Assembly (NCBI GenBank): GCA_002842035.1
Contig: PHBP01000002.1
Coordinates: forward strand, 1-64,000
Reading direction: 5' to 3'
From: Candidatus Cloacimonetes bacterium HGW-Cloacimonetes-2
GTDB lineage: Bacteria > Cloacimonadota > Cloacimonadia > Cloacimonadales > Cloacimonadaceae
DNA: 64,000 nt
The translations under genes were made by a program, and so were the position numbers. The notes under the pieces were generated by a model that was not told the origin of the DNA, made no database searches, and was given only the letters and a program-made list of their open reading frames with translations. Shown piece after piece: positions 1 to 64,000 of this stretch; within the stretch, counting starts at the first letter, position 1; each line of letters starts with the position of its first letter.

Positions 1-3000
1 TCCGGGGGCAGGAGTGAAAACCACTGCTGGAAGCTGTACCTGGCCGGTCACTGTGTATGTAGCGGTATAGACAGGGCTGGGTATCCAATCTGTCTTGAAT
101 CCCCTTACCGTAATCGTTACCGAGCTATTCAGAGCTATATCAAACGGAGTAGTGTACACCGGTGAATCAGTCGTAGGTGCAGAACCATCCAGCGTATAAT
201 GAACACTTGCATCTGCCGGGAAGTATGCACCAACGACACTGACCGTCTGTGCTGTGTTATATGTTCCGGATGGCAGGCTAAAGACAGGATCAGATATGGT
301 AACCCGACCTGTGATATTATACGTTTCCTGGGTAATAGCGCTGGGAGCCCATCCAGATTTGAAAGCTCTGGCTTTAATTGTTGTGATTGTGTTATGTGCC
401 AGAGCAATACCGGCATTGTAAACAGGAGACAGAGCCGTGGGATCACTACCATCAGTGGTGTATCTGACAGTAGCTCCTTCGGTCGCGGTGCTCAGAACAA
501 CTGTTTGCATCGAAGTGTATGTTCCGCCGGCTGGTAGGAATGTTACATCCGCAACAGAGCCGGTCACAATATAAGTACCGGCTGCCATCTGAGAGTTGTT
601 CCATCCGTCCTTGAAGGCGATGGCTTTGACAGTAGTGGTAGAATCCAAAGGCAGAGCAAACGGTGCCAGATATGGCATTCCATTGGTCAGGCTTGGATCA
701 CTGCCATCCAAAGTGTAGATAATCAAGCTACCGGGAGTAGTGGTCACGATCGTAATCGTGGGGGAGTAGGTATAAGTTCCGGGAGCGGGGAAGAGCTGCG
801 GAGTCTGCACGGTCTCAACCGGAATGAAGATCACATAGCTGGCGTTATTGATGAGTGAGTTTTCCCATCCGGCACGATAAGCTATCGCCTTGATGGTCGT
901 AGTGCTGGTTATTGTGATAGCTCCCGAGTAGAGAGTACCATTTAGGTTTGAAGGCTCAGTTCCATCCAGTGTATAATAGATATTTGCCAGAGGTGTTGTA
1001 GTCGTAATCACTACATCGACAGAGTTGTTGTAAACGCCACCGACCGGAGTGAAGAGGGGGGTGGCAACGGTCTGAACCGGTAGGATGATCACATAGTTGG
1101 CAAGCGAGATCGGAGAATCAACCCAGCCTGCCAGATAGGCATAAGCTCTGATCTGTGTAGTTGAATTGATGCTGATCGGACCTGCATAATCCATACCGTT
1201 CACTGCATCCGGATTAGTACCATCAAGAGTATAACGGATAGTTGCACCAGGAGTCGTAACGCTGATACTGACTAACTGGCTGGAATCATATACTCCGGAG
1301 GGCAGGCTAAAGATCGGAGCTGCTACCACAGGCAGCGGTATATCGATAATATAGTTTGCGGCTGTGATCACAGAAGGATGCCAGCCTGTTCTGTAGGCAA
1401 TTGCTTTGATCAGAGTATCATCAGTAAGATTGATCAATCCGGCATAAAGCGTGCCACTGATATTATCAGGATCAGTTCCATTGAGCGTATAATATACATC
1501 AGCCAAAGCTGTAGGTGTGCTGAGGGCTATGTTCTGAGCGCTATTATAGCTGCCTTGGTTGGGATTAAATCCTACAGGTCTCACATAGAGCTCATAGTTT
1601 GCTGTAGCTACATTGGAAGGCATCCAATTATTGCGATATGCCTTGGCTTTGAGAGTCGTAATCTGAGTAACGGGAATCGGTGCCACATAGATAAATCCAT
1701 TGATGTCGCTTGGTTCCGATCCATCAGTTGTATAGTAGATTGTTGCATCAGCAGGGAAGGTGTTTATAGCTACCATCAGCTCATCGTAGTAGTTTCCACC
1801 CGGAACTGAGAAGACCGGTGTACTGACTGGACCGTTGATGATATACTCAGCTTGGATAATCGATGATGAAATCCAGTTGTTCTTCACTGCTATCACTTTG
1901 ATATTGGTGTTCACAGCGATTGTGATAGGATTACCATCGTACACGATTCCATTTCCTACCGCGGGATCAGTGCCATCAGTAGTATAGATGATTGTGGCTC
2001 CCGGAGTATTAACAGTGAGGCTCAGACTTTGTGCATTGGGATATGCACCGGAGCTCAGACTGAGCTGGGGATTCCTAACCACAAAGAAGTACTCCGCAGA
2101 GGCTTCCGCAGAATTCAACCAACCCGCTTTGATAGCGATTGCTCTGATCCTGGTGTATTCAGTGACAGGAATAGCTCCGGCATAGATAGTTCCATTTCCT
2201 ACTGCAGGCGCGGAACCATCGGTCGTATAGATGATAGTTGCGTCAGCAGGGATGGCTGTGATGATTACAGATTGATCTGCGTTGTAGTATCCACCAGCCG
2301 GTGAAAAGACAGGTGTACTTACGAAGCCATTTATCACATACACTGCAGTATTAACGTTTGAATCCAACCAATCTGCCAGGTAAGCATACGCTTTCAAAGT
2401 AGTATTGTTGGAAATCGTAACAGGAGCAAGATAGACAGAGCCATTAACCAGGCTGGGCTCGGTTCCGTCTGTCGTATAGACAATCGTTGCACCGGGTGTT
2501 GTAGTAGATATTGTAACGGTTTGCGCACTTGCATACTGGCCGGCACCGGGACTAAAGACCGGCATCGCAACCTGACCGGTGATGTTGTACTGTGCACTAA
2601 CGATTGCGCTGGAGTTCCATCCGGCTTTGATAGCAATAGCTCTCAGCAATGTATTTGCAGAGATATTGATGGGAGTCCCTGCGACATACAGAGTTCCATT
2701 TACTTCAGAAGGAGCGCTGCCATCAGTCGTGTAATAAATACTGGCATCAGGCGGATTGACCGAAATATATACGTTTACAGGGCTGGTATAAGTCCCTGCT
2801 CCAGGTGTAAAGACAGGAGCGGCAACGATACCGAAGATAGTATAATCTGCAGTTGTAATAGCCGATTCACGCCAGTTTGTGAGGTAAGCTCTGGCTCTCA
2901 GAGTAGAGCTGGTGGCAATATTAACCGGACCAGTATAGTCGAAACCATTAACCAGGCTGGGCTCTGTACCATCCAGGGTATAGCGGATGGTGGCACCGGC

Positions 3001-5784
3001 TGTTCCGGTTGTGATGATTACGTTCTGTGCGGCAGCATAGCTTCCGCCTCCGGGGTTGAAGACCGGCGCTGCAACTGTTCCTGTGACATTATAAGCTCTC
3101 TGAGATATTGAAGATGTCTGCCAGCCAACCTTCCAGGCAATTGCCCGGATGGTCATTGCTTGCTGGTGCCCAACGGGTATTCCGATGGCATCATCATATA
3201 AAGTCGAGGCTGTCGTAGGCTCTGTGCCATCCGTAGTATAATGGATTGATGCATCAGGAACTGAAGGAACTGAAAGCCTTACGGTGATCGGATCGGGATA
3301 AGTTCCGGCAGGCAGGTTGAAGGTCGGAGCAGGCAAGACGCCTACGCTGTAGTAACCATCCCTGATCAAGCTGGGCGTCCAGTGTTCTTTGTAAGCACGG
3401 GCTCTGATATGATGCTGCCCAGCTGGCAGGTTCACTGCCCCAGTATAGAGGTATGAATCGGGTGATTCAGAGGCAGGCAGTGGATCTGCTCCATTGAGCG
3501 TATAATATATGGTTGTTCCATCAAGCAGCGTGGATATGCTTACATTTATAGCAGTCGGATAGCTACCGGGAGTAGGACTGAAGGTAGGAGTATCAACCTG
3601 TCCGGTAATCGTAAACATTCCGCTGTAGATTTCGCTGGGACAGATATCGGGATACTGTGCCAATACCTTTACCAAGGTAGTCTGATGCACCATAAACGGC
3701 CCGGTATAAAGCAGGGCAGGATTCTCGGTGGGGTCAGTGCCGTCAATGGTATAATACACGGCAGCACCTGCAGGATTGGTGCTTGTGCTGATCGTTACCA
3801 GATGTCCGCTGATACTATATCCGGGAGCCGGATCAAAGATAGATCCATTGGCAAAAGGAAGGATAGAGGTTCTGGTGCGGACATCGTAGAAATACGTAAA
3901 AGTCTGGCTGGGCAGCCAATCCGGATTATAAGCCCTGATCCTGATCCAGGTGGGGCAAGTGAGCTCAATCACAGAGCCCGTTGTGTAGATAAAGGAATTA
4001 GGATTGCTCGGACCAGGTACGCTATTATCCAGGGTGTAATACAACGTAGCCGAAGGAGGCGTCATCGTAACTCCCTGAATCAATAGCGGAATGAAATCCC
4101 CGGGCTCGACCGTAAGCCAAGTGCCTTCAGCAGGAGGTAAAGGATTCATTGTATGGCTATTGATAGTCACCACACCCGTTACATTGTACTGGTGTGTGAT
4201 GATATTGCTATTAATCCAATCAGCTCTGGTGGCAATGGCTTTGATGGTCATCGAGCTCTGTGTAGGCACAGGGATAGGAGCGAGATATAAAGAAGTTCCG
4301 GGTGCTCCGGGAACTGGATCGCTGCCATCGGTAGTATAATAAATCGATGCTCCCAGATTGGGGCAAGAGAGCTCGACATTGGTGAGCGAGTAATACAATC
4401 CGCCGACCGGATTGAAGACAGGATCAGCCACGCGACCTGTGATTCGGTAATTGAAGCTTACTACTTGCGAAGGCGGGAACGAAGGATGGGTAAAGAAAGC
4501 TTTGATTGTGACAAAGTTCTCGATATTACCCAGAGCCGGGATATCGATCGGCTGCATATAGACAGGCGATCCCGAAGTAGGTATCGTGCCGTCAGTTGAA
4601 TAATAAATCGTAGCACCTTCAAATCCGGCTGGAGGCATAAGGCTTACGCTGATGCCGTGATCAAAGACACCCCCCCAGGGATTGAACAGAGGTCCGACGG
4701 GGCTTACGCTGATGTTCCAGGTAACACTATCGGATTCTAAACCGTCTGATACCGTATAAGTCAGCGAATATACACCTGGAATATCAAAGAGGTGATTCAG
4801 GGTAGTGGTCGTGGAGAGTTCTGTAGAGAAAGGCACTCCGTACAAGCTGCCACTCAATACCCAGCTATGCGTGAGTGTATTCATATCGAGATCACTCACG
4901 GCTACACTGAAGTTTACCGTATCGTTCTGGTTCACCGAAAGATTAAGATTGGCAGGCAGATAGGAATCTATCGTGGGCGGATCGTTGGTCGGAGTCACCA
5001 CTACCGTTATCTGTACTGCAGTGAAAGCATTGGACTGCCTATCTACGGCTGTAACGATAAAGTTCTTTATGCCATTGAAATTGTCCCGGGGGCTAAAGGT
5101 AACAAGGTTGCCATTGATCCCGGGAGCTTGACTTACATTGATGGAGTAGGGAAAGCTGATTTCAGTTTGCGTTACAAACAGGTCATAGTTTGTGGGAGCG
5201 GAGTCAATACATGTCACATAGTCGTGGAAATCGACTGTTATAACGTGATCTTCTTCAACGTAGAAAGTATTGGCAACCGGAAGATTCGCCACGATAGGTG
5301 CATCGGGAACTGATGTGACGTTGATCCTGAGAATTGCTGTGAAAGGCTCGCTATGAGTACCATCCAGATAGTCCTCATACAGAGAAACAGCTATCAGCTC
5401 AGAGCCATACCAGTGCTGGGGCCTCGGTTCAAACCTGATAATCCTGCGATTGATAGGATCCGGAAATGTAATGATAAAGTGCTCCGGATTGCTGGTAAGA
5501 ATCACCAGATTGTTCACATCGGTATATGAACCGGGGTTTAGGTATTCGGTAAAATCCTTAACCCATGGTACATCTTCATAGAATCTCTCCGTCCCTGCCG
5601 GTAAATTGTAGGGCGAAGAAGGAAAGTTGAAAGATGGTCCGCGCACCAATTCGTTGCGACGGCTAACTTCCGAGAGTACTTCAGGTGTAAATTCGGAACC
5701 CCTTAGTTTCAGGAAATCCGTTGCCTCGGCAAACAAGCCAAATACGGCAATCAACACCATTGCTACCAGGAAAGCTTTCTTCAT
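1..5784 (-). CDS. Giant secreted repeat protein (5' part; chitobiase/hexosaminidase C-terminal-type repeats)
   Basis: The frame starts at an ATG at 5784 behind GAGGAG and stays open to base 1, so at least 1928 codons are present and the C-terminus lies outside the window. Residues 1-20 look like a signal peptide (MKKAFLVAMVLIAVFGLFA). Residues about 20-360 look like Ig/cadherin-type modules, with a phrase NDPPTIDSYLP typical of tandem bacterial Ig domains. From about residue 365 the protein is at least 18 repeats of about 86 residues. Each has a core like IYYTTDGSEPS, then NGxxY, then TTIKAIAYxxGWxxS, which matches the Fn3-associated/CHB_HEX_C_1 family. These domains are known as non-catalytic beta-sandwich modules. 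No enzyme domain is visible. It is probably a cell-surface or adhesive protein, perhaps with a sorting domain at the unseen end. Confidence 0.85.
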   Translation of the reverse strand, partial: MKKAFLVAMVLIAVFGLFAEATDFLKLRGSEFTPEVLSEVSRRNELVRGPSFNFPSSPYNLPAGTERFYEDVPWVKDFTEYLNPGSYTDVNNLVILTSNPEHFIITFPDPINRRIIRFEPRPQHWYGSELIAVSLYEDYLDGTHSEPFTAILRINVTSVPDAPIVANLPVANTFYVEEDHVITVDFHDYVTCIDSAPTNYDLFVTQTEISFPYSINVSQAPGINGNLVTFSPRDNFNGIKNFIVTAVDRQSNAFTAVQITVVVTPTNDPPTIDSYLPANLNLSVNQNDTVNFSVAVSDLDMNTLTHSWVLSGSLYGVPFSTELSTTTTLNHLFDIPGVYSLTYTVSDGLESDSVTWNISVSPVGPLFNPWGGVFDHGISVSLMPPAGFEGATIYYSTDGTIPTSGSPVYMQPIDIPALGNIENFVTIKAFFTHPSFPPSQVVSFNYRITGRVADPVFNPVGGLYYSLTNVELSCPNLGASIYYTTDGSDPVPGAPGTSLYLAPIPVPTQSSMTIKAIATRADWINSNIITHQYNVTGVVTINSHTMNPLPPAEGTWLTVEPGDFIPLLIQGVTMTPPSATLYYTLDNSVPGPSNPNSFIYTTGSVIELTCPTWIRIRAYNPDWLPSQTFTYFYDVRTRTSILPFANGSIFDPAPGYSISGHLVTISTSTNPAGAAVYYTIDGTDPTENPALLYTGPFMVHQTTLVKVLAQYPDICPSEIYSGMFTITGQVDTPTFSPTPGSYPTAINVSISTLLDGTTIYYTLNGADPLPASESPDSYLYTGAVNLPAGQHHIRARAYKEHWTPSLIRDGYYSVGVLPAPTFNLPAGTYPDPITVRLSVPSVPDASIHYTTDGTEPTTASTLYDDAIGIPVGHQQAMTIRAIAWKVGWQTSSISQRAYNVTGTVAAPVFNPGGGSYAAAQNVIITTGTAGATIRYTLDGTEPSLVNGFDYTGPVNIATSSTLRARAYLTNWRESAITTADYTIFGIVAAPVFTPGAGTYTSPVNVYISVNPPDASIYYTTDGSAPSEVNGTLYVAGTPINISANTLLRAIAIKAGWNSSAIVSAQYNITGQVAMPVFSPGAGQYASAQTVTISTTTPGATIVYTTDGTEPSLVNGSVYLAPVTISNNTTLKAYAYLADWLDSNVNTAVYVINGFVSTPVFSPAGGYYNADQSVIITAIPADATIIYTTDGSAPAVGNGTIYAGAIPVTEYTRIRAIAIKAGWLNSAEASAEYFFVVRNPQLSLSSGAYPNAQSLSLTVNTPGATIIYTTDGTDPAVGNGIVYDGNPITIAVNTNIKVIAVKNNWISSSIIQAEYIINGPVSTPVFSVPGGNYYDELMVAINTFPADATIYYTTDGSEPSDINGFIYVAPIPVTQITTLKAKAYRNNWMPSNVATANYELYVRPVGFNPNQGSYNSAQNIALSTPTALADVYYTLNGTDPDNISGTLYAGLINLTDDTLIKAIAYRTGWHPSVITAANYIIDIPLPVVAAPIFSLPSGVYDSSQLVSISVTTPGATIRYTLDGTNPDAVNGMDYAGPISINSTTQIRAYAYLAGWVDSPISLANYVIILPVQTVATPLFTPVGGVYNNSVDVVITTTTPLANIYYTLDGTEPSNLNGTLYSGAITITSTTTIKAIAYRAGWENSLINNASYVIFIPVETVQTPQLFPAPGTYTYSPTITIVTTTPGSLIIYTLDGSDPSLTNGMPYLAPFALPLDSTTTVKAIAFKDGWNNSQMAAGTYIVTGSVADVTFLPAGGTYTSMQTVVLSTATEGATVRYTTDGSDPTALSPVYNAGIALAHNTITTIKARAFKSGWAPSAITQETYNITGRVTISDPVFSLPSGTYNTAQTVSVVGAYFPADASVHYTLDGSAPTTDSPVYTTPFDIALNSSVTITVRGFKTDWIPSPVYTATYTVTGQVQLPAVVFTPAPG

Positions 5785-5917
5785 ATAGAAACTCCTCTTT
5801 TATTTCATAATTAATTCCAACTAAGTTCCACATTACGATCTTCTATTTCTTACTGCTCACTGCAAATAATTATCAAAGATGGTGTGGACAGAATTCGACA
5901 TCACACTATATCAAGCA

Positions 5918-5945
5918 AATATAGGAACTTAGCTCGACTTGTCAA
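5918..5945 (-). promoter_or_regulatory. Promoter of the giant repeat-protein gene
   Basis: On the minus strand TTGACA (5945-5940) is followed after 16 bases by TATATT (5923-5918). This is close to the sigma70 consensus and is the best promoter match I found in the window. It would give a leader of roughly 120-130 nt before the ATG at 5784. The -10 region also reads TATATTTG, which fits the Bacteroidota-type TAnnTTTG element. Confidence 0.6.
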
Positions 5946-6258
5946 CTGTTTTTTTGTCCAAAAAACAAACCTAATAGTCTCTACGTTACTTAGGGCTTGA
6001 AGATATATTATTCAGCCCGTTTTGGTGTGCAAGCAAAAGCTTTGTTTACATACTACTAATAAGCCTTGAGCGCTGTTGATAATTATATACAGCCACCACA
6101 AGAGGGTTCAAAACCGAGACATATTGACCAATGAAACTAATTGCCATTCTGCTAGTTCTTTGATGTCAATTTCACTACCTCAATTCCCAAAGCTGAACCA
6201 AGCGTGCAAATACCAGAGATCGAGTCCTTTTTGCCCTCTCAATGAATGAAACGGTCTT

Positions 6259-6340
6259 AAAGCATTGCAATACAGCCAGATCATTCTTGTTCATCCAGGA
6301 TAGAAGCAGGATAGAAGCAGGATAGAAGCATCCTATCAAT
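6259..6340 (+). repeat. Dispersed 11-bp-unit intergenic element, copy 1
   Basis: A 29-nt head (6271-6299, TACAGCC...CATCCAGG) leads into three perfect units AGGATAGAAGC (6297-6307, 6308-6318, 6319-6329) and a closing ATCCTATC. The last unit and the closing bases form AGGAT/ATCCT (6319-6323 with 6330-6334) around a 6-nt loop. Bases 6296-6339 are identical over 44 nt to copy 3 at 25545-25588 in inverted orientation. The 11-bp period excludes coding. It lies in the 749-bp gap between the DUF2723 gene and the promoter of the giant gene. The rest of that gap (about 5946-6258) shows no gene that I can support. Confidence 0.85.
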
Positions 6341-6402
6341 AGGGGCGCTTGCTATATCTCACCTTAGACTTGACTGCGCAATTCTATCAGTTTACTGGCA
6401 CG

Positions 6403-6436
6403 TATCTCCCACTTTGTGGGAGAATCGTGGGAGATA
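6403..6436 (+). repeat. GTGGGAGA inverted-repeat module, copy 1
   Basis: TATCTCCCAC (6403-6412) is perfectly complementary to GTGGGAGATA (6427-6436). An additional GTGGGAGA sits between them at 6416-6423, so two alternative hairpins share the left arm. The 32 bases 6405-6436 recur with one mismatch, inverted, at 43457-43488. Both copies lie on the same side of a dispersed 11-bp-unit element. The bases beyond are also similar (GAxCGAGCCTA), so the repeated unit is larger than the hairpin. Confidence 0.8.
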
Positions 6437-6486
6437 CATGGGAGAAACGTGCGACCGAGCCTAAGCAGAGGCTGGAGACAGGCAAA

Positions 6487-6512
6487 GAAAAAGCGGGATA
6501 TCAAATCCCGCT
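6487..6512 (-). terminator. Rho-independent terminator after the DUF2723 gene
   Basis: Read on the minus strand, AGCGGGAT, a 5-nt loop and ATCCCGCT (6512-6492) are followed by a run of T (6491-6487). It lies about 22 bases after the stop of the gene ending at 6534 and closes the operon that begins at 14421. Confidence 0.8.
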
Positions 6513-6533
6513 ATTATAGGCTATCTTTAGTTC

Positions 6534-9257
6534 TTACAGGCTATCTGCCGGGGGAGGTGCATCCAGAGCCTGGATGTATGGATTAATATCGTATTGCACT
6601 CGTCCTCTGGTTCTCTCCAGGACAGCTCTGGCCTCTGCCTTGCGATTGTACTGGTGCGCAACGCTGACCACCATCTGGGCATAGGAATTATCCAGCGGGA
6701 AGAATTGCATCCCTCGCTCTATGTAATACATTAGCTTCTCGGGATGGTTTTCCAGCATAAATCCTACTATGTAACCCGGATAGATCTGATCCGCCATAGG
6801 GTGGGTCATAATAGTCGAATCAATAAAGGCATCAAGCTGAGGCCAACGCCCAGCCTCACTGTAGTATGTTACGTAAAACTCAGTGAGTTTGATTTCGCTA
6901 TCGATGTACTTGCGGGCGCGCTCAATATACCTTTCGGCAGTAGCAAAGTCCTTGGTTTTGGTGAAGTGGATAGCTGCTTTCACAAATCCTGATCCATAGT
7001 TCATCACCAGACGGCGCATATTCTCATCTTTGTAAACATCGTCGTCTTCGATAGAGCGGTACTGATAGACCTTCTCGATATTATGAAGCAGGCGCGGGAT
7101 ATTGACCTGATCGACTCCTTCCGTGCTCACGACGCGAGCCACCATACCTTCATTTCGGGTAAAGTCTTCAAATCCGATATAGCTTTCGCAGGTGACCGCG
7201 AAGTAGATGGGGCGTTTACCAAAATTATCCTTGATGATCTGCATAACTGCCAGGTCAGAGATGCGGTAACCACGTTCGTTAGGACGCCACTTGGCTGTTT
7301 CGCCGTACTTGACGGTAAATTCCATCGGAGGGTTTGCACCCTCAGCGCTAATTCTTAGCTCCTGACTGATCTGCATTCTGTACATTTCGTCCAGAAGGGA
7401 ATCATCTATATTAAAGAGAATTCCTTCTTTATCTCTTATCTGTCTGATATACCAGGAGGTATTGAGCAGAGATAGATTGGCAATGGAGACGTCCTTTCGG
7501 ATGCCCTTGAGATACTGATTTTTGTAGTCCATTGCCTTTTGGATGGCCTGGGTACTGGCAGGAGTGGGGAAGATATCCGTTCCCTTGAGCACGGGAGTCT
7601 GATCAGCGTGTGGATCGGCAACCGCCTGTGCGTACCAAAGCGGGAAGGTGTCGTTGTCTCCATTGGTAAAGATGATAGCGTTTTCTTCCAGGGAATTGAG
7701 GAAGTTTACGCCATAATCCAATGCGATGTATTCTTTGGAACGATCGTGTACCTTGTATTGGCTTGCCATATTGCCCAATGCTAGAGCAATCATTACAGCC
7801 GCGATGACTATCCTGGCGGGCTTAGCTTTGGCAAGGCGCACCAGAGCAAGGGAACCGATACCCATCCAGATAGCCCACATATTGTAAGCGACCACAAAGA
7901 AATAATCACGATCGCGGACTTCGGCATTGGACATATTCATTACAAAGACCATAATGATGGTCGTAAGGATGATCACAGAGAAGAAGTAGCGGAAACTGTG
8001 GCGATTATTGATCTTTTGGAACCAAGCGCCGACAATGCCCAAGCCGGCTGTAAAGACTGCCGAAAGCCCGGCTATCAGCCAGATGGGGATCTTGAGAGCT
8101 TGATTGATGGTTTCCTGATGAAACCACTGAATCCCAAAATACCTCAGGAAGTGATATCCAATCTGATCTGTGAAGAAATTGCCCCGGCGTACCATAAATG
8201 AAGTCTCGCCATATTGCTTGCGCAAAACGTAGTCGCTGAACATAGTCAGGGTGCTGGGGTGACCTTCATTGATGAAAGGTCGATCAGCAGCTCTTACCAT
8301 CAGGAAGAGATGCGATGAAAGACCTGCCAGTACGAGCAGGATCGCCATCCCCCAGATACGTTTGTCAAAGATATCATTTAGCTCGATATATAGCAGGATG
8401 ATAGCGATGGTGGCAAAGCCCCATTTATCGAAATCATCGATCCGGACACCTTTGCCGATAGCTCCAAAGATCAGATAGCCAGCAAACATTGCCAGGGAGT
8501 AACCAAATACTTTGAGCCAGAAGTTTTCTGATGCTCTGCCCTTGAGAAAGAGGGGGTATGCTACAATAAAGAGCACTGCAGGAGCGATCTGCAGGGCTGT
8601 CTGGTGTACGCAAAAGCCCAGGAAAAAGAGATAGACGATCAAGAGAAGTATGTTTTGGCGGTCGTAATCTTCAGATTTTTCCACCCAGACCAATGTAAGC
8701 CAGAGGATAAGATTGACGAAAAAGACCAGTCCTGCATATACTTCTGCCTCGATTGCATTCATCCAGAAGGTGAATGAGAAAGCAGTAAGCAAGGCGGACA
8801 TCACACCGGCAAAGATCTTCTGCTTGTCGCCTACTTTGAACATAGAAGTAAGCTTTACAGTGATCAGATAGGTAAACATCACCGCAAAAGCCGAGGTGAG
8901 TCCGGAGAGGAAGGCGGCAATCACGGCATGCGAGAAGATACCTCCAAAGAGGGCGACAACCGCTCTGCCAAAGAGAATGTAAAAGGGATTTCCGGGAGGA
9001 TGTGGCACTCCCAAAATACTGATACAGGTGGCATATTCACCGCTATCCCAAAAGCTCATTGTGCGGGCTTGGGTAAGCATATAGATTAGGAGACTAAAGG
9101 CAAAGAGAGACCATGCTACGATGCGATTGAGCTTGTTGTTTGCCAGGGCTTGGGGTTTGATCACCTGGTCGTCTGCTACCTGCTGTGGTATTGGTTTCTC
9201 ATAGACTTTTGGCTTTTTACCTCTGGTATTGCTTGCAATAGAATTGGCTTTACTCAT
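6534..9257 (-). CDS. DUF2723 family multi-membrane protein, GT-C-like
   Basis: 907 residues. A basic N-terminal tail is followed by many hydrophobic segments up to about residue 490 and a soluble C-terminal part with helical, TPR-like character. The first extracytoplasmic loop has the DUF2723 signature WDSGEY (D71, E74) followed by PHPPGNP near residue 85. Around residue 540 is FTNGDNDTFPLWYAQ, also typical of the family. These proteins resemble GT-C glycosyltransferases of the protein O-mannosyltransferase type, and the early acidic pair sits where such enzymes carry catalytic acids. The donor and acceptor cannot be read from the sequence. The start follows GGAG by five bases, 12 bp after the permease gene, so it is last in the operon. 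Confidence 0.85.
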   Translation of the reverse strand: MSKANSIASNTRGKKPKVYEKPIPQQVADDQVIKPQALANNKLNRIVAWSLFAFSLLIYMLTQARTMSFWDSGEYATCISILGVPHPPGNPFYILFGRAVVALFGGIFSHAVIAAFLSGLTSAFAVMFTYLITVKLTSMFKVGDKQKIFAGVMSALLTAFSFTFWMNAIEAEVYAGLVFFVNLILWLTLVWVEKSEDYDRQNILLLIVYLFFLGFCVHQTALQIAPAVLFIVAYPLFLKGRASENFWLKVFGYSLAMFAGYLIFGAIGKGVRIDDFDKWGFATIAIILLYIELNDIFDKRIWGMAILLVLAGLSSHLFLMVRAADRPFINEGHPSTLTMFSDYVLRKQYGETSFMVRRGNFFTDQIGYHFLRYFGIQWFHQETINQALKIPIWLIAGLSAVFTAGLGIVGAWFQKINNRHSFRYFFSVIILTTIIMVFVMNMSNAEVRDRDYFFVVAYNMWAIWMGIGSLALVRLAKAKPARIVIAAVMIALALGNMASQYKVHDRSKEYIALDYGVNFLNSLEENAIIFTNGDNDTFPLWYAQAVADPHADQTPVLKGTDIFPTPASTQAIQKAMDYKNQYLKGIRKDVSIANLSLLNTSWYIRQIRDKEGILFNIDDSLLDEMYRMQISQELRISAEGANPPMEFTVKYGETAKWRPNERGYRISDLAVMQIIKDNFGKRPIYFAVTCESYIGFEDFTRNEGMVARVVSTEGVDQVNIPRLLHNIEKVYQYRSIEDDDVYKDENMRRLVMNYGSGFVKAAIHFTKTKDFATAERYIERARKYIDSEIKLTEFYVTYYSEAGRWPQLDAFIDSTIMTHPMADQIYPGYIVGFMLENHPEKLMYYIERGMQFFPLDNSYAQMVVSVAHQYNRKAEARAVLERTRGRVQYDINPYIQALDAPPPADSL

Positions 9258-9269
9258 CTATACTCCATA

Positions 9270-10256
9270 TTAATCTTTGAGGCCTGCTTTGGCGTAGCTG
9301 GCAATAATCTGTTTTTGGGCAAAGAAGAAGATAATCAGAATCGGCAATATACTGAATGCCGAAGCTGCCATCAAGAGAGTGGTCTGGGTGGAGGCTTCCT
9401 GATTGAAGTAACTCAAACCCACTTGTAATACGCGTAGTTCCGGACGGTTTGTCATCACCAATGGCCACATAAAGCTATTCCACGATCCGATCAGGGAAAA
9501 GACCGATGCAGTGGCAATGACTGATTTGGACAAGGGGATAATCAAACGCCAGAGCATTCCAAAGGTACTGCAACCATCGAGGGAGGCAGACTCGAAAAGC
9601 TCCTTTGGCAAGCTACGGAAGTGCTGCCTAAAGAGGAAGATAGTGAAAATGTTTACACACCAGGGGATGATCAGTGCCTGATATGTATCCAGCCAACTGA
9701 TCTTGTCCAATAGAATGTAGGAAGAGATCAGATAGATTGGTTCGGGAACCATCATCATACTAAGGAAGAGATAAAACAAGGCATCTTTGCCTTTGAATTC
9801 CATCCTGCCAAAGGCAAAAGCTGCGAGCATTGAGGTAATCAGCACACCGATCAGTGAAATAAAGGAAACTAATAGTGTGTTTGCAAAGTATGTGGCAAAA
9901 GGCACTTTCTTGAAAGCGCGGGTGAAATTGTCCCAATGAAGGGAGGGAACTTTCTTTACCTTGCGAACCTCGGAAGCAGGCACTCGCTTGTACTCGTCAA
10001 CTATGCGGTTATCTTTGTCCAGTGTGTGGATCACTGCTTCCTTGTTTTCTACCTGCACCAGAAGGATCTTATGATCTCCCGCAGGAGACTTCCATACGTG
10101 GTATTCCTCTTTGGGGACGAAGACAGAATCGTGCTTGTTAAACTCTGCTTGATTCATTAGCGAAGTCGAGATCATCCATACAAAAGGGACAACCATAAAG
10201 AGACCAAAGATGATCAGGAAGGTGTAGATAATCGTCATACGTATTGATTCGTTCAT
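9270..10256 (-). CDS. Carbohydrate ABC transporter permease, MalG type, with a loop insertion
   Basis: 328 residues of an inner-membrane subunit that would import a sugar with its partner encoded upstream. The EAA loop that contacts the ATPase is visible as ESASLDGCSTFGMLWRLIIP. The MalG-type C-terminus and SWNSFMWPLVM segment are also present. The odd part is residues about 51-104: an extra charged stretch of about 50 residues in the first periplasmic loop, between TSLMNQAEF and PSLHWDNFTRAF, where family members usually have about 20 residues. It may contact a binding protein or a sugar polymer. No substrate-binding protein or ATPase gene is in the window. The gap to the upstream permease is 12 bp. 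Confidence 0.9.
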   Translation of the reverse strand: MNESIRMTIIYTFLIIFGLFMVVPFVWMISTSLMNQAEFNKHDSVFVPKEEYHVWKSPAGDHKILLVQVENKEAVIHTLDKDNRIVDEYKRVPASEVRKVKKVPSLHWDNFTRAFKKVPFATYFANTLLVSFISLIGVLITSMLAAFAFGRMEFKGKDALFYLFLSMMMVPEPIYLISSYILLDKISWLDTYQALIIPWCVNIFTIFLFRQHFRSLPKELFESASLDGCSTFGMLWRLIIPLSKSVIATASVFSLIGSWNSFMWPLVMTNRPELRVLQVGLSYFNQEASTQTTLLMAASAFSILPILIIFFFAQKQIIASYAKAGLKD

Positions 10257-10268
10257 CTTTCTGCTCCT

Positions 10269-19129: not shown

Positions 19130-20077
19130 TTATTTTACGATCCGGGTGCCTGTCTTACCTGCGAAGGCATCAACTATCTTATCGATCGATGTGATCAACA
19201 CTTCTTTACCACCCCGCTCGATGAAATCAATCGCTGCAAGGATCTTTGGTCCCATTGAGCCAGCGGGAAACTGCTTGTCCTGATAGTGGCGCTTGGCGTC
19301 ATCAACGCTAAGGATATCGAGATCTTCCTGATTTTCTTTACCGTAGTTTATTGAAACTTTATCAACCCCGGTTAGAATAACAAAGAGGTCAGCTTCGATT
19401 TCCAGCGCCAGAAGAGCAGAAGCAAAATCCTTATCGATTACAGCATCCACGCCTTCATAACTGCCATCGGCTTCTACATATACAGGTATTCCGCCACCGC
19501 CTACTGCTATTGCGATGTTACCTGAATCTACGATGCTTTTGATGATTCCTGCCGGGACAATGTCTTTGGGCATAGGTGAAGGCACTACTCTGCGGTAGCC
19601 CTTGCCGGAATCTTCTTTCAATGTCCAGCCTAGTGTGCGAGTAAGTTCATCGGCTTCATCCCTTGAGTAATAGGTGCTTCCCACGTACTTGGTGGGGTTA
19701 AGCATTGAAGGATCGTTTTTATCAACCACAACCTGAGAGATTATGGTGATTACGTCTTTCTTGATCCCGCTGCGCAGAAGGCGGTTTTGCAGGCTTTGTT
19801 CTATCATATAGCCCATCGTGCCTTCGGTGGCTGCATTGAGCACTCCCAATGGCAGTGGTGCCAGACCTTCTTTTTCACCGGCTTCTTGCTGGCGCAGAAG
19901 GTTGCCGACTTGGGGTCCATTTCCGTGAGTGAGAGCTAATGCATAGCCCTGACTGATCAGTTCTACGACTCCGCCCAAGGAATCCCTTGTATTTTTGAAT
20001 TGCTCCGTGATAGTACCTTTTTCACCTGCTTTGATGATGGCATTACCGCCCAGAGCAAGAACGGCTGTCTTCTTCAT
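19130..20077 (-). CDS. arcC: Carbamate kinase
   Basis: 315 residues from the ATG at 20077, which has AAAGAGG upstream. A longer in-frame ATG at 20137 would put 20 extra residues across the intergenic hairpin and is less likely. The protein opens with the amino-acid-kinase motif LALGGNAI and has THGNGPQVGN, typical of carbamate kinases. Near the C-terminus are VDAVIDKDFASALLA and GSMGPKILAAI. It catalyses reversible transfer between carbamoyl phosphate and ADP and usually makes ATP during arginine, citrulline, creatinine or purine breakdown. No arginine deiminase or carbamoyltransferase gene is in the window. It follows the cDPG synthetase homologue. Confidence 0.95.
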   Translation of the reverse strand: MKKTAVLALGGNAIIKAGEKGTITEQFKNTRDSLGGVVELISQGYALALTHGNGPQVGNLLRQQEAGEKEGLAPLPLGVLNAATEGTMGYMIEQSLQNRLLRSGIKKDVITIISQVVVDKNDPSMLNPTKYVGSTYYSRDEADELTRTLGWTLKEDSGKGYRRVVPSPMPKDIVPAGIIKSIVDSGNIAIAVGGGGIPVYVEADGSYEGVDAVIDKDFASALLALEIEADLFVILTGVDKVSINYGKENQEDLDILSVDDAKRHYQDKQFPAGSMGPKILAAIDFIERGGKEVLITSIDKIVDAFAGKTGTRIVK

Positions 20078-20125
20078 TGTTACCTCTTTCTGTGCTAAAT
20101 GGCTATTTGTTTCACTTAGCGAAAA

Positions 20126-20151
20126 ATGGGCAGACACTAAGGTCTGCCCAT
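20126..20151 (-). terminator. Hairpin between the cDPG synthetase homologue and arcC
   Basis: On the minus strand ATGGGCAGAC and GTCTGCCCAT form a perfect 10-bp stem with a 6-nt loop, followed by ATTTTTCGC. It lies 20 bases after the upstream stop and about 50 bases before the arcC start. It can serve as a terminator or as partial attenuation that lowers arcC relative to its neighbour. Confidence 0.75.
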
Positions 20152-20171
20152 GGCATAAGTGATTGTATTTA

Positions 20172-21497
20172 TTACTTCTTTTTCTTGATGTCTTTGAGGA
20201 CGTCAGCTATGGTGGGCTTGCCAATCTCTTGAAGCTCATACTGCACTTGGCAGGCGGGCTTCTTGATCTTCACGATGCGACGAAGGTCGATCGGAGTGGC
20301 AATCACGACAGCGTCGCAATCGGTTGAATTGATTGTCTTCTCAAGATCTTTGATCTGCTTTGCGCTGTAACCCATAGCAGGAAGGAGTGTTCCCACTTCG
20401 GGATAGTTTTCAAAGGTCTCTTTGATTTCGCCGACGGCCCATTCACGAGGATCGACCAGCTCTGCGCAACCATACTTCTCCGCAGCGATCACGCCGGCAC
20501 CATAGGCCATTTCACCGTGGGTGAGGGTCGGACCGTCTTCTACTACGAGCACTCTCTTGTCCATAATCATCTCGGGATGATCCACAAAGAGCGGTGAGGC
20601 AGCTTCGATAATGGTGGCTTTCTTGTTGATGGAGCGGACATTTTCACGCACTTCCTGGATGTCAGCAAGGTCTGCACTGTCGATCTTGTTGATCACAACG
20701 ACGTCTGCAAGATGCAGGTTGGTCTCGCCGGGATAGTAGGAAATCTCGTCACCGGGGCGATGAGGATCGACTACTACGATATTGATCTGCTTGTCGGAGC
20801 AATAGAAGGGGATGTCGTTGTTTCCGCCGTCCCAAATGATGACGTCGGCTTCTTTCTCTGCTTCGCGGACGATGGCTTCATAGTCCACGCCGGCATAGAT
20901 CACGCTACCCATCATAATGTGGGGCTCGTACTCTTCCATTTCTTCGATGGTGCAGTTGTATTTTTTGAGATCAGAGAGTTCGGCATAACGCTGCACTTTC
21001 TGGGCAACGAGATCACCGTAGGGCATAGGGTGGCGGATTGAGACAACTTTCAGCTTCTGGGCTTTGAGAGCTTTCACTACCGCACGGGTGGTCTGGCTCT
21101 TGCCACAACCTGTACGGGCAGCACAGATAGTCACAAGCGGCTTGGTGGTTTTGACCATAGTGTTGGTGGTTCCCATCATCATAAAGTCAGCACCGGCTGC
21201 ATTGACCATTGCGCCTTTATTCATCACTACTTCGTGAGGTTGATCACTATAGGCAAAGACCACGAGATCCACTTTGTGTTTCTTGATCAGTTCCACAACT
21301 TCAGATTCGGGATGAATCTTGATTCCCTTGGGATAGAGCTTTCCGGCCAATTCGGCAGGATACTTCTTGTCGTCGATTCCGGGAATCTGAGTAGCGGTAA
21401 AAGCTACCACTTCATAATCTTTGTTATCGCGGAAGAAGACGTTGAAATTGTGAAAGTCACGTCCCGCAGCACCCATGATAATAACCTTGCGTTTCAT
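20172..21497 (-). CDS. Cyclic 2,3-diphosphoglycerate synthetase family GTPase-like protein
   Basis: 441 residues, the family's usual length. The N-terminus is a Rossmann-like nucleotide fold (MKRKVIIMGAAGRDFHNFNV). In the middle, TICAARTGCGKSQTTRAV provides a P-loop, followed by RHPMPYGDL. Further on, VIWDGGNNDIPFY and VVINKIDSAD resemble G-domain motifs. In thermophilic methanogens the homologue forms cyclic 2,3-diphosphoglycerate from 2,3-bisphosphoglycerate using ATP. The role of bacterial homologues is not settled, so I give no symbol. The gene has AAGGAG before its ATG and leads a two-gene unit with carbamate kinase. Confidence 0.85.
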   Translation of the reverse strand: MKRKVIIMGAAGRDFHNFNVFFRDNKDYEVVAFTATQIPGIDDKKYPAELAGKLYPKGIKIHPESEVVELIKKHKVDLVVFAYSDQPHEVVMNKGAMVNAAGADFMMMGTTNTMVKTTKPLVTICAARTGCGKSQTTRAVVKALKAQKLKVVSIRHPMPYGDLVAQKVQRYAELSDLKKYNCTIEEMEEYEPHIMMGSVIYAGVDYEAIVREAEKEADVIIWDGGNNDIPFYCSDKQINIVVVDPHRPGDEISYYPGETNLHLADVVVINKIDSADLADIQEVRENVRSINKKATIIEAASPLFVDHPEMIMDKRVLVVEDGPTLTHGEMAYGAGVIAAEKYGCAELVDPREWAVGEIKETFENYPEVGTLLPAMGYSAKQIKDLEKTINSTDCDAVVIATPIDLRRIVKIKKPACQVQYELQEIGKPTIADVLKDIKKKK

Positions 21498-21662
21498 TAT
21501 AACTCCTTTGTTTATATGGATTTCTTTATGTCTTGACCAATTTTACAACTGATACTTAAAGTCAAGGAAAAGTTTTTAAGTCTCAGAGATTTGTGCTTGA
21601 CGAATAGTCCCTGCTTTGAGTCTTGGATCGTATGATGAAGCTACGTTCAATAGGATCAATAG
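21498..21662. promoter_or_regulatory. Divergent intergenic region, cDPG synthetase homologue versus PP-loop gene
   Basis: 165 bp separates two divergent starts and must hold both promoters. On the minus strand TTTTCCTTGACTTTAA is similar to a motif upstream of the aminotransferase operon. I see no clear -10 for either direction. AGGA precedes the plus-strand ATG by eight bases. Confidence 0.35.
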
Positions 21663-22652
21663 ATGCCCTCTAAGCGCGTTGTAGCACTCTTTTCTGGGGG
21701 TTTGGACAGCATCCTGTCCGTGAAGTGGATGCAAAAGCTCGGGTTCACAGTAATCCCTGTCTTCTTCAGTGCGCCTTATTTTCCCTCTGCCAAAGCAGCC
21801 CTTTCTGCCCAAGACAACGATATAGACCTGCGTATCATCGACATCTCAAAGAAGCACCTCGAGATGCTCAAGAATCCTCGCTATGGCTATGGTAAGAACT
21901 TCAATCCTTGTATAGATTGCCATGCCCAAATGATCCAGTTTGCCGGTGACTTGCTTGCAGAATATGATGCATCGTTCATCATTACGGGAGAGGTATTGGG
22001 ACAGCGTCCGATGTCTCAGAATCGCAAGTCTCTGCAAATCGTATCCGAGATATCCAGCTACGGTGATTTACTTGTTCGCCCGCTCTGCCAGCAACACCTG
22101 CCCGACACCCTGCCAATCAGGGAGCAGTGGGTGGATAAGAATGATCTGCTTTCATTCAGTGGCCGTAGCCGTAAACCACAGATCCAGCTTGCTAAAGAGC
22201 TGGACATTACGCTCTATCCTACTCCCGGGGGTGGATGTCTCCTGACCAATGTGAACTACTCGCTGCGTCTGGCTGATCTATTGCAATATTCTGAAGGCAC
22301 AAACAGAGAATTGGAGCTACTCAAATACGGCAGACACTTTCGCTTGTCCAACCAGCTCAAGCTGGTGCTTGGACGTTTTGACACCGAGAATGAAGTGCTC
22401 TATGAGGGCTTCCCCGGTTCTGTTTTGATTCGTGCCAAAGATTCTCTAGGTCCCTGGGGTATTCTCGAAGGTGATATCACTGATCCCGATACTATACAGC
22501 TTGCTGCTAATATCGTACTGAGCTATACAAACAAAGCATCATATGAAGAAGCTGTATGTTATGGCAAGGACTTTGAATATACTATCAATGCGCACAAAGT
22601 CCCACGTGAATCCCTGCGTCAATACATTATCACCGAAGATAAGGAGCTCTAA
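21663..22652 (+). CDS. PP-loop ATPase of the MnmA/ThiI-like thiolation type
   Basis: 329 residues. The ATP-pyrophosphatase motif SGGLDS is at residues 11-16. Cysteines that could carry sulfur or a metal are in NPCIDCHAQM (near 85) and PTPGGGCLLT (near 196). The phrase ITGEVLGQRPMSQNR is characteristic of a family often annotated as a tRNA thiouridylase or methyltransferase-like protein. By analogy it activates a nucleobase carbonyl by adenylation for sulfur insertion. It lacks the THUMP domain of ThiI and the full MnmA layout, so the exact substrate is open. Its stop overlaps the next ATG by one base, and guaA follows. Confidence 0.75.
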   Translation: MPSKRVVALFSGGLDSILSVKWMQKLGFTVIPVFFSAPYFPSAKAALSAQDNDIDLRIIDISKKHLEMLKNPRYGYGKNFNPCIDCHAQMIQFAGDLLAEYDASFIITGEVLGQRPMSQNRKSLQIVSEISSYGDLLVRPLCQQHLPDTLPIREQWVDKNDLLSFSGRSRKPQIQLAKELDITLYPTPGGGCLLTNVNYSLRLADLLQYSEGTNRELELLKYGRHFRLSNQLKLVLGRFDTENEVLYEGFPGSVLIRAKDSLGPWGILEGDITDPDTIQLAANIVLSYTNKASYEEAVCYGKDFEYTINAHKVPRESLRQYIITEDKEL

Positions 22653-23278
22653 TGCTTTTCATACAAGACTATATACTTCTGCCATACTATCAGACCAATA
22701 CCTGGCTTATCTATGATAGTGACAGCCGGGATGCTATCCTGATCGATCCTTCTGCTCCAGATGAAGCTCTGTTGAAGCATATCCGGAGCTTGGAGCTAAA
22801 GGTGCACTACATCGTGAATACTCACGGACATGGCGATCACATCGGTGGCAATGACTGGTTTAGAGAAAAACTCAAAGCACAGCTTGCTATACACCGTCTT
22901 GATGCTCCGATGCTCACCGACAACAAGAAAAACCTCAGCGCTTATATGGACAGCCCTTTGTCAAACAGCGCTGCTGACATCCTTTTGGAAGACGATCAAA
23001 TGCTCGAAGCAGGCACAATCAAGCTCAGAGTAATCCACACACCCGGCCATACTCCCGGAGGCATTTGTCTCCTGGCAGAGGACTACCTGATCAGTGGTGA
23101 CACACTCTTTGAGCAAAGCATCGGCCGTACAGATTTCCCAGGTGGCAGCCACTCCCAGATCATCTCATCGATCAAGACCAAGCTCTTTAACCTGCCTGAA
23201 CAGACTTTGGTATGCCCCGGACACGGTCCCAAGACCACTATCGGCACTGAAAAGATAAACAATCCTTTCATACATTAG
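22652..23278 (+). CDS. Metallo-beta-lactamase-fold hydrolase (glyoxalase II-like)
   Basis: 208 residues, a compact MBL-fold enzyme. The metal ligands are in THGHGDHIGG (the HxHxDH motif), HTPGHTPGG, SGDTLFEQSIGRTDFPGG and the terminal CPGHGPKTTIG. This arrangement is of the glyoxalase II/YcbL group of thioester hydrolases, which lack the long C-terminal domain of classical glyoxalase II. The start ATG overlaps the PP-loop gene by one base, and guaA follows after eight bases, so all three are one transcript. The physiological substrate cannot be deduced. Confidence 0.9.
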   Translation: MLFIQDYILLPYYQTNTWLIYDSDSRDAILIDPSAPDEALLKHIRSLELKVHYIVNTHGHGDHIGGNDWFREKLKAQLAIHRLDAPMLTDNKKNLSAYMDSPLSNSAADILLEDDQMLEAGTIKLRVIHTPGHTPGGICLLAEDYLISGDTLFEQSIGRTDFPGGSHSQIISSIKTKLFNLPEQTLVCPGHGPKTTIGTEKINNPFIH

Positions 23279-23286
23279 GAGAAACA

Positions 23287-24825
23287 ATGGCTCACAGCAC
23301 AGTCCTTATCCTTGATTTTGGCTCTCAGTACACTCAGCTCATCGCCCGCAGTATCCGCAGCCTAAATATCTACTGCGAGATCCATCCTTACAATATCTCC
23401 GATGAGCAGATCAGGTCACTAGCCCCCAAGGCAATCATTCTCTCCGGCTCTCCCGCCAGCCTTACCCAGGATAATCCTCCCTTGCCCGGCTCACTGATCT
23501 GGCAATTGGGACTTCCCATCCTCGGTATCTGTTTTGGAATGCAGCTGGTGGTGGATCATTTTAAAGGGGCAGTTGCTTCTGCTGATCACAAGGAATACGG
23601 CTATGCAGAGCTCGAGATACTGGACAAGAGCAAACTATTCAAAGGTATGAAGGATATTGAACAGGTTTGGATGAGCCATGGCGATTCCATCAGCGGAATT
23701 AATGATGCAATGCAGATTCTCGGCAAGACCAGAAACTCTGCCTATGCAGCACTCAAAGCCAAAGATCAGGATATCTATGCGATCCAGTTTCACCCAGAAG
23801 TAGTTAACAGCCCTTGTGGCGACCTGCTCTTCAGAAACTTCCTGGTGGAAATTGCCGGTATTAGTCCAGACTGGACTCCAGCATCTTTTATAGAAGAGAC
23901 CATCTCCTCGATCCGAAAGCAGGTAGGTACAGATGAGGTAATCCTCGGTCTCAGCGGAGGCGTTGATTCCTCGGTGGCAGCAGCTTTGTTGTACAAAGCT
24001 ATTGGCGACCAATTGATCCCCATCTTTGTGGATAATGGACTGATGCGCTATAAAGAAGCCGAACGAGTACGAGAGTTCTTTGCCAAAGTCCCGGGCTTCA
24101 ATATCCGTTTTGTTGATGCCAGCGAACTCTTTCTAAGCAAGCTGGCTGGCATCAGTGATCCCGAACAAAAGCGCAAGATCATAGGAGCTACTTTTGTGGA
24201 AGTCTTTGAACAGGAAGCCCGCAAATACAATAATGCCAAATGGCTGGCACAGGGAACCCTCTATCCGGATGTGATCGAGAGCGTCTCATTCAAAGGCCCT
24301 TCGGCAACCATAAAGAGTCATCACAACGTGGGTGGACTACCCGAAAAGATGCACCTCAAGCTGGTTGAGCCTCTGCGGGAGCTCTTTAAGGATGAGGTTC
24401 GTCTCGTGGGTGAAAAGCTGGGACTACCTCACCACTTGGTGCATCGCCATCCCTTCCCTGGACCTGGCTTGGGAGTACGTATCCTGGGCGAGATTACAGC
24501 CCAGAAGGTCACTCTACTCCAGAAAGTAGATGAAGTCTTTATATCCGAACTCGTCTCCAGTGGTTTGTACTACAGCACCTGGCAAGCCTTTGCCGTGCTC
24601 CTGCCCGTGCGTACCGTTGGCGTTATGGGAGATGAGCGGAGCTACGACTACGTTTGTGCCCTACGCGCCGTGAATAGCGTTGATGGTATGACCGCGGATT
24701 GGACGGAGCTACCCTTTGACTTCCTGAAGCGCGTCTCCAGCCGCATCAGCAACGAGGTGAAAGGTATCAACCGCGTGGTCTATGACATCAGCTCCAAGCC
24801 GCCTTCAACTATTGAATGGGAGTAA
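23287..24825 (+). CDS. guaA: GMP synthase (glutamine-hydrolysing)
   Basis: 512 residues, full length. The N-terminal class I amidotransferase domain has the nucleophile in GICFGMQL and the His/Glu pair in QFHPEV. The ATP-pyrophosphatase domain has SGGVDSSV. The C-terminal dimerisation domain ends with the usual KPPSTIEWE. It converts XMP to GMP with glutamine and ATP. AGGAG precedes the ATG by six bases. It is the last gene of the 21663-24825 unit. Confidence 0.98.
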   Translation: MAHSTVLILDFGSQYTQLIARSIRSLNIYCEIHPYNISDEQIRSLAPKAIILSGSPASLTQDNPPLPGSLIWQLGLPILGICFGMQLVVDHFKGAVASADHKEYGYAELEILDKSKLFKGMKDIEQVWMSHGDSISGINDAMQILGKTRNSAYAALKAKDQDIYAIQFHPEVVNSPCGDLLFRNFLVEIAGISPDWTPASFIEETISSIRKQVGTDEVILGLSGGVDSSVAAALLYKAIGDQLIPIFVDNGLMRYKEAERVREFFAKVPGFNIRFVDASELFLSKLAGISDPEQKRKIIGATFVEVFEQEARKYNNAKWLAQGTLYPDVIESVSFKGPSATIKSHHNVGGLPEKMHLKLVEPLRELFKDEVRLVGEKLGLPHHLVHRHPFPGPGLGVRILGEITAQKVTLLQKVDEVFISELVSSGLYYSTWQAFAVLLPVRTVGVMGDERSYDYVCALRAVNSVDGMTADWTELPFDFLKRVSSRISNEVKGINRVVYDISSKPPSTIEWE

Positions 24826-24844
24826 AGGAACAGCGTCCATTGAA

Positions 24845-24863
24845 CATTAATCAGTGATTAATG
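24845..24863. other. Palindrome between convergent genes
   Basis: CATTAATCA and TGATTAATG surround a single base, midway between the guaA stop and the stop of the minus-strand gene ending at 24890. It is AT-rich with no clear T-run. It could be a weak bidirectional terminator or a protein-binding site. Confidence 0.3.
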
Positions 24864-24889
24864 AACATAGGCGTGTTAATAATAAGCTT

Positions 24890-25453
24890 TCACATCCAGC
24901 CCAAACCAATACCAAAGCCCAATCCAAAGACCGGATAGTCCTTGTTCACTGCAACGAAAGCTCTGCCTGTTAGCTGCATAATCCTGCCGATCTGGGCTTG
25001 TAGCTCCAGCGATATGGGGACGTAGATAATATCCTCTTTGCGATAGCTTGTATAGTAAGCACCAATAAAACCATCGATATAGTCGCCTTCTCCAATCCTG
25101 ATAGTGCCGCTTTCCAGACCTATGGTAGGGGAGAGGCTTACCTTATTCTTCCTGAAGACAGGACCTATCCTCATACCAAAACCCAAGAATTCATACTTGG
25201 CATCGTCAAACATCTGCACATCTTCTGTGTATAGCAATGCGTACCCTTTTACCAGAATCCTGTCCTGAAGTTTGAAATCCAAACCGCCCTGAACGCTCCT
25301 CAGGCCTACACCACTATAATGTCCCACTCCAAACTCGCCAAAAGCCCAGATACCCAGCTTGGATCGATTCTCTGCTACCAGGCTGTCTGCAGCGGATTCT
25401 GCCATCAAAGCTACACAAGATAGCATTAGTAGTGCCACCACAAGATACTTCAT
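24890..25453 (-). CDS. Small predicted outer-membrane beta-barrel protein
   Basis: 187 residues. A clear signal peptide (MKYLVVALLMLSCVALMA) is followed by a linker and alternating hydrophobic/polar strands rich in glycine and aromatics, such as GIWAFGEFGVGHYSGVGL. The protein ends in GLGFGIGLGWM. This looks like an 8-stranded barrel of the OmpA/OmpW size class, but I recognise no family. GGAGG lies ten bases before the ATG. The gene stands alone between the convergent guaA and a dispersed repeat, which probably lies within or near its promoter region. Confidence 0.65.
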   Translation of the reverse strand: MKYLVVALLMLSCVALMAESAADSLVAENRSKLGIWAFGEFGVGHYSGVGLRSVQGGLDFKLQDRILVKGYALLYTEDVQMFDDAKYEFLGFGMRIGPVFRKNKVSLSPTIGLESGTIRIGEGDYIDGFIGAYYTSYRKEDIIYVPISLELQAQIGRIMQLTGRAFVAVNKDYPVFGLGFGIGLGWM

Positions 25454-25544
25454 TTCTCAAATCCTCCCTCAAAATCTATAAATCAATTGAACTATTGTAA
25501 TTTATAATGCAATAACCCTTCCAAAAGCTAACATTAGTCTCTGC

Positions 25545-25626
25545 TTGATAGGATGCTTCTATCCTGCTTCTATCCTGCTTCTATCCTGCTTGGACAGGCA
25601 TTATTGAGCTGTCCAGCAATGCTTTA
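25545..25626 (-). repeat. Dispersed 11-bp-unit intergenic element, copy 3
   Basis: Read on the minus strand: head GACAGCTCAATAATGCCTG..., then three perfect AGGATAGAAGC units (25587-25577, 25576-25566, 25565-25555) and ATCCTATC. The 44 bases 25588-25545 are identical to 6296-6339. The head is preceded by AAAGCATTGC, as in copy 1. It fills much of the gap between the barrel-protein gene and the cyclase gene. Confidence 0.85.
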
Positions 25627-25661
25627 GGAATTAACAGAGGAAAGGGAGGGATAGAGGGGAT

Positions 25662-28511
25662 CTAATCCCGTTTTTCGAGCTCTGCTATCTCCATTTCCAC
25701 TCGTTTCAAGCCGTCTTCATCCTCGAGATAGATTCGGATATCGCGGATTTGGAAATAGTAGTGGAGTGCTTTATCTTTGTCACCTTTGGCATTATAGATA
25801 TTACCAAGGTTGCCCAGGGCTTTGAGTAGCTCCAGTTTATCGTTCATCGTCTGGGCGAGGCTGAGTTTACGCTCCAGGAAGGGGATGGCATCGTCCAGAT
25901 CCTGCTGCACTATCTTGGCATAGCCCAGATTGCCCAAAGCGATGGATTCCTCTTTCATAAAGCGATTTGTAACAGCGATTTCGAGGCTTTCTTCAAAGCA
26001 CTTCTCGGCATAGGCGAGGTCTTTTTCCACAATGCTGATCAAGCCTATATTGGATAGAGTCTTGGCTTGACGCTGGGTGTCATTGATGGCGCGAGCCAGC
26101 TCCAGGCTCTGGATCTGGAGTTCCTTTGCCCTGGCGTAGTCTTTGGTTTGGAAATACCAATTGCCCATATTGCTGGTTGCAACGCAGATCAGACGCTGAT
26201 TGTCCTGTCCGGTTGCGAGAGCCAGGCAAGCTGTAAACTGCTCGTGAGCCCTGTCTATATCGCCTTTGTAAAAGGCTGCTATGCCCAAAAAGCGATGAGC
26301 TTCAAATATCAGTTCCTGATTAGCAGTCCGATCCAGGATGTCCTCAACAGCCGGAATGGCATCCTTCCAGTTACCGGTCATCCACTGTATCTCTGCTACT
26401 TTAAACCGTATCTCCATCCTTTGCTCCGGGTCAGAATTACCTATCAGGTCGAGCAGTTTATTGTAAAGCTCGAGTGCCTGGCGGTTATTATAGACCTTGG
26501 AGGCGAATTCGGCAGCTTTGCGCAAGTAAGGAATTGCTTTGGCGGGCAATTCGGCTTTGGTGAAGTGTTCGGAGAGAGTAAAGAGGAATTCATCGAGGCG
26601 ATCGGCAAAGAGTTCTTCAATGGCCTCACCGGTGATCTGGTGGAGCATCTTGCGGTTTTCCCAAAGCAGGGTCTGATAAGCAACTTCACGAGTCGTGATA
26701 TGCTTGAAAGAATAGCCTTTGAGCTCGTAATCCACCATCTTGAGGATCAGGGATTGCTGCTCGAGGCGGATCAGAGTATCATCGATGGCATCGCTTTCAC
26801 GCAAGCGCTTCTCGACTATCTTCAGTATGTCCACAAAGAAGTCCTGCCCAATGACGGATGCCTTGTGCAGAAGTAGCCTGAGCTGTGGGCCCAGCTTGTC
26901 CAATCGGGTGAGAATCATCGAATGAAGACTGACGGGTACGGGAAAATCCTTGAGATTGTCCTTTGGCAGATCATCTATATAATTGCACCACTCTTCCAGG
27001 AAGAAGGGATTGCCTTCGGAAAGTTCCACAACCTTTTGCATCGTGTCTTCGGAGATATCGAGGCCTTTGGTAAATTCGTGTATGAGCAGAGAGATGTCTT
27101 CGCTGGAGAGTGGTTTGAGCTTGAGCTCCAGATGGTTCATCAGTAGATTCAAAAAGGATGGCACGATGTAATCCGGACGGTGCATCATTATGAAAAAGAG
27201 TCGGGAGAGGCTGAAATCCCTTGAGATGGTATTGAGCAGGTTTTCCAGGACGTTTGAGGATGCGTCGTCAATCCAGTGCAGATCGTCCAGGATGATCACG
27301 ATAAGGTGATCCTGATCGGAATAGAGATTGATCACTACGATCAGGAAGCGCTCGATTGCTCCGGAGAGATGGCTAAGCAGATCTGCTCCGCTTTGGCGCA
27401 AGCGCTCATCCGGGTATTTGATCTCAAGAAGGAAAGCGATCAGAGGTTGTACGTCCGAAAGCACTGCAAGTTGCTCTGGATTGGCTTTGGCGCAAAGACG
27501 GTTCATTGCCTCTTCAAACTTGCGTTTCTTGATCTCGAGGGCTTCGTTGATCTGGATGCGGAAGAGGCTTTCAAACATACTGATAAAGAGATTTAGAGGA
27601 GAGGGAATCACGGCACTGCAAGCACCGTGGAGAGCCCGGATTTGTTCATCGTGGGCACGCTCAAATTCATAGACAAGGCGGGTTTTGCCAAGACCGGCTT
27701 CTCCCATAATGGAGACACAGGCGATCTTGCCTTCGCGCTTGCCAAAGCTTTCAGTCATTGAGTCGTTGAATACGCTTTTGAGAAAGGCAAGCTCGGTTTC
27801 GCGTCCAATGTAACGGATCTCCTGATTGCGGCGGTGCAGAGAGCTATCCTGCTTTGGTCCCTTGACCAGCCAGGTGTCGATCGGCTCGGAAAAGCCTTTG
27901 ACCGTGACAGGACCGTTGTGATCAAAATCAAATATGCGATCTACCAGTTTCTTCGTGCCAAGGGGCATCATAATGCGGTTTACCGGTGCGTTTGATTCCA
28001 TCCGGGAGCCTAGATTGACCTCAGGACCATAGACTGTGTATTCATCACCACGCTTTTCACCAATCGCGCCAACGCTTACCAAGCCGGTGTTGATACCGAT
28101 CCTGAGGCCAAGCTCGAGTGTTTCAAAGCCGGGTTGACGCGAAAGCAGAGAGTTGTAAAGCTGAAGCTGCTGTTGCATCTTAATCGCTGCGTGGATGGCG
28201 CGTTCGGTATCCTGCTCCGTGGCTTTGCGCGCACCAAATAGAGCCATAATGCCATCGCCCATATACTTATCGACTACCCCGCCATAAAAGACTATACAGC
28301 GAGTAAAAATCTTCATAATCTCATCCATCTTCTTGTGGATGGTCTCTGCGTCAAAGAGATTGGAGATGCTGCTGAATCCTCTGATATCAGCAAATAAGAC
28401 CGCTACCTCGCGCAGTTCACCTTCGCGAAGTTCAAGCTTTTGTGTGCTGGCGTCTTCTTCGGATTCGAGATCGAAAAAGTCACCGCCAAAGATCAAATCG
28501 TCATTATCCAT
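25662..28511 (-). CDS. Class III nucleotide cyclase with AAA-type ATPase and TPR tail (soluble adenylyl cyclase-like)
   Basis: 949 residues. The cyclase domain (about 33-215) has metal ligands D42 (FADIRGFS) and D86 (GDG), transition-state residues N166 and R170 (NLGSR), and substrate residues K82 and T159. Lys with Thr is the class IIIb pattern; class IIIb enzymes include bicarbonate-responsive cyclases. Next is a STAND/AAA-type ATPase with P-loop GEAGLGKT (270-277) and IILDDLHWIDD. From about 650 onward TPRs fill the C-terminus. The order cyclase-ATPase-TPR matches mammalian soluble adenylyl cyclase, but with one catalytic domain instead of two, so it must homodimerise. There is no membrane segment. 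It probably makes cAMP; the signal sensed is unknown. Confidence 0.9.
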   Translation of the reverse strand: MDNDDLIFGGDFFDLESEEDASTQKLELREGELREVAVLFADIRGFSSISNLFDAETIHKKMDEIMKIFTRCIVFYGGVVDKYMGDGIMALFGARKATEQDTERAIHAAIKMQQQLQLYNSLLSRQPGFETLELGLRIGINTGLVSVGAIGEKRGDEYTVYGPEVNLGSRMESNAPVNRIMMPLGTKKLVDRIFDFDHNGPVTVKGFSEPIDTWLVKGPKQDSSLHRRNQEIRYIGRETELAFLKSVFNDSMTESFGKREGKIACVSIMGEAGLGKTRLVYEFERAHDEQIRALHGACSAVIPSPLNLFISMFESLFRIQINEALEIKKRKFEEAMNRLCAKANPEQLAVLSDVQPLIAFLLEIKYPDERLRQSGADLLSHLSGAIERFLIVVINLYSDQDHLIVIILDDLHWIDDASSNVLENLLNTISRDFSLSRLFFIMMHRPDYIVPSFLNLLMNHLELKLKPLSSEDISLLIHEFTKGLDISEDTMQKVVELSEGNPFFLEEWCNYIDDLPKDNLKDFPVPVSLHSMILTRLDKLGPQLRLLLHKASVIGQDFFVDILKIVEKRLRESDAIDDTLIRLEQQSLILKMVDYELKGYSFKHITTREVAYQTLLWENRKMLHQITGEAIEELFADRLDEFLFTLSEHFTKAELPAKAIPYLRKAAEFASKVYNNRQALELYNKLLDLIGNSDPEQRMEIRFKVAEIQWMTGNWKDAIPAVEDILDRTANQELIFEAHRFLGIAAFYKGDIDRAHEQFTACLALATGQDNQRLICVATSNMGNWYFQTKDYARAKELQIQSLELARAINDTQRQAKTLSNIGLISIVEKDLAYAEKCFEESLEIAVTNRFMKEESIALGNLGYAKIVQQDLDDAIPFLERKLSLAQTMNDKLELLKALGNLGNIYNAKGDKDKALHYYFQIRDIRIYLEDEDGLKRVEMEIAELEKRD

Positions 28512-28556
28512 AGAGTCAATAATTCAAGCCGGGCAATAGATGTCAATCACAATGTC

Positions 28557-29342
28557 TTATGAAGCGAAGAGATTATAGATTACTCTGGCAAAGAGCAGGA
28601 TCAAAGCTACAAAGAATATCTCGCGGATCAGCTTGTTTCCTCTCAGGATTACCAGTTTTGAACCCAGGATGTTTCCGGTGATACCACAGACTGCTGCTGG
28701 GATTGCCAGCGGGAAGTAGATCTTGCCGGCAATCCAAAAGGTCGTAAGCGCTGCGATATTGCTGGCGAGATTGACCACCTTGGTATTGCCATTGGCTTTT
28801 ACAAAGTCGTAATGTAGGATAGCTGAATAGATGATGATCAGGAAGGTGCCTGTGCCTGGACCAAAGAATCCGTCGTAAAAGCCGACTACTAGGCCTGCCA
28901 ATGAGCCCAGAGCAAGCTTGTAGATAGGCTTATGTTTGCTGCTGTTGTCTATGTTTCCGAGTCGTTTGTTGATCAGGGTGATGACTGTGATCAAGGGAAT
29001 CAGTACGACCAGCAGGTAATTGAGAAAGGTAGGGGAGAGCTTGAGAGCGGTTGAAGCTCCCAGCCAGGATCCTACCAAAGCAAAGACAGCGCTCAGAATG
29101 GCGACGGGTATATCTATCATCCGGGCACGGAAATAATTAGCAGTGGAAAAGACAGTGCCAAAGCAGGAAGAAAACTTGTTTGTGCCTAGGGCATAATGCG
29201 GTGGGACTCCCACAGACCAATATGCCGGCAGTGAGATCAATCCGCCACCACCGGCGATGGAATCGATCAAACCGGCGAGGAAGACAAAGAATAGGACTAT
29301 TGCATAGTCCATGGTGCTTAAGTTCAGGATCAGTTCGTTCAT
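28557..29342 (-). CDS. TauE/SafE (TSUP) family membrane exporter
   Basis: 261 residues with about eight hydrophobic segments. The family signature is near the N-terminus: GLIDSIAGGGGLISLPAYW followed by ALGTNKFSS. A second internal repeat is seen at GFYDGFFGPGTGTF, as expected for the duplicated TSUP fold. Members move sulfite, sulfonates, thiosulfate or other organic anions across the inner membrane; the substrate here is unknown. The start lies in a 4-bp ATGA overlap with the large barrel-protein gene, so they are co-transcribed. Confidence 0.9.
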   Translation of the reverse strand: MNELILNLSTMDYAIVLFFVFLAGLIDSIAGGGGLISLPAYWSVGVPPHYALGTNKFSSCFGTVFSTANYFRARMIDIPVAILSAVFALVGSWLGASTALKLSPTFLNYLLVVLIPLITVITLINKRLGNIDNSSKHKPIYKLALGSLAGLVVGFYDGFFGPGTGTFLIIIYSAILHYDFVKANGNTKVVNLASNIAALTTFWIAGKIYFPLAIPAAVCGITGNILGSKLVILRGNKLIREIFFVALILLFARVIYNLFAS

Positions 29343-32300
29343 AATTCTGCTTTGAACTCCAAGGATAGTTGATGCTTGCTGTCTTGCAAGGGGTATTGAT
29401 TCCCGCTGTATTGCAAGGTAAAGCTGCTGAAGCTGTTCAGCCTGTAGATAGCGGAGAGCGTCCAGGTGAGACTGAAGCCATCGCGCTTTTCAGGCAGGAA
29501 GGAGAGATAGTCAGAACCGCTGCGGTCGTTGTACTGCAGCCCAATCTGACCTGAGATGCGGTATTGACGATTGAGGATAGTCCTAATTGACGGTCTCAGG
29601 CTGTAGGTATTGACCATGTAGCTCTCGTTGGTTTGAGCGTTCTTGCCATCTTCGAGGCTATAGCTGATAGAGGTCTCAATAGAGCTTTGGGGTGTGAGGA
29701 CTCTTTGCCAGAGTAGGTCTAGGCTGTTGATACTTATCAAAGATTGGTAACGGCTATCGTCTTCATATTCGTTTCTGTAGCTTAGTTTGTAATTACCGCT
29801 ACGCAATTGCCTGATACTAAGCTCTCCTGCCATAATGCGGTTGTAGCTGCGGGAAAGCTCCTGATAGCGCTGGTCTAGCGATCTGTCCAGATCCAGAGTT
29901 AGGTTTAGGAGCAGTCTGTTTTGCCAAAGATCGAGCCAGATGTTGTTTACAAGGGACTGCTTACCGTAGATAGTGAATAAAGGATCAAAGACATATCCGG
30001 GATAGAATATATAACTGAGGGCTTCGTTTCGACGCTCCGTGATCTCTATCAAGTTTATGCTGGTATCGCTCTGGATTCTGCGGCTAAGGTTGTCTTTGAG
30101 ATACATACCAGGCTTTAGAAACAGGTTAAGCTGGGCGGTGAGCTCTGAACTGATCTTGCCTTGATCGCTGGTGATATAGGTATAGTCGTAGTCACCTCCG
30201 CTCAGGAAGACTCCTGTGCTGTCATAATAACCAAGACCCAAGCCTACGTATTCCAGCTCTCGGATACGTGGGAAGAATTCTGTTTGATTGAGCTGGTAGT
30301 TTGAGCTTAGAGACACAGCATTGTTTAGGACATTGTGGTTTGATCTAAAACGAATCAGATCAAAGCTCGTATTGCCCTGCTCAGTGCTAATCAAGCGCGA
30401 GATATCGCGGTGGCTGTAATCCAGATCGAGATTGTGCTGCAGACTGCTTAGCACCTGGCGCAGGTTTATTGTGCCTGTAGTGGATGTCTTTTGCCAGTCG
30501 TTTGCCTGTATGTACGTTTCATCTGCCAGATAGGACAAGCTGGTAGAAGCGTTCTTACTATATGTGAGGCTAAGGGCAGGATTGATCTTTAGATAGGAGT
30601 TGCCTATAGCCGGTGGCATTCCTGATAACTGGTCAAAGGCAAGCCGGTTGTACAAAAGATCAAGTCTAAGACGAACGATATTCCATTGCCAGGCACTAAT
30701 AAGGCTATGATATTGGTAGAGACCGGTGTATTCAGCAGTCTCTGAGTAAAGCTGCTCAGAGACAGTGCTGCGGTAGTTGATCTCAGGAAACCAATCTTTG
30801 GCGGGATTGTAGGATGATATCCTTAGAGCTCTTTGCGTGAATCTGTCTTTTACATTGCGGTATCTGATAGCCAGCTTAGGATTCCAACCGGCCTGGGAAA
30901 GCAGAGCAGTACTGAGATTAAGCTGCTCCTGCTCCAATGAATCTGCCACAACTATTGCTGCAAGATCTATCTCATCTGCGAGGCTGAGGCTCTGTGTCTC
31001 CAGATGTGTATTGGCTGTTCTTCTTTCATAATCTATAGCCACTTGGGGCTGCAGTTTATCGCTCTCTGGTTTCCACGCACCCTGCACGTAAAGTACGATA
31101 CCATTGTTATCGGTATCGTCAAGAGCTGACAGGGTGTTTCGATCTCTTCTGGTATAGGAAGCCTCTGCGCTCAGGGAAATACTTTCTCCCCGATAAGCCA
31201 AAGCAGCATTGAGATGGTTGTTCATAACAGGTGCTAACAAGCGTTTCTGAGGCATCCAGGAGCCCTGTCCGGAGCCTTTGTATTGGAACTTGCCACTGGA
31301 GAACTGCTCGTAATCTCCATTGCCATAGCCCACGTAGCTAAAGATGAGATTGTAACTTGCCAGACTGTCGTCCGGAGCGTATTCGTAATAAGCTAAACCA
31401 TCGGAAGTATATAGCAGTCTGTAAGCTCCTGTACCCGGATCGACCGCAAAGACTCCACTGCCCCAGGCATTATTATCACCAGCTATAGCCAGTGAATCCA
31501 GGTCACTCTCTGTATAGGAGTAAAGCAGAGGCTGCGATGAGCTGTCTGCCTGATACATAAAATTCTGCTTCAACAGCCAGCGATTGCCCAAGGGTAGTTC
31601 AAAGGAGTTGAATACCATATTCTGTTTGAAGTTCTCATCCGAATACTGATAATACGCCATTACATTGTTTGTTGATAAGACCAGTCTTCGAAACATCACA
31701 GAACCTTCACTATAGTCGATCGTATAGTCCGTTCCACGCTCCAGAAGTGATCCATCCAGAAACAAACGCTCACTCCCAGCAACAACTATATAGCTGCTCT
31801 GATAGCCCGCAGAATTTAGGTAATACGGTCCTTGTTTGCCCTCAATGATCTCAATCCGCATAGCTGCGTTCTTTCCTGAGGCTGCACTATAGCCAATCTG
31901 AGCCTTGATGTCTCCCAGATAGGCTGCGTTAATCCCTTCAAAACTGGTTTTGTAATCAAAGAAGCGCGTGGCTGCACTTTGCCAATCGAGGTCTCCCATG
32001 GCGAGCTCGTAGTTACTTCCAAAGATCTTTACAAAGACCTGATCAAGTGAACTGAGCTCCCTGGAATCTCCTTCCGGGCTGAGTTTGGTCTGACTATCCG
32101 ATAGCTGAGCCAGGATGTTAACGTTGTTGCCCAGCCTGCCTTGCAGATTGACGTAGAGAGATTGCTTCAGGTCAAAGGCGTTTTCGTCCGAGAAGGTTAG
32201 AGCAAAAGTCTTCGAGCCTGATATATCCAGGTTGCTATCCGGATCATCAAAGAGTCTTCTGCGAGACGATACTTCTTCTCTCATACTGTCACCAGGACTT

Positions 32301-32614
32301 ATCACCTGATAAAGCCTGAGTTCCTGCCCAATACCCGGTGGTATTCTTAAATACTCGATATAAAGAATGTCTGTTTCCGGTAGGGCCGATAGCACCAAAC
32401 GTCCATTTCGATAGTCCATTCTATAAAGTTCAGTTAATAGAGTATCTGCTCCGGCTACTACGATCTCACTTCCTGCTACAATCCTTTCGTATTGGAGCTT
32501 ATACTCCAATGTGGATGGACTGAGTTCAATTGTTTCCCTCGAAAAAAAGCCCTGAGCCGGCAAGCCTGCACTCAGGGCGAAAAGGAACAAGAAAAGGACT
32601 ATTCGATCACGCAT
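29339..32614 (-). CDS. Large predicted outer-membrane beta-barrel protein, unrecognised family
   Basis: 1091 residues with a signal peptide (MRDRIVLFLFLFALSAGLPAQG). The N-terminal 140 residues look like small beta domains. From DISGSKTFALTFSDENAFDL onward comes a region resembling the start of SprA-like or large surface barrels: alternating strands, and ELSSLDQVFVKIFGSNYELAMGD. The remaining 700 residues are repeated amphipathic strands such as LSLTYSKNAST and LRQLRSGNYKLSYRNEY, ending with LEFKAEL. I infer a many-stranded outer-membrane barrel, but cannot name a family. It starts eight bases after the UmuD-like gene and overlaps the TSUP gene by 4 bp. Confidence 0.7.
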   Translation of the reverse strand: MRDRIVLFLFLFALSAGLPAQGFFSRETIELSPSTLEYKLQYERIVAGSEIVVAGADTLLTELYRMDYRNGRLVLSALPETDILYIEYLRIPPGIGQELRLYQVISPGDSMREEVSSRRRLFDDPDSNLDISGSKTFALTFSDENAFDLKQSLYVNLQGRLGNNVNILAQLSDSQTKLSPEGDSRELSSLDQVFVKIFGSNYELAMGDLDWQSAATRFFDYKTSFEGINAAYLGDIKAQIGYSAASGKNAAMRIEIIEGKQGPYYLNSAGYQSSYIVVAGSERLFLDGSLLERGTDYTIDYSEGSVMFRRLVLSTNNVMAYYQYSDENFKQNMVFNSFELPLGNRWLLKQNFMYQADSSSQPLLYSYTESDLDSLAIAGDNNAWGSGVFAVDPGTGAYRLLYTSDGLAYYEYAPDDSLASYNLIFSYVGYGNGDYEQFSSGKFQYKGSGQGSWMPQKRLLAPVMNNHLNAALAYRGESISLSAEASYTRRDRNTLSALDDTDNNGIVLYVQGAWKPESDKLQPQVAIDYERRTANTHLETQSLSLADEIDLAAIVVADSLEQEQLNLSTALLSQAGWNPKLAIRYRNVKDRFTQRALRISSYNPAKDWFPEINYRSTVSEQLYSETAEYTGLYQYHSLISAWQWNIVRLRLDLLYNRLAFDQLSGMPPAIGNSYLKINPALSLTYSKNASTSLSYLADETYIQANDWQKTSTTGTINLRQVLSSLQHNLDLDYSHRDISRLISTEQGNTSFDLIRFRSNHNVLNNAVSLSSNYQLNQTEFFPRIRELEYVGLGLGYYDSTGVFLSGGDYDYTYITSDQGKISSELTAQLNLFLKPGMYLKDNLSRRIQSDTSINLIEITERRNEALSYIFYPGYVFDPLFTIYGKQSLVNNIWLDLWQNRLLLNLTLDLDRSLDQRYQELSRSYNRIMAGELSIRQLRSGNYKLSYRNEYEDDSRYQSLISINSLDLLWQRVLTPQSSIETSISYSLEDGKNAQTNESYMVNTYSLRPSIRTILNRQYRISGQIGLQYNDRSGSDYLSFLPEKRDGFSLTWTLSAIYRLNSFSSFTLQYSGNQYPLQDSKHQLSLEFKAEL

Positions 32615-32622
32615 TCAACCGA

Positions 32623-33072
32623 TTAGACTTTGTGAATCACGTAGGTAACGACACCCCATATAGTAAATGCGGAGTCCTCCTCAATCTTGAGGGGTTCATA
32701 ATCATCGTTCTCGGGGGCTAGCCAGTATTCTCCATTCTCGATCCGGAGGCGTTTAACGGTAAACTCACCATTCACGATAGCTATCACTATACGTTTGTGA
32801 ACTGCTTCCAGGGCTCGATCCACGATCAGAATATCATCCGGTCCTATCCCTGCATTGATCATCGAGTATCCTGCAGCTCTCACAAAGAATGTGGATGCTT
32901 TGTGCTGGATTAAGTACTCATTCAGATCAAGGCTACCCTCTATATAATCAGTTGCAGGAGAGGGAAAACCGGCAGGAACGGAAGTTCCGATGAGAGGACG
33001 TGCCAGCTTGGTCTCGGGATTGAATCCGTAGATATACTTGATCGAGCCGTCTGACTTGAATTTGGAATCCAT
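32623..33072 (-). CDS. umuD: UmuD/LexA-like S24 self-cleaving peptidase
   Basis: 149 residues from the ATG at 33072; a TTG one codon upstream is an alternative. The S24 features are all present: the scissile Ala-Gly in VPAGFPSPATDY (about residues 34-35), the nucleophile in GYSM (Ser70) and the general base in FTVKRL (Lys107). The sequence is closest to UmuD: LDLNEYLIQH, STFFVRAAG, GEFTVKRL. There is no DNA-binding domain, so it is not LexA. UmuD normally works with UmuC polymerase in SOS mutagenesis, but no umuC is in the window; the next gene is an outer-membrane barrel. No Shine-Dalgarno is visible. Confidence 0.9.
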   Translation of the reverse strand: MDSKFKSDGSIKYIYGFNPETKLARPLIGTSVPAGFPSPATDYIEGSLDLNEYLIQHKASTFFVRAAGYSMINAGIGPDDILIVDRALEAVHKRIVIAIVNGEFTVKRLRIENGEYWLAPENDDYEPLKIEEDSAFTIWGVVTYVIHKV

Positions 33073-33080
33073 CAATATAG

Positions 33081-33113
33081 AAAACAGCCAGTCAGCACTA
33101 TGCCAACTGGCTG
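33081..33113 (-). terminator. Hairpin directly in front of the UmuD-like gene
   Basis: On the minus strand CAGCCAGT (33113-33106) pairs with ACTGGCTG (33092-33085) around a 13-nt loop, followed by TTTT (33084-33081). It lies 12 bases after the lipoprotein stop, and the T-run ends eight bases before the ATG at 33072. It is either the lipoprotein terminator, a control hairpin over the next gene's start, or both. Confidence 0.65.
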
Positions 33114-33125
33114 CTCAATTATCTA

Positions 33126-34319
33126 TTAGGGACGTCTATTGGCAATGGCATTGAGCAAAGCTGTGGCATTTGCTCCGTGTCTTGCGTCGTTTCTGATCAG
33201 TTCAAGATCCGTTCTTGCTTCGTTGAAGCGGTTCAATCTGTAGTAGGCATTGCCTCTCAGCAGTAAAGCATCAGCATTTCTGGGAGCTCCACGCAGAGCC
33301 ATTGTGGCAAAGCTTACGACCTTGTTCCAGTTTGAAGAGCCATTGTAATAGCTGGCTAGTGCGAGGGCTATCTGGGAGTCTTCTTCGATCGCGAGGGCTT
33401 TCTCAAAGTACTCAGCCATCTTGGCACGATTGTTGAGCTTGCTGTAGTTATCACCGATCAAACGATATGCAATCAGCATCTCGGATTGTTCCGGCGTAGT
33501 AGCCACAAAACGCAGCAGAATCTCATTGGACTTTGCCCACTGAGTAGTCTGACGGTAGAAATTTGCCAGAGCTTTGTAAGTATTGGCATCGGGTCTGCTT
33601 GACAAAGCTCTTTCATAATAAAGAGTAGCTTGTTCGTTATTGCCTTTGTCTGCATACTTGCCGGCGAGCATAATAAATGCATTCACGTCGTTTGAGGCGT
33701 CTGCATAATCTTTCAGGCTTTGGAAAGCTCGCTGCTCGTCTCTGATATCGTTGTTTAATACGTTGAACTTGAAATTGAGCACTTCTGCATTATTTGGTTC
33801 CTTTGCCAGGATCAAGTCGTAATACCGGACAGATTCTTCAAAGTTACCCGCACGTTGATTGGTAATCGCAAGATTGTTGTAGAGCCTGATCTTGTTTGCT
33901 TCCAGCTCTTCAGAAGTAATGGTGACAGGCTCGAGGGCATTGTAGATTTCCAAAGCTTGTTCATAGTGTTGTATGGCTTCTACAAAGATCTGATCCTGAA
34001 AGCTCTCTTCAGCCTGGCTATTGCGGGATGTAGCTATATTGAGCTTCATTCTTTCGATATTTACCGCAATTGAGTCCAATTCGCCGGCAGTGGGTGCAGC
34101 TTCTTCAAAAAGCACTATAGCCTGTTCAAAAGCGGTAATAGCTTCATTGTAGGAACCGGCTTCGTAATTATCCATACCGTTTCCGGCGGCTTCTTTTGCC
34201 AATTCTATCGGATTGCGCGGTGGTTCGACCACCTCGGGTGTTTTTGGGACGGAACTACAGGCAGCGATCATGGCAAGCATAATCAATCCACCAAGCAGTA
34301 GAAAACTATTTCTTTTCAT
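33126..34319 (-). CDS. TPR-containing lipoprotein
   Basis: 397 residues from the ATG at 34319, which has GGAGG five bases upstream. The ATG at 34331 would start before that site. The lipobox is LAMIAAC with C21, and after a proline-rich linker (VPKTPEVVEPPRNP) the mature protein is nearly all tetratricopeptide-like helical repeats. Units such as AGNFEESVRYYDLILAKEPN and GNNEQATLYYERALSSRPD are typical TPRs. It is probably anchored at the inner face of the outer membrane and serves as a scaffold. The partner is unknown; no BAM subunit or other complex gene is adjacent. Confidence 0.85.
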   Translation of the reverse strand: MKRNSFLLLGGLIMLAMIAACSSVPKTPEVVEPPRNPIELAKEAAGNGMDNYEAGSYNEAITAFEQAIVLFEEAAPTAGELDSIAVNIERMKLNIATSRNSQAEESFQDQIFVEAIQHYEQALEIYNALEPVTITSEELEANKIRLYNNLAITNQRAGNFEESVRYYDLILAKEPNNAEVLNFKFNVLNNDIRDEQRAFQSLKDYADASNDVNAFIMLAGKYADKGNNEQATLYYERALSSRPDANTYKALANFYRQTTQWAKSNEILLRFVATTPEQSEMLIAYRLIGDNYSKLNNRAKMAEYFEKALAIEEDSQIALALASYYNGSSNWNKVVSFATMALRGAPRNADALLLRGNAYYRLNRFNEARTDLELIRNDARHGANATALLNAIANRRP

Positions 34320-34489
34320 TGTATCCTCCATTTCTTTTCATCTGTAGCGATACTCATCCGAGGGCTGATTTTGTCAATCTAAAAAAGTATTTTACAGTTT
34401 TTTAGAAGATTTTTTCACTTTCTTCCACGTAGCTATGCAGCGCTGTAACTAATTGCTAATTATATCGATAACGGCATCACTATAAGAGC

Positions 34490-34544
34490 TTGATATAGCT
34501 AAAGTGCTGTTATATCAACAGAAAAGTGATTTTTTTTGTTGACA
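34490..34544 (+). promoter_or_regulatory. Inverted-repeat operator candidate and -35 element upstream of the HU gene
   Basis: TTGATATA (34490-34497) and TATATCAA (34511-34518) are perfectly complementary across 13 bases. TTGACA at 34539-34544 follows and could be a -35 hexamer. No good TATAAT-like -10 follows at normal spacing. Site and promoter lie 70-125 bases before the HU start, in the divergent gap shared with the lipoprotein gene. Confidence 0.4.
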
Positions 34545-34615
34545 GAATTTCCAGATGCGCATTTCTTCATAACATACTATCTCTAACTCTTTTATAAGAA
34601 CGAAAAGGAGGTAAA

Positions 34616-34903
34616 ATGAGCAGAGATGAATTGATTAAAAAGATCGCTGGAGCAGCCGGTGTATCCCAGAAAGTAGCTGGTATTGCACTCGGTGCCGTCC
34701 TCGAAGGCATCACTGAAGCCCTCAAAAAGGGTGACAAAGTCACATTGGTTGGTTTTGGTTCCTTTGGCGTTGCAGCCCGCAAAGCCCGTAAAGGTATTAA
34801 TCCCAAGACCAAAGAGCCCTTGAAGATTCCAGCCCGCAAAGTTCCTGTCTTCAAAGCTGGCAAGAAACTCAAAGACGCAGTCAAGGGCGGAAAGAAAAAA
34901 TAA
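34616..34903 (+). CDS. HU-family nucleoid DNA-binding protein
   Basis: 95 residues. The N-terminal helices read MSRDELIKKIAGAAGVSQKVAG, slightly unusual but in family form. The core GDKVTLVGFGSFGV and the DNA-binding arm with NPKTKEPLKIPARKVPVFKAG are textbook HU/IHF. The C-terminus is a short basic tail (KGGKKK). It bends and compacts DNA as a dimer. A strong GGAGG lies four bases before the ATG, which suggests high expression, and a terminator follows directly, so the gene is monocistronic. Confidence 0.97.
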   Translation: MSRDELIKKIAGAAGVSQKVAGIALGAVLEGITEALKKGDKVTLVGFGSFGVAARKARKGINPKTKEPLKIPARKVPVFKAGKKLKDAVKGGKKK

Positions 34904-34920
34904 CCCCTTAATTAATAGAG

Positions 34921-34957
34921 AAGCAGGCGTCCATTTGGGCTCCTGCTTTTCTTTTTC
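34921..34957 (+). terminator. Rho-independent terminator of the HU gene
   Basis: AAGCAGG (34921-34927) pairs with CCTGCTT (34942-34948) around a 14-nt loop and is followed by a T-rich run up to 34957. It starts 18 bases after the HU stop. Confidence 0.8.
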
Positions 34958-34991
34958 CCCAATAAACCTCCTATTGGGTGATACAATCATA

Positions 34992-35080
34992 AAACCTTGC
35001 AGGGCAGTCCTATGATGCCTTTTCATGCAGGATTCAAGCAGGATAGAAGCAGGATTGATGCATCCTGCAAGCATCTATCC
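34992..35080 (+). repeat. Dispersed 11-bp-unit intergenic element, copy 4
   Basis: Head GGCAGTCCTATGATGCC... ends in TTCATGCAGG. Five WGCA-N7 units follow in exact 11-bp phase: TGCAGGATTCA (35026), AGCAGGATAGA (35037), AGCAGGATTGA (35048), TGCATCCTGCA (35059) and AGCATCTATCC (35070). It sits between the HU terminator and the dnaN promoter region. The remainder of the 308-bp gap has only TTGACG (35146-35151) as a possible -35 for dnaN. Confidence 0.8.
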
Positions 35081-35211
35081 AAAGGGAAGCGAATGAGGCG
35101 GGTCACAGAATAGACAGTGGATAGGTGACAGCCAAGCAAAAATCATTGACGAAATTGAGGGATGGATTTTTTCTGCTACGAGAAAGAAAATAAACATCCA
35201 AGGGGTGAATA

Positions 35212-36378
35212 ATGAGATTATCCATTGAAAAGAAGGACTTGATCCAGCACATACAGCATCTGGCTGCTATCGTGCCCACAAAGATCACAACCCCGATTTT
35301 GACCAATTACCTGATCGAGGTTAGCGCAGAGACAAATTCGATTCAAATTACCGCATCGGATCTGGATATTACTGCAATCGTAAAATTCCCGGCGGCTGTA
35401 ATCGAAGGCGGCACAATAGCTGTATCTGCCAGGCATCTGAACGAAATTATCTCCAGTATGCCGGACGACGTGATCAATCTTTGGAAAAATGAAGACCTCT
35501 TGGTGATCCAATGCGGCAAGATCGACTTTAAGCTGCTTTGTGCGGATCATACTCTCTATCCGATCATCCCCGTCACCAATCTAAAAGGTGCGATCAAAAT
35601 GGATGCAGAGTTATTCCAGCGAATGGTAAACAAGACCAGCTTTGCAGTTTCATCCGATACAAACAGAGCCGTGCTTACCGGAGTATGCTGGAAGATCTTT
35701 GAAAATGAACATCTGATGGCAGCCACTGACGGACGGAAGGTCGCAGAGATCAAGGTTCGAGACAACTTTATGCAAAACCAGGAAATGGCAAAAGACTCAG
35801 AGGACAATATCTTTGGCGACGGCAAAGAGTCTTATGTAGAAAAGATCATCCCGGTAAAGACCTTGAGCTTCATTCAAAAGATATATAATGCGCAGATCAA
35901 AGAGCTCAATCTGGTGATGGAACACAATAAGATGATGTTTGCCTATGGCGAATACACCGTCTTCACCAATATCCTGGAGCATAAGTATCCGGAGTATCAA
36001 AAGGCATTTGTACACGACCTACCCAATTGTCTGATCATAGATCGTGAAAAGCTCAAGACAGCCATTCGCCGTGTGGCTTTGGTGGCTCCTGATGACAATC
36101 TCCGCACACGCTTTGAAATTGACAGCGACAGATTTGAGATAAATACCAGCAATAGAGAAACCGGTGACGCCAAGCAGTTTATGGAAGATTATTCCTATCA
36201 GGGCAAACCCACCAACGTTTCCTTTAATTACAAGTTTATGCTCTCAATCCTGGAAGCTGTTGACACTGACAAGGTGAAGATACTACTGGGTTCTCCCAAA
36301 GATCCTTTGATGATCTATAATGAGATGAATCCGGAGAATCAGGAACTCACCTTCCTGCTGATGCCGCTACGGTCTTAG
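35212..36378 (+). CDS. dnaN: DNA polymerase III beta subunit (sliding clamp)
   Basis: 388 residues. The sequence follows the three-domain clamp: MRLSIEKKDLIQHIQHLAAIVP at the start, ISARHLNEI-type strands in the middle, and a C-terminus ending LTFLLMPLRS, the typical LxMPMR-like tail that lines the binding pocket. The ring-shaped dimer tethers polymerase III and repair proteins to DNA. It heads a long plus-strand operon: recF begins three bases after its stop. dnaA is not in the window, so this need not mark the origin. Confidence 0.97.
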   Translation: MRLSIEKKDLIQHIQHLAAIVPTKITTPILTNYLIEVSAETNSIQITASDLDITAIVKFPAAVIEGGTIAVSARHLNEIISSMPDDVINLWKNEDLLVIQCGKIDFKLLCADHTLYPIIPVTNLKGAIKMDAELFQRMVNKTSFAVSSDTNRAVLTGVCWKIFENEHLMAATDGRKVAEIKVRDNFMQNQEMAKDSEDNIFGDGKESYVEKIIPVKTLSFIQKIYNAQIKELNLVMEHNKMMFAYGEYTVFTNILEHKYPEYQKAFVHDLPNCLIIDREKLKTAIRRVALVAPDDNLRTRFEIDSDRFEINTSNRETGDAKQFMEDYSYQGKPTNVSFNYKFMLSILEAVDTDKVKILLGSPKDPLMIYNEMNPENQELTFLLMPLRS

Positions 36379-36381
36379 GAA

Positions 36382-37461
36382 TTGCTGCTTCAGTCCATAG
36401 AACTGCAAGATTTTCGTAATTACGCCTCAGGCAGTTTTGATTTTGCTGCCACCGGGAATCTGGTGGTGGGAGCGAATGGCTCCGGCAAGACGAACCTGCT
36501 TGAGGCGGTAGCTTATTGCGGCTTGGGAAAATCAATCAGGTTTCACGGTGATGATGAGCTACTGCGGATCGGAGCGCAAGCTTTCCGAATCAAAGCAGAC
36601 TTTCTATTGGATACAGGGCTGAATATGCAGATCACTTTCAGCTTTGCCAATCGCAAGAAAAACCTCCATATCGATCAGCTTCCGATCAGGCAGTTAAGCA
36701 GAATCTTCGAGGCTGTGAAAGTGATCTATTGTGCACCTGAGGATATCAACCTGGTGGGTGGAAGCCCCAAGACAAGGCGTCAATACTTTGACCTGGCGAT
36801 ATCGCAGCTCTTCCCGGAGTATATTGTACAGCTCAGAAACTATCTTCATATTGTTGAGCAGCGTAATAGCCTCCTAAAAACTCAGTATGTCAAAGAGCTC
36901 AAGCTAAGCTGGGATATCCGTTTTATTGAGGCATTGAAGCAGGTCCTGGCGTACAGACTGAAGTATCTGGCTCTGATCAATGAGCGGTTGGATGCCAGTT
37001 ACAGAGACCTTTCAAAGACGGTCAAGCAACTTAAGGTTGCTTACAAGAGCTCAGGAGGACATTCAATCGGCACAAGCGCTACTACTGAGGAGTACTTGGC
37101 TTATTTGGGACAAATCGAGAGCCGGGAAAGAAATGCAGAACGCAGCCTAATAGGTGCTCATCTTGATGATTATCAGATGCTGCTCAATGACCGGGATCTG
37201 AAGGTTTATGGCTCGGGAGGGCAGAAACGAATCTCGGTGATTGTCCTGAAACTGGTGCAGGCAGGGATGGTGGAAGAACTGACCCGGGTAAAGCCGATTA
37301 TGCTCTTTGACGATATCTTTGCCGAGCTGGATCTTGATCACTCACAGAGGATCAGGATGCTGGTTGACAAGCGATATCAAGTCCTGATTACCTCTCCCAA
37401 GCACGATCTGAACGAGATCTGGAGCAATCTGGCTTTGATTGATCTGGAGCAGATCAAATGA
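36382..37461 (+). CDS. recF: DNA replication/repair protein RecF
   Basis: 359 residues. Walker A is GANGSGKTNLL (30-40), the ABC-type signature is GSGGQKRISVIVLKL, and Walker B is IMLFDDIFAELD. The first segment, LLQSIELQDFRNYAS, is standard for RecF. The only plausible start is TTG at 36382, three bases after the dnaN stop; the next ATG would delete the P-loop. The weak AGGA over the dnaN stop suggests translational coupling. RecF loads RecA at gapped DNA together with RecO and RecR. Confidence 0.96.
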   Translation: MLLQSIELQDFRNYASGSFDFAATGNLVVGANGSGKTNLLEAVAYCGLGKSIRFHGDDELLRIGAQAFRIKADFLLDTGLNMQITFSFANRKKNLHIDQLPIRQLSRIFEAVKVIYCAPEDINLVGGSPKTRRQYFDLAISQLFPEYIVQLRNYLHIVEQRNSLLKTQYVKELKLSWDIRFIEALKQVLAYRLKYLALINERLDASYRDLSKTVKQLKVAYKSSGGHSIGTSATTEEYLAYLGQIESRERNAERSLIGAHLDDYQMLLNDRDLKVYGSGGQKRISVIVLKLVQAGMVEELTRVKPIMLFDDIFAELDLDHSQRIRMLVDKRYQVLITSPKHDLNEIWSNLALIDLEQIK

Positions 37462-38699
37462 AGCTAAAGAAGTCGCTCTTTGGCTGGATGATGTACGACT
37501 TTGCCAATTCGGCATTTACTACTATCATCGTGAGTGTGGTCTATTCAGCTTACTTTGCCGGTAAGGTGGTGGGTGGAGATAGTGGACTCGGAGAGATGTT
37601 GTGGGGGAGAGCGATTGGTATCTCGATGGCTATGGTCGCGATCTCGGCTCCTATCCTGGGCGCGGTGGCAGACTTTTCACGTGCCAAGAAACGGCTGCTC
37701 TTCATCAATCTCTATCTTACGGCGGTCTTTACCGCTCTCTTGTACTTTATTCAAGCCGGTGATGTGTTTTTGGGTATGCTCTTCTTTATCATAGCGAACT
37801 ATGGCTTCAATAGCGCTAATGTCTTTTATGATTCCTTTTTACCGGATATAGCCAAGCCTGAGGATATTGGAAAGGTATCCGGTTATGGCTGGGCATTGGG
37901 CTATGTGGGCGGACTGCTGGCGCTGCTCTACTCGTTGGTCTTGATCAAGATCAATGTAAGGCTGGTCTTTCCTGCGATAGCTCTGCATCTTTTGGTGTTT
38001 TCGAGCTTTATGCTTGTCTGGCTCAAGGAATTCCGGCGTCCATCCAAAAGGACTAATTACCTTAGAGTAGCTTATCAGCGGATAAGATTCTCTATCACTC
38101 ATATTAAAAAGTTACCGCAACTCCTGCGTTTTATATTCAGCTATTTTATCTATAATGATGGTATTACGACTGTGATAGCCTTTGCATCGATCTATGGGAT
38201 TCAAAGATTTGGGATGACAACTCAGCAAATGATAGTATATTTCATACTTGCTCAAGTGACTTCCATCATAGGGGCAGCAGGCTTTGGACTGGTATCAGAT
38301 AGGTGGAATGCCAAGCTCTCGCTAAATCTATCATTGGTGATCTGGATAACTGTTGTCATCTGGGCATTCTTCTGCGATAGTGCTAAGGAGTACTATTATG
38401 TAGGTTTATTGGCAGGTCTGGCAATTGGTAGCAGCCAGGCAAACAGCAGAACAATTCTGTCTCAACTCACGCCATATTCAAAGCAGGCGGAGTTCTTTGG
38501 TTTTTATGCCTTGACAGGGAGATTGTCTGCAATAATCGGTCCTATATTGTACGGATGGATCGCACATAAAACTGGAGATATCCGTTGGTCGATCCTTTCC
38601 CTGATTGTGTTTTTCGTGATGGGGTGGATACTCCTGAACACAGTAAATCTCTCAGAAGGAATCAAGCAAGCTACTCTGTTGCAGGATTCCATAGACTAG
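37458..38699 (+). CDS. MFS transporter of the UMF1 (Atg22-like) family
   Basis: 413 residues with about twelve membrane segments. The N-terminal phrase LFGWMMYDFANSAFTTIIVSVVY is diagnostic of the UMF1 group, together with ANYGFNSANVFYDSFLPDIA and the SRTILSQLTP loop. Bacterial UMF1 proteins are uncharacterised exporters or amino-acid carriers related to vacuolar Atg22. The ATG overlaps the recF stop (ATGA), so it is translated with recF. The grouping with replication genes looks accidental. Confidence 0.9.
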   Translation: MKLKKSLFGWMMYDFANSAFTTIIVSVVYSAYFAGKVVGGDSGLGEMLWGRAIGISMAMVAISAPILGAVADFSRAKKRLLFINLYLTAVFTALLYFIQAGDVFLGMLFFIIANYGFNSANVFYDSFLPDIAKPEDIGKVSGYGWALGYVGGLLALLYSLVLIKINVRLVFPAIALHLLVFSSFMLVWLKEFRRPSKRTNYLRVAYQRIRFSITHIKKLPQLLRFIFSYFIYNDGITTVIAFASIYGIQRFGMTTQQMIVYFILAQVTSIIGAAGFGLVSDRWNAKLSLNLSLVIWITVVIWAFFCDSAKEYYYVGLLAGLAIGSSQANSRTILSQLTPYSKQAEFFGFYALTGRLSAIIGPILYGWIAHKTGDIRWSILSLIVFFVMGWILLNTVNLSEGIKQATLLQDSID

Positions 38700-38714
38700 C
38701 CTAAGGAGAAGGAA

Positions 38715-39767
38715 ATGAAAAAGATAATGCTGATATTAGTTGCTGTACTGGCAATGCTGATGCTTACAAGCTGTGGCAAAGACCAAAGAGTCCTGTATGT
38801 ATTCAATTGGACGGATTACATCGATCCGGGCTTGATTGAGCGCTTTGAAGAGGAGAACAACTGCAAGGTAAAGCTCAGCACATACGACTCCAATGAAAAT
38901 ATGCTTATTAAGATCAAGAGCTCCAGAGAGTCATTTGATCTTGTATTTCCCTCGGGTGACCACGTTACTATTATGAGTCAGAGCGAGCTTTTGGAGCCTT
39001 TGGACAAGACCAAACTCTTAAACTATCCAAATCTTGATCCTGCACTCCTTCAGAAAGCAGAGACTTTTGATCCCGGCAACAAGTATTCCATCCCTTACTT
39101 CTGGGGACTCACCGGAATGATCTATAACAAGAGCTTTGTGAATGAAGAGATCATCACTTCAAGAAGCTGGAACATACTGGCAAATGATTTCTTCAAAACC
39201 AAGAACAAAGTAACTATGCTGGATGATGCCAGGGAAGTTGTCGGTGCTGCTCTGATCTATTCCGGATACGATCTCAATGACACGTCAGAAGCTGCAATTG
39301 CCAAAGCCAGGGAAGTTCTCAGTGTTTGGGATCAAAACATTACTCAGTTTGATAGTGACAGCTACAAGAACGAAGTGCAGGATGGTACAAGCTGGCTTGC
39401 TCAAGCTTACAATGGTGATGCATTGCAGCTGATGGAGCAAAACCAGGACTTGGGTTTCTTCCTGCCTGCTGAGGGAACCAGCCTTTGGATGGACAATGTT
39501 GTGATCCTGAAGTCTTCAAAGAATAAAGACCTTGCTTACAAGTTTATCGACTTTCTCTTGGATGCAGAGAACGCCAAGGTCAATTCCGAATACACACAAT
39601 ATGCCACTCCCAACAAAGCAGCCAGCGAGATGATTTCCACTGAGCTCTCCGGCAATCCTCTGATCTACCCCTCACAGGAGTATCTGGATAAGTGCTATAT
39701 GATCAAGTTTTTGGGAGAAGATATAAAGAAGATAGATTCTGTCTATGAATCCATCAAGATGCAATAA
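38715..39767 (+). CDS. PotD-like polyamine-binding lipoprotein (orphan)
   Basis: 350 residues. The lipoprotein signal is MKKIMLILVAVLAMLMLTSC, with C20 as the lipid-attachment site. The mature protein opens with VLYVFNWTDYIDPGLIERFE, the signature of spermidine/putrescine-binding PotD and PotF. YFWGLTGMIYNK and LWMDNVVILKSSKNKDLAYKFIDFLLD also fit. It would present a polyamine to an ABC importer, yet no potA, potB or potC is here. GGAG lies before the ATG, and aspS follows after 14 bases. Confidence 0.88.
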   Translation: MKKIMLILVAVLAMLMLTSCGKDQRVLYVFNWTDYIDPGLIERFEEENNCKVKLSTYDSNENMLIKIKSSRESFDLVFPSGDHVTIMSQSELLEPLDKTKLLNYPNLDPALLQKAETFDPGNKYSIPYFWGLTGMIYNKSFVNEEIITSRSWNILANDFFKTKNKVTMLDDAREVVGAALIYSGYDLNDTSEAAIAKAREVLSVWDQNITQFDSDSYKNEVQDGTSWLAQAYNGDALQLMEQNQDLGFFLPAEGTSLWMDNVVILKSSKNKDLAYKFIDFLLDAENAKVNSEYTQYATPNKAASEMISTELSGNPLIYPSQEYLDKCYMIKFLGEDIKKIDSVYESIKMQ

Positions 39768-39781
39768 GTATAGGAGTATAA

Positions 39782-41563
39782 ATGCTGGAAAATCTGGGAG
39801 CGCTAAAGCGTAGCCACTATTGTGGTGATCTAAGGAACAACGACGCAGGCACTATCGTGAGCCTGATGGGCTGGGTGCACAAACGCAGAGATCTCGGTGG
39901 CTTGATCTTTATTGACCTGAGAGATGTAAAAGGTTTGGTGCAGGTCGTGATTGATCCTGCTAACCAAGCTATCTTTTCAAAGGCTGAAAGAGTACGTAAC
40001 GAGTATGTACTTCACGTAGAAGGAACAGTAAAGCTTAGAGAAGGCTCAAACGTTAATACCAATCTTGCCACAGGTGCGATTGAAGTCCTGGTAAGTGATA
40101 TCCACATACTCAACGACACAGCTCCTCTGCCTATCCAGCTCAATGAAGCTGCTATGGCAGACGAAGACCTTCGTCTCACCTACAGATACCTCGATTTACG
40201 CAGAGAAAAGCTCCAGAAGATACTTATCACCAGACATAATGTAAGCCGTGTGATCCGGGATTTTCTCAATAACGAACGCTTTTACGAGCTTGAGACCCCC
40301 ATCCTGATGAAGAGTACTCCCGAAGGTGCGAGGGACTATCTCGTGCCCAGCCGTGTACATCCCGGAAAGTTCTACGCTCTGCCCCAATCACCCCAAATCT
40401 TCAAGCAACTCCTGATGATCGCAGGTTTTGACCGCTATTACCAGATTGCCCGTTGCTTCCGTGATGAAGACCTACGGGCAGACCGGCAGCCTGAATTTAC
40501 ACAGCTCGATATTGAGCTCAGCTTTGTCTCGCAAGAAGAGATCTTCGACCTGCTGGAACGCCTTATGCAGCGCATCTTCAAAGAAGTATCCTCAATAGAT
40601 ATAGCCATCCCCTTCCAAATGCTTAGTTATCACGAGGCTATGAACAGATTTGGCTGTGACAAACCTGATCTGCGCTTTGGAATGGAGCTTGTCGAGCTCT
40701 CCGAAGTCTTTACCTCATCAAGTTTTGCGGTCTTCCAATCTGCTTTGGCTGCCAATGGCGTTGTAAAAGCTATTGTCATACCCGGCGGAGCCAAATACTC
40801 CAGAAAGCAACAGGATGAACTGGTCGAGCTTGCCAAACACAATGGCGGTAAAGGTCTGGCATTTGTCAAAGTTACTGCCAATGGCCTCGATGCCGGCATC
40901 AGCAAGTTCATCACCGATGATGAAGCCAAATCCCTGCTGGATGCTACCAAGGCTCAAGATGGAGATATGATAGCTTTCGCAGCAGATACTTGGGAGATGA
41001 GTTGCAAGATATTGGCTGCAGTTCGCAACCAGATCGCTCTTCAAGAGAAGATGATTCCCGAGAACAGCTTTGCTTTCGTCTGGATCACCGACTTCCCGCT
41101 TTTTAACTGGAACGAAGACCAACAGCGCTGGGAACCCGCTCATCATATGTTCACTCTCCCCAGAGAGGAGCACATCCCCTGGCTCACTATGCCGGAGAAC
41201 TACGGCAAGATACTAGGGCAGCTCTACGATCTCGTTTGCAACGGTATGGAGCTCTCCTCAGGCAGTATCAGATGCCACCGTTACGATATCCAAAAGCAGA
41301 TCTTTGACGTCCTCGGCTTTGACGAAGAGGAGCTAAAGGATCGCTTTGGTTTCTTCCTCGATGCCCTGAAGTATGGCACTCCGCCCCACGGAGGCATTGC
41401 TCCCGGTCTTGACCGCCTCGTAATGATCATCACCGGAGCAGAATCCATCCGTGATGTCATTGCCTTCCCAAAAACACTGAAAGCAACAGACTTGATGAAC
41501 CAAGCACCCAGCGAAGTACCCGCAGCACAATGGCAGGAATTGCACCTCAAACCCGCAGAATAG
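39782..41563 (+). CDS. aspS: Aspartyl-tRNA synthetase
   Basis: 593 residues, typical of the bacterial enzyme with its inserted GAD domain. The N-terminal OB fold carries [19 protein letters not shown]. Class II motif 2 is [20 protein letters not shown] and motif 3 is [11 protein letters not shown]. The ending [10 protein letters not shown] is standard. It charges tRNA-Asp. Whether it is discriminating or non-discriminating cannot be told from the sequence alone. AGGAG precedes the ATG by five bases. The 3' end overlaps purN by 34 bp. Confidence 0.97.
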
Positions 41564-42132
41564 CCGTTGTCACCAGCGGTAACAGCCGCGGTTCAAACCT
41601 GCGCGCTATCCACGATGCCTTCCGAAATGGAGCTTATCCGGTAGAGATCGCCTTGTGCATCGTCACCAAGCGCAGCGCTCCGATTGTAACTCTCTGCCAG
41701 GATAAAGGCATACCGGTAGAATTTATCTCCAGCAAGGATCTTAGCACCTTTGAGACGAAACTGAGATCCCTGCTGGATGAATATCAGATCGATCTCATCG
41801 CGCTAGCCGGATTTCTCAAGAAACTATCCATCAGCTTTATCCGTGATCTTACCATCCCAATCCTCAATATCCATCCTGCTTTATTACCCCGATATGGAGG
41901 AGAGGGGATGTACGGGATCAAGGTGCACGAAGCTGTCTTTTCTGCTCGGGAAAAGCGTTCTGGTGCTACCGTCCACTACGTCAATCGCGATTATGATAGC
42001 GGTAGGGTTGTTCTGCAGGAAGCCATCGATATCACTGATTGCACCAGCCCGCAGGACATTGCTGCCAAAGTCCTCAAAGTCGAGCACCATATCTACGCCA
42101 AAGCAATTCTCAAAGTCCTCAAAATACATTGA
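41530..42132 (+). CDS. purN: Phosphoribosylglycinamide formyltransferase
   Basis: 200 residues. The catalytic triad of GAR transformylase is visible as N113 and H115 ([12 protein letters not shown]) and D156 (RDYDSG). The phosphate-binding loop [13 protein letters not shown] is one or two residues longer than in the E. coli enzyme. It transfers a formyl group from 10-formyl-tetrahydrofolate in step three of purine synthesis. The ATG lies inside aspS, a 34-bp overlap; no later ATG would keep the first strand, so the overlap is probably real. Confidence 0.93.
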
Positions 42133-42134
42133 TT

Positions 42135-43409
42135 ATGAAGACCCGCATCGCGATCAGCACTCTTGGCTGCAAGATCAACCAATCCGAATCAGCAGGAATT
42201 ATCAGCCAATTCGATCCGGATAGCATTGAATTGGTAGATTTTGAGCAAGACGCTGATATCTATATAGTTAATACTTGCACAGTGACAAACCGCACAGACT
42301 ACAAAAGTCGTAATCTGATTCGTAAGGCACTGGAGCATAAGAATAAACACCACAATGTTAAAGTTATAGTTACGGGATGCTACTCTCAACGCAGTAGGGA
42401 AGAGGTCTTGGAGCTGGGTGATATTGACCTTGTAGTCGATAATCAAAACAAAATCGTCATCAAAGCGCTGATTGAAGACTCCAGCTATCAATTTAAGGAC
42501 ATTATGGAGGCGGACGAATTCGCTTTCCACCTGCAGAGCAGTATGTCCGATAACAGCCGCGCCTTCCAAAAGATACAGGATGGCTGCGATTACTATTGCA
42601 GCTACTGCGCGGTGCCTTACGCCCGCGGCCACATTCGCAGCGCAAAGCTAAAGGATGTCATTACCCAGGCTGAACTCTTTGTTGCCAATGGCTACCGCGA
42701 GATTGTCCTGGGTGGAGTCAATCTTGCGCTTTACCGGGATGGCAAAAACGATCTGGCTGAAGTGGTTAAAGCCCTTTCAAACATCAATGGCTTAGAGATT
42801 CTGAGGCTTAGTTCTCTGGAACCGCAATTACTCTCTGAGAGACTGCTTGAGGCTGTCAAATCATCTCCGATCCTTGCTCCGCACTTCCACATAGCTATCC
42901 AATCCGGCTGCGATGCTGTTTTAAACAGGATGAAGCGTGTCTACGATACAGCTCTCTTGAGAGACAAATTCGCCCAATTGATCTCCATCTTTCCTGATGC
43001 TGCCATTGGTGGTGACGTGATCGTAGGCTTTCCGGGGGAGACCTCTGAAGATTATAAGCAGACATTGAATTTCCTGGATAGCTCTCCACTCACCTATTTG
43101 CATGTCTTTGCCTATTCCAAGCGCAAGGGCACTCCTGCAGCTGCAATGCCTCAGCAAATAGTTGGTGAAGTCAAGAAGGAACGCTCCAGAGCCCTTATGC
43201 AGCTTTCAGACGCCAAAAAGAATGAATACATAAGCAGTATGATAATCAATAAGACGCCAATTCGGGGTGTAGTCGAATCGATTGATCAGGGTATCCCAAC
43301 TTTCCTCTCCGATCATTACATCCGGGCATTTACTACGACCCCTTGCCAGCAGGGGCAGGTAATCAGCATTATTCCCTCCCAGCCTCATCTTGACGGCGTA
43401 ATGGGCTAA
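42135..43409 (+). CDS. mtaB: tRNA (t6A37) methylthiotransferase MtaB
   Basis: 424 residues from the ATG at 42135, two bases after the purN stop; an upstream in-frame ATG within purN is unlikely. The three auxiliary-cluster cysteines are C12 (LGCKIN), C48 (NTCTV) and C82 (TGCYS). The radical-SAM cysteines are C151, C155 and C158 in CDYYCSYCAVPYARG. This is the MiaB family, and the LGCKINQSES start favours MtaB, which makes ms2t6A at position 37 of tRNAs reading ANN codons. It is the last gene of the dnaN operon. Confidence 0.93.
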   Translation: MKTRIAISTLGCKINQSESAGIISQFDPDSIELVDFEQDADIYIVNTCTVTNRTDYKSRNLIRKALEHKNKHHNVKVIVTGCYSQRSREEVLELGDIDLVVDNQNKIVIKALIEDSSYQFKDIMEADEFAFHLQSSMSDNSRAFQKIQDGCDYYCSYCAVPYARGHIRSAKLKDVITQAELFVANGYREIVLGGVNLALYRDGKNDLAEVVKALSNINGLEILRLSSLEPQLLSERLLEAVKSSPILAPHFHIAIQSGCDAVLNRMKRVYDTALLRDKFAQLISIFPDAAIGGDVIVGFPGETSEDYKQTLNFLDSSPLTYLHVFAYSKRKGTPAAAMPQQIVGEVKKERSRALMQLSDAKKNEYISSMIINKTPIRGVVESIDQGIPTFLSDHYIRAFTTTPCQQGQVISIIPSQPHLDGVMG

Positions 43410-43456
43410 GCCTTTTCCTCTTTCTTTCCTAGGCTCGATCGTTCACTGCAAGCAGC

Positions 43457-43488
43457 TATCTCCCACGATTCTCCCACAAAGAGGGAGA
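43457..43488 (-). repeat. GTGGGAGA inverted-repeat module, copy 2
   Basis: The reverse complement differs from 6405-6436 at one base in 32. The mismatch (A to T) shortens the left arm of the outer hairpin. Beyond it, GATCGAGCCTAGG matches GACCGAGCCTAAG after copy 1. It lies in the 366-bp gap between the convergent mtaB and the gene ending at 43776. Confidence 0.8.
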
Positions 43489-43560
43489 AAAGTGGCTGTA
43501 AGGAGGGAGAGATGTATGAGCGAGTTTTAGTAGAGGCTGTGTGAACTGCGCTCCCATTGA

Positions 43561-43633
43561 TAAGATGTATGAATCCTGCTTCTACCCTGCTTGAATCCTG
43601 CATGAGCAAGCATGATAAAGCTGTCCTGCAATG
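43561..43633 (-). repeat. Dispersed 11-bp-unit intergenic element, copy 2
   Basis: Read on the minus strand: CATTGCAG, head GACAGCTTTATCATGC..., then TGCAGGATTCA, AGCAGGGTAGA and AGCAGGATTCA, closing with TACATCTTATC. It is the most diverged of the copies with three units. With the GTGGGAGA module about 70 bp further on, it repeats the composite layout of copy 1 in inverted orientation. No gene is seen in the gap 43410-43775. Confidence 0.8.
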
Positions 43634-43732
43634 AATTACGAGATATCAATTGAAAAGGGGCTCAAGGAAGATCGTTGAGTAGCAGATAGTTATGGCAGGA
43701 AAGAAACACCCACAGATATCAGGCAATAAGAA

Positions 43733-43755
43733 AAGCGGATCAAATTGACCCGCTT
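43733..43755 (-). terminator. Terminator for the minus-strand gene ending at 43776
   Basis: AAGCGG (43733-43738) and CCGCTT (43750-43755) pair, with an inner TCAA/TTGA extension after one mismatch. On the minus strand the stem is followed by TTCTTATTG, a modest T-rich tail. It lies 20 bases after the stop. Confidence 0.65.
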
Positions 43756-43775
43756 CTTTATGATAAGGGATTTAC

Positions 43776-44153
43776 TTATATTTCTTCGGCTTCTTCTTCG
43801 CCTTCGGGGCTGGAATCTTCTTCTTCCTCTTCGGTGCCGAGAGCGGCGATGGTGATATCGATCGAGCACTTACCCAGATCCGGGTAGAAGTCGTCTATGT
43901 ATTCACGAACGGTGGTCTCGATATCAGTGTGTTTATCGAGGGTTTCCTGGTTGAAATAGAGCTTGATCCAGATATTGTTCAATCCGGATTTGAAGCTGCA
44001 TTTGGGCATTTCGCCATAGACATTGTTCAAGAATTCGGGTAAGGACTTGGAAAGCTTAATGCTGCCATTAACCCGCTTGTAAGCTTTGTAACCGAAATGT
44101 GCTGCCAGGGCAGTTCCACCAATAACCAGAAGGGACTTCACGAGCTTTTTCAT
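43776..44153 (-). CDS. Small hypothetical protein with N-terminal membrane segment and acidic tail
   Basis: 125 residues; no family recognised. Residues 5-20 (VKSLLVIGGTALAAHF) can span or anchor in the membrane. A folded alpha/beta part of about 80 residues follows, with strands such as NNIWIKLYFNQETLD and KCSIDITIAALG. The last 18 residues are almost all Glu, Asp or Ser (EEEEEDSSPEGEEEAEEI). AGAGG precedes the ATG. It lies 20 bp downstream of the OB-fold gene and may share its transcript. A function cannot be given. Confidence 0.75.
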   Translation of the reverse strand: MKKLVKSLLVIGGTALAAHFGYKAYKRVNGSIKLSKSLPEFLNNVYGEMPKCSFKSGLNNIWIKLYFNQETLDKHTDIETTVREYIDDFYPDLGKCSIDITIAALGTEEEEEDSSPEGEEEAEEI

Positions 44154-44173
44154 TGTCTTTACCTCTTTATGTG

Positions 44174-44887
44174 TTATCTATAGATCGATTTGATTCTTCC
44201 CCAGCTTCTGGACTGATTGTAAACAGGGGCAGCCAGGCTGAAGGAATTGGATGAAACTGGATTGAGGGAGTATTCGCTGTGGGCAAAAACTATGATTCCC
44301 TGTATGTAGCTGAAGATAGTACCAGCCGAGGGATTGATATTGAGATTGCTAAAGCTGTTTATCACCACAGGGCATTGACCGCTGCCATCAGTGACCATAA
44401 ACCTGCCGCGACTGGCTCTGGCAGAGGCTGCACTAACGTTCTGAACCTTTACCAGGACGCCCTCGTAAGCCTCGGATTCATCCGCGCTGGAGATTTGGCC
44501 GGTGCTGATCATCATCGGTTGGGGCAGGGGATAGTTGCGGTCTAGAATGCGGATAGCGGAGACGTCTTCCAGACAAGTCATTCCAAAACTCTCGGAGACT
44601 TTGGCGGAAATTCTGATGTAATCGCCTACTTGAACAGAATTGCGGCGTTCCATTACCATTATAGCACGGTAAGGACCACCAGCCGTCTCGCTAAGGATGA
44701 AGCCGTTTCCACGGTATCCGGTAGCAGTGACGACGCCTTCAACGCTCACTGTCCTGCCAACGTATTGGGATGGATAAGTATTATCTATGCCAGGATTGGC
44801 AGTGTATTGTATATCGAAGATCGACAAAGCCCAAGCTGCAGTGCCAAGGCACGTTAGCAGGACTGTCAAAACAAGTAGCTTTCTCAT
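44174..44887 (-). CDS. Secreted OB-fold (YhcR/DUF5689-like) protein
   Basis: 237 residues from the ATG at 44887, chosen because GAGG lies six bases upstream and MRKLLVLTVLLTCLGTAAWA is a good signal peptide; an ATG at 44935 adds only non-signal residues. The body has VGRTVSVEGVVTATGYRGNGFILSE and GDYIRISAKVSE, typical of secreted nucleic-acid-type OB folds found beside endonuclease domains. A second OB-like half follows (YEGVLVKVQNVS). No nuclease domain or FlgD-type tail is present. TTGACA at 44936-44931 may be its -35. Confidence 0.75.
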   Translation of the reverse strand: MRKLLVLTVLLTCLGTAAWALSIFDIQYTANPGIDNTYPSQYVGRTVSVEGVVTATGYRGNGFILSETAGGPYRAIMVMERRNSVQVGDYIRISAKVSESFGMTCLEDVSAIRILDRNYPLPQPMMISTGQISSADESEAYEGVLVKVQNVSAASARASRGRFMVTDGSGQCPVVINSFSNLNINPSAGTIFSYIQGIIVFAHSEYSLNPVSSNSFSLAAPVYNQSRSWGRIKSIYR

Positions 44888-45131
44888 ATGAAACCTCATA
44901 AACGCATTACTAATTATATCACTATATTGTGTCAAGCAAAATCGAGCCCTTTTTTCAAAAAACTGTCCACGATAATGACCAGTCTGTGGCAGTGAAAGCA
45001 GAGCTACTTGTATAATCTACTCCATTTCAGTGGAATAACTGCATATTTATTAAGTTGGTATGCTATTATCAGCGAAAGGATTTGACAAGATCATAGTATG
45101 AGAAAAATGACATCACGATCAGGAGAGAAAA

Positions 45132-47999
45132 TTGAAGACTAAGATATTGATCAAAGGTGCTAACGAACACAATCTGAAGAACATAGATCTAGAGATCCCG
45201 CGTAATGAATTGATTGTATTTACCGGTGTCTCCGGCAGTGGCAAGAGCTCTCTGGCATTTGATACGCTTTATGCAGAGGGACAAAGGCGCTATGTGGAGT
45301 CGCTTTCGGCTTATGCCAGGCAGTTTCTGGGGCAGATGGAAAAGCCCAAGGTGGACTATATCGAAGGTCTGTCTCCGGCAATCTCTATAGAACAGAAATC
45401 AGCAAGTAAGAATCCCCGCTCTACAGTGGGGACAGTTACGGAAATATATGACTACCTCAGGGTGCTCTTTGCCAGAGTGGGGCAGCAACATTGCTACAAT
45501 TGTGGTGATCCGGTTGGTTCTCAGTCAATCGACCAGATGGTAAGCAGTCTGATGGCATATCCTGAGAATACCAAGATCCAGGTCTTGGCACCCTTGGTGC
45601 AAAACCGTAAAGGCGAACACAAGGAAGAACTGGATGAATTGCGTCAGGAAGGTTATATCCGGGTGATGATCAATGGTCAGGTGCGTAGCCTCGACGAAGA
45701 GATCGTCTTGGATAAGAAAAGCAAGCATACGATCGAAGTAGTGATCGACAGACTAGTGATAAAAAGCGGAATTGAATCGCGTTTGGCAGAGTCTCTGGAA
45801 CTGGCTATGAAGCTCTCCGAAGGGATGGTCAAGATAGACTTTATCGAAGAGAAAGAGCAGCTCTTGCTCTCCTCTCACAATGCTTGTTCCAAGTGTAATA
45901 TCGGCTATGAAGAGCTTGCTCCACAGCATTTCTCGTTCAATAGCCCTCTGGGCGCTTGCACTACTTGTAATGGCTTGGGATATAAACTGGAGTTTGATCC
46001 CGATCTGGTAGTGCCTGATCCCGAAAGATCGCTGATGGATGGAGCTATTGTGGCATGGGGCAGGCTGGAGGACAAGCAGAGCAGCTGGACAATGAATACT
46101 ATCAAGAACCTTGCTCAGCACTACAGATTCTCACTTAATGATCCTTGGTACAAGCTGCCGGAGGAAGTGAAGCAGCTTCTTATGTGGGGCTCCAAAGGCA
46201 AGAGATTTAAGGTAGCCTGGGAGAATAAGCACGGCTCCGGTCAGTTTATGATGCGCTTTGAAGGAATTATGAATCAGCTCGAGCGCCGGATGCACGAAAC
46301 AACATCCGAAGATATGCGGCGCTATTATATGCAGTTTATCAGCGATAAGCCCTGTCCTGATTGCGAAGGCAGGAAACTGAAGCCTGCCTCACTTGCTGTA
46401 AAGATCAAGCATCATAACATAGCAGACGTGACCTCGATGAGCGTCAGGCAAGCTTATGACTTTTTTTCTTCTATGGAGCTCTTTGGTAACCAGAAGCTAA
46501 TCGCTGATGAAGTACTCAAAGAGATCAGAAACAGGCTGGGGTTCTTGATCAGTGTAGGCCTGCATTATCTGGCTCTGGATAGAAGGTCTCCGTCATTATC
46601 CGGTGGAGAAGCGCAGCGTATCCGCCTTGCCAGCCAGATTGGTTCGCAATTGGTAGGGGTGATGTATATCCTCGATGAGCCCAGTATCGGCTTGCATCAA
46701 AGAGACAATACCAAGCTGGTTGAGATGCTCCTCAAGCTCAGAGATCTGGGTAATTCGGTCATTGTAGTAGAGCACGATGAGGATACTATGCGCTCTGCAG
46801 ATATGATTGTTGACTTTGGCCCCAAGGCAGGCATCTTTGGTGGACAGATAGTAGCACAAGGCAGTGTCGATGACCTCAAGAAATGCAAGGAATCGATCAC
46901 CGGTGCATATCTCTCGGGACGCCTCAGCATACCCACTCCAGAGCAAAGAATGAAACCTGACGAGAGAGTGATAGCGATCAGAGGTGCTGTTCACAATAAC
47001 CTCAAGAACATAGATGTTGAGATACCTGTAGGGATGCTCGTCTGCATTACGGGAGTCTCAGGAAGCGGAAAGAGCTCCCTGATCAATCAAACCTTGCATC
47101 CCTGGCTGCACAACAAGTTTTACCGCACTAATCACAAAGTCGGCAAGATGGCATCGATAGAAGGAACAGATGTCATAGACAAAGTCATCTCTATCGACCA
47201 ACAGCCCATCGGACGTACACCTCGCTCCAATCCCTGCACTTATATCAAGCTCTTTGATCCTATTCGCAATCTCTTTGCCGAGCTGCCTGCTTCCAAGATC
47301 AAAGGCTACAAACCGGGCAGGTTCTCTTTCAATATCAAGGGTGGACGCTGCGAAGCATGCGAGGGAGCAGGAGTAAAGCAGATTGAGATGCACTTTATGG
47401 CAGATATCTTCGTGACTTGTGAAGTCTGCAAAGGTACTCGATACAACAATGAGACCCTCTCGATCAGATACAAAGGTAAGAACATAGCAGAAGTACTGGA
47501 TATGGACGTCCAGGAGGCCTACAACTTCTTCGAAAGCATCCCTTCCATCAAACAGAAGCTCAAGACCCTGATGGATGTGGGTTTGGATTATATCAAGCTG
47601 GGACAATCTTCCACTACCCTTTCGGGTGGTGAAGCTCAACGTATCAAGCTCTCGCGTGAACTCTCCAAACTAAGCACCGGCAGTACCCTCTATATGCTGG
47701 ATGAACCAACCACCGGGCTGCACTTTGATGATATCAACCGTTTGCTCCTGGTAATCCAAAAGCTGGTCGATATGGGCAATACTGTTCTGGTGATAGAGCA
47801 TAATCTTGATGTGATAAAGTGTGCCGATTGGGTCATCGATATGGGGCCGGAGGGTGGTGATGAAGGCGGTCGTATTATCGCCAAAGGTACACCCGAAGAC
47901 ATTATGAACGTGGAAGCATCCTATACAGGGCAGTTCTTGAAGAAACACCTGAACCAGGTAAGCCCCGAACCAAAGAAACGAGGAAGAAAGAAGGCATAG
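45132..47999 (+). CDS. uvrA: Excinuclease ABC subunit A
   Basis: 955 residues, full length. Two ABC modules are seen: Walker A GVSGSGKSSLAFDTLYAEG near the start and GVSGSGKSSLINQTLHPW in the second half. Each has a signature LSGGEAQRI and a zinc finger: CSKCNIGYEE with CTTC, CPDCEG, and CEACEGAG with CEVCKG. UvrA finds bulky DNA damage and loads UvrB. The start is a TTG at 45132, eight bases after AGGAG. uvrC is elsewhere in the window (59066-60892). The stop is immediately followed by the GTG of the glycosidase gene. Confidence 0.98.
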   Translation: MKTKILIKGANEHNLKNIDLEIPRNELIVFTGVSGSGKSSLAFDTLYAEGQRRYVESLSAYARQFLGQMEKPKVDYIEGLSPAISIEQKSASKNPRSTVGTVTEIYDYLRVLFARVGQQHCYNCGDPVGSQSIDQMVSSLMAYPENTKIQVLAPLVQNRKGEHKEELDELRQEGYIRVMINGQVRSLDEEIVLDKKSKHTIEVVIDRLVIKSGIESRLAESLELAMKLSEGMVKIDFIEEKEQLLLSSHNACSKCNIGYEELAPQHFSFNSPLGACTTCNGLGYKLEFDPDLVVPDPERSLMDGAIVAWGRLEDKQSSWTMNTIKNLAQHYRFSLNDPWYKLPEEVKQLLMWGSKGKRFKVAWENKHGSGQFMMRFEGIMNQLERRMHETTSEDMRRYYMQFISDKPCPDCEGRKLKPASLAVKIKHHNIADVTSMSVRQAYDFFSSMELFGNQKLIADEVLKEIRNRLGFLISVGLHYLALDRRSPSLSGGEAQRIRLASQIGSQLVGVMYILDEPSIGLHQRDNTKLVEMLLKLRDLGNSVIVVEHDEDTMRSADMIVDFGPKAGIFGGQIVAQGSVDDLKKCKESITGAYLSGRLSIPTPEQRMKPDERVIAIRGAVHNNLKNIDVEIPVGMLVCITGVSGSGKSSLINQTLHPWLHNKFYRTNHKVGKMASIEGTDVIDKVISIDQQPIGRTPRSNPCTYIKLFDPIRNLFAELPASKIKGYKPGRFSFNIKGGRCEACEGAGVKQIEMHFMADIFVTCEVCKGTRYNNETLSIRYKGKNIAEVLDMDVQEAYNFFESIPSIKQKLKTLMDVGLDYIKLGQSSTTLSGGEAQRIKLSRELSKLSTGSTLYMLDEPTTGLHFDDINRLLLVIQKLVDMGNTVLVIEHNLDVIKCADWVIDMGPEGGDEGGRIIAKGTPEDIMNVEASYTGQFLKKHLNQVSPEPKKRGRKKA

Positions 48000-49856
48000 G
48001 TGGCATTGGTGATCCTGCGTTATACCCCGCCAACTTCCGGAGAGCACTTGGTAGGTATATGCGCGGATTTCACCGGCTGGCGTATCGTTGACTTGATCAA
48101 CGATGCAGGAGTTTACCATCGCGAGTTTGATCTGCAGCCGGGGCGTTATCTCTATAAATTCATCGTCGATGGCGTCTGGATGACCGATCCTGCCAATCCT
48201 GAGAGAGAACCCGATCCCTTTGGCACATTCAATTCAGTCCTTGATCTGGGACGCCCGGATCACAGGATCAAGAAGGTAAAACCCGATAGCTTTCCGGTGC
48301 CTCAGTGGGTGCAGGAAGGCATCATCTATCAGATATTCGTCGATCGTTTTTACAACGGTGATCCTGACAATGATCCTGATTTTTCCGAAGACTATTACTC
48401 CAAGAGCAAACAAGCTCCTCCCAAGGGGCAGTATCTCAATGCCAATCAGGAGTATTATCACCTGGTAAGGGATTGGACTGATATCAAAGGCCTCAGGCAA
48501 AGCCCCTGGCTACCCAAAGGCAAGCCTGATTGGTGGTCGTTTTACGGAGGAGACTTGCGTGGAGTGATAGAAAAGCTCGATTATCTTACTGATCTCGGGA
48601 TAACGATCATATATTTCAACCCTCTGTGGAAAGCCAAGTCAAATCACAAGTACGATTCCGCTGATTATAAAAGCATCGATCCCCATTTTGGCACGGAACA
48701 AGACCTGCAAGAGCTGGTATCAAAGGCTCACTCAAGAGGCATCAAAATCATTCTGGATGTTGCTTTCAATCACACCGGTGAGACCTTTTGGGCTTTCCGG
48801 GACTGCATCCAGAAAGGCCCTGATTCACAGTGGTGGACTTGGTACGACTGGCAGAAGTGGCCATTGCCCGATCCACTCCCGACGGACTTTCAGCCCAAGG
48901 ACTATTACCAGTGCTGGTGGGGCATAAAGGATATGCCCGATCTGAACTATGATCTATCACGTCCGCATCCCGAAGAAAACACCATCCGGAATATCAACGA
49001 GGCAGCCCCCAATACCAGCCTGATCGATTATCTAAAAAGTGTTGTAAGATACTGGATAGGTGATATGGATCTGGATGGATTCAGACTGGATGTTCCGGAT
49101 GAGGTGCCTTATTGGTTTTGGGAGCTATTCAGAAGCTGGGTCAAAGAGATCAAGGCTGATGCCTGGCTGGTAGGCGAAATCTGGAACAATGCAGAGCAGT
49201 GGGTCAGCCCCAAGTACTTTGATTCCGTAATGAATTATGCCTATTTCAAGTCGCCGGTTCACGATTATTTCCTCAAAGAATCGATATCCAGGACGGAGTT
49301 TATCCGCAGAATGCGTGAGGGCATTGATTCATACCCTGATCAATCGCTCAAGGCTATGATGAATCTATTGGGCAGCCACGATACCTGGCGCGTCAATGAG
49401 CTTGATGAGGACAAGCAAAACCTGGTCAAACTCGCTTACATCTTTCAAATGGTCTATATCGGGGTGCCGCATATCTATTATGGTGATGAAATCGGGATGA
49501 AAGGCAGTGGCGATCCGGATAACCGCCGCCCCTTTGACTGGAACTGGTCAAGTAAGCCATTCTCGAGAGACTTGCGCTCGATGATAAAGACGCTGATAAG
49601 TCTTCGCAAGGCGCATCCATCGTTGATTCACGGAGAGCTTGAATTCATCGATGATAGTGATGATTGCCTCAAGCTGGTCAGAAGAGATAGCTCTGAAGAG
49701 CTATTGATCATTTTCAACCGTTTACAAAAGCCAATCTCACTTGACTTGGGTTACCCCTACAAGGAGCTATTCTCCAGCTCGCACAGCGGAAGCTGGGGCA
49801 ATGGAGAAATCTATATGGGACCGAGATCTGCAGTCATTTTGAGCTTAGAAAACTAA
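48000..49856 (+). CDS. GH13 alpha-glucan hydrolase (neopullulanase/cyclomaltodextrinase-like)
   Basis: 618 residues. An N-terminal starch-binding beta domain (LRYTPPTSGEHLVGICADF, LQPGRYLYKFIVDGVW) resembles CBM48/CBM20 modules. The barrel has all GH13 motifs: DVAFNH, the nucleophile D364 in GFRLD, acid/base E393 in LVGEIWN, and D461 in GSHD. There is no signal peptide, so it acts in the cytoplasm, probably on maltodextrins or glycogen. The start is GTG at 48000, directly after the uvrA TAG, with AGGAAG inside the end of uvrA. The coupling of a glycosidase to uvrA is odd but compact. Confidence 0.93.
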   Translation: MALVILRYTPPTSGEHLVGICADFTGWRIVDLINDAGVYHREFDLQPGRYLYKFIVDGVWMTDPANPEREPDPFGTFNSVLDLGRPDHRIKKVKPDSFPVPQWVQEGIIYQIFVDRFYNGDPDNDPDFSEDYYSKSKQAPPKGQYLNANQEYYHLVRDWTDIKGLRQSPWLPKGKPDWWSFYGGDLRGVIEKLDYLTDLGITIIYFNPLWKAKSNHKYDSADYKSIDPHFGTEQDLQELVSKAHSRGIKIILDVAFNHTGETFWAFRDCIQKGPDSQWWTWYDWQKWPLPDPLPTDFQPKDYYQCWWGIKDMPDLNYDLSRPHPEENTIRNINEAAPNTSLIDYLKSVVRYWIGDMDLDGFRLDVPDEVPYWFWELFRSWVKEIKADAWLVGEIWNNAEQWVSPKYFDSVMNYAYFKSPVHDYFLKESISRTEFIRRMREGIDSYPDQSLKAMMNLLGSHDTWRVNELDEDKQNLVKLAYIFQMVYIGVPHIYYGDEIGMKGSGDPDNRRPFDWNWSSKPFSRDLRSMIKTLISLRKAHPSLIHGELEFIDDSDDCLKLVRRDSSEELLIIFNRLQKPISLDLGYPYKELFSSSHSGSWGNGEIYMGPRSAVILSLEN

Positions 49857-49963
49857 ACAGACTTTCCCTTCATTGATTCCAAAAATCAGCAGGTTAATCC
49901 TAAGCCACTAAAGATCAGCCATCTATCAGCCCCTTTTGGATTGTATCTCCATAAATACTTATA

Positions 49964-50020
49964 GAACAGCTGCTTGATGGATGTTCATGCAGGATACAAG
50001 CAGGATACAAGCAGGAATCG
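49964..50020 (+). repeat. Dispersed 11-bp-unit intergenic element, copy 5
   Basis: Head AACAGCTGCTTGATGGATG... ends in TTCATGCAGG. Then TGCAGGATACA and AGCAGGATACA in 11-bp phase, followed by a broken AGCAGGAATCG. It lacks the closing ATCCTATC. The head is nearly identical to copy 6 over GCTGCTTGATGGATGTTCAT. It lies between the glycosidase gene and coaBC. Confidence 0.75.
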
Positions 50021-50081
50021 AAAGAGAAGGAATTAAGTTGACGTAATTTATGAATTGTGAGAATTGTACTTTTCGTATAGA

Positions 50082-50111
50082 TACGGCTATTTTTCGAATG
50101 GGTTAGCCGTA
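50082..50111 (+). promoter_or_regulatory. Leader hairpin before coaBC
   Basis: TACGGCTA (50082-50089) and TAGCCGTA (50104-50111) form a perfect 8-bp stem with a 14-nt loop. It ends 20 bases before the coaBC ATG and just before AAGGA. It may be an operator or an RNA hairpin. TATAGA (50076-50081) abuts its left edge and could be a -10. Confidence 0.4.
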
Positions 50112-50131
50112 AACAGCTAAGGAATGAGAAT

Positions 50132-51301
50132 ATGGATTTACAGGATAAAAAGGTATTACTCGGTGTGAGTGGCGGAATTGCCGCTTACAAGGCTATTGAA
50201 CTGGCAAGTATGCTATACAAGAGCGGTGCGCAGATCAAGACGATTATGACGGATTCCGCCAGGGAACTGGTAAGTGCGGTCAATTTCTCTGCTATCACGC
50301 ACGGAACGGTTCATCATAGTCAGTTTCACGATAGTGATCCTATTCCGCATATCAATCTGGCAGATTGGGCGGATATCGTAGTGATTGCGCCTGCTACAGC
50401 CAATATTATGGCGAAAGCAGCGAATGGCATTGCGGATGATTTGCTCTCATCTACCCTTCTGGCTTGCACCTCTCCCATACTATGGATCCCGGCTATGAAC
50501 GTGCATATGTACGATAATTTGGCAACTCAGGACAATATCGCGATCCTGCGCAAGCGTGGACATTTTGTCTTGAAGCCTGCCACAGGGCTTTTGGCATGTG
50601 GATATGATGGAAAAGGCAAGTACCCTCCCAATCAGGAAGTAATTGCAGCTATAAAGACTTATCTCCACTATGGCTATGATTTGTCAGGGAAGAAGATCCT
50701 TGTAACTGCCGGGGCTTGTTCCGAAGATATCGATCCGATGCGTTGCATCACAAATAAATCCAGCGGCATGACCGGCTTGTCCATTGCCCGGGCAGCATCG
50801 CTAAGAGGCGCGGAAGTGAGCTTGGTTTATGCAGATATCAAAGATGAAATCCCTTATCACCTGAGTATGGCAATACTGGCAAAGAGCTCAGCCGATATGC
50901 ACAAGGCGGTAGTGGAACTCGCAACCAATCACGATACAATCATAATGTGCGCGGCAGTATCTGATTATAAACCACTTGAAGTAGCACAATCCAAAATCAA
51001 GAAGGGTAATGATATAAGTCTCGACTTGATTCAGACGGTGGACATCCTTAAAGAAGTATCAAAACGTAGAACATCGGGACAGAAGATAATTGGATTTGCA
51101 GCAGAAACGGATCAAATTGAAGAAAATGCACGGGAGAAGCTCAGCAGGAAACAGCTCGATTTGATCGTTGCAAACGATCTGGTAGTAGCCGGAAAAGACC
51201 ACAGCGAACAGATTTTCATCAGTAACACGGATACAATCAAGGAGAAAGGTGATAAGTTCACACTTGCCCATAAACTTCTGGATCGGATCAATAAACTATG
51301 A
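50132..51301 (+). CDS. coaBC: Bifunctional phosphopantothenoylcysteine decarboxylase/synthetase
   Basis: 389 residues. The flavin-dependent CoaC half opens with KKVLLGVSGGIAAYKAIEL. Its active-site His is in the SAITHG stretch, and it has PAMNVHMY and a catalytic Cys in LLACGYDGKGK. The CoaB half has KILVTAGACSEDIDPMRCITNKSSG, a mild variant of the usual TAGGTxExIDPVRxI. IIGFAAET and LIVANDLV follow as expected. The enzyme makes 4'-phosphopantetheine for coenzyme A. It leads a chain of genes joined by 4-bp overlaps. Confidence 0.96.
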   Translation: MDLQDKKVLLGVSGGIAAYKAIELASMLYKSGAQIKTIMTDSARELVSAVNFSAITHGTVHHSQFHDSDPIPHINLADWADIVVIAPATANIMAKAANGIADDLLSSTLLACTSPILWIPAMNVHMYDNLATQDNIAILRKRGHFVLKPATGLLACGYDGKGKYPPNQEVIAAIKTYLHYGYDLSGKKILVTAGACSEDIDPMRCITNKSSGMTGLSIARAASLRGAEVSLVYADIKDEIPYHLSMAILAKSSADMHKAVVELATNHDTIIMCAAVSDYKPLEVAQSKIKKGNDISLDLIQTVDILKEVSKRRTSGQKIIGFAAETDQIEENAREKLSRKQLDLIVANDLVVAGKDHSEQIFISNTDTIKEKGDKFTLAHKLLDRINKL

Positions 51302-52041
51302 AAGATAGGACCATTCTGATCTCCGGCGCCAATGGGCAGACAGGTGCATATCTCGCAAAGCACTACTTGGATAGAGGTGCGCGCTTGATCCTGCTTTACC
51401 ATAAGCGAAAAGATAGAATCAAAACACTTGTTGATAATCCCTATGTCAAGGCTATAGCTGCTGATCTTTGCGATGCGGAGGTATTAGCACAATTACTGAT
51501 ACCGGTTATCAAAGATATGGTGCCTGATACACTGATCCATACTGCTTCTGTCCGTAGCTCGGATGCAAAGGCACTCCCGGATACTGATATGCTGATTTGG
51601 GAAGATGTGTTTAGAACTAACGTTATGGGATTCTATAATATATGCAAGCTCGTTCTGCCCCTGATGCAGGAAAGCGGCTTTGGAAGGGTAGTAGTAATGG
51701 GCAGCAATGTTACGCAGAGCGGACTGGCCAAAGGAAGCGCTTATGCAGCGGCCAAAGCTGCCATGGTAAATATGATTAAGTCTCTGGCATTGGAGAATGC
51801 AAACAAAGATATCAAGCTGAATGCTATCTCTCCGGGGCCTCTACAGACAGTTTTGGAAGAAGATTACCAGGGTGAGTATCTGGAGTTTCGCAAAAGTTAC
51901 TTTAAGAACTACCTTGAGAATAGTAAAACAGGTAAGTTAACACCTCTAAGCGAGATTGCTCAAATCTGCGATATGCTGGTATCGCCGAACTTACAAAATC
52001 TCAGCGGGGAAGAGATATTAGTGGAAGGAATGATAAGATGA
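51298..52041 (+). CDS. Short-chain dehydrogenase/reductase
   Basis: 247 residues. The cofactor loop is SGANGQTGAYLAKH, a variant of TGxxxGxG. The catalytic YAAAK motif has its Ser upstream in VMGSNVTQ, and LNAISPGPLQT follows, as in classical SDRs. Substrate and cofactor cannot be decided; the basic RARLILLYHKRKDR stretch after strand two hints at NADPH. It overlaps coaBC and the DUF3108 gene by 4 bp each. The context (CoA synthesis, queuosine, biotin ligase) does not reveal its pathway. Confidence 0.85.
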   Translation: MKDRTILISGANGQTGAYLAKHYLDRGARLILLYHKRKDRIKTLVDNPYVKAIAADLCDAEVLAQLLIPVIKDMVPDTLIHTASVRSSDAKALPDTDMLIWEDVFRTNVMGFYNICKLVLPLMQESGFGRVVVMGSNVTQSGLAKGSAYAAAKAAMVNMIKSLALENANKDIKLNAISPGPLQTVLEEDYQGEYLEFRKSYFKNYLENSKTGKLTPLSEIAQICDMLVSPNLQNLSGEEILVEGMIR

Positions 52042-52796
52042 CTAATAAAATGATCTTAGTAATGATCTTGCTGCTTATTGGAATCGGGCTGACAGCTACG
52101 CCATTTAGAGATGGGGAAAAGCTGGTTTTTACAGTTCGCTATGGTGTGGTTAATGCCGCAGAAGCTACGATCGAAACCAATGGAACAAGTTTTCAGGGAG
52201 TGCCGGTCTGGCACCTGAAGATCAGCGCCAGGACTCAGCCTTTCTTCGATCCTTTTTTCAAGATCAGAGATAGAGTCGAATCATGGTGGAGAAAGGACAA
52301 CCTCTTGCCTTTGAAGTTCTCAAAGAACTTACAGGAAGGGAATTATCGTCAGTACCGCATTCATACTTATAATCACAGAGCAAATACAACGACATATCAG
52401 AAGTATGCCTTTAGGCAAGAGACCTTTATCACAGAGGAAATGCCTCTGGTAGCAGGTTCTCAGGATATCCTGAGTGCTTTCTTTTGGGTAAGGCATCAGA
52501 GCTTGACGCCCGGAAGAAGCGTCTTTGTCCATATTACTGCAGATGGCAGATCGATGAGGACAGAAGTCAAGGTTCATAGAAGAGAAACAATCGATACCAT
52601 CTTTGGCAGGAAACAGTGCCTGGTTATCGAGCCGAAGCTGGCTGGTGAAGCCGTGTTTAAGCAAAGCGGCAGGATATTGATTTGGCTTACTGATGATGAA
52701 TACAAGATTCCGGTCAAACTGGATAGCGCTGTGTCCTTTGGATCGTTTGTGGCAACTCTGAGTTCTGCACAGAATGTTGGACTTAGGATACCTTGA
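52038..52796 (+). CDS. DUF3108 family periplasmic protein
   Basis: 252 residues with a hydrophobic signal (MTNKMILVMILLLIGIGLTATP). The family hallmarks are a start like FRDGEKLVFTVRYGVVNAAEATIE, then DRVESWWRKDNLLPLKFSKNLQEGNYR, and a C-terminal strand region ending in a ligand-like beta sheet. The DUF3108 function is not established; members are exported beta-rich proteins. It overlaps queA by 4 bp and the SDR gene by 4 bp, so it is translated in the coaBC operon. Confidence 0.8.
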   Translation: MTNKMILVMILLLIGIGLTATPFRDGEKLVFTVRYGVVNAAEATIETNGTSFQGVPVWHLKISARTQPFFDPFFKIRDRVESWWRKDNLLPLKFSKNLQEGNYRQYRIHTYNHRANTTTYQKYAFRQETFITEEMPLVAGSQDILSAFFWVRHQSLTPGRSVFVHITADGRSMRTEVKVHRRETIDTIFGRKQCLVIEPKLAGEAVFKQSGRILIWLTDDEYKIPVKLDSAVSFGSFVATLSSAQNVGLRIP

Positions 52797-53833
52797 TGTG
52801 CCCGGACTTATTTGATATAAACGCTTACGATTACGATTTACCAAAAGAGCTGATAGCTCAGTATCCTCTTGAGGAAAGAACTGAATCACGGCTGATGGTT
52901 TTGAATAGAGCTGCGAGATCAATAGTAGATCGCAAATTCAAGGATATCAGGGACTACCTGATGCCCGGGGATTTGCTGGTTTTGAACAGCAGTAAAGTAT
53001 TTCCAGCCAGGTTGTTTGGAACCAAACATAATGGGACCAGGATAGAAGTCCTTTTGATGAACGAGATTGAGCCGGGTATCTGGAAAGCTATGGTGCATCC
53101 CGGCAAGAGGCTCAAAGAAAAGCAGATTCTGGTCTTTTCGCCCAGACTAAGTGGAGAGATCGGACTTCCCGATGAGGATGGATTTAGAGAAATTGCCTTT
53201 AGTGTTGATGGAGACTTTTGGGAAGAGCTGAACCAAGTGGGTCACATTCCCTTGCCTCCCTATATTGAACGGCTAGATGTTACAGAAGACAAGGGCAGAT
53301 ATCAGACAGTCTATGCCAAGCATACCGGTTCTATAGCTGCTCCCACGGCAGGTTTTCATTTCTCTGAAGACCTGATAGATGATCTTAAACGTGATGGTAT
53401 CAAGATAGCGGAGCTGGTCTTGCATGTCGGGATTGGTACTTTCAGGCCGGTTAAGACGGAGCGGATCGATCAGCACAAAATGCACTCTGAGTATTGTGTA
53501 ATCGATCAGGATCTGGCTGATCTCTATAGAGAAACCAGAGCTACGGGCGGAAGAGTTATAGCAGTAGGCACGACCAGTCTGAGAACAATGGAATCTTTCT
53601 ACAAAGACGGAGAAATCATAGCCGGCTCAGCTTGGACTGATATCTTCCTGCATCCAGGGAAGAAAGTGCAAAGTATAGATGCTTTGATTACTAACTTCCA
53701 TCTTCCAAAGTCAACTCTATTGATGCTAGTATCGGCTTTTGCCGGATATGAGATGACCCGGGAAGCCTATCACAGAGCTGTTACAGAAGCTTATAGGTTC
53801 TTTAGCTATGGTGATGCCATGTTTATCTATTAG
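52793..53833 (+). CDS. queA: S-adenosylmethionine:tRNA ribosyltransferase-isomerase
   Basis: 346 residues, the normal QueA length. Diagnostic stretches are YDLPKELIAQYPLEERTESRLMVL near the start, LPPYIERLDVTEDKGRYQTVYAK, and GSIAAPTAGFHFSEDL followed by LHVGIGTFRPVK. It transfers the ribosyl part of SAM to preQ1 in tRNA and so makes epoxyqueuosine. No other queuosine gene is in the window. The stop is followed at once by GGAGG for the biotin ligase gene. Confidence 0.97.
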   Translation: MMCPDLFDINAYDYDLPKELIAQYPLEERTESRLMVLNRAARSIVDRKFKDIRDYLMPGDLLVLNSSKVFPARLFGTKHNGTRIEVLLMNEIEPGIWKAMVHPGKRLKEKQILVFSPRLSGEIGLPDEDGFREIAFSVDGDFWEELNQVGHIPLPPYIERLDVTEDKGRYQTVYAKHTGSIAAPTAGFHFSEDLIDDLKRDGIKIAELVLHVGIGTFRPVKTERIDQHKMHSEYCVIDQDLADLYRETRATGGRVIAVGTTSLRTMESFYKDGEIIAGSAWTDIFLHPGKKVQSIDALITNFHLPKSTLLMLVSAFAGYEMTREAYHRAVTEAYRFFSYGDAMFIY

Positions 53834-53841
53834 GAGGACGT

Positions 53842-54561
53842 ATCAAACGCAATATAGTTCATTACGACGTCATAGACAGCACAATGAAGGAATATGAGAG
53901 ATTACATCAGGCAAATCCTGAAGCTCTTTGGACAATACGTGCAGACAGACAAAGCCAGGGTTTTGGACGAGGCTTGAATCAATGGCATTCTTCACTGGGT
54001 GGTCTGTGGTTCAGCTTTGACATGGTGGAGACAAGGATGTTGGAATCGTTTGCATTGTATGTAGGTGCTTGCGTCCACAAAGTGCTTCTGAAGCACTTTC
54101 CCGTACTCGAAGACAAGCTGCTGATCAAGTGGCCCAATGATATCTATTATGGAGACAGAAAGCTCGCCGGAATCCTCACCCGATACAGCACCAGTGAATC
54201 AAGATACATAATCGGTATTGGCATCAATACCAATAACCGCTTGGAAGAACAAAGCCTGGAACAAACTGCAGCTATCTTGGGTGATATCTTGGAGGATTCA
54301 GTTTCAAACAGCTTCCTGATGGCTTTTATAATAGATCAGATACAGGCAGATTCGGTTGTATTGGATAATCCCTGTTCTTACCTTGATTATTGTGATAACA
54401 ACCTCTATGGAAAGGGTAGGCAGGCAGCCGTTACAGGAGAAACCAACACGCATCAGGGCAAGATCGTTGGTCTTGATCCCTTTGGTGCGATAATACTGGA
54501 GGATGAAGCAGGTAAACAGACAGTCCACAGATTTGGTTCATTGCTGGTGGAGAAATCCTGA
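53842..54561 (+). CDS. birA: Biotin--[acetyl-CoA-carboxylase] ligase, probable non-AUG start
   Basis: The first ATG (53884) gives 225 residues, but the conserved HYDVIDST motif that holds the biotin-binding Ser-Thr is encoded just upstream in the same frame (53860-53883). Between the preceding in-frame stop (53812-53814) and that ATG there is no ATG, GTG or TTG. GGAGG at 53833-53837 sits four bases before an ATC at 53842, the same spacing as in the HU gene. Starting there gives 239 residues (M/I-KRNIVHYDVIDSTMK). The rest shows the biotin loop GRGLNQWHS, KWPNDIYYGDRKLAGIL and GIGINTN. There is no N-terminal DNA-binding domain, so it is a ligase and not a repressor. Confidence 0.88.
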   Translation: MKRNIVHYDVIDSTMKEYERLHQANPEALWTIRADRQSQGFGRGLNQWHSSLGGLWFSFDMVETRMLESFALYVGACVHKVLLKHFPVLEDKLLIKWPNDIYYGDRKLAGILTRYSTSESRYIIGIGINTNNRLEEQSLEQTAAILGDILEDSVSNSFLMAFIIDQIQADSVVLDNPCSYLDYCDNNLYGKGRQAAVTGETNTHQGKIVGLDPFGAIILEDEAGKQTVHRFGSLLVEKS

Positions 54562-56186
54562 TGGTTTTTAAGAATCTAATCCTTAGTATTATGGTTTGTT
54601 TCGTTCCTGTTCTCCTGTGTGCACAATGGGCTTGGGCAAGTAGCTTTGGATCACTGGGTATGGAGAGAGTTTGGGATCTCTCAGTGGATTCAGCTGATAA
54701 CATTATCGTAGGTGGTGAATTCGCCGACAGCCTGCTGATCAATGGCCAGAATCTGGCTGGTTTCGGGCTCTCAGATAGCTTTGTTGTAAAATACAACTCT
54801 GCGGGGGAACTGCAATGGGTTAAGGTCTTTGGTTCTACACAAGAAGATGTAATCCTGGAAGTCGATACCGATGGATTAGGTAATGTCTATGCATCAGGTT
54901 TCTTCATAGGCAGTCTGTCTTGTGAGGATCAGACCGTCAATTCTATGGGACTCTGGGATGCCTTTATCATAAAACTTAATCCCCAGGGAGAGCTGATCTG
55001 GCTGAAATCCTTTGGTGGTCCTTTGAACGACATTGCCTATGGTATTGCTGTTAATGACTGTGGCTTCATCAACGTAACCGGTTGGTTTGCCGATACCATC
55101 ATTTTCCCTGGAGGAACCAGCCTTGTGAGCTATGGTGGTAGCGATATCTTCAACATAGCGTATAATACAGATGGGGAGCTACTCTGGGCGCGCAGTGCCG
55201 GATCTCCGGGTGTCGAATATGGCTATAAGATTGCCAACGACGAAGCCGGTAACTCCTATGTAACAGGCTCTGCCGGACAAGGCGTAGTCTTTGATAGTGA
55301 AACCCTTCAGGGCAACGGGATGTATGTAGCAAAGTACAATTCTCAAGGAGTAATCCAGTGGCTTAGCGGCTCGAACGGTGCTTTCGTGATCAGCATAGCG
55401 GTTCAATATGACGTATCTTCTGCTCAAAAAGGTATGGTAGCAGGGAGACTGCAGGGCACAGGAAGCATCGGCTCGTTTCCATTCAGTACTTATTCTGGCA
55501 CTGATGACGTATACTGGGCGGAATATGATGCTACTACCGGCGAGTGGGTAAATCTGGATTACTTTGGTGGCGAAGGCTCTGATAAAGCCAGAGATTGCGA
55601 TTACAAGGACTTTCCCGTAATGACAGGTTCATTTGAACAAGCTGTCAATATCAACTCCATAGACTACAACAGCAGTGGCGAAGCTGATGCTTTTATTGCT
55701 CTGAGGCCGGGCTCTGTGATAGATTTTGCTCCTGCCGGTGGAACTTATAGCGAAGCTCCATCCGCGGTCGGACTCTTATCTGATGGACGTGTGGCAATAG
55801 CTGGCTGGCATTTTGGACAGGCAAGATTTGGTAATCATCTGATCGATAGTCTGTCTCCATCCAACCAGAATGGCTTTGTCGCTCTCTACTCGCCAATTCC
55901 CAGCAGTTCCTCAGACAACTTCCTTCCGGCTGTCTCGCAAATCAAATCATACCCCAATCCCTTTGTAAACAGCATCACTATCGAGCTACCTGAAAAGACC
56001 CATGCTCATCACACAATGCATATCTACAATATCAAAGGACAATTGGTTCGCAGCATATCCACGCTTGATCAACGCGTCCTCAATTGGGATGGTCGGGATG
56101 ATGGTGGTTTTGATCTGCCAACAGGGCTTTATCTCGTTGGTAGCGATCCTCTTGTTCCAGCTACACGTATCCTAAAGATCAGATAG
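54561..56186 (+). CDS. Secreted SBBP-type beta-propeller protein with FlgD-like sorting domain
   Basis: 541 residues. A signal peptide (MVFKNLILSIMVCFVPVLLC) is followed by at least five repeats of about 45-60 residues with cores like DGLGNVYASGFFIGSL, DAFIIKLNPQGELIWLKSFGG and AGNSYVTGSAG, matching the SBBP (beta-propeller) family. The last 80 residues, SYPNPFVNSITIEL through IYNIKGQLVRSI to RILKIR, form a FlgD-like C-terminal sorting domain like that of the C25 peptidase. It is probably surface-attached or secreted. The ATG overlaps the birA stop (TGATG), so it belongs to the same operon. Confidence 0.85.
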   Translation: MVFKNLILSIMVCFVPVLLCAQWAWASSFGSLGMERVWDLSVDSADNIIVGGEFADSLLINGQNLAGFGLSDSFVVKYNSAGELQWVKVFGSTQEDVILEVDTDGLGNVYASGFFIGSLSCEDQTVNSMGLWDAFIIKLNPQGELIWLKSFGGPLNDIAYGIAVNDCGFINVTGWFADTIIFPGGTSLVSYGGSDIFNIAYNTDGELLWARSAGSPGVEYGYKIANDEAGNSYVTGSAGQGVVFDSETLQGNGMYVAKYNSQGVIQWLSGSNGAFVISIAVQYDVSSAQKGMVAGRLQGTGSIGSFPFSTYSGTDDVYWAEYDATTGEWVNLDYFGGEGSDKARDCDYKDFPVMTGSFEQAVNINSIDYNSSGEADAFIALRPGSVIDFAPAGGTYSEAPSAVGLLSDGRVAIAGWHFGQARFGNHLIDSLSPSNQNGFVALYSPIPSSSSDNFLPAVSQIKSYPNPFVNSITIELPEKTHAHHTMHIYNIKGQLVRSISTLDQRVLNWDGRDDGGFDLPTGLYLVGSDPLVPATRILKIR

Positions 56187-56340
56187 AACAAAGGGATTAC
56201 CAAGTTCTTAAGTAATAAAATATAGAAACATAAGATCAGTGTTGAATATTCACAGCTAATCTGACAGCCCTTTTTGCTTGACAGATTAGTATCTTGAAAA
56301 AGCAATGAAAAAAAACTAAGTTTAAACTGGTGGAGGAATA

Positions 56341-57957
56341 ATGAAGAAGCTAGTCCTGATGACCATAGTGATGATGATGGCGGTTACCGGCGCTCTATTT
56401 GCCCAGACCGTTACCAAAGTCGCTATCCTGCCTGTGAAAGCTGTAGACAGCAATAGCAGATACATAAAGAACATTCTAACCAAAAGAGATTTCCGCATTA
56501 CTTTCGAACAGCATGAGCAGTATCAACTGCTCGATATGAAGGCTGTCGAAAGAGGCTTCAAGCAGACCGGTTACCGCGACGTTGAAGGTCTTGAGCCCGA
56601 AGAAATGGACGAAGTTGCAGTAGCACTCGGTGCTGATCTATTGATCCTTGGTAACGTTAGCACTGTCAACAGCAGTACTTTCCGCGTTTCCCTTCGCCTC
56701 TACAGCCCCAAGAGTAAAGAGCTGCGTCAAATGAACTTTGCCGTAGTGAAAGACCGTCGGACCCGCTGGGCTACTCTGAATACAGATTTTATGAGCCAGA
56801 TCGACCAGTTCATCACCAATGAAGTTCAGAAGATGTACGACATCGCTCTCAACCTCTATGTTCAAGAGAATTACACAGAAGCAGAGAGAACTCTTACCAA
56901 TGTCCTTTCTCTTGATGCTGACAAGAAAGAAGCCCACTATACCCTGGGTAGCGTCTATTTCAAGACCAATCGCTATCCCCAGGCCGTCACTTCACTCAAT
57001 AGAGCTGCTGAACTCGATACTGCTTATATCCAACCTTTGTACACCTTGATCGAGGTTTATGAAGCCAGCAATCAGCCCATCGAAAGAATCGGTGTTATGT
57101 CCCGTATTGCTGAGAAGAACCAGGATGAAGAGCTGTGGTTCAATATTGGTAACCTCTGGGCAGAGAATGGCAACGTACCCAAAGCAGTTGAATCCTTCCG
57201 CAAAGCGATTGCCATCAATCCGGAATACGCTGTCGCACAATATCGATTGGCATTCATACTTTATGATCAGGGCAATTTCTCTGAAGCTATCGAACACCTC
57301 GAATTCGCTTATAATCAGTACCCCGATAACGACCTGATTGCCCGCCGTCTGGCTATGGCATACCAGAGAAGCGGTCGCATCGACGATGCTATTGCCCGCT
57401 ACGAGCAAGCTATCGCTGCCAATCCCACCAGTACACAGGCATACCTGAATGTGGTAAGTCTCTATCGTATCAAGGCCAGCGAAGCCGGATCGGCTGCCGT
57501 GACTGCTGAGATGAATCAGAAAGCCATAGACCTGATGAACAGGCTGAAAAATGCCGATCCTAACAACGCTCTGGCTTATCTCAATCTTGCCAGCATTTAC
57601 CTAGGTTCAAACCGCAACAACGAAGCTGAAACCAATGCTAATCTTGCCATCAGTAAAGATCCCAGCCTCTACCTTTCTTATGTGATACTTGCCACTATTG
57701 CCCAGACTCGTGGTACTGAAAGCTACAATAGATTCGTAGATCTGGAACAGCGTGCTTCACAGGCTGTTGGAAGACAAGCAACCAATCTCCGCAGAGACAG
57801 AGATGCTGCCAAGACTCAGGCAAATACTCAGTTCCGCAGAGCATTGGATCAGCTCCAGGCTGCTCGCAGCCGCACAACCGATGCTGAAGTGATCAATGAC
57901 ATCAACGGTCGCATTACACGCGTCCAAGCTCTCATCAATTCAACATCCGGCTATTAA
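56341..57957 (+). CDS. Exported FlgO/CsgG-like and TPR protein
   Basis: 538 residues with signal peptide MKKLVLMTIVMMMAVTGALFAQ. Residues about 23-150 resemble the CsgG/FlgO-type fold: KVAILPVKAVDSNSRY, then VAVALGADLLILGNVSTVNSS. From about 165 a run of at least seven TPRs follows (ENYTEAERTLTNVLSLDADKKE, GNFSEAIEHLEFAYNQYPDN). A coiled, Ala/Arg-rich tail of 60 residues closes the protein. It is probably periplasmic and binds partners through its TPRs. GGAGG lies four bases before the ATG, and TTGACA (56278-56283) may be the -35 of its own promoter. Confidence 0.8.
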   Translation: MKKLVLMTIVMMMAVTGALFAQTVTKVAILPVKAVDSNSRYIKNILTKRDFRITFEQHEQYQLLDMKAVERGFKQTGYRDVEGLEPEEMDEVAVALGADLLILGNVSTVNSSTFRVSLRLYSPKSKELRQMNFAVVKDRRTRWATLNTDFMSQIDQFITNEVQKMYDIALNLYVQENYTEAERTLTNVLSLDADKKEAHYTLGSVYFKTNRYPQAVTSLNRAAELDTAYIQPLYTLIEVYEASNQPIERIGVMSRIAEKNQDEELWFNIGNLWAENGNVPKAVESFRKAIAINPEYAVAQYRLAFILYDQGNFSEAIEHLEFAYNQYPDNDLIARRLAMAYQRSGRIDDAIARYEQAIAANPTSTQAYLNVVSLYRIKASEAGSAAVTAEMNQKAIDLMNRLKNADPNNALAYLNLASIYLGSNRNNEAETNANLAISKDPSLYLSYVILATIAQTRGTESYNRFVDLEQRASQAVGRQATNLRRDRDAAKTQANTQFRRALDQLQAARSRTTDAEVINDINGRITRVQALINSTSGY

Positions 57958-57982
57958 TCGCTACTAGATAACAAGATAGATT

Positions 57983-58014
57983 AAGGCGTCTCGTATGAGG
58001 CGCCTTCCTTTTTG
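57983..58014 (+). terminator. Rho-independent terminator after the TPR gene
   Basis: AAGGCGTCTC (57983-57992) pairs with GAGGCGCCTT (57997-58006), including one G-T pair, around GTAT. CCTTTTTG follows. It ends the coaBC-to-TPR region. Confidence 0.9.
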
Positions 58015-58044
58015 CCTGCTAATTCAATGAAAGCACGTAAACAC

Positions 58045-58117
58045 TTCATAAATACGCTGCTTGATGGATGTTCATCCAGGATTCAAGCAGGATAGAAGCA
58101 GGATACAAGCATCCTAT
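58045..58117 (+). repeat. Dispersed 11-bp-unit intergenic element, copy 6
   Basis: Head ATACGCTGCTTGATGG... ends in TTCATCCAGG. Then TCCAGGATTCA, AGCAGGATAGA, AGCAGGATACA and AGCATCCTATG in 11-bp phase. The head can also fold: TGGATG pairs with CATCCA across two bases, and GCTTGA with TCAAGC outside it. It lies between the TPR gene terminator and the pirin promoter. Confidence 0.8.
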
Positions 58118-58140
58118 GAAAGGGAGGCCAAGGAATTAGC

Positions 58141-58169
58141 TTGACCACAAGATAATCAATGCATACATT
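58141..58169 (+). promoter_or_regulatory. Putative promoter of the pirin gene
   Basis: TTGACC (58141-58146), a 17-base spacer, then TACATT (58164-58169). It is moderately close to consensus. It lies 24 bases after repeat copy 6 and about 70 bases before the ATG. Confidence 0.4.
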
Positions 58170-58239
58170 GAGTCTATAGATTAACTATCACAATTGCAAT
58201 TAGATACGTGGCAATACTAATATGATCCAGGGGGATAAT

Positions 58240-59079
58240 ATGCGAGCGATTAGACAGATATTGACTGCTGAGCCTGTGCTTGAAGGTGCAGGAGTTCACC
58301 TGCACAGGGTTTTTGGTTACTATCAGAAACCGGATTTTGATCCGTTTTTGATGCTTGATGATTTTAGAAACGATGATCCAGATAAGTACTTACCTGGATT
58401 TCCCTGGCATCCGCATAGAGGAATTGAGACGATCACTTATATGCACGAAGGATCGGCTGAACACGGTGATAGCTTGGGGAATAAAGGCACAATTCACGCT
58501 GGTGAGGTGCAGTGGATGACAGCCGGAAGTGGCATCATTCATCAAGAAATGCCAAAGCCGGATGCCAGCGGAAGGATGTATGGCTTTCAGCTTTGGACTA
58601 ATCTGCCCGCTTCGGAAAAGATGTGCAAGCCCAGATACCAGGACATCAAAGCCAGTGATATCACTATCAACAGAAGCATCCCGGGACTCGAAGTCAAGGT
58701 GATCTGCGGACAATTTGGTGATACAAAAGGGCCGGTAGAAGATATCTATGCCAATCCTCAGTACTGGGATGTCACTTTAGATGCCAATTCATCAGCAGAA
58801 TTGCCTGCTCCGATGGGAACGACTTGTTTTATCTATATTTATAAAGGAATAGCTCTGCTTGGAACACAGAAAGCAGGAAATCGCCAGCTTGTACTATTTG
58901 AAGATGGAAATGGGATATCCCTCAGAGCGGGGGAGGAGGGGCTGAGCTTCCTTTATCTTAATGGGAAACCGCTTAATGAGCCGATTTCCTGGCGCGGACC
59001 AATCGTGATGAATACTCCGGAAGAGATCAGACAGGCTTTCAAAGATCTGGAAACCGGAGATTTCATCAAGAGTCACTGA
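58240..59079 (+). CDS. Pirin family protein
   Basis: 279 residues from the ATG at 58240, which has AGGGGG six bases upstream; an ATG at 58222 lies before that site. The bicupin shows PFLMLDDFRND, then PWHPHRGIETITYMHEG and H-D-S in EHGDSLGNKG, then GSGIIHQEMP: the metal-binding His/His/His/Glu set of pirins. Bacterial pirins such as YhhW oxidise quercetin or act as redox-sensing partners; the role here is unknown. The gene converges on uvrC with a 14-bp 3' overlap. Confidence 0.92.
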   Translation: MRAIRQILTAEPVLEGAGVHLHRVFGYYQKPDFDPFLMLDDFRNDDPDKYLPGFPWHPHRGIETITYMHEGSAEHGDSLGNKGTIHAGEVQWMTAGSGIIHQEMPKPDASGRMYGFQLWTNLPASEKMCKPRYQDIKASDITINRSIPGLEVKVICGQFGDTKGPVEDIYANPQYWDVTLDANSSAELPAPMGTTCFIYIYKGIALLGTQKAGNRQLVLFEDGNGISLRAGEEGLSFLYLNGKPLNEPISWRGPIVMNTPEEIRQAFKDLETGDFIKSH

Positions 59080-60892
59080 TCGTATCAGGATGAAAGAAGT
59101 CGTAGATTCTCTGAGCAGTAAGATCGCCGATCCCTTTTACTGAAGCCAGTTCTTCAACCGATGACTCTTTGATTTTGTCCACAGATCCAAAGCTCTTGAG
59201 TAGCAGGAATCGGGATTGCTCGCCGATGCCTTTGATATCTTCTAGTTCGCTGATCAGGGTGCGTTTGGATCGACGGCTGCGGTGGAAATTGATGGCAAAT
59301 CTATGGGCTTCGTCCCTGATCCCGGTTATCAGCCTTAGAGACGCAGAGGACCGTGATAGTATCAGGGGTTCGCTGTTCTGAGGGGTATAGATTTCCTCTA
59401 TGCGCTTGGCAAGCGAGATAATCGGGATATTGGGATATTTTGATTGATTTAGAATCTGATAGCTGATGCCAAGCTGACCCTTTCCACCATCGATAATAAA
59501 GAGATCAGGCTCCAGCTCTGTATCCTTGTCAATCTCTGCCAGAAAGCGTTCCATCGTCTCTGCCATTGCTGCAAAGTCGTTTTGACTATCTATACTGCGT
59601 ATGATGAAGTGACGGTAGTTCTTCTTTTTAGGCTTTCCATTCTCATAGAATACAGCCGAAGAGACTGTATCAGTGCCCTGGATTGTGCTTATATCCATAC
59701 ACACGATCTTTCGAGGCAGCTTTGGCAGGTTTAGCTTCTCTTTGAGCTCTTGAATGGGGAAGATGGTGCGGTTTGCTTTCTTGAGGTGAGCCAGCTTCTG
59801 TTCTTCGATCAGGTTAAAAGCATTGCGTTTTGCCATAACCAGGAGTTTGACCTTGTCGCCCTTTTGAGGCAGGATCAAGCGTTTTCCGAGCCACTCGTTC
59901 AGTTTGTCATACTCCGCCGGCCTGAAGGGGAGAAGAATCTCATCGGGAAAGTCCTCAACAGGTGCGTAGTAGATCTGCAGAAATGCTGATAAAATCTGTT
60001 CCCTGTCTGTGTTCTCGATGTTCTTGAGGGGATAGTTTTCCTGGTTAAGTATCTTGCCATTGATCATCTTGAGCACAACGGCAATTGCATGGTTCTCTTC
60101 CATATAGAAGCCGATAATATCTAGGTTACGATCGTCTTCCTGGCTGACGGATTGGCGTTTTTGGATCTTTTCAAGGGCGATAATGTGGTCTCTGAGCTTG
60201 GCAGCTTGCTCAAACTCGAGGTTCTCAGCAGCGGTATTCATCTCCTGGCGGAATTCATCCAATAGATCCTGGTATTTGCCTTTGAAGAACTGCAGAAACC
60301 GGTTTACAATCTTCAAATACTCATCTCGGGATATATATCCTACACACGGGGCTGGGCACTTTCCAAGCTGGTAATTGATGCAAGCTTTCTTGTAGCGGAT
60401 CTTGTCCTCAGGAATAACGCGTGAGCAGGTTCTAAGGGGAAATATCCACTCCAAAGTTCGTAGGATGCGGCGTAGTGAACGAACGTCCGTGTAAGGACCA
60501 TAGTACTTCCCCCCATCCTTGATAAGCTCCCTGGAGACCATTATCCTGGGGAAGGGCTCACCCAGGCTCAGTTTCACATAAGGGTAACGCTTGTCATCCT
60601 TGAGCATTATGTTGTATCGGGGCTGGTGCGTCTTGATTAGATTAGCTTCCAGGATAAAAGCTTCAGCTTCGGTATTGGTGATTATATAATCAAGATCAGC
60701 TATGTGGCGAACTAACTGAGTGGTCTTGGGATCTTTGATGCTATCAACCAGGTAGCTTCTGATCCGGTTGCTGAGATTCAGTGCTTTGCCTATATAGATG
60801 ATCTCACCATCGGCATTCTTCCATATATATATGCCGGGATCAGTAGGGAGATGCGGGAGTTTATCCTTTATCTTCTGGTTAATCTCTGCCAT
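59066..60892 (-). CDS. uvrC: Excinuclease ABC subunit C
   Basis: 608 residues. The GIY-YIG nuclease domain is at the N-terminus (GIYIWKNADGEIIYIGKA). The UVR motif that binds UvrB is near 205-240 (LEFEQAAKLRDHI). The RNase H-like second nuclease has MDISTIQGTDTV, IDGGKGQLG and DEAHRFAI. Paired helix-hairpin-helix motifs end the protein (IKGIGEQSRFLLLKSFGS, VKGIGDLTAQRIYDFF). It cuts on both sides of the lesion held by UvrB. It overlaps murJ by 25 bp upstream and the pirin gene by 14 bp downstream. Confidence 0.98.
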   Translation of the reverse strand: MAEINQKIKDKLPHLPTDPGIYIWKNADGEIIYIGKALNLSNRIRSYLVDSIKDPKTTQLVRHIADLDYIITNTEAEAFILEANLIKTHQPRYNIMLKDDKRYPYVKLSLGEPFPRIMVSRELIKDGGKYYGPYTDVRSLRRILRTLEWIFPLRTCSRVIPEDKIRYKKACINYQLGKCPAPCVGYISRDEYLKIVNRFLQFFKGKYQDLLDEFRQEMNTAAENLEFEQAAKLRDHIIALEKIQKRQSVSQEDDRNLDIIGFYMEENHAIAVVLKMINGKILNQENYPLKNIENTDREQILSAFLQIYYAPVEDFPDEILLPFRPAEYDKLNEWLGKRLILPQKGDKVKLLVMAKRNAFNLIEEQKLAHLKKANRTIFPIQELKEKLNLPKLPRKIVCMDISTIQGTDTVSSAVFYENGKPKKKNYRHFIIRSIDSQNDFAAMAETMERFLAEIDKDTELEPDLFIIDGGKGQLGISYQILNQSKYPNIPIISLAKRIEEIYTPQNSEPLILSRSSASLRLITGIRDEAHRFAINFHRSRRSKRTLISELEDIKGIGEQSRFLLLKSFGSVDKIKESSVEELASVKGIGDLTAQRIYDFFHPDTISDS

Positions 60893-62433
60893 AGTGCTTT
60901 GCGAGTATTGTCCAAATAATCAAGCTTGAAGATCCATCCCCCGAGGTAAAACAGAACGAAGCATAATATAGCAAAGATAGCGTCTTTGGCCAATAACAGC
61001 AGTTTACCGCTTACCATTACGCTTGAGTTCAGCAGCATTATGATCACGAATATCAACGAACAGATGATCAGTGCTTTTGCCAAGTTTTGCCAGATACCCT
61101 CGAAAGATATCTTGGTGAACTTCCTTTTGATAGTGATAAGTAGTACCACATAGTTTACCATGGCTGTGATGGACGTGGACAAAGCTAGTCCACGATGCCC
61201 AATATACTGCATCAGGACAAAGTTCAGTGTGATGTTTAGTAGCACAACGAAGGCAGCAATCTTGACCGGTGTCCTGGTGTCCTTGTTTGCATAAAAGAGA
61301 GGTGTAATAGTCTGATTCAAGCTATAAAAGATCAATCCTATAGAGTAAAACAAGAGCGCTTGAGTAGTCATCAAGCTTGCTCTGCTATCAAACTGCCCCT
61401 GTCTGAAAAGGATCTCCACAAAGTCTCCGCCAAGAGCCATTATCATTGTAGTAACCGGGAGTATCATATATGCCAGACTGACTGTAGAGAAGCGTACGCT
61501 CTCCGAGAGCTCTTCGTACTTAGCTTGGCTAACGCATCTAGAATACAGTGGCAAGACAGCAGTTCCGGTGGATATGGCAAAGATACCCAGCGGTAGCTGC
61601 ATCAATCTATTGCCAAAGCCAAGAGCGGTGATACTGCCAATTGGTAAGAATGAAGCCATAATGCTATCAGCAATCAGATTGATCTCCCTGATCCCGATTC
61701 CCACCATAGATGGTATCAATCGCTTCCACATCATCGCGATAGCGGTACCTGTGAACTTGATAATCAGCTTGATGCGATAACCAATTCTCTTGAGATAGGG
61801 AAAGTTTACCAAGGTCTGGAGCAAGCCCCCCAGGAAGACACCCCAGCCTGCCCAGACTATCAAAGATTCACCCTCAATGCCCAATATCCAGTGCGGAACT
61901 ACCACAGTGAGGATCATTCCGATATTCAGCAGAGCTGATGATAGCCCAGTCATAAAGAAGTAATCGTGTGAATTGAGCACAGCTATCATAGTCGAGGACA
62001 AGCCAATAAAGAACAAATACGGAAAGATGATTCTGGTGAGCTTGATAGCCCATAATGCAGTCTCCGGAGCTAATCCCGGATACAACAAAGCTACCAGCGG
62101 TTTGGCAAAGATTATCCCCAGGATAGTCAGTACTGCTAAGAACAAAGTAAGTATAGACAGCACATTGAGCGCAAAGTCAAACTGCTTGTTCCTGTCTCCC
62201 TCGGAGCCTATCTCATTGTAGATTGGTACAAAAGCTGTAGATAAAGCCCCTTCTCCAAAGAGCCTGCGGAGAAGATTTGGTATCGTATAAGCCACATTAA
62301 AGGCATCATTCAGAAAGCCTGCTCCAAAGAAGAAAGCCATCACCTGATCCCGCAAAAGCCCAAATATCCTGCTCAAGAAGACCGCTGAGGACATCAAGGC
62401 AATGTTCTTGGCAAGCTTGCGGTTATCAGCCAT
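60868..62433 (-). CDS. murJ: Lipid II flippase MurJ
   Basis: 521 residues with about fourteen membrane segments, the MurJ norm. The start has the typical MSSAVFLSRIFGLLRDQVMAFFFGAG with the conserved Arg residues, followed by NLLRRLFGEGALSTAFVPIYNE. It moves the peptidoglycan precursor lipid II to the outer face of the inner membrane, so the organism makes peptidoglycan. The ATG overlaps the holB stop as TGATG, and the 3' end overlaps uvrC by 25 bp, so it is one operon. Confidence 0.97.
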   Translation of the reverse strand: MADNRKLAKNIALMSSAVFLSRIFGLLRDQVMAFFFGAGFLNDAFNVAYTIPNLLRRLFGEGALSTAFVPIYNEIGSEGDRNKQFDFALNVLSILTLFLAVLTILGIIFAKPLVALLYPGLAPETALWAIKLTRIIFPYLFFIGLSSTMIAVLNSHDYFFMTGLSSALLNIGMILTVVVPHWILGIEGESLIVWAGWGVFLGGLLQTLVNFPYLKRIGYRIKLIIKFTGTAIAMMWKRLIPSMVGIGIREINLIADSIMASFLPIGSITALGFGNRLMQLPLGIFAISTGTAVLPLYSRCVSQAKYEELSESVRFSTVSLAYMILPVTTMIMALGGDFVEILFRQGQFDSRASLMTTQALLFYSIGLIFYSLNQTITPLFYANKDTRTPVKIAAFVVLLNITLNFVLMQYIGHRGLALSTSITAMVNYVVLLITIKRKFTKISFEGIWQNLAKALIICSLIFVIIMLLNSSVMVSGKLLLLAKDAIFAILCFVLFYLGGWIFKLDYLDNTRKALWQRLTRR

Positions 62434-63548
62434 CAGTTTCCTGCCCTGAGAAACAGCCTCAAGGAGTAGAATATCTTATTGATGATCAGGCCCAGATTGA
62501 CATTGCCTTTGATCTTACGGCTCAAATCCTCACAACTAAGCAGAAAATTCCTAGCCTTTTCTGCCACGTTATCAGAATTCATACCCAGATCCAGCAGCAG
62601 CTCAATCTTATCGATATTGGTGATCAACTCAGGATTGTGTGGCAGAATGGCTATATCATTTACGATAATCGAGAGAAACCTCAGCAGTTCCATACAGAGC
62701 TCGGCATTAAGCTGATCCTTCAGCTTGATACTGAGATTAAAGTAAGCCCATTCATCATTCCGAGATGCCATATCCAATATTGTAAAAGCCATCTCGCGCA
62801 TACTGTCACTTTCTTCTCCGGCGATCCTGGCTGCTTCTTTGAAGCTTCCATCAGCAATCCTGGCTGCACTACGCGACAAACCTATATTCGTATCAAAACG
62901 CTCTCTCAACATCTGCTCTATTACAGATGCGGACAGAGGCTTGAAGAAGACCTGCTGGCAACGTGACAGGATTGTAGGCAAAAGAGCCTGTATCCTCTCA
63001 GTGATGAGGATGATCACAGTATTTGCAGGGGGTTCTTCCAGGCGCTTCAGGAAAGCATTGGCAGTGCTGGGATTCATCATATCGGCATCTTCAATGATCA
63101 CTATACGATACTTGGCCTCAGTAGCAGAAAGCTCCAAACGCTTCAAGAGCATCATAACACTTTCCTTGCGAATCTCAATGGAGCTGCCAAAGATGAAGTC
63201 TTGCCAGGGATGATCAATCTTGTTTTGGATATATCCTTGATAGAGTTTTAAGGCATCTGCTTTCTTGATCTCTCCATCCAGACTCATATCCAGGTTGGTG
63301 GTGGGGAAGAGATAAAGAAAGTCTGTATGTTCAAAGCTAAGGAACTTGTGGCACGAACTGCACACACCGCAGGGTCTGAATTCACTTACTGACAGGCAAT
63401 TCAGCGCCATCCCGAAGTACAGAGCCGTAGTAAACTTGCCCACGCCGTCCCTACCGTGAAACAAGTAAGCCTGTGCTATCCGGTCGTTTGCTATCTGCGT
63501 GGAAAGCAAGTTAATAACGTGATCTTGTCCCTTTATCTGGCGAAACAT
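62433..63548 (-). CDS. holB: DNA polymerase III delta' subunit
   Basis: 371 residues. The AAA+ fold opens with MFRQIKGQDHVINLLSTQI and a P-loop-like GRDGVGKFTTAL. A zinc module follows (FRPCGVCSSCHKF). Sensor I/arginine-finger regions are seen in PSTANAFLKRLEEPP and LPTILSRCQ. It is a clamp-loader subunit that cooperates with the tau/gamma and delta subunits to load the DnaN clamp encoded at 35212. It overlaps both neighbours by one base (TGATG). Confidence 0.93.
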   Translation of the reverse strand: MFRQIKGQDHVINLLSTQIANDRIAQAYLFHGRDGVGKFTTALYFGMALNCLSVSEFRPCGVCSSCHKFLSFEHTDFLYLFPTTNLDMSLDGEIKKADALKLYQGYIQNKIDHPWQDFIFGSSIEIRKESVMMLLKRLELSATEAKYRIVIIEDADMMNPSTANAFLKRLEEPPANTVIILITERIQALLPTILSRCQQVFFKPLSASVIEQMLRERFDTNIGLSRSAARIADGSFKEAARIAGEESDSMREMAFTILDMASRNDEWAYFNLSIKLKDQLNAELCMELLRFLSIIVNDIAILPHNPELITNIDKIELLLDLGMNSDNVAEKARNFLLSCEDLSRKIKGNVNLGLIINKIFYSLRLFLRAGN

Positions 63549-64000
63549 CAGACGATGGTAATCTTGCTGCGTCCTGCGTCTTCAGATGTACTGCGTTTGA
63601 ATATCTCCTTCACATAAGGACTTTCAAAATCAGCAGCGAGTATATCATAGACCTTGACATCGTGATATTCCCCAGCCATAAAGGCAAACTGCCTGCGTGT
63701 ACCGACCAGTTTGAAACCGATCTTTTCATAGCATCTGATCGCGCGTTGATTGAAGGCTACAACCTCCAGCCAGATGTTGTTGAGATTGAGAATATTGAAG
63801 CCAAAATCAAGCGCCAGAGCTGTTGCTTCGGTGCCTATTCCTTGATTCCAATAGTTCTTTTCGCCGATAAAGATCCCAAAGATTGCTCTGCGATGAATCT
63901 CATTGACCTCGTGAAGTCCGCAATTACCGATCACTTTGTTCGTGTCTTTTTCTACTATGGCAAAGACGTGATTACAACGCATCAGTTTCTCAAGAATAAC
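63548..64000 (-). CDS. GNAT N-acetyltransferase, RimJ/RimL type (5' end outside window)
   Basis: At least 150 codons are open to the right edge; the first ATG at 63982 has no stop codon above it, and the usual N-terminal strand of the family (about 30 residues) is missing, so the gene is cut by the window. The acetyl-CoA pocket is seen in GIFIGEKNYWNQGIGTEAT, followed by LNNIWLEVVAFNQRAIRCYEKIGFK, typical of RimJ/RimL and SpeG-like enzymes. It acetylates amino groups of proteins or small molecules; the substrate is unknown. It is co-transcribed with holB. Confidence 0.88.
   Translation of the reverse strand, partial: VILEKLMRCNHVFAIVEKDTNKVIGNCGLHEVNEIHRRAIFGIFIGEKNYWNQGIGTEATALALDFGFNILNLNNIWLEVVAFNQRAIRCYEKIGFKLVGTRRQFAFMAGEYHDVKVYDILAADFESPYVKEIFKRSTSEDAGRSKITIV

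What the first reader, a model, noticed from the sequence alone, without database searches (positions are those of the whole stretch)
6259..58117. A dispersed intergenic element with a 29-nt head and phased 11-bp WGCA-N7 units, six copies
Copies at 6259-6340(+), 25545-25626(-), 34992-35080(+), 43561-43633(-), 49964-50020(+) and 58045-58117(+) align without gaps over a 29-nt head (consensus near RACAGCT....ATGC.TGTTCATGCAGG). Two to four units of about AGCAGGATAGA follow, with variable heptamers. The period is close to one helical turn, so each WGCA faces the same side of the DNA. They occur only between genes, in both orientations, about one per 10 kb. I know of no named family with this layout. 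It may be a REP-like mobile element, a nucleoid-protein site or an RNA hairpin.
Basis: seen in the sequence. Interest (0 to 1): 0.8.

Follow-up and report, generated by a model that had tools for sequence, protein, structure and literature searches.

The report
Regularly spaced 11-bp-phased intergenic arrays
This bacterium's chromosome carries many copies of intergenic DNA elements built from 11-base units, kept about five kilobases or more apart, and related species carry elements of the same design with different letters, which suggests sites that help organise the chromosome.

Summary
The six window copies belong to a family ("R1") of 86 intergenic copies in the 2.5-Mb genome: about 126 bp, an imperfect palindrome, three or four 11-bp units in 79 of 86.

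R1 is one of several sequence-unrelated families of one design: 11-bp units, usually with an inverted arm. A second large family, "B", has about 56 copies, one in the window at 18942-19020. Several relatives carry other units.

Copies keep apart: R1 has 0 of 73 gaps under 5 kb (null means 12.5-16.2), B 0 of 45 (null 9.6); R1 and B occupy different territories.

In two sister species sharing one unit, 11 of 18 array loci are orthologous, with the same array orientation. In a same-genus species with another unit, arrays often sit beside orthologous genes; in a second one this was not significant.

A REP/RAYT origin is weakly supported. Best explanation: cooperative protein-binding sites, dispersed by past copying and kept at spaced positions for chromosome organisation. 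The function is inferred; no binding protein was found.

The parts
6226..6349 (+).
   Evidence: 91.9-92 bits
25534..25658 (-). R1 copy 2
   Evidence: 92.3-92.4 bits
34960..35072 (+). R1 copy 3, in the gap upstream of dnaN (35212-36378)
   Evidence: 88.2-88.3 bits
43547..43668 (-). R1 copy 4; the gap between the same two genes in G002 holds an array of a different unit
49922..50021 (+). R1 copy 5 (shorter match, model positions 5-104)
   Evidence: 75.8-75.9 bits
58007..58131 (+). R1 copy 6
   Evidence: 84.7 bits
18942..19020 (.).
   Evidence: fold z -10.5
6394..6445 (+). Family E array (GTGGGAGANNC units), starting 45 bp beyond R1 copy 1
   Evidence: fold z -4.5
43459..43477 (-). Family E fragment beside R1 copy 4

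Best explanation
R1 is one member of a class of chromosomal DNA sites built as phased arrays: 11-bp units, in the cases read mostly 2 to 9 in a row, meeting a short centre and a shorter or equal inverted arm. SHOWN: several sequence-unrelated families share this design in one genome. The two large families there each keep at least 5 kb between the copies found. They occupy different territories. In two sister species that share one unit, 11 of 18 array loci are orthologous and the arrays have the same orientation, although the adjoining intergenic DNA has mostly diverged (read by eye). INFERRED: each array is a cooperative platform for a small DNA-binding protein, one protomer per helical turn, as CarH-type (MerR winged helix) and ParR-type (ribbon-helix-helix) proteins bind 11-bp direct repeats. 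The sites act at a distance by dividing the chromosome into roughly 10-kb stretches. Families spread by copying in the past, and copies too close to an existing site are lost or never fixed. Unit sequence turns over between species because array and binding protein change together.
For: R1: 86 copies at 40-103 bits; the other 9 matches at E<=1 (25 bits and below) are 8 antisense hits on known copies and one of 10.9 bits. 0 of 86 inside a called gene; coding fraction 0.85. Spacing: 0 of 73 gaps <5 kb against means of 12.5-16.2 under five nulls, none of 5000 runs each as low, and 14.0 when limited to intergenic gaps modelled on the window, never below 5 in 3000 runs. No extra R1 copy at E<=0.05 in the +-3 kb held around each copy. 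Family B: 0 of 45 gaps <5 kb, null 9.6. Between families, 3 pairs have centres 90-119 bp apart and the next is 3.6 kb; B elements with R1 within 3.5 kb: 3, null 9.0, P 0.005. Same-family neighbours 85 of 128, null 66.4 +/- 5.4, P 0.0004. Period: lag 11 gives 11 hits in 505 kb of R1-masked flanks, all 11 with an inverted arm; the other lags from 7 to 23 give 0-2; E. coli 100 kb gives 0 at lag 11. G007 against G054: 11 of 18 loci orthologous (12 pairs), same orientation in 12 of 12 pairs. G002 against G000, different units: of 13 array-adjacent genes with a match among genes of the R1 loci, 12 match an R1-adjacent gene (null 0.41, P 1.7e-4; by length 0.51, P 0.002); two gaps match on both sides. 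CarH binds tandem 11-bp direct repeats (PMC9304148, passages); ParR of plasmid R1 needs two 11-bp repeats (PMC9426499, passages).
Against: No binding protein was found or looked for by experiment. R1 copies are diverged (mean pairwise identity 0.63; units 0.87, 5' part 0.55) and family C and D composites recur at fixed offsets, so copying has occurred and a mobile origin is not excluded. G001 shows no significant sharing of positions with R1 (3 of 5 matched adjacent genes, P 0.33; non-adjacent genes 3 of 6). Wide gaps are few (11 of at least 60 bp in about 58 kb of the window), so some coincidence of positions between species is expected. Gene context differs between families (tandem/convergent/divergent): R1 47/25/11, G007 7/1/7, G054 7/2/10. 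In G011, 9-bp arrays outnumber 11-bp arrays (61 against 9 lag hits in 400 kb), so 11 is not the only period in the group. R1 orientation shows no order: 35 same, 38 opposite neighbours. The spacing rule was tested statistically in one genome only; among 56 G001 elements in a truncated list, 15 within-contig gaps have a minimum of 4746 bp.
Confidence: 0.4

Rival explanations
1. Miniature mobile elements (MITE- or REPIN-like), moved by a transposase in trans, with a target-immunity-like rule that keeps insertions apart. Each family is a past burst; territories reflect when and where each burst happened.
For: Family size, intergenic location, imperfect palindromes, and different units in different species. 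Composites copied together: 9 of 9 family C elements lie 26-81 bp from an R1 copy, 3 of 3 family D matches lie 22 bp from one on its 5' side (distances). Y1-transposase genes at 1e-5 in 36 of 49 genomes of the family, one of them in G000. R1 lies mostly in tandem or convergent gaps (72 of 83), as REPs are said to do (PMC3733652, abstract). A rearrangement breakpoint lies inside an array: L234 pairs with L259 on one side and L269 on the other.
Against: 11 of 18 G007 array loci sit at orthologous places in G054, same orientation. Separation also holds between sequence-unrelated families, which sequence-specific immunity would not give. G007 and G054 have no Y1 match at 1e-5, though G046 with the same unit has one. 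Tags of known REPs are rare. No match in viral contigs to three exact patterns. Published REP doublets are described as randomly distributed in extragenic space (PMC3116915, abstract and passages).
Confidence: 0.3
2. Old, now inert MITE families. Only a few wide intergenic gaps tolerate them, and copies near each other have been deleted by recombination. Nothing binds them.
For: Few wide gaps in the window (11 of at least 60 bp in about 58 kb). R1 copies are diverged (mean identity 0.63). An array coincides with a rearrangement breakpoint. End units decay in some orthologous pairs (for example L241/L270).
Against: The units are far better conserved than the rest (0.87 against 0.55 in 56 three-unit copies, which were chosen by their units). 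Arrays persist where the adjoining intergenic DNA has mostly diverged (by eye). The separation exceeds a gap-restricted null and holds between unrelated families, which cannot recombine by homology.
Confidence: 0.18
3. Transcribed RNA hairpins (terminators, 3'-end stabilisers or processing sites); 11 bp equals one turn of A-form RNA (recalled).
For: Families B and E and those of G001, G006 and G019 fold into stems (z -4.5 to -11.1 as DNA). R1 is often in convergent gaps (25 of 83).
Against: R1 does not fold better than shuffles in five of six window copies. No orientation rule relative to genes. 7 of 15 classed G007 and 10 of 19 classed G054 arrays lie in divergent gaps. Terminators would be expected at intervals shorter than 5 kb (inference). 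The G007 arrays read have one inverted unit only, z -1.3 for the one folded.
Confidence: 0.1

Closest known systems
REP / REPIN with RAYT transposase (PMC3116915, abstract and passages; PMC3733652, abstract)
   Same: Intergenic, palindromic, many copies, often species-specific, both orientations, mostly tandem and convergent gaps
   Different: R1 lacks the GTAG/CGTC tag pattern, has an 11-bp phased grammar and long-range separation of copies, and the genome's Y1 gene is below the curated RAYT cut-off
ERIC / MITE-type intergenic repeats (127-bp RU-1; PMC2759123, abstract start in a search listing; that RU-1 is ERIC is recalled)
   Same: About 126 bp, imperfect palindrome, intergenic
   Different: Several unrelated sequences in one genome share an 11-bp register and a spacing rule
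matS/MatP sites of the E. coli Ter macrodomain (search listing only; details recalled)
   Same: Dispersed sites confined largely to one territory of the chromosome
   Different: matS is a single short palindrome (recalled), not a phased array; two families occupy different territories here
parC arrays bound by ParR, plasmid R1 (PMC9426499, passages)
   Same: 11-bp direct repeats, at least two needed for binding
   Different: One plasmid centromere upstream of parM, not dozens of dispersed chromosomal sites
CarH operators (PMC9304148, passages)
   Same: Three or four tandem 11-bp direct repeats bound by an oligomer
   Different: Promoter operators of the form nnnnTnnACAn; the R1 unit does not fit that form

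Membership tests
REP/REPIN | GTAG or CGTC tag at the foot of the palindrome (PMC3733652, abstract) | tested here: not met
   Near the ends of 86 copies: GTAG 4 (3') and 1 (5'), CTAC 2 and 1, CGTC 1 (5'), GACG 1 (5'); no chance level computed
REP/REPIN | A RAYT gene in the genome | tested here: inconclusive
   One 228-aa Y1 protein, NF047646 45.9 bits against a cut-off of 80; no R1 copy flanks it (R1 neighbours on C2 at 425156 and 512451)
REP/REPIN | Random distribution of doublets in extragenic space | tested here: not met
   0 of 73 gaps <5 kb against a mean of 14.0 in gap-restricted simulation
MITE | Terminal inverted repeats | tested here: inconclusive
   The element is an imperfect palindrome; sharp ends not defined
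MITE | Target-site duplication and an autonomous partner | not tested
   No empty-site comparison was made and no transposon with matching ends was sought
ERIC | Sequence homology to ERIC | not tested
   Only length and architecture were compared
Rfam RNA families | Match above gathering score | tested here: not met
   0 matches in the window
matS/MatP | Single short palindromic site bound by MatP (recalled) | tested here: not met
   R1 is a roughly 126-bp phased array; presence of MatP not tested
parC/ParR | Array beside parM/parR genes | not tested
   86 dispersed sites; neighbouring genes were not screened for parM/parR
CarH operator | 11-bp repeats of the form nnnnTnnACAn | tested here: not met
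   R1 unit WGCAGGATWSA has no TnnACA in any rotation (by inspection; form). The G007 unit, rotated to AAGCTGGACAT, does fit; by my rough estimate several per cent of random units would

The most novel reading that the evidence does not exclude
A bacterial lineage carries a chromosome-wide site system with a fixed geometry (11-bp phased, convergent arrays, spaced about 5 kb or more) but a freely changing sequence. Unrelated array families tile different territories of one chromosome, and positions outlast the sequence: arrays with different units stand in the same gaps in sister species, rewritten in concert with a changing binding protein.
Probability: 0.3. Interest if true: 0.92.

Novelty: new variant of a known kind. 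Interest (0 to 1): 0.8.

Why it matters
Dispersed palindromic repeats in bacteria are usually explained as selfish or as RNA signals. Here two families with unrelated sequence obey the same spacing of at least 5 kb and divide the chromosome between them, and two sister species keep arrays at the same places. If a protein binds them, this would be a chromosome-organising system whose recognition sequence changes quickly while geometry and position stay, a natural test of how spacing of sites, rather than their sequence, shapes a nucleoid.

Tried and rejected
Rfam: no match. RNA consensus fold of 25 R1 copies: -20.5 kcal/mol against -6.2 +/- 2.8 for 100 column shuffles, but the stems found lie in the central palindrome and in the third unit, and single copies do not beat dinucleotide shuffles in DNA folding except one, so an RNA reading was not adopted. 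Promoter or leader reading: rejected, no orientation rule. Terminator reading: rejected because G007/G054 arrays are often in divergent gaps. Plasmid search with dnaN-region DNA, for identification: no match. Pattern scan of genome contigs: 13 stretches in scattered taxa, taken as chance, not followed. R1 search of the family: 21 of 48 other genomes have weak matches (best E 1.3e-6, the rest 8.6e-4 or weaker); 13 were fetched and re-scored and only the full-length one (G009) was taken as a relative. Literature: searches showed no description of this layout; the library lacks most subscription journals.
Full report
OBSERVATION. The six copies exist as described, and the repeat pattern is far above chance in the window (10 matches against 0.00 in 100 shuffles). 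An ungapped alignment of 25 copies shows conservation from about -69 to +56 around the first unit. A sequence-only model (R1) built from 27 copies finds 86 copies at 40-103 bits in the 2,507,010-base genome; the other 9 matches at E<=1 are 8 antisense hits on known copies (25 bits and less) and one 10.9-bit match. The search scored 150 of 1241 first-look candidates, so weak copies may be missing. None of the 86 lies in a called gene, with a coding fraction of 0.85 in the sampled loci.

ANATOMY. Fifty-seven of 86 copies have three consecutive units matching at least 8 of 11 consensus positions, 22 have four, 4 have two, 2 have five and 1 has one. In the 56 three-unit copies with enough flank, mean pairwise identity is 0.87 in the units and 0.55 in the 5' part; these copies were chosen by their units, which favours the units. 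The profile matches its own reverse complement best about a centre at -3.5 (score 20.1; all offsets tested 0.9 +/- 4.5), so the 'head' is the degenerate inverted arm. Folded as single-stranded DNA, five of the six window copies do no better than shuffles; 58007-58131 has z -2.43.

SPACING. The 86 copies give 73 within-contig gaps; the smallest is 5036 bp and 36 are between 5 and 12 kb. Five null models (uniform, fixed per contig, three jitters) give means of 12.5-16.2 gaps under 5 kb, and none of 5000 runs each gives zero. A null restricted to intergenic gaps, bootstrapped from only 11 window gaps that I chose by eye from the ORF table, gives a mean of 14.0 and never fewer than 5 in 3000 runs. 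A local search of the +-3 kb held around each copy (less at contig ends) found no other copy at E<=0.05. Neighbouring copies show no orientation rule (35 same, 38 opposite).

OTHER FAMILIES IN THE SAME GENOME. A de novo scan for self-match at lag 11 found, besides R1, arrays of several unrelated units. In 505 kb of flanks with R1 masked, lag 11 gives 11 hits, all with an inverted arm; the other lags from 7 to 23 give 0-2; 100 kb of E. coli K-12 gives 0 at lag 11. By the list these arrays lie 18-81 bp from an R1 copy. Family B is large: 110 pattern windows, of which the 100 listed merge into 56 elements. The window copy folds as a long stem (z -10.5). B also has no gap under 5 kb (0 of 45, smallest 5147; null 9.6). 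B and R1 occupy different territories: same-family neighbours 85 of 128, null 66.4 +/- 5.4, P 0.0004; for example C10 has 16 R1 and 0 B, C6 has 1 R1 and 7 B. Three R1-B pairs have centres 90-119 bp apart; the next is 3.6 kb. B elements with an R1 copy within 3.5 kb number 3 against a null of 9.0 (P 0.005), within 5 kb 7 against 12.2 (P 0.02), within 1 kb 3 against 2.6. The 12 pattern windows of family C make 9 elements, all 26-81 bp from an R1 copy, 8 of them on its 3' side; the 3 family D matches lie 22 bp from one on its 5' side (distances worked out). Fixed offsets mean composites were copied.

RELATIVES. The two-unit R1 pattern is absent from 39 of 39 relatives at up to one mismatch. A generic pattern CAGG-N7-CAGG-N7-CAGG over 106 genomes of the order has a match in 33, many of them single and probably chance, but several genomes hold many copies with their own unit (G002, G006, G013, G019, G065 among those listed; G088 and G090 also have many but were not read). 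The reversed control pattern proved informative: GGAC-N7 arrays abound in G007, G054 and G046 (unit GGACATAAGCT). G001 has a CCGASTCTTCR family with 238 + 238 windows (control 6 + 8). G009 has one full-length relative with ACACAGG units. Direct reading shows units meeting a short centre and an inverted arm in most of the stretches printed. In G011 (400 kb) lag 11 gives 9 hits, 8 with an inverted arm, but lag 9 gives 61 (26 with an inverted arm), from other repeats; so other periods exist in this group.

POSITIONAL CONSERVATION. G007 and G054 share the unit. Of 18 G007 array loci fetched, 11 have an orthologous flank at one of 22 fetched G054 array loci (81-94% protein identity for the best gene; 12 pairs, because L234 matches L259 on the left and L269 on the right, a rearrangement with its breakpoint in the array). 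Not all G054 arrays were fetched, so 11 is a lower bound. In all 12 pairs the array has the same orientation. By eye the nearby intergenic DNA is largely unalignable, though a few pairs keep some homology (for example the right side of L232/L268). The number of intact units differs in 9 of 12 pairs, partly through decay of end units and partly through change in array length. G002 has another unit. I examined 21 of 26 distinct G002 sites in the list. There, 13 array-adjacent genes match a gene of the R1 loci, 12 of them an R1-adjacent gene (expected share 0.41, P 1.7e-4; by length 0.51, P 0.002); non-adjacent genes of the same loci: 0 of 8, not independent. Collapsed by hand per R1 locus this is 10 of 11, from 9 of the 21 G002 loci. 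In two loci both flanks match, so the gap is the same: L284 with window copy 43547-43668, and L288 with C8:228842. G001 (22 loci) shows no significant sharing (3 of 5, P 0.33; non-adjacent 3 of 6). Wide gaps are scarce, so part of the sharing may be forced.

MECHANISM. REP/RAYT: the only Y1 gene at 1e-5 in G000 scores 45.9 bits against the RAYT model's cut-off of 80. G007 and G054 have none at 1e-5, but G046 with the same unit has one, and 36 of 49 genomes of the family have at least one. REPs carry GTAG or CGTC tags (PMC3733652, abstract), rare at R1 ends. Published REP doublets are described as random in extragenic space (PMC3116915; abstract and passages read). Known proteins that read 11-bp direct repeats are CarH (PMC9304148, passages) and ParR of plasmid R1 (PMC9426499, passages). 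I therefore favour phased binding arrays maintained for chromosome organisation, at about 0.4; a mobile origin with a spacing rule stays close (0.3). That the arrays are bound, and by what, is inference.

ORGANISM. No call names it. Window proteins such as peptidase C25, type IX-type sorting domains and a TMEM260-like protein suggest to me the FCB group (inference). From recall only, G011's contig length of 2,246,820 resembles Ca. Cloacimonas acidaminovorans, which would make the family Cloacimonadaceae; this was not tested.

Noticed in passing
L334-L353 (G011:C1:600001-1000000): Many 9-bp tandem arrays (for example AACCTTCTC and ACGCAGATT units), 61 lag-9 hits in 400 kb, and some 7- and 8-bp arrays, apparently intergenic.
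   Followed up: partly
L212:8377-9063(-): A Y1-transposase/RAYT-like protein with an N-terminal TDPQ repeat; by my reading of the translations (no family search) its neighbours look like a methyltransferase and a helicase. A family B element is about 1.8 kb away.
   Followed up: partly
L234 (G007) against L259 and L269 (G054): A chromosomal rearrangement between sister species has its breakpoint inside an array.
   Followed up: partly
G007, G054 and G046 array loci near contig ends (e.g. L243, L246, L249, L254): Several draft assemblies break close to arrays, so copy numbers there may be underestimated.
   Followed up: no
window 34331-35212: An R1 copy lies in the wide gap directly upstream of dnaN; dnaN is often near the origin (recalled), so the R1 territory may include it.
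   Followed up: no
L160:3017-3068 (G000:C14): A further array with GATCCCCTAGT units in a contig poor in both R1 and B; possibly a third territory family.
   Followed up: no
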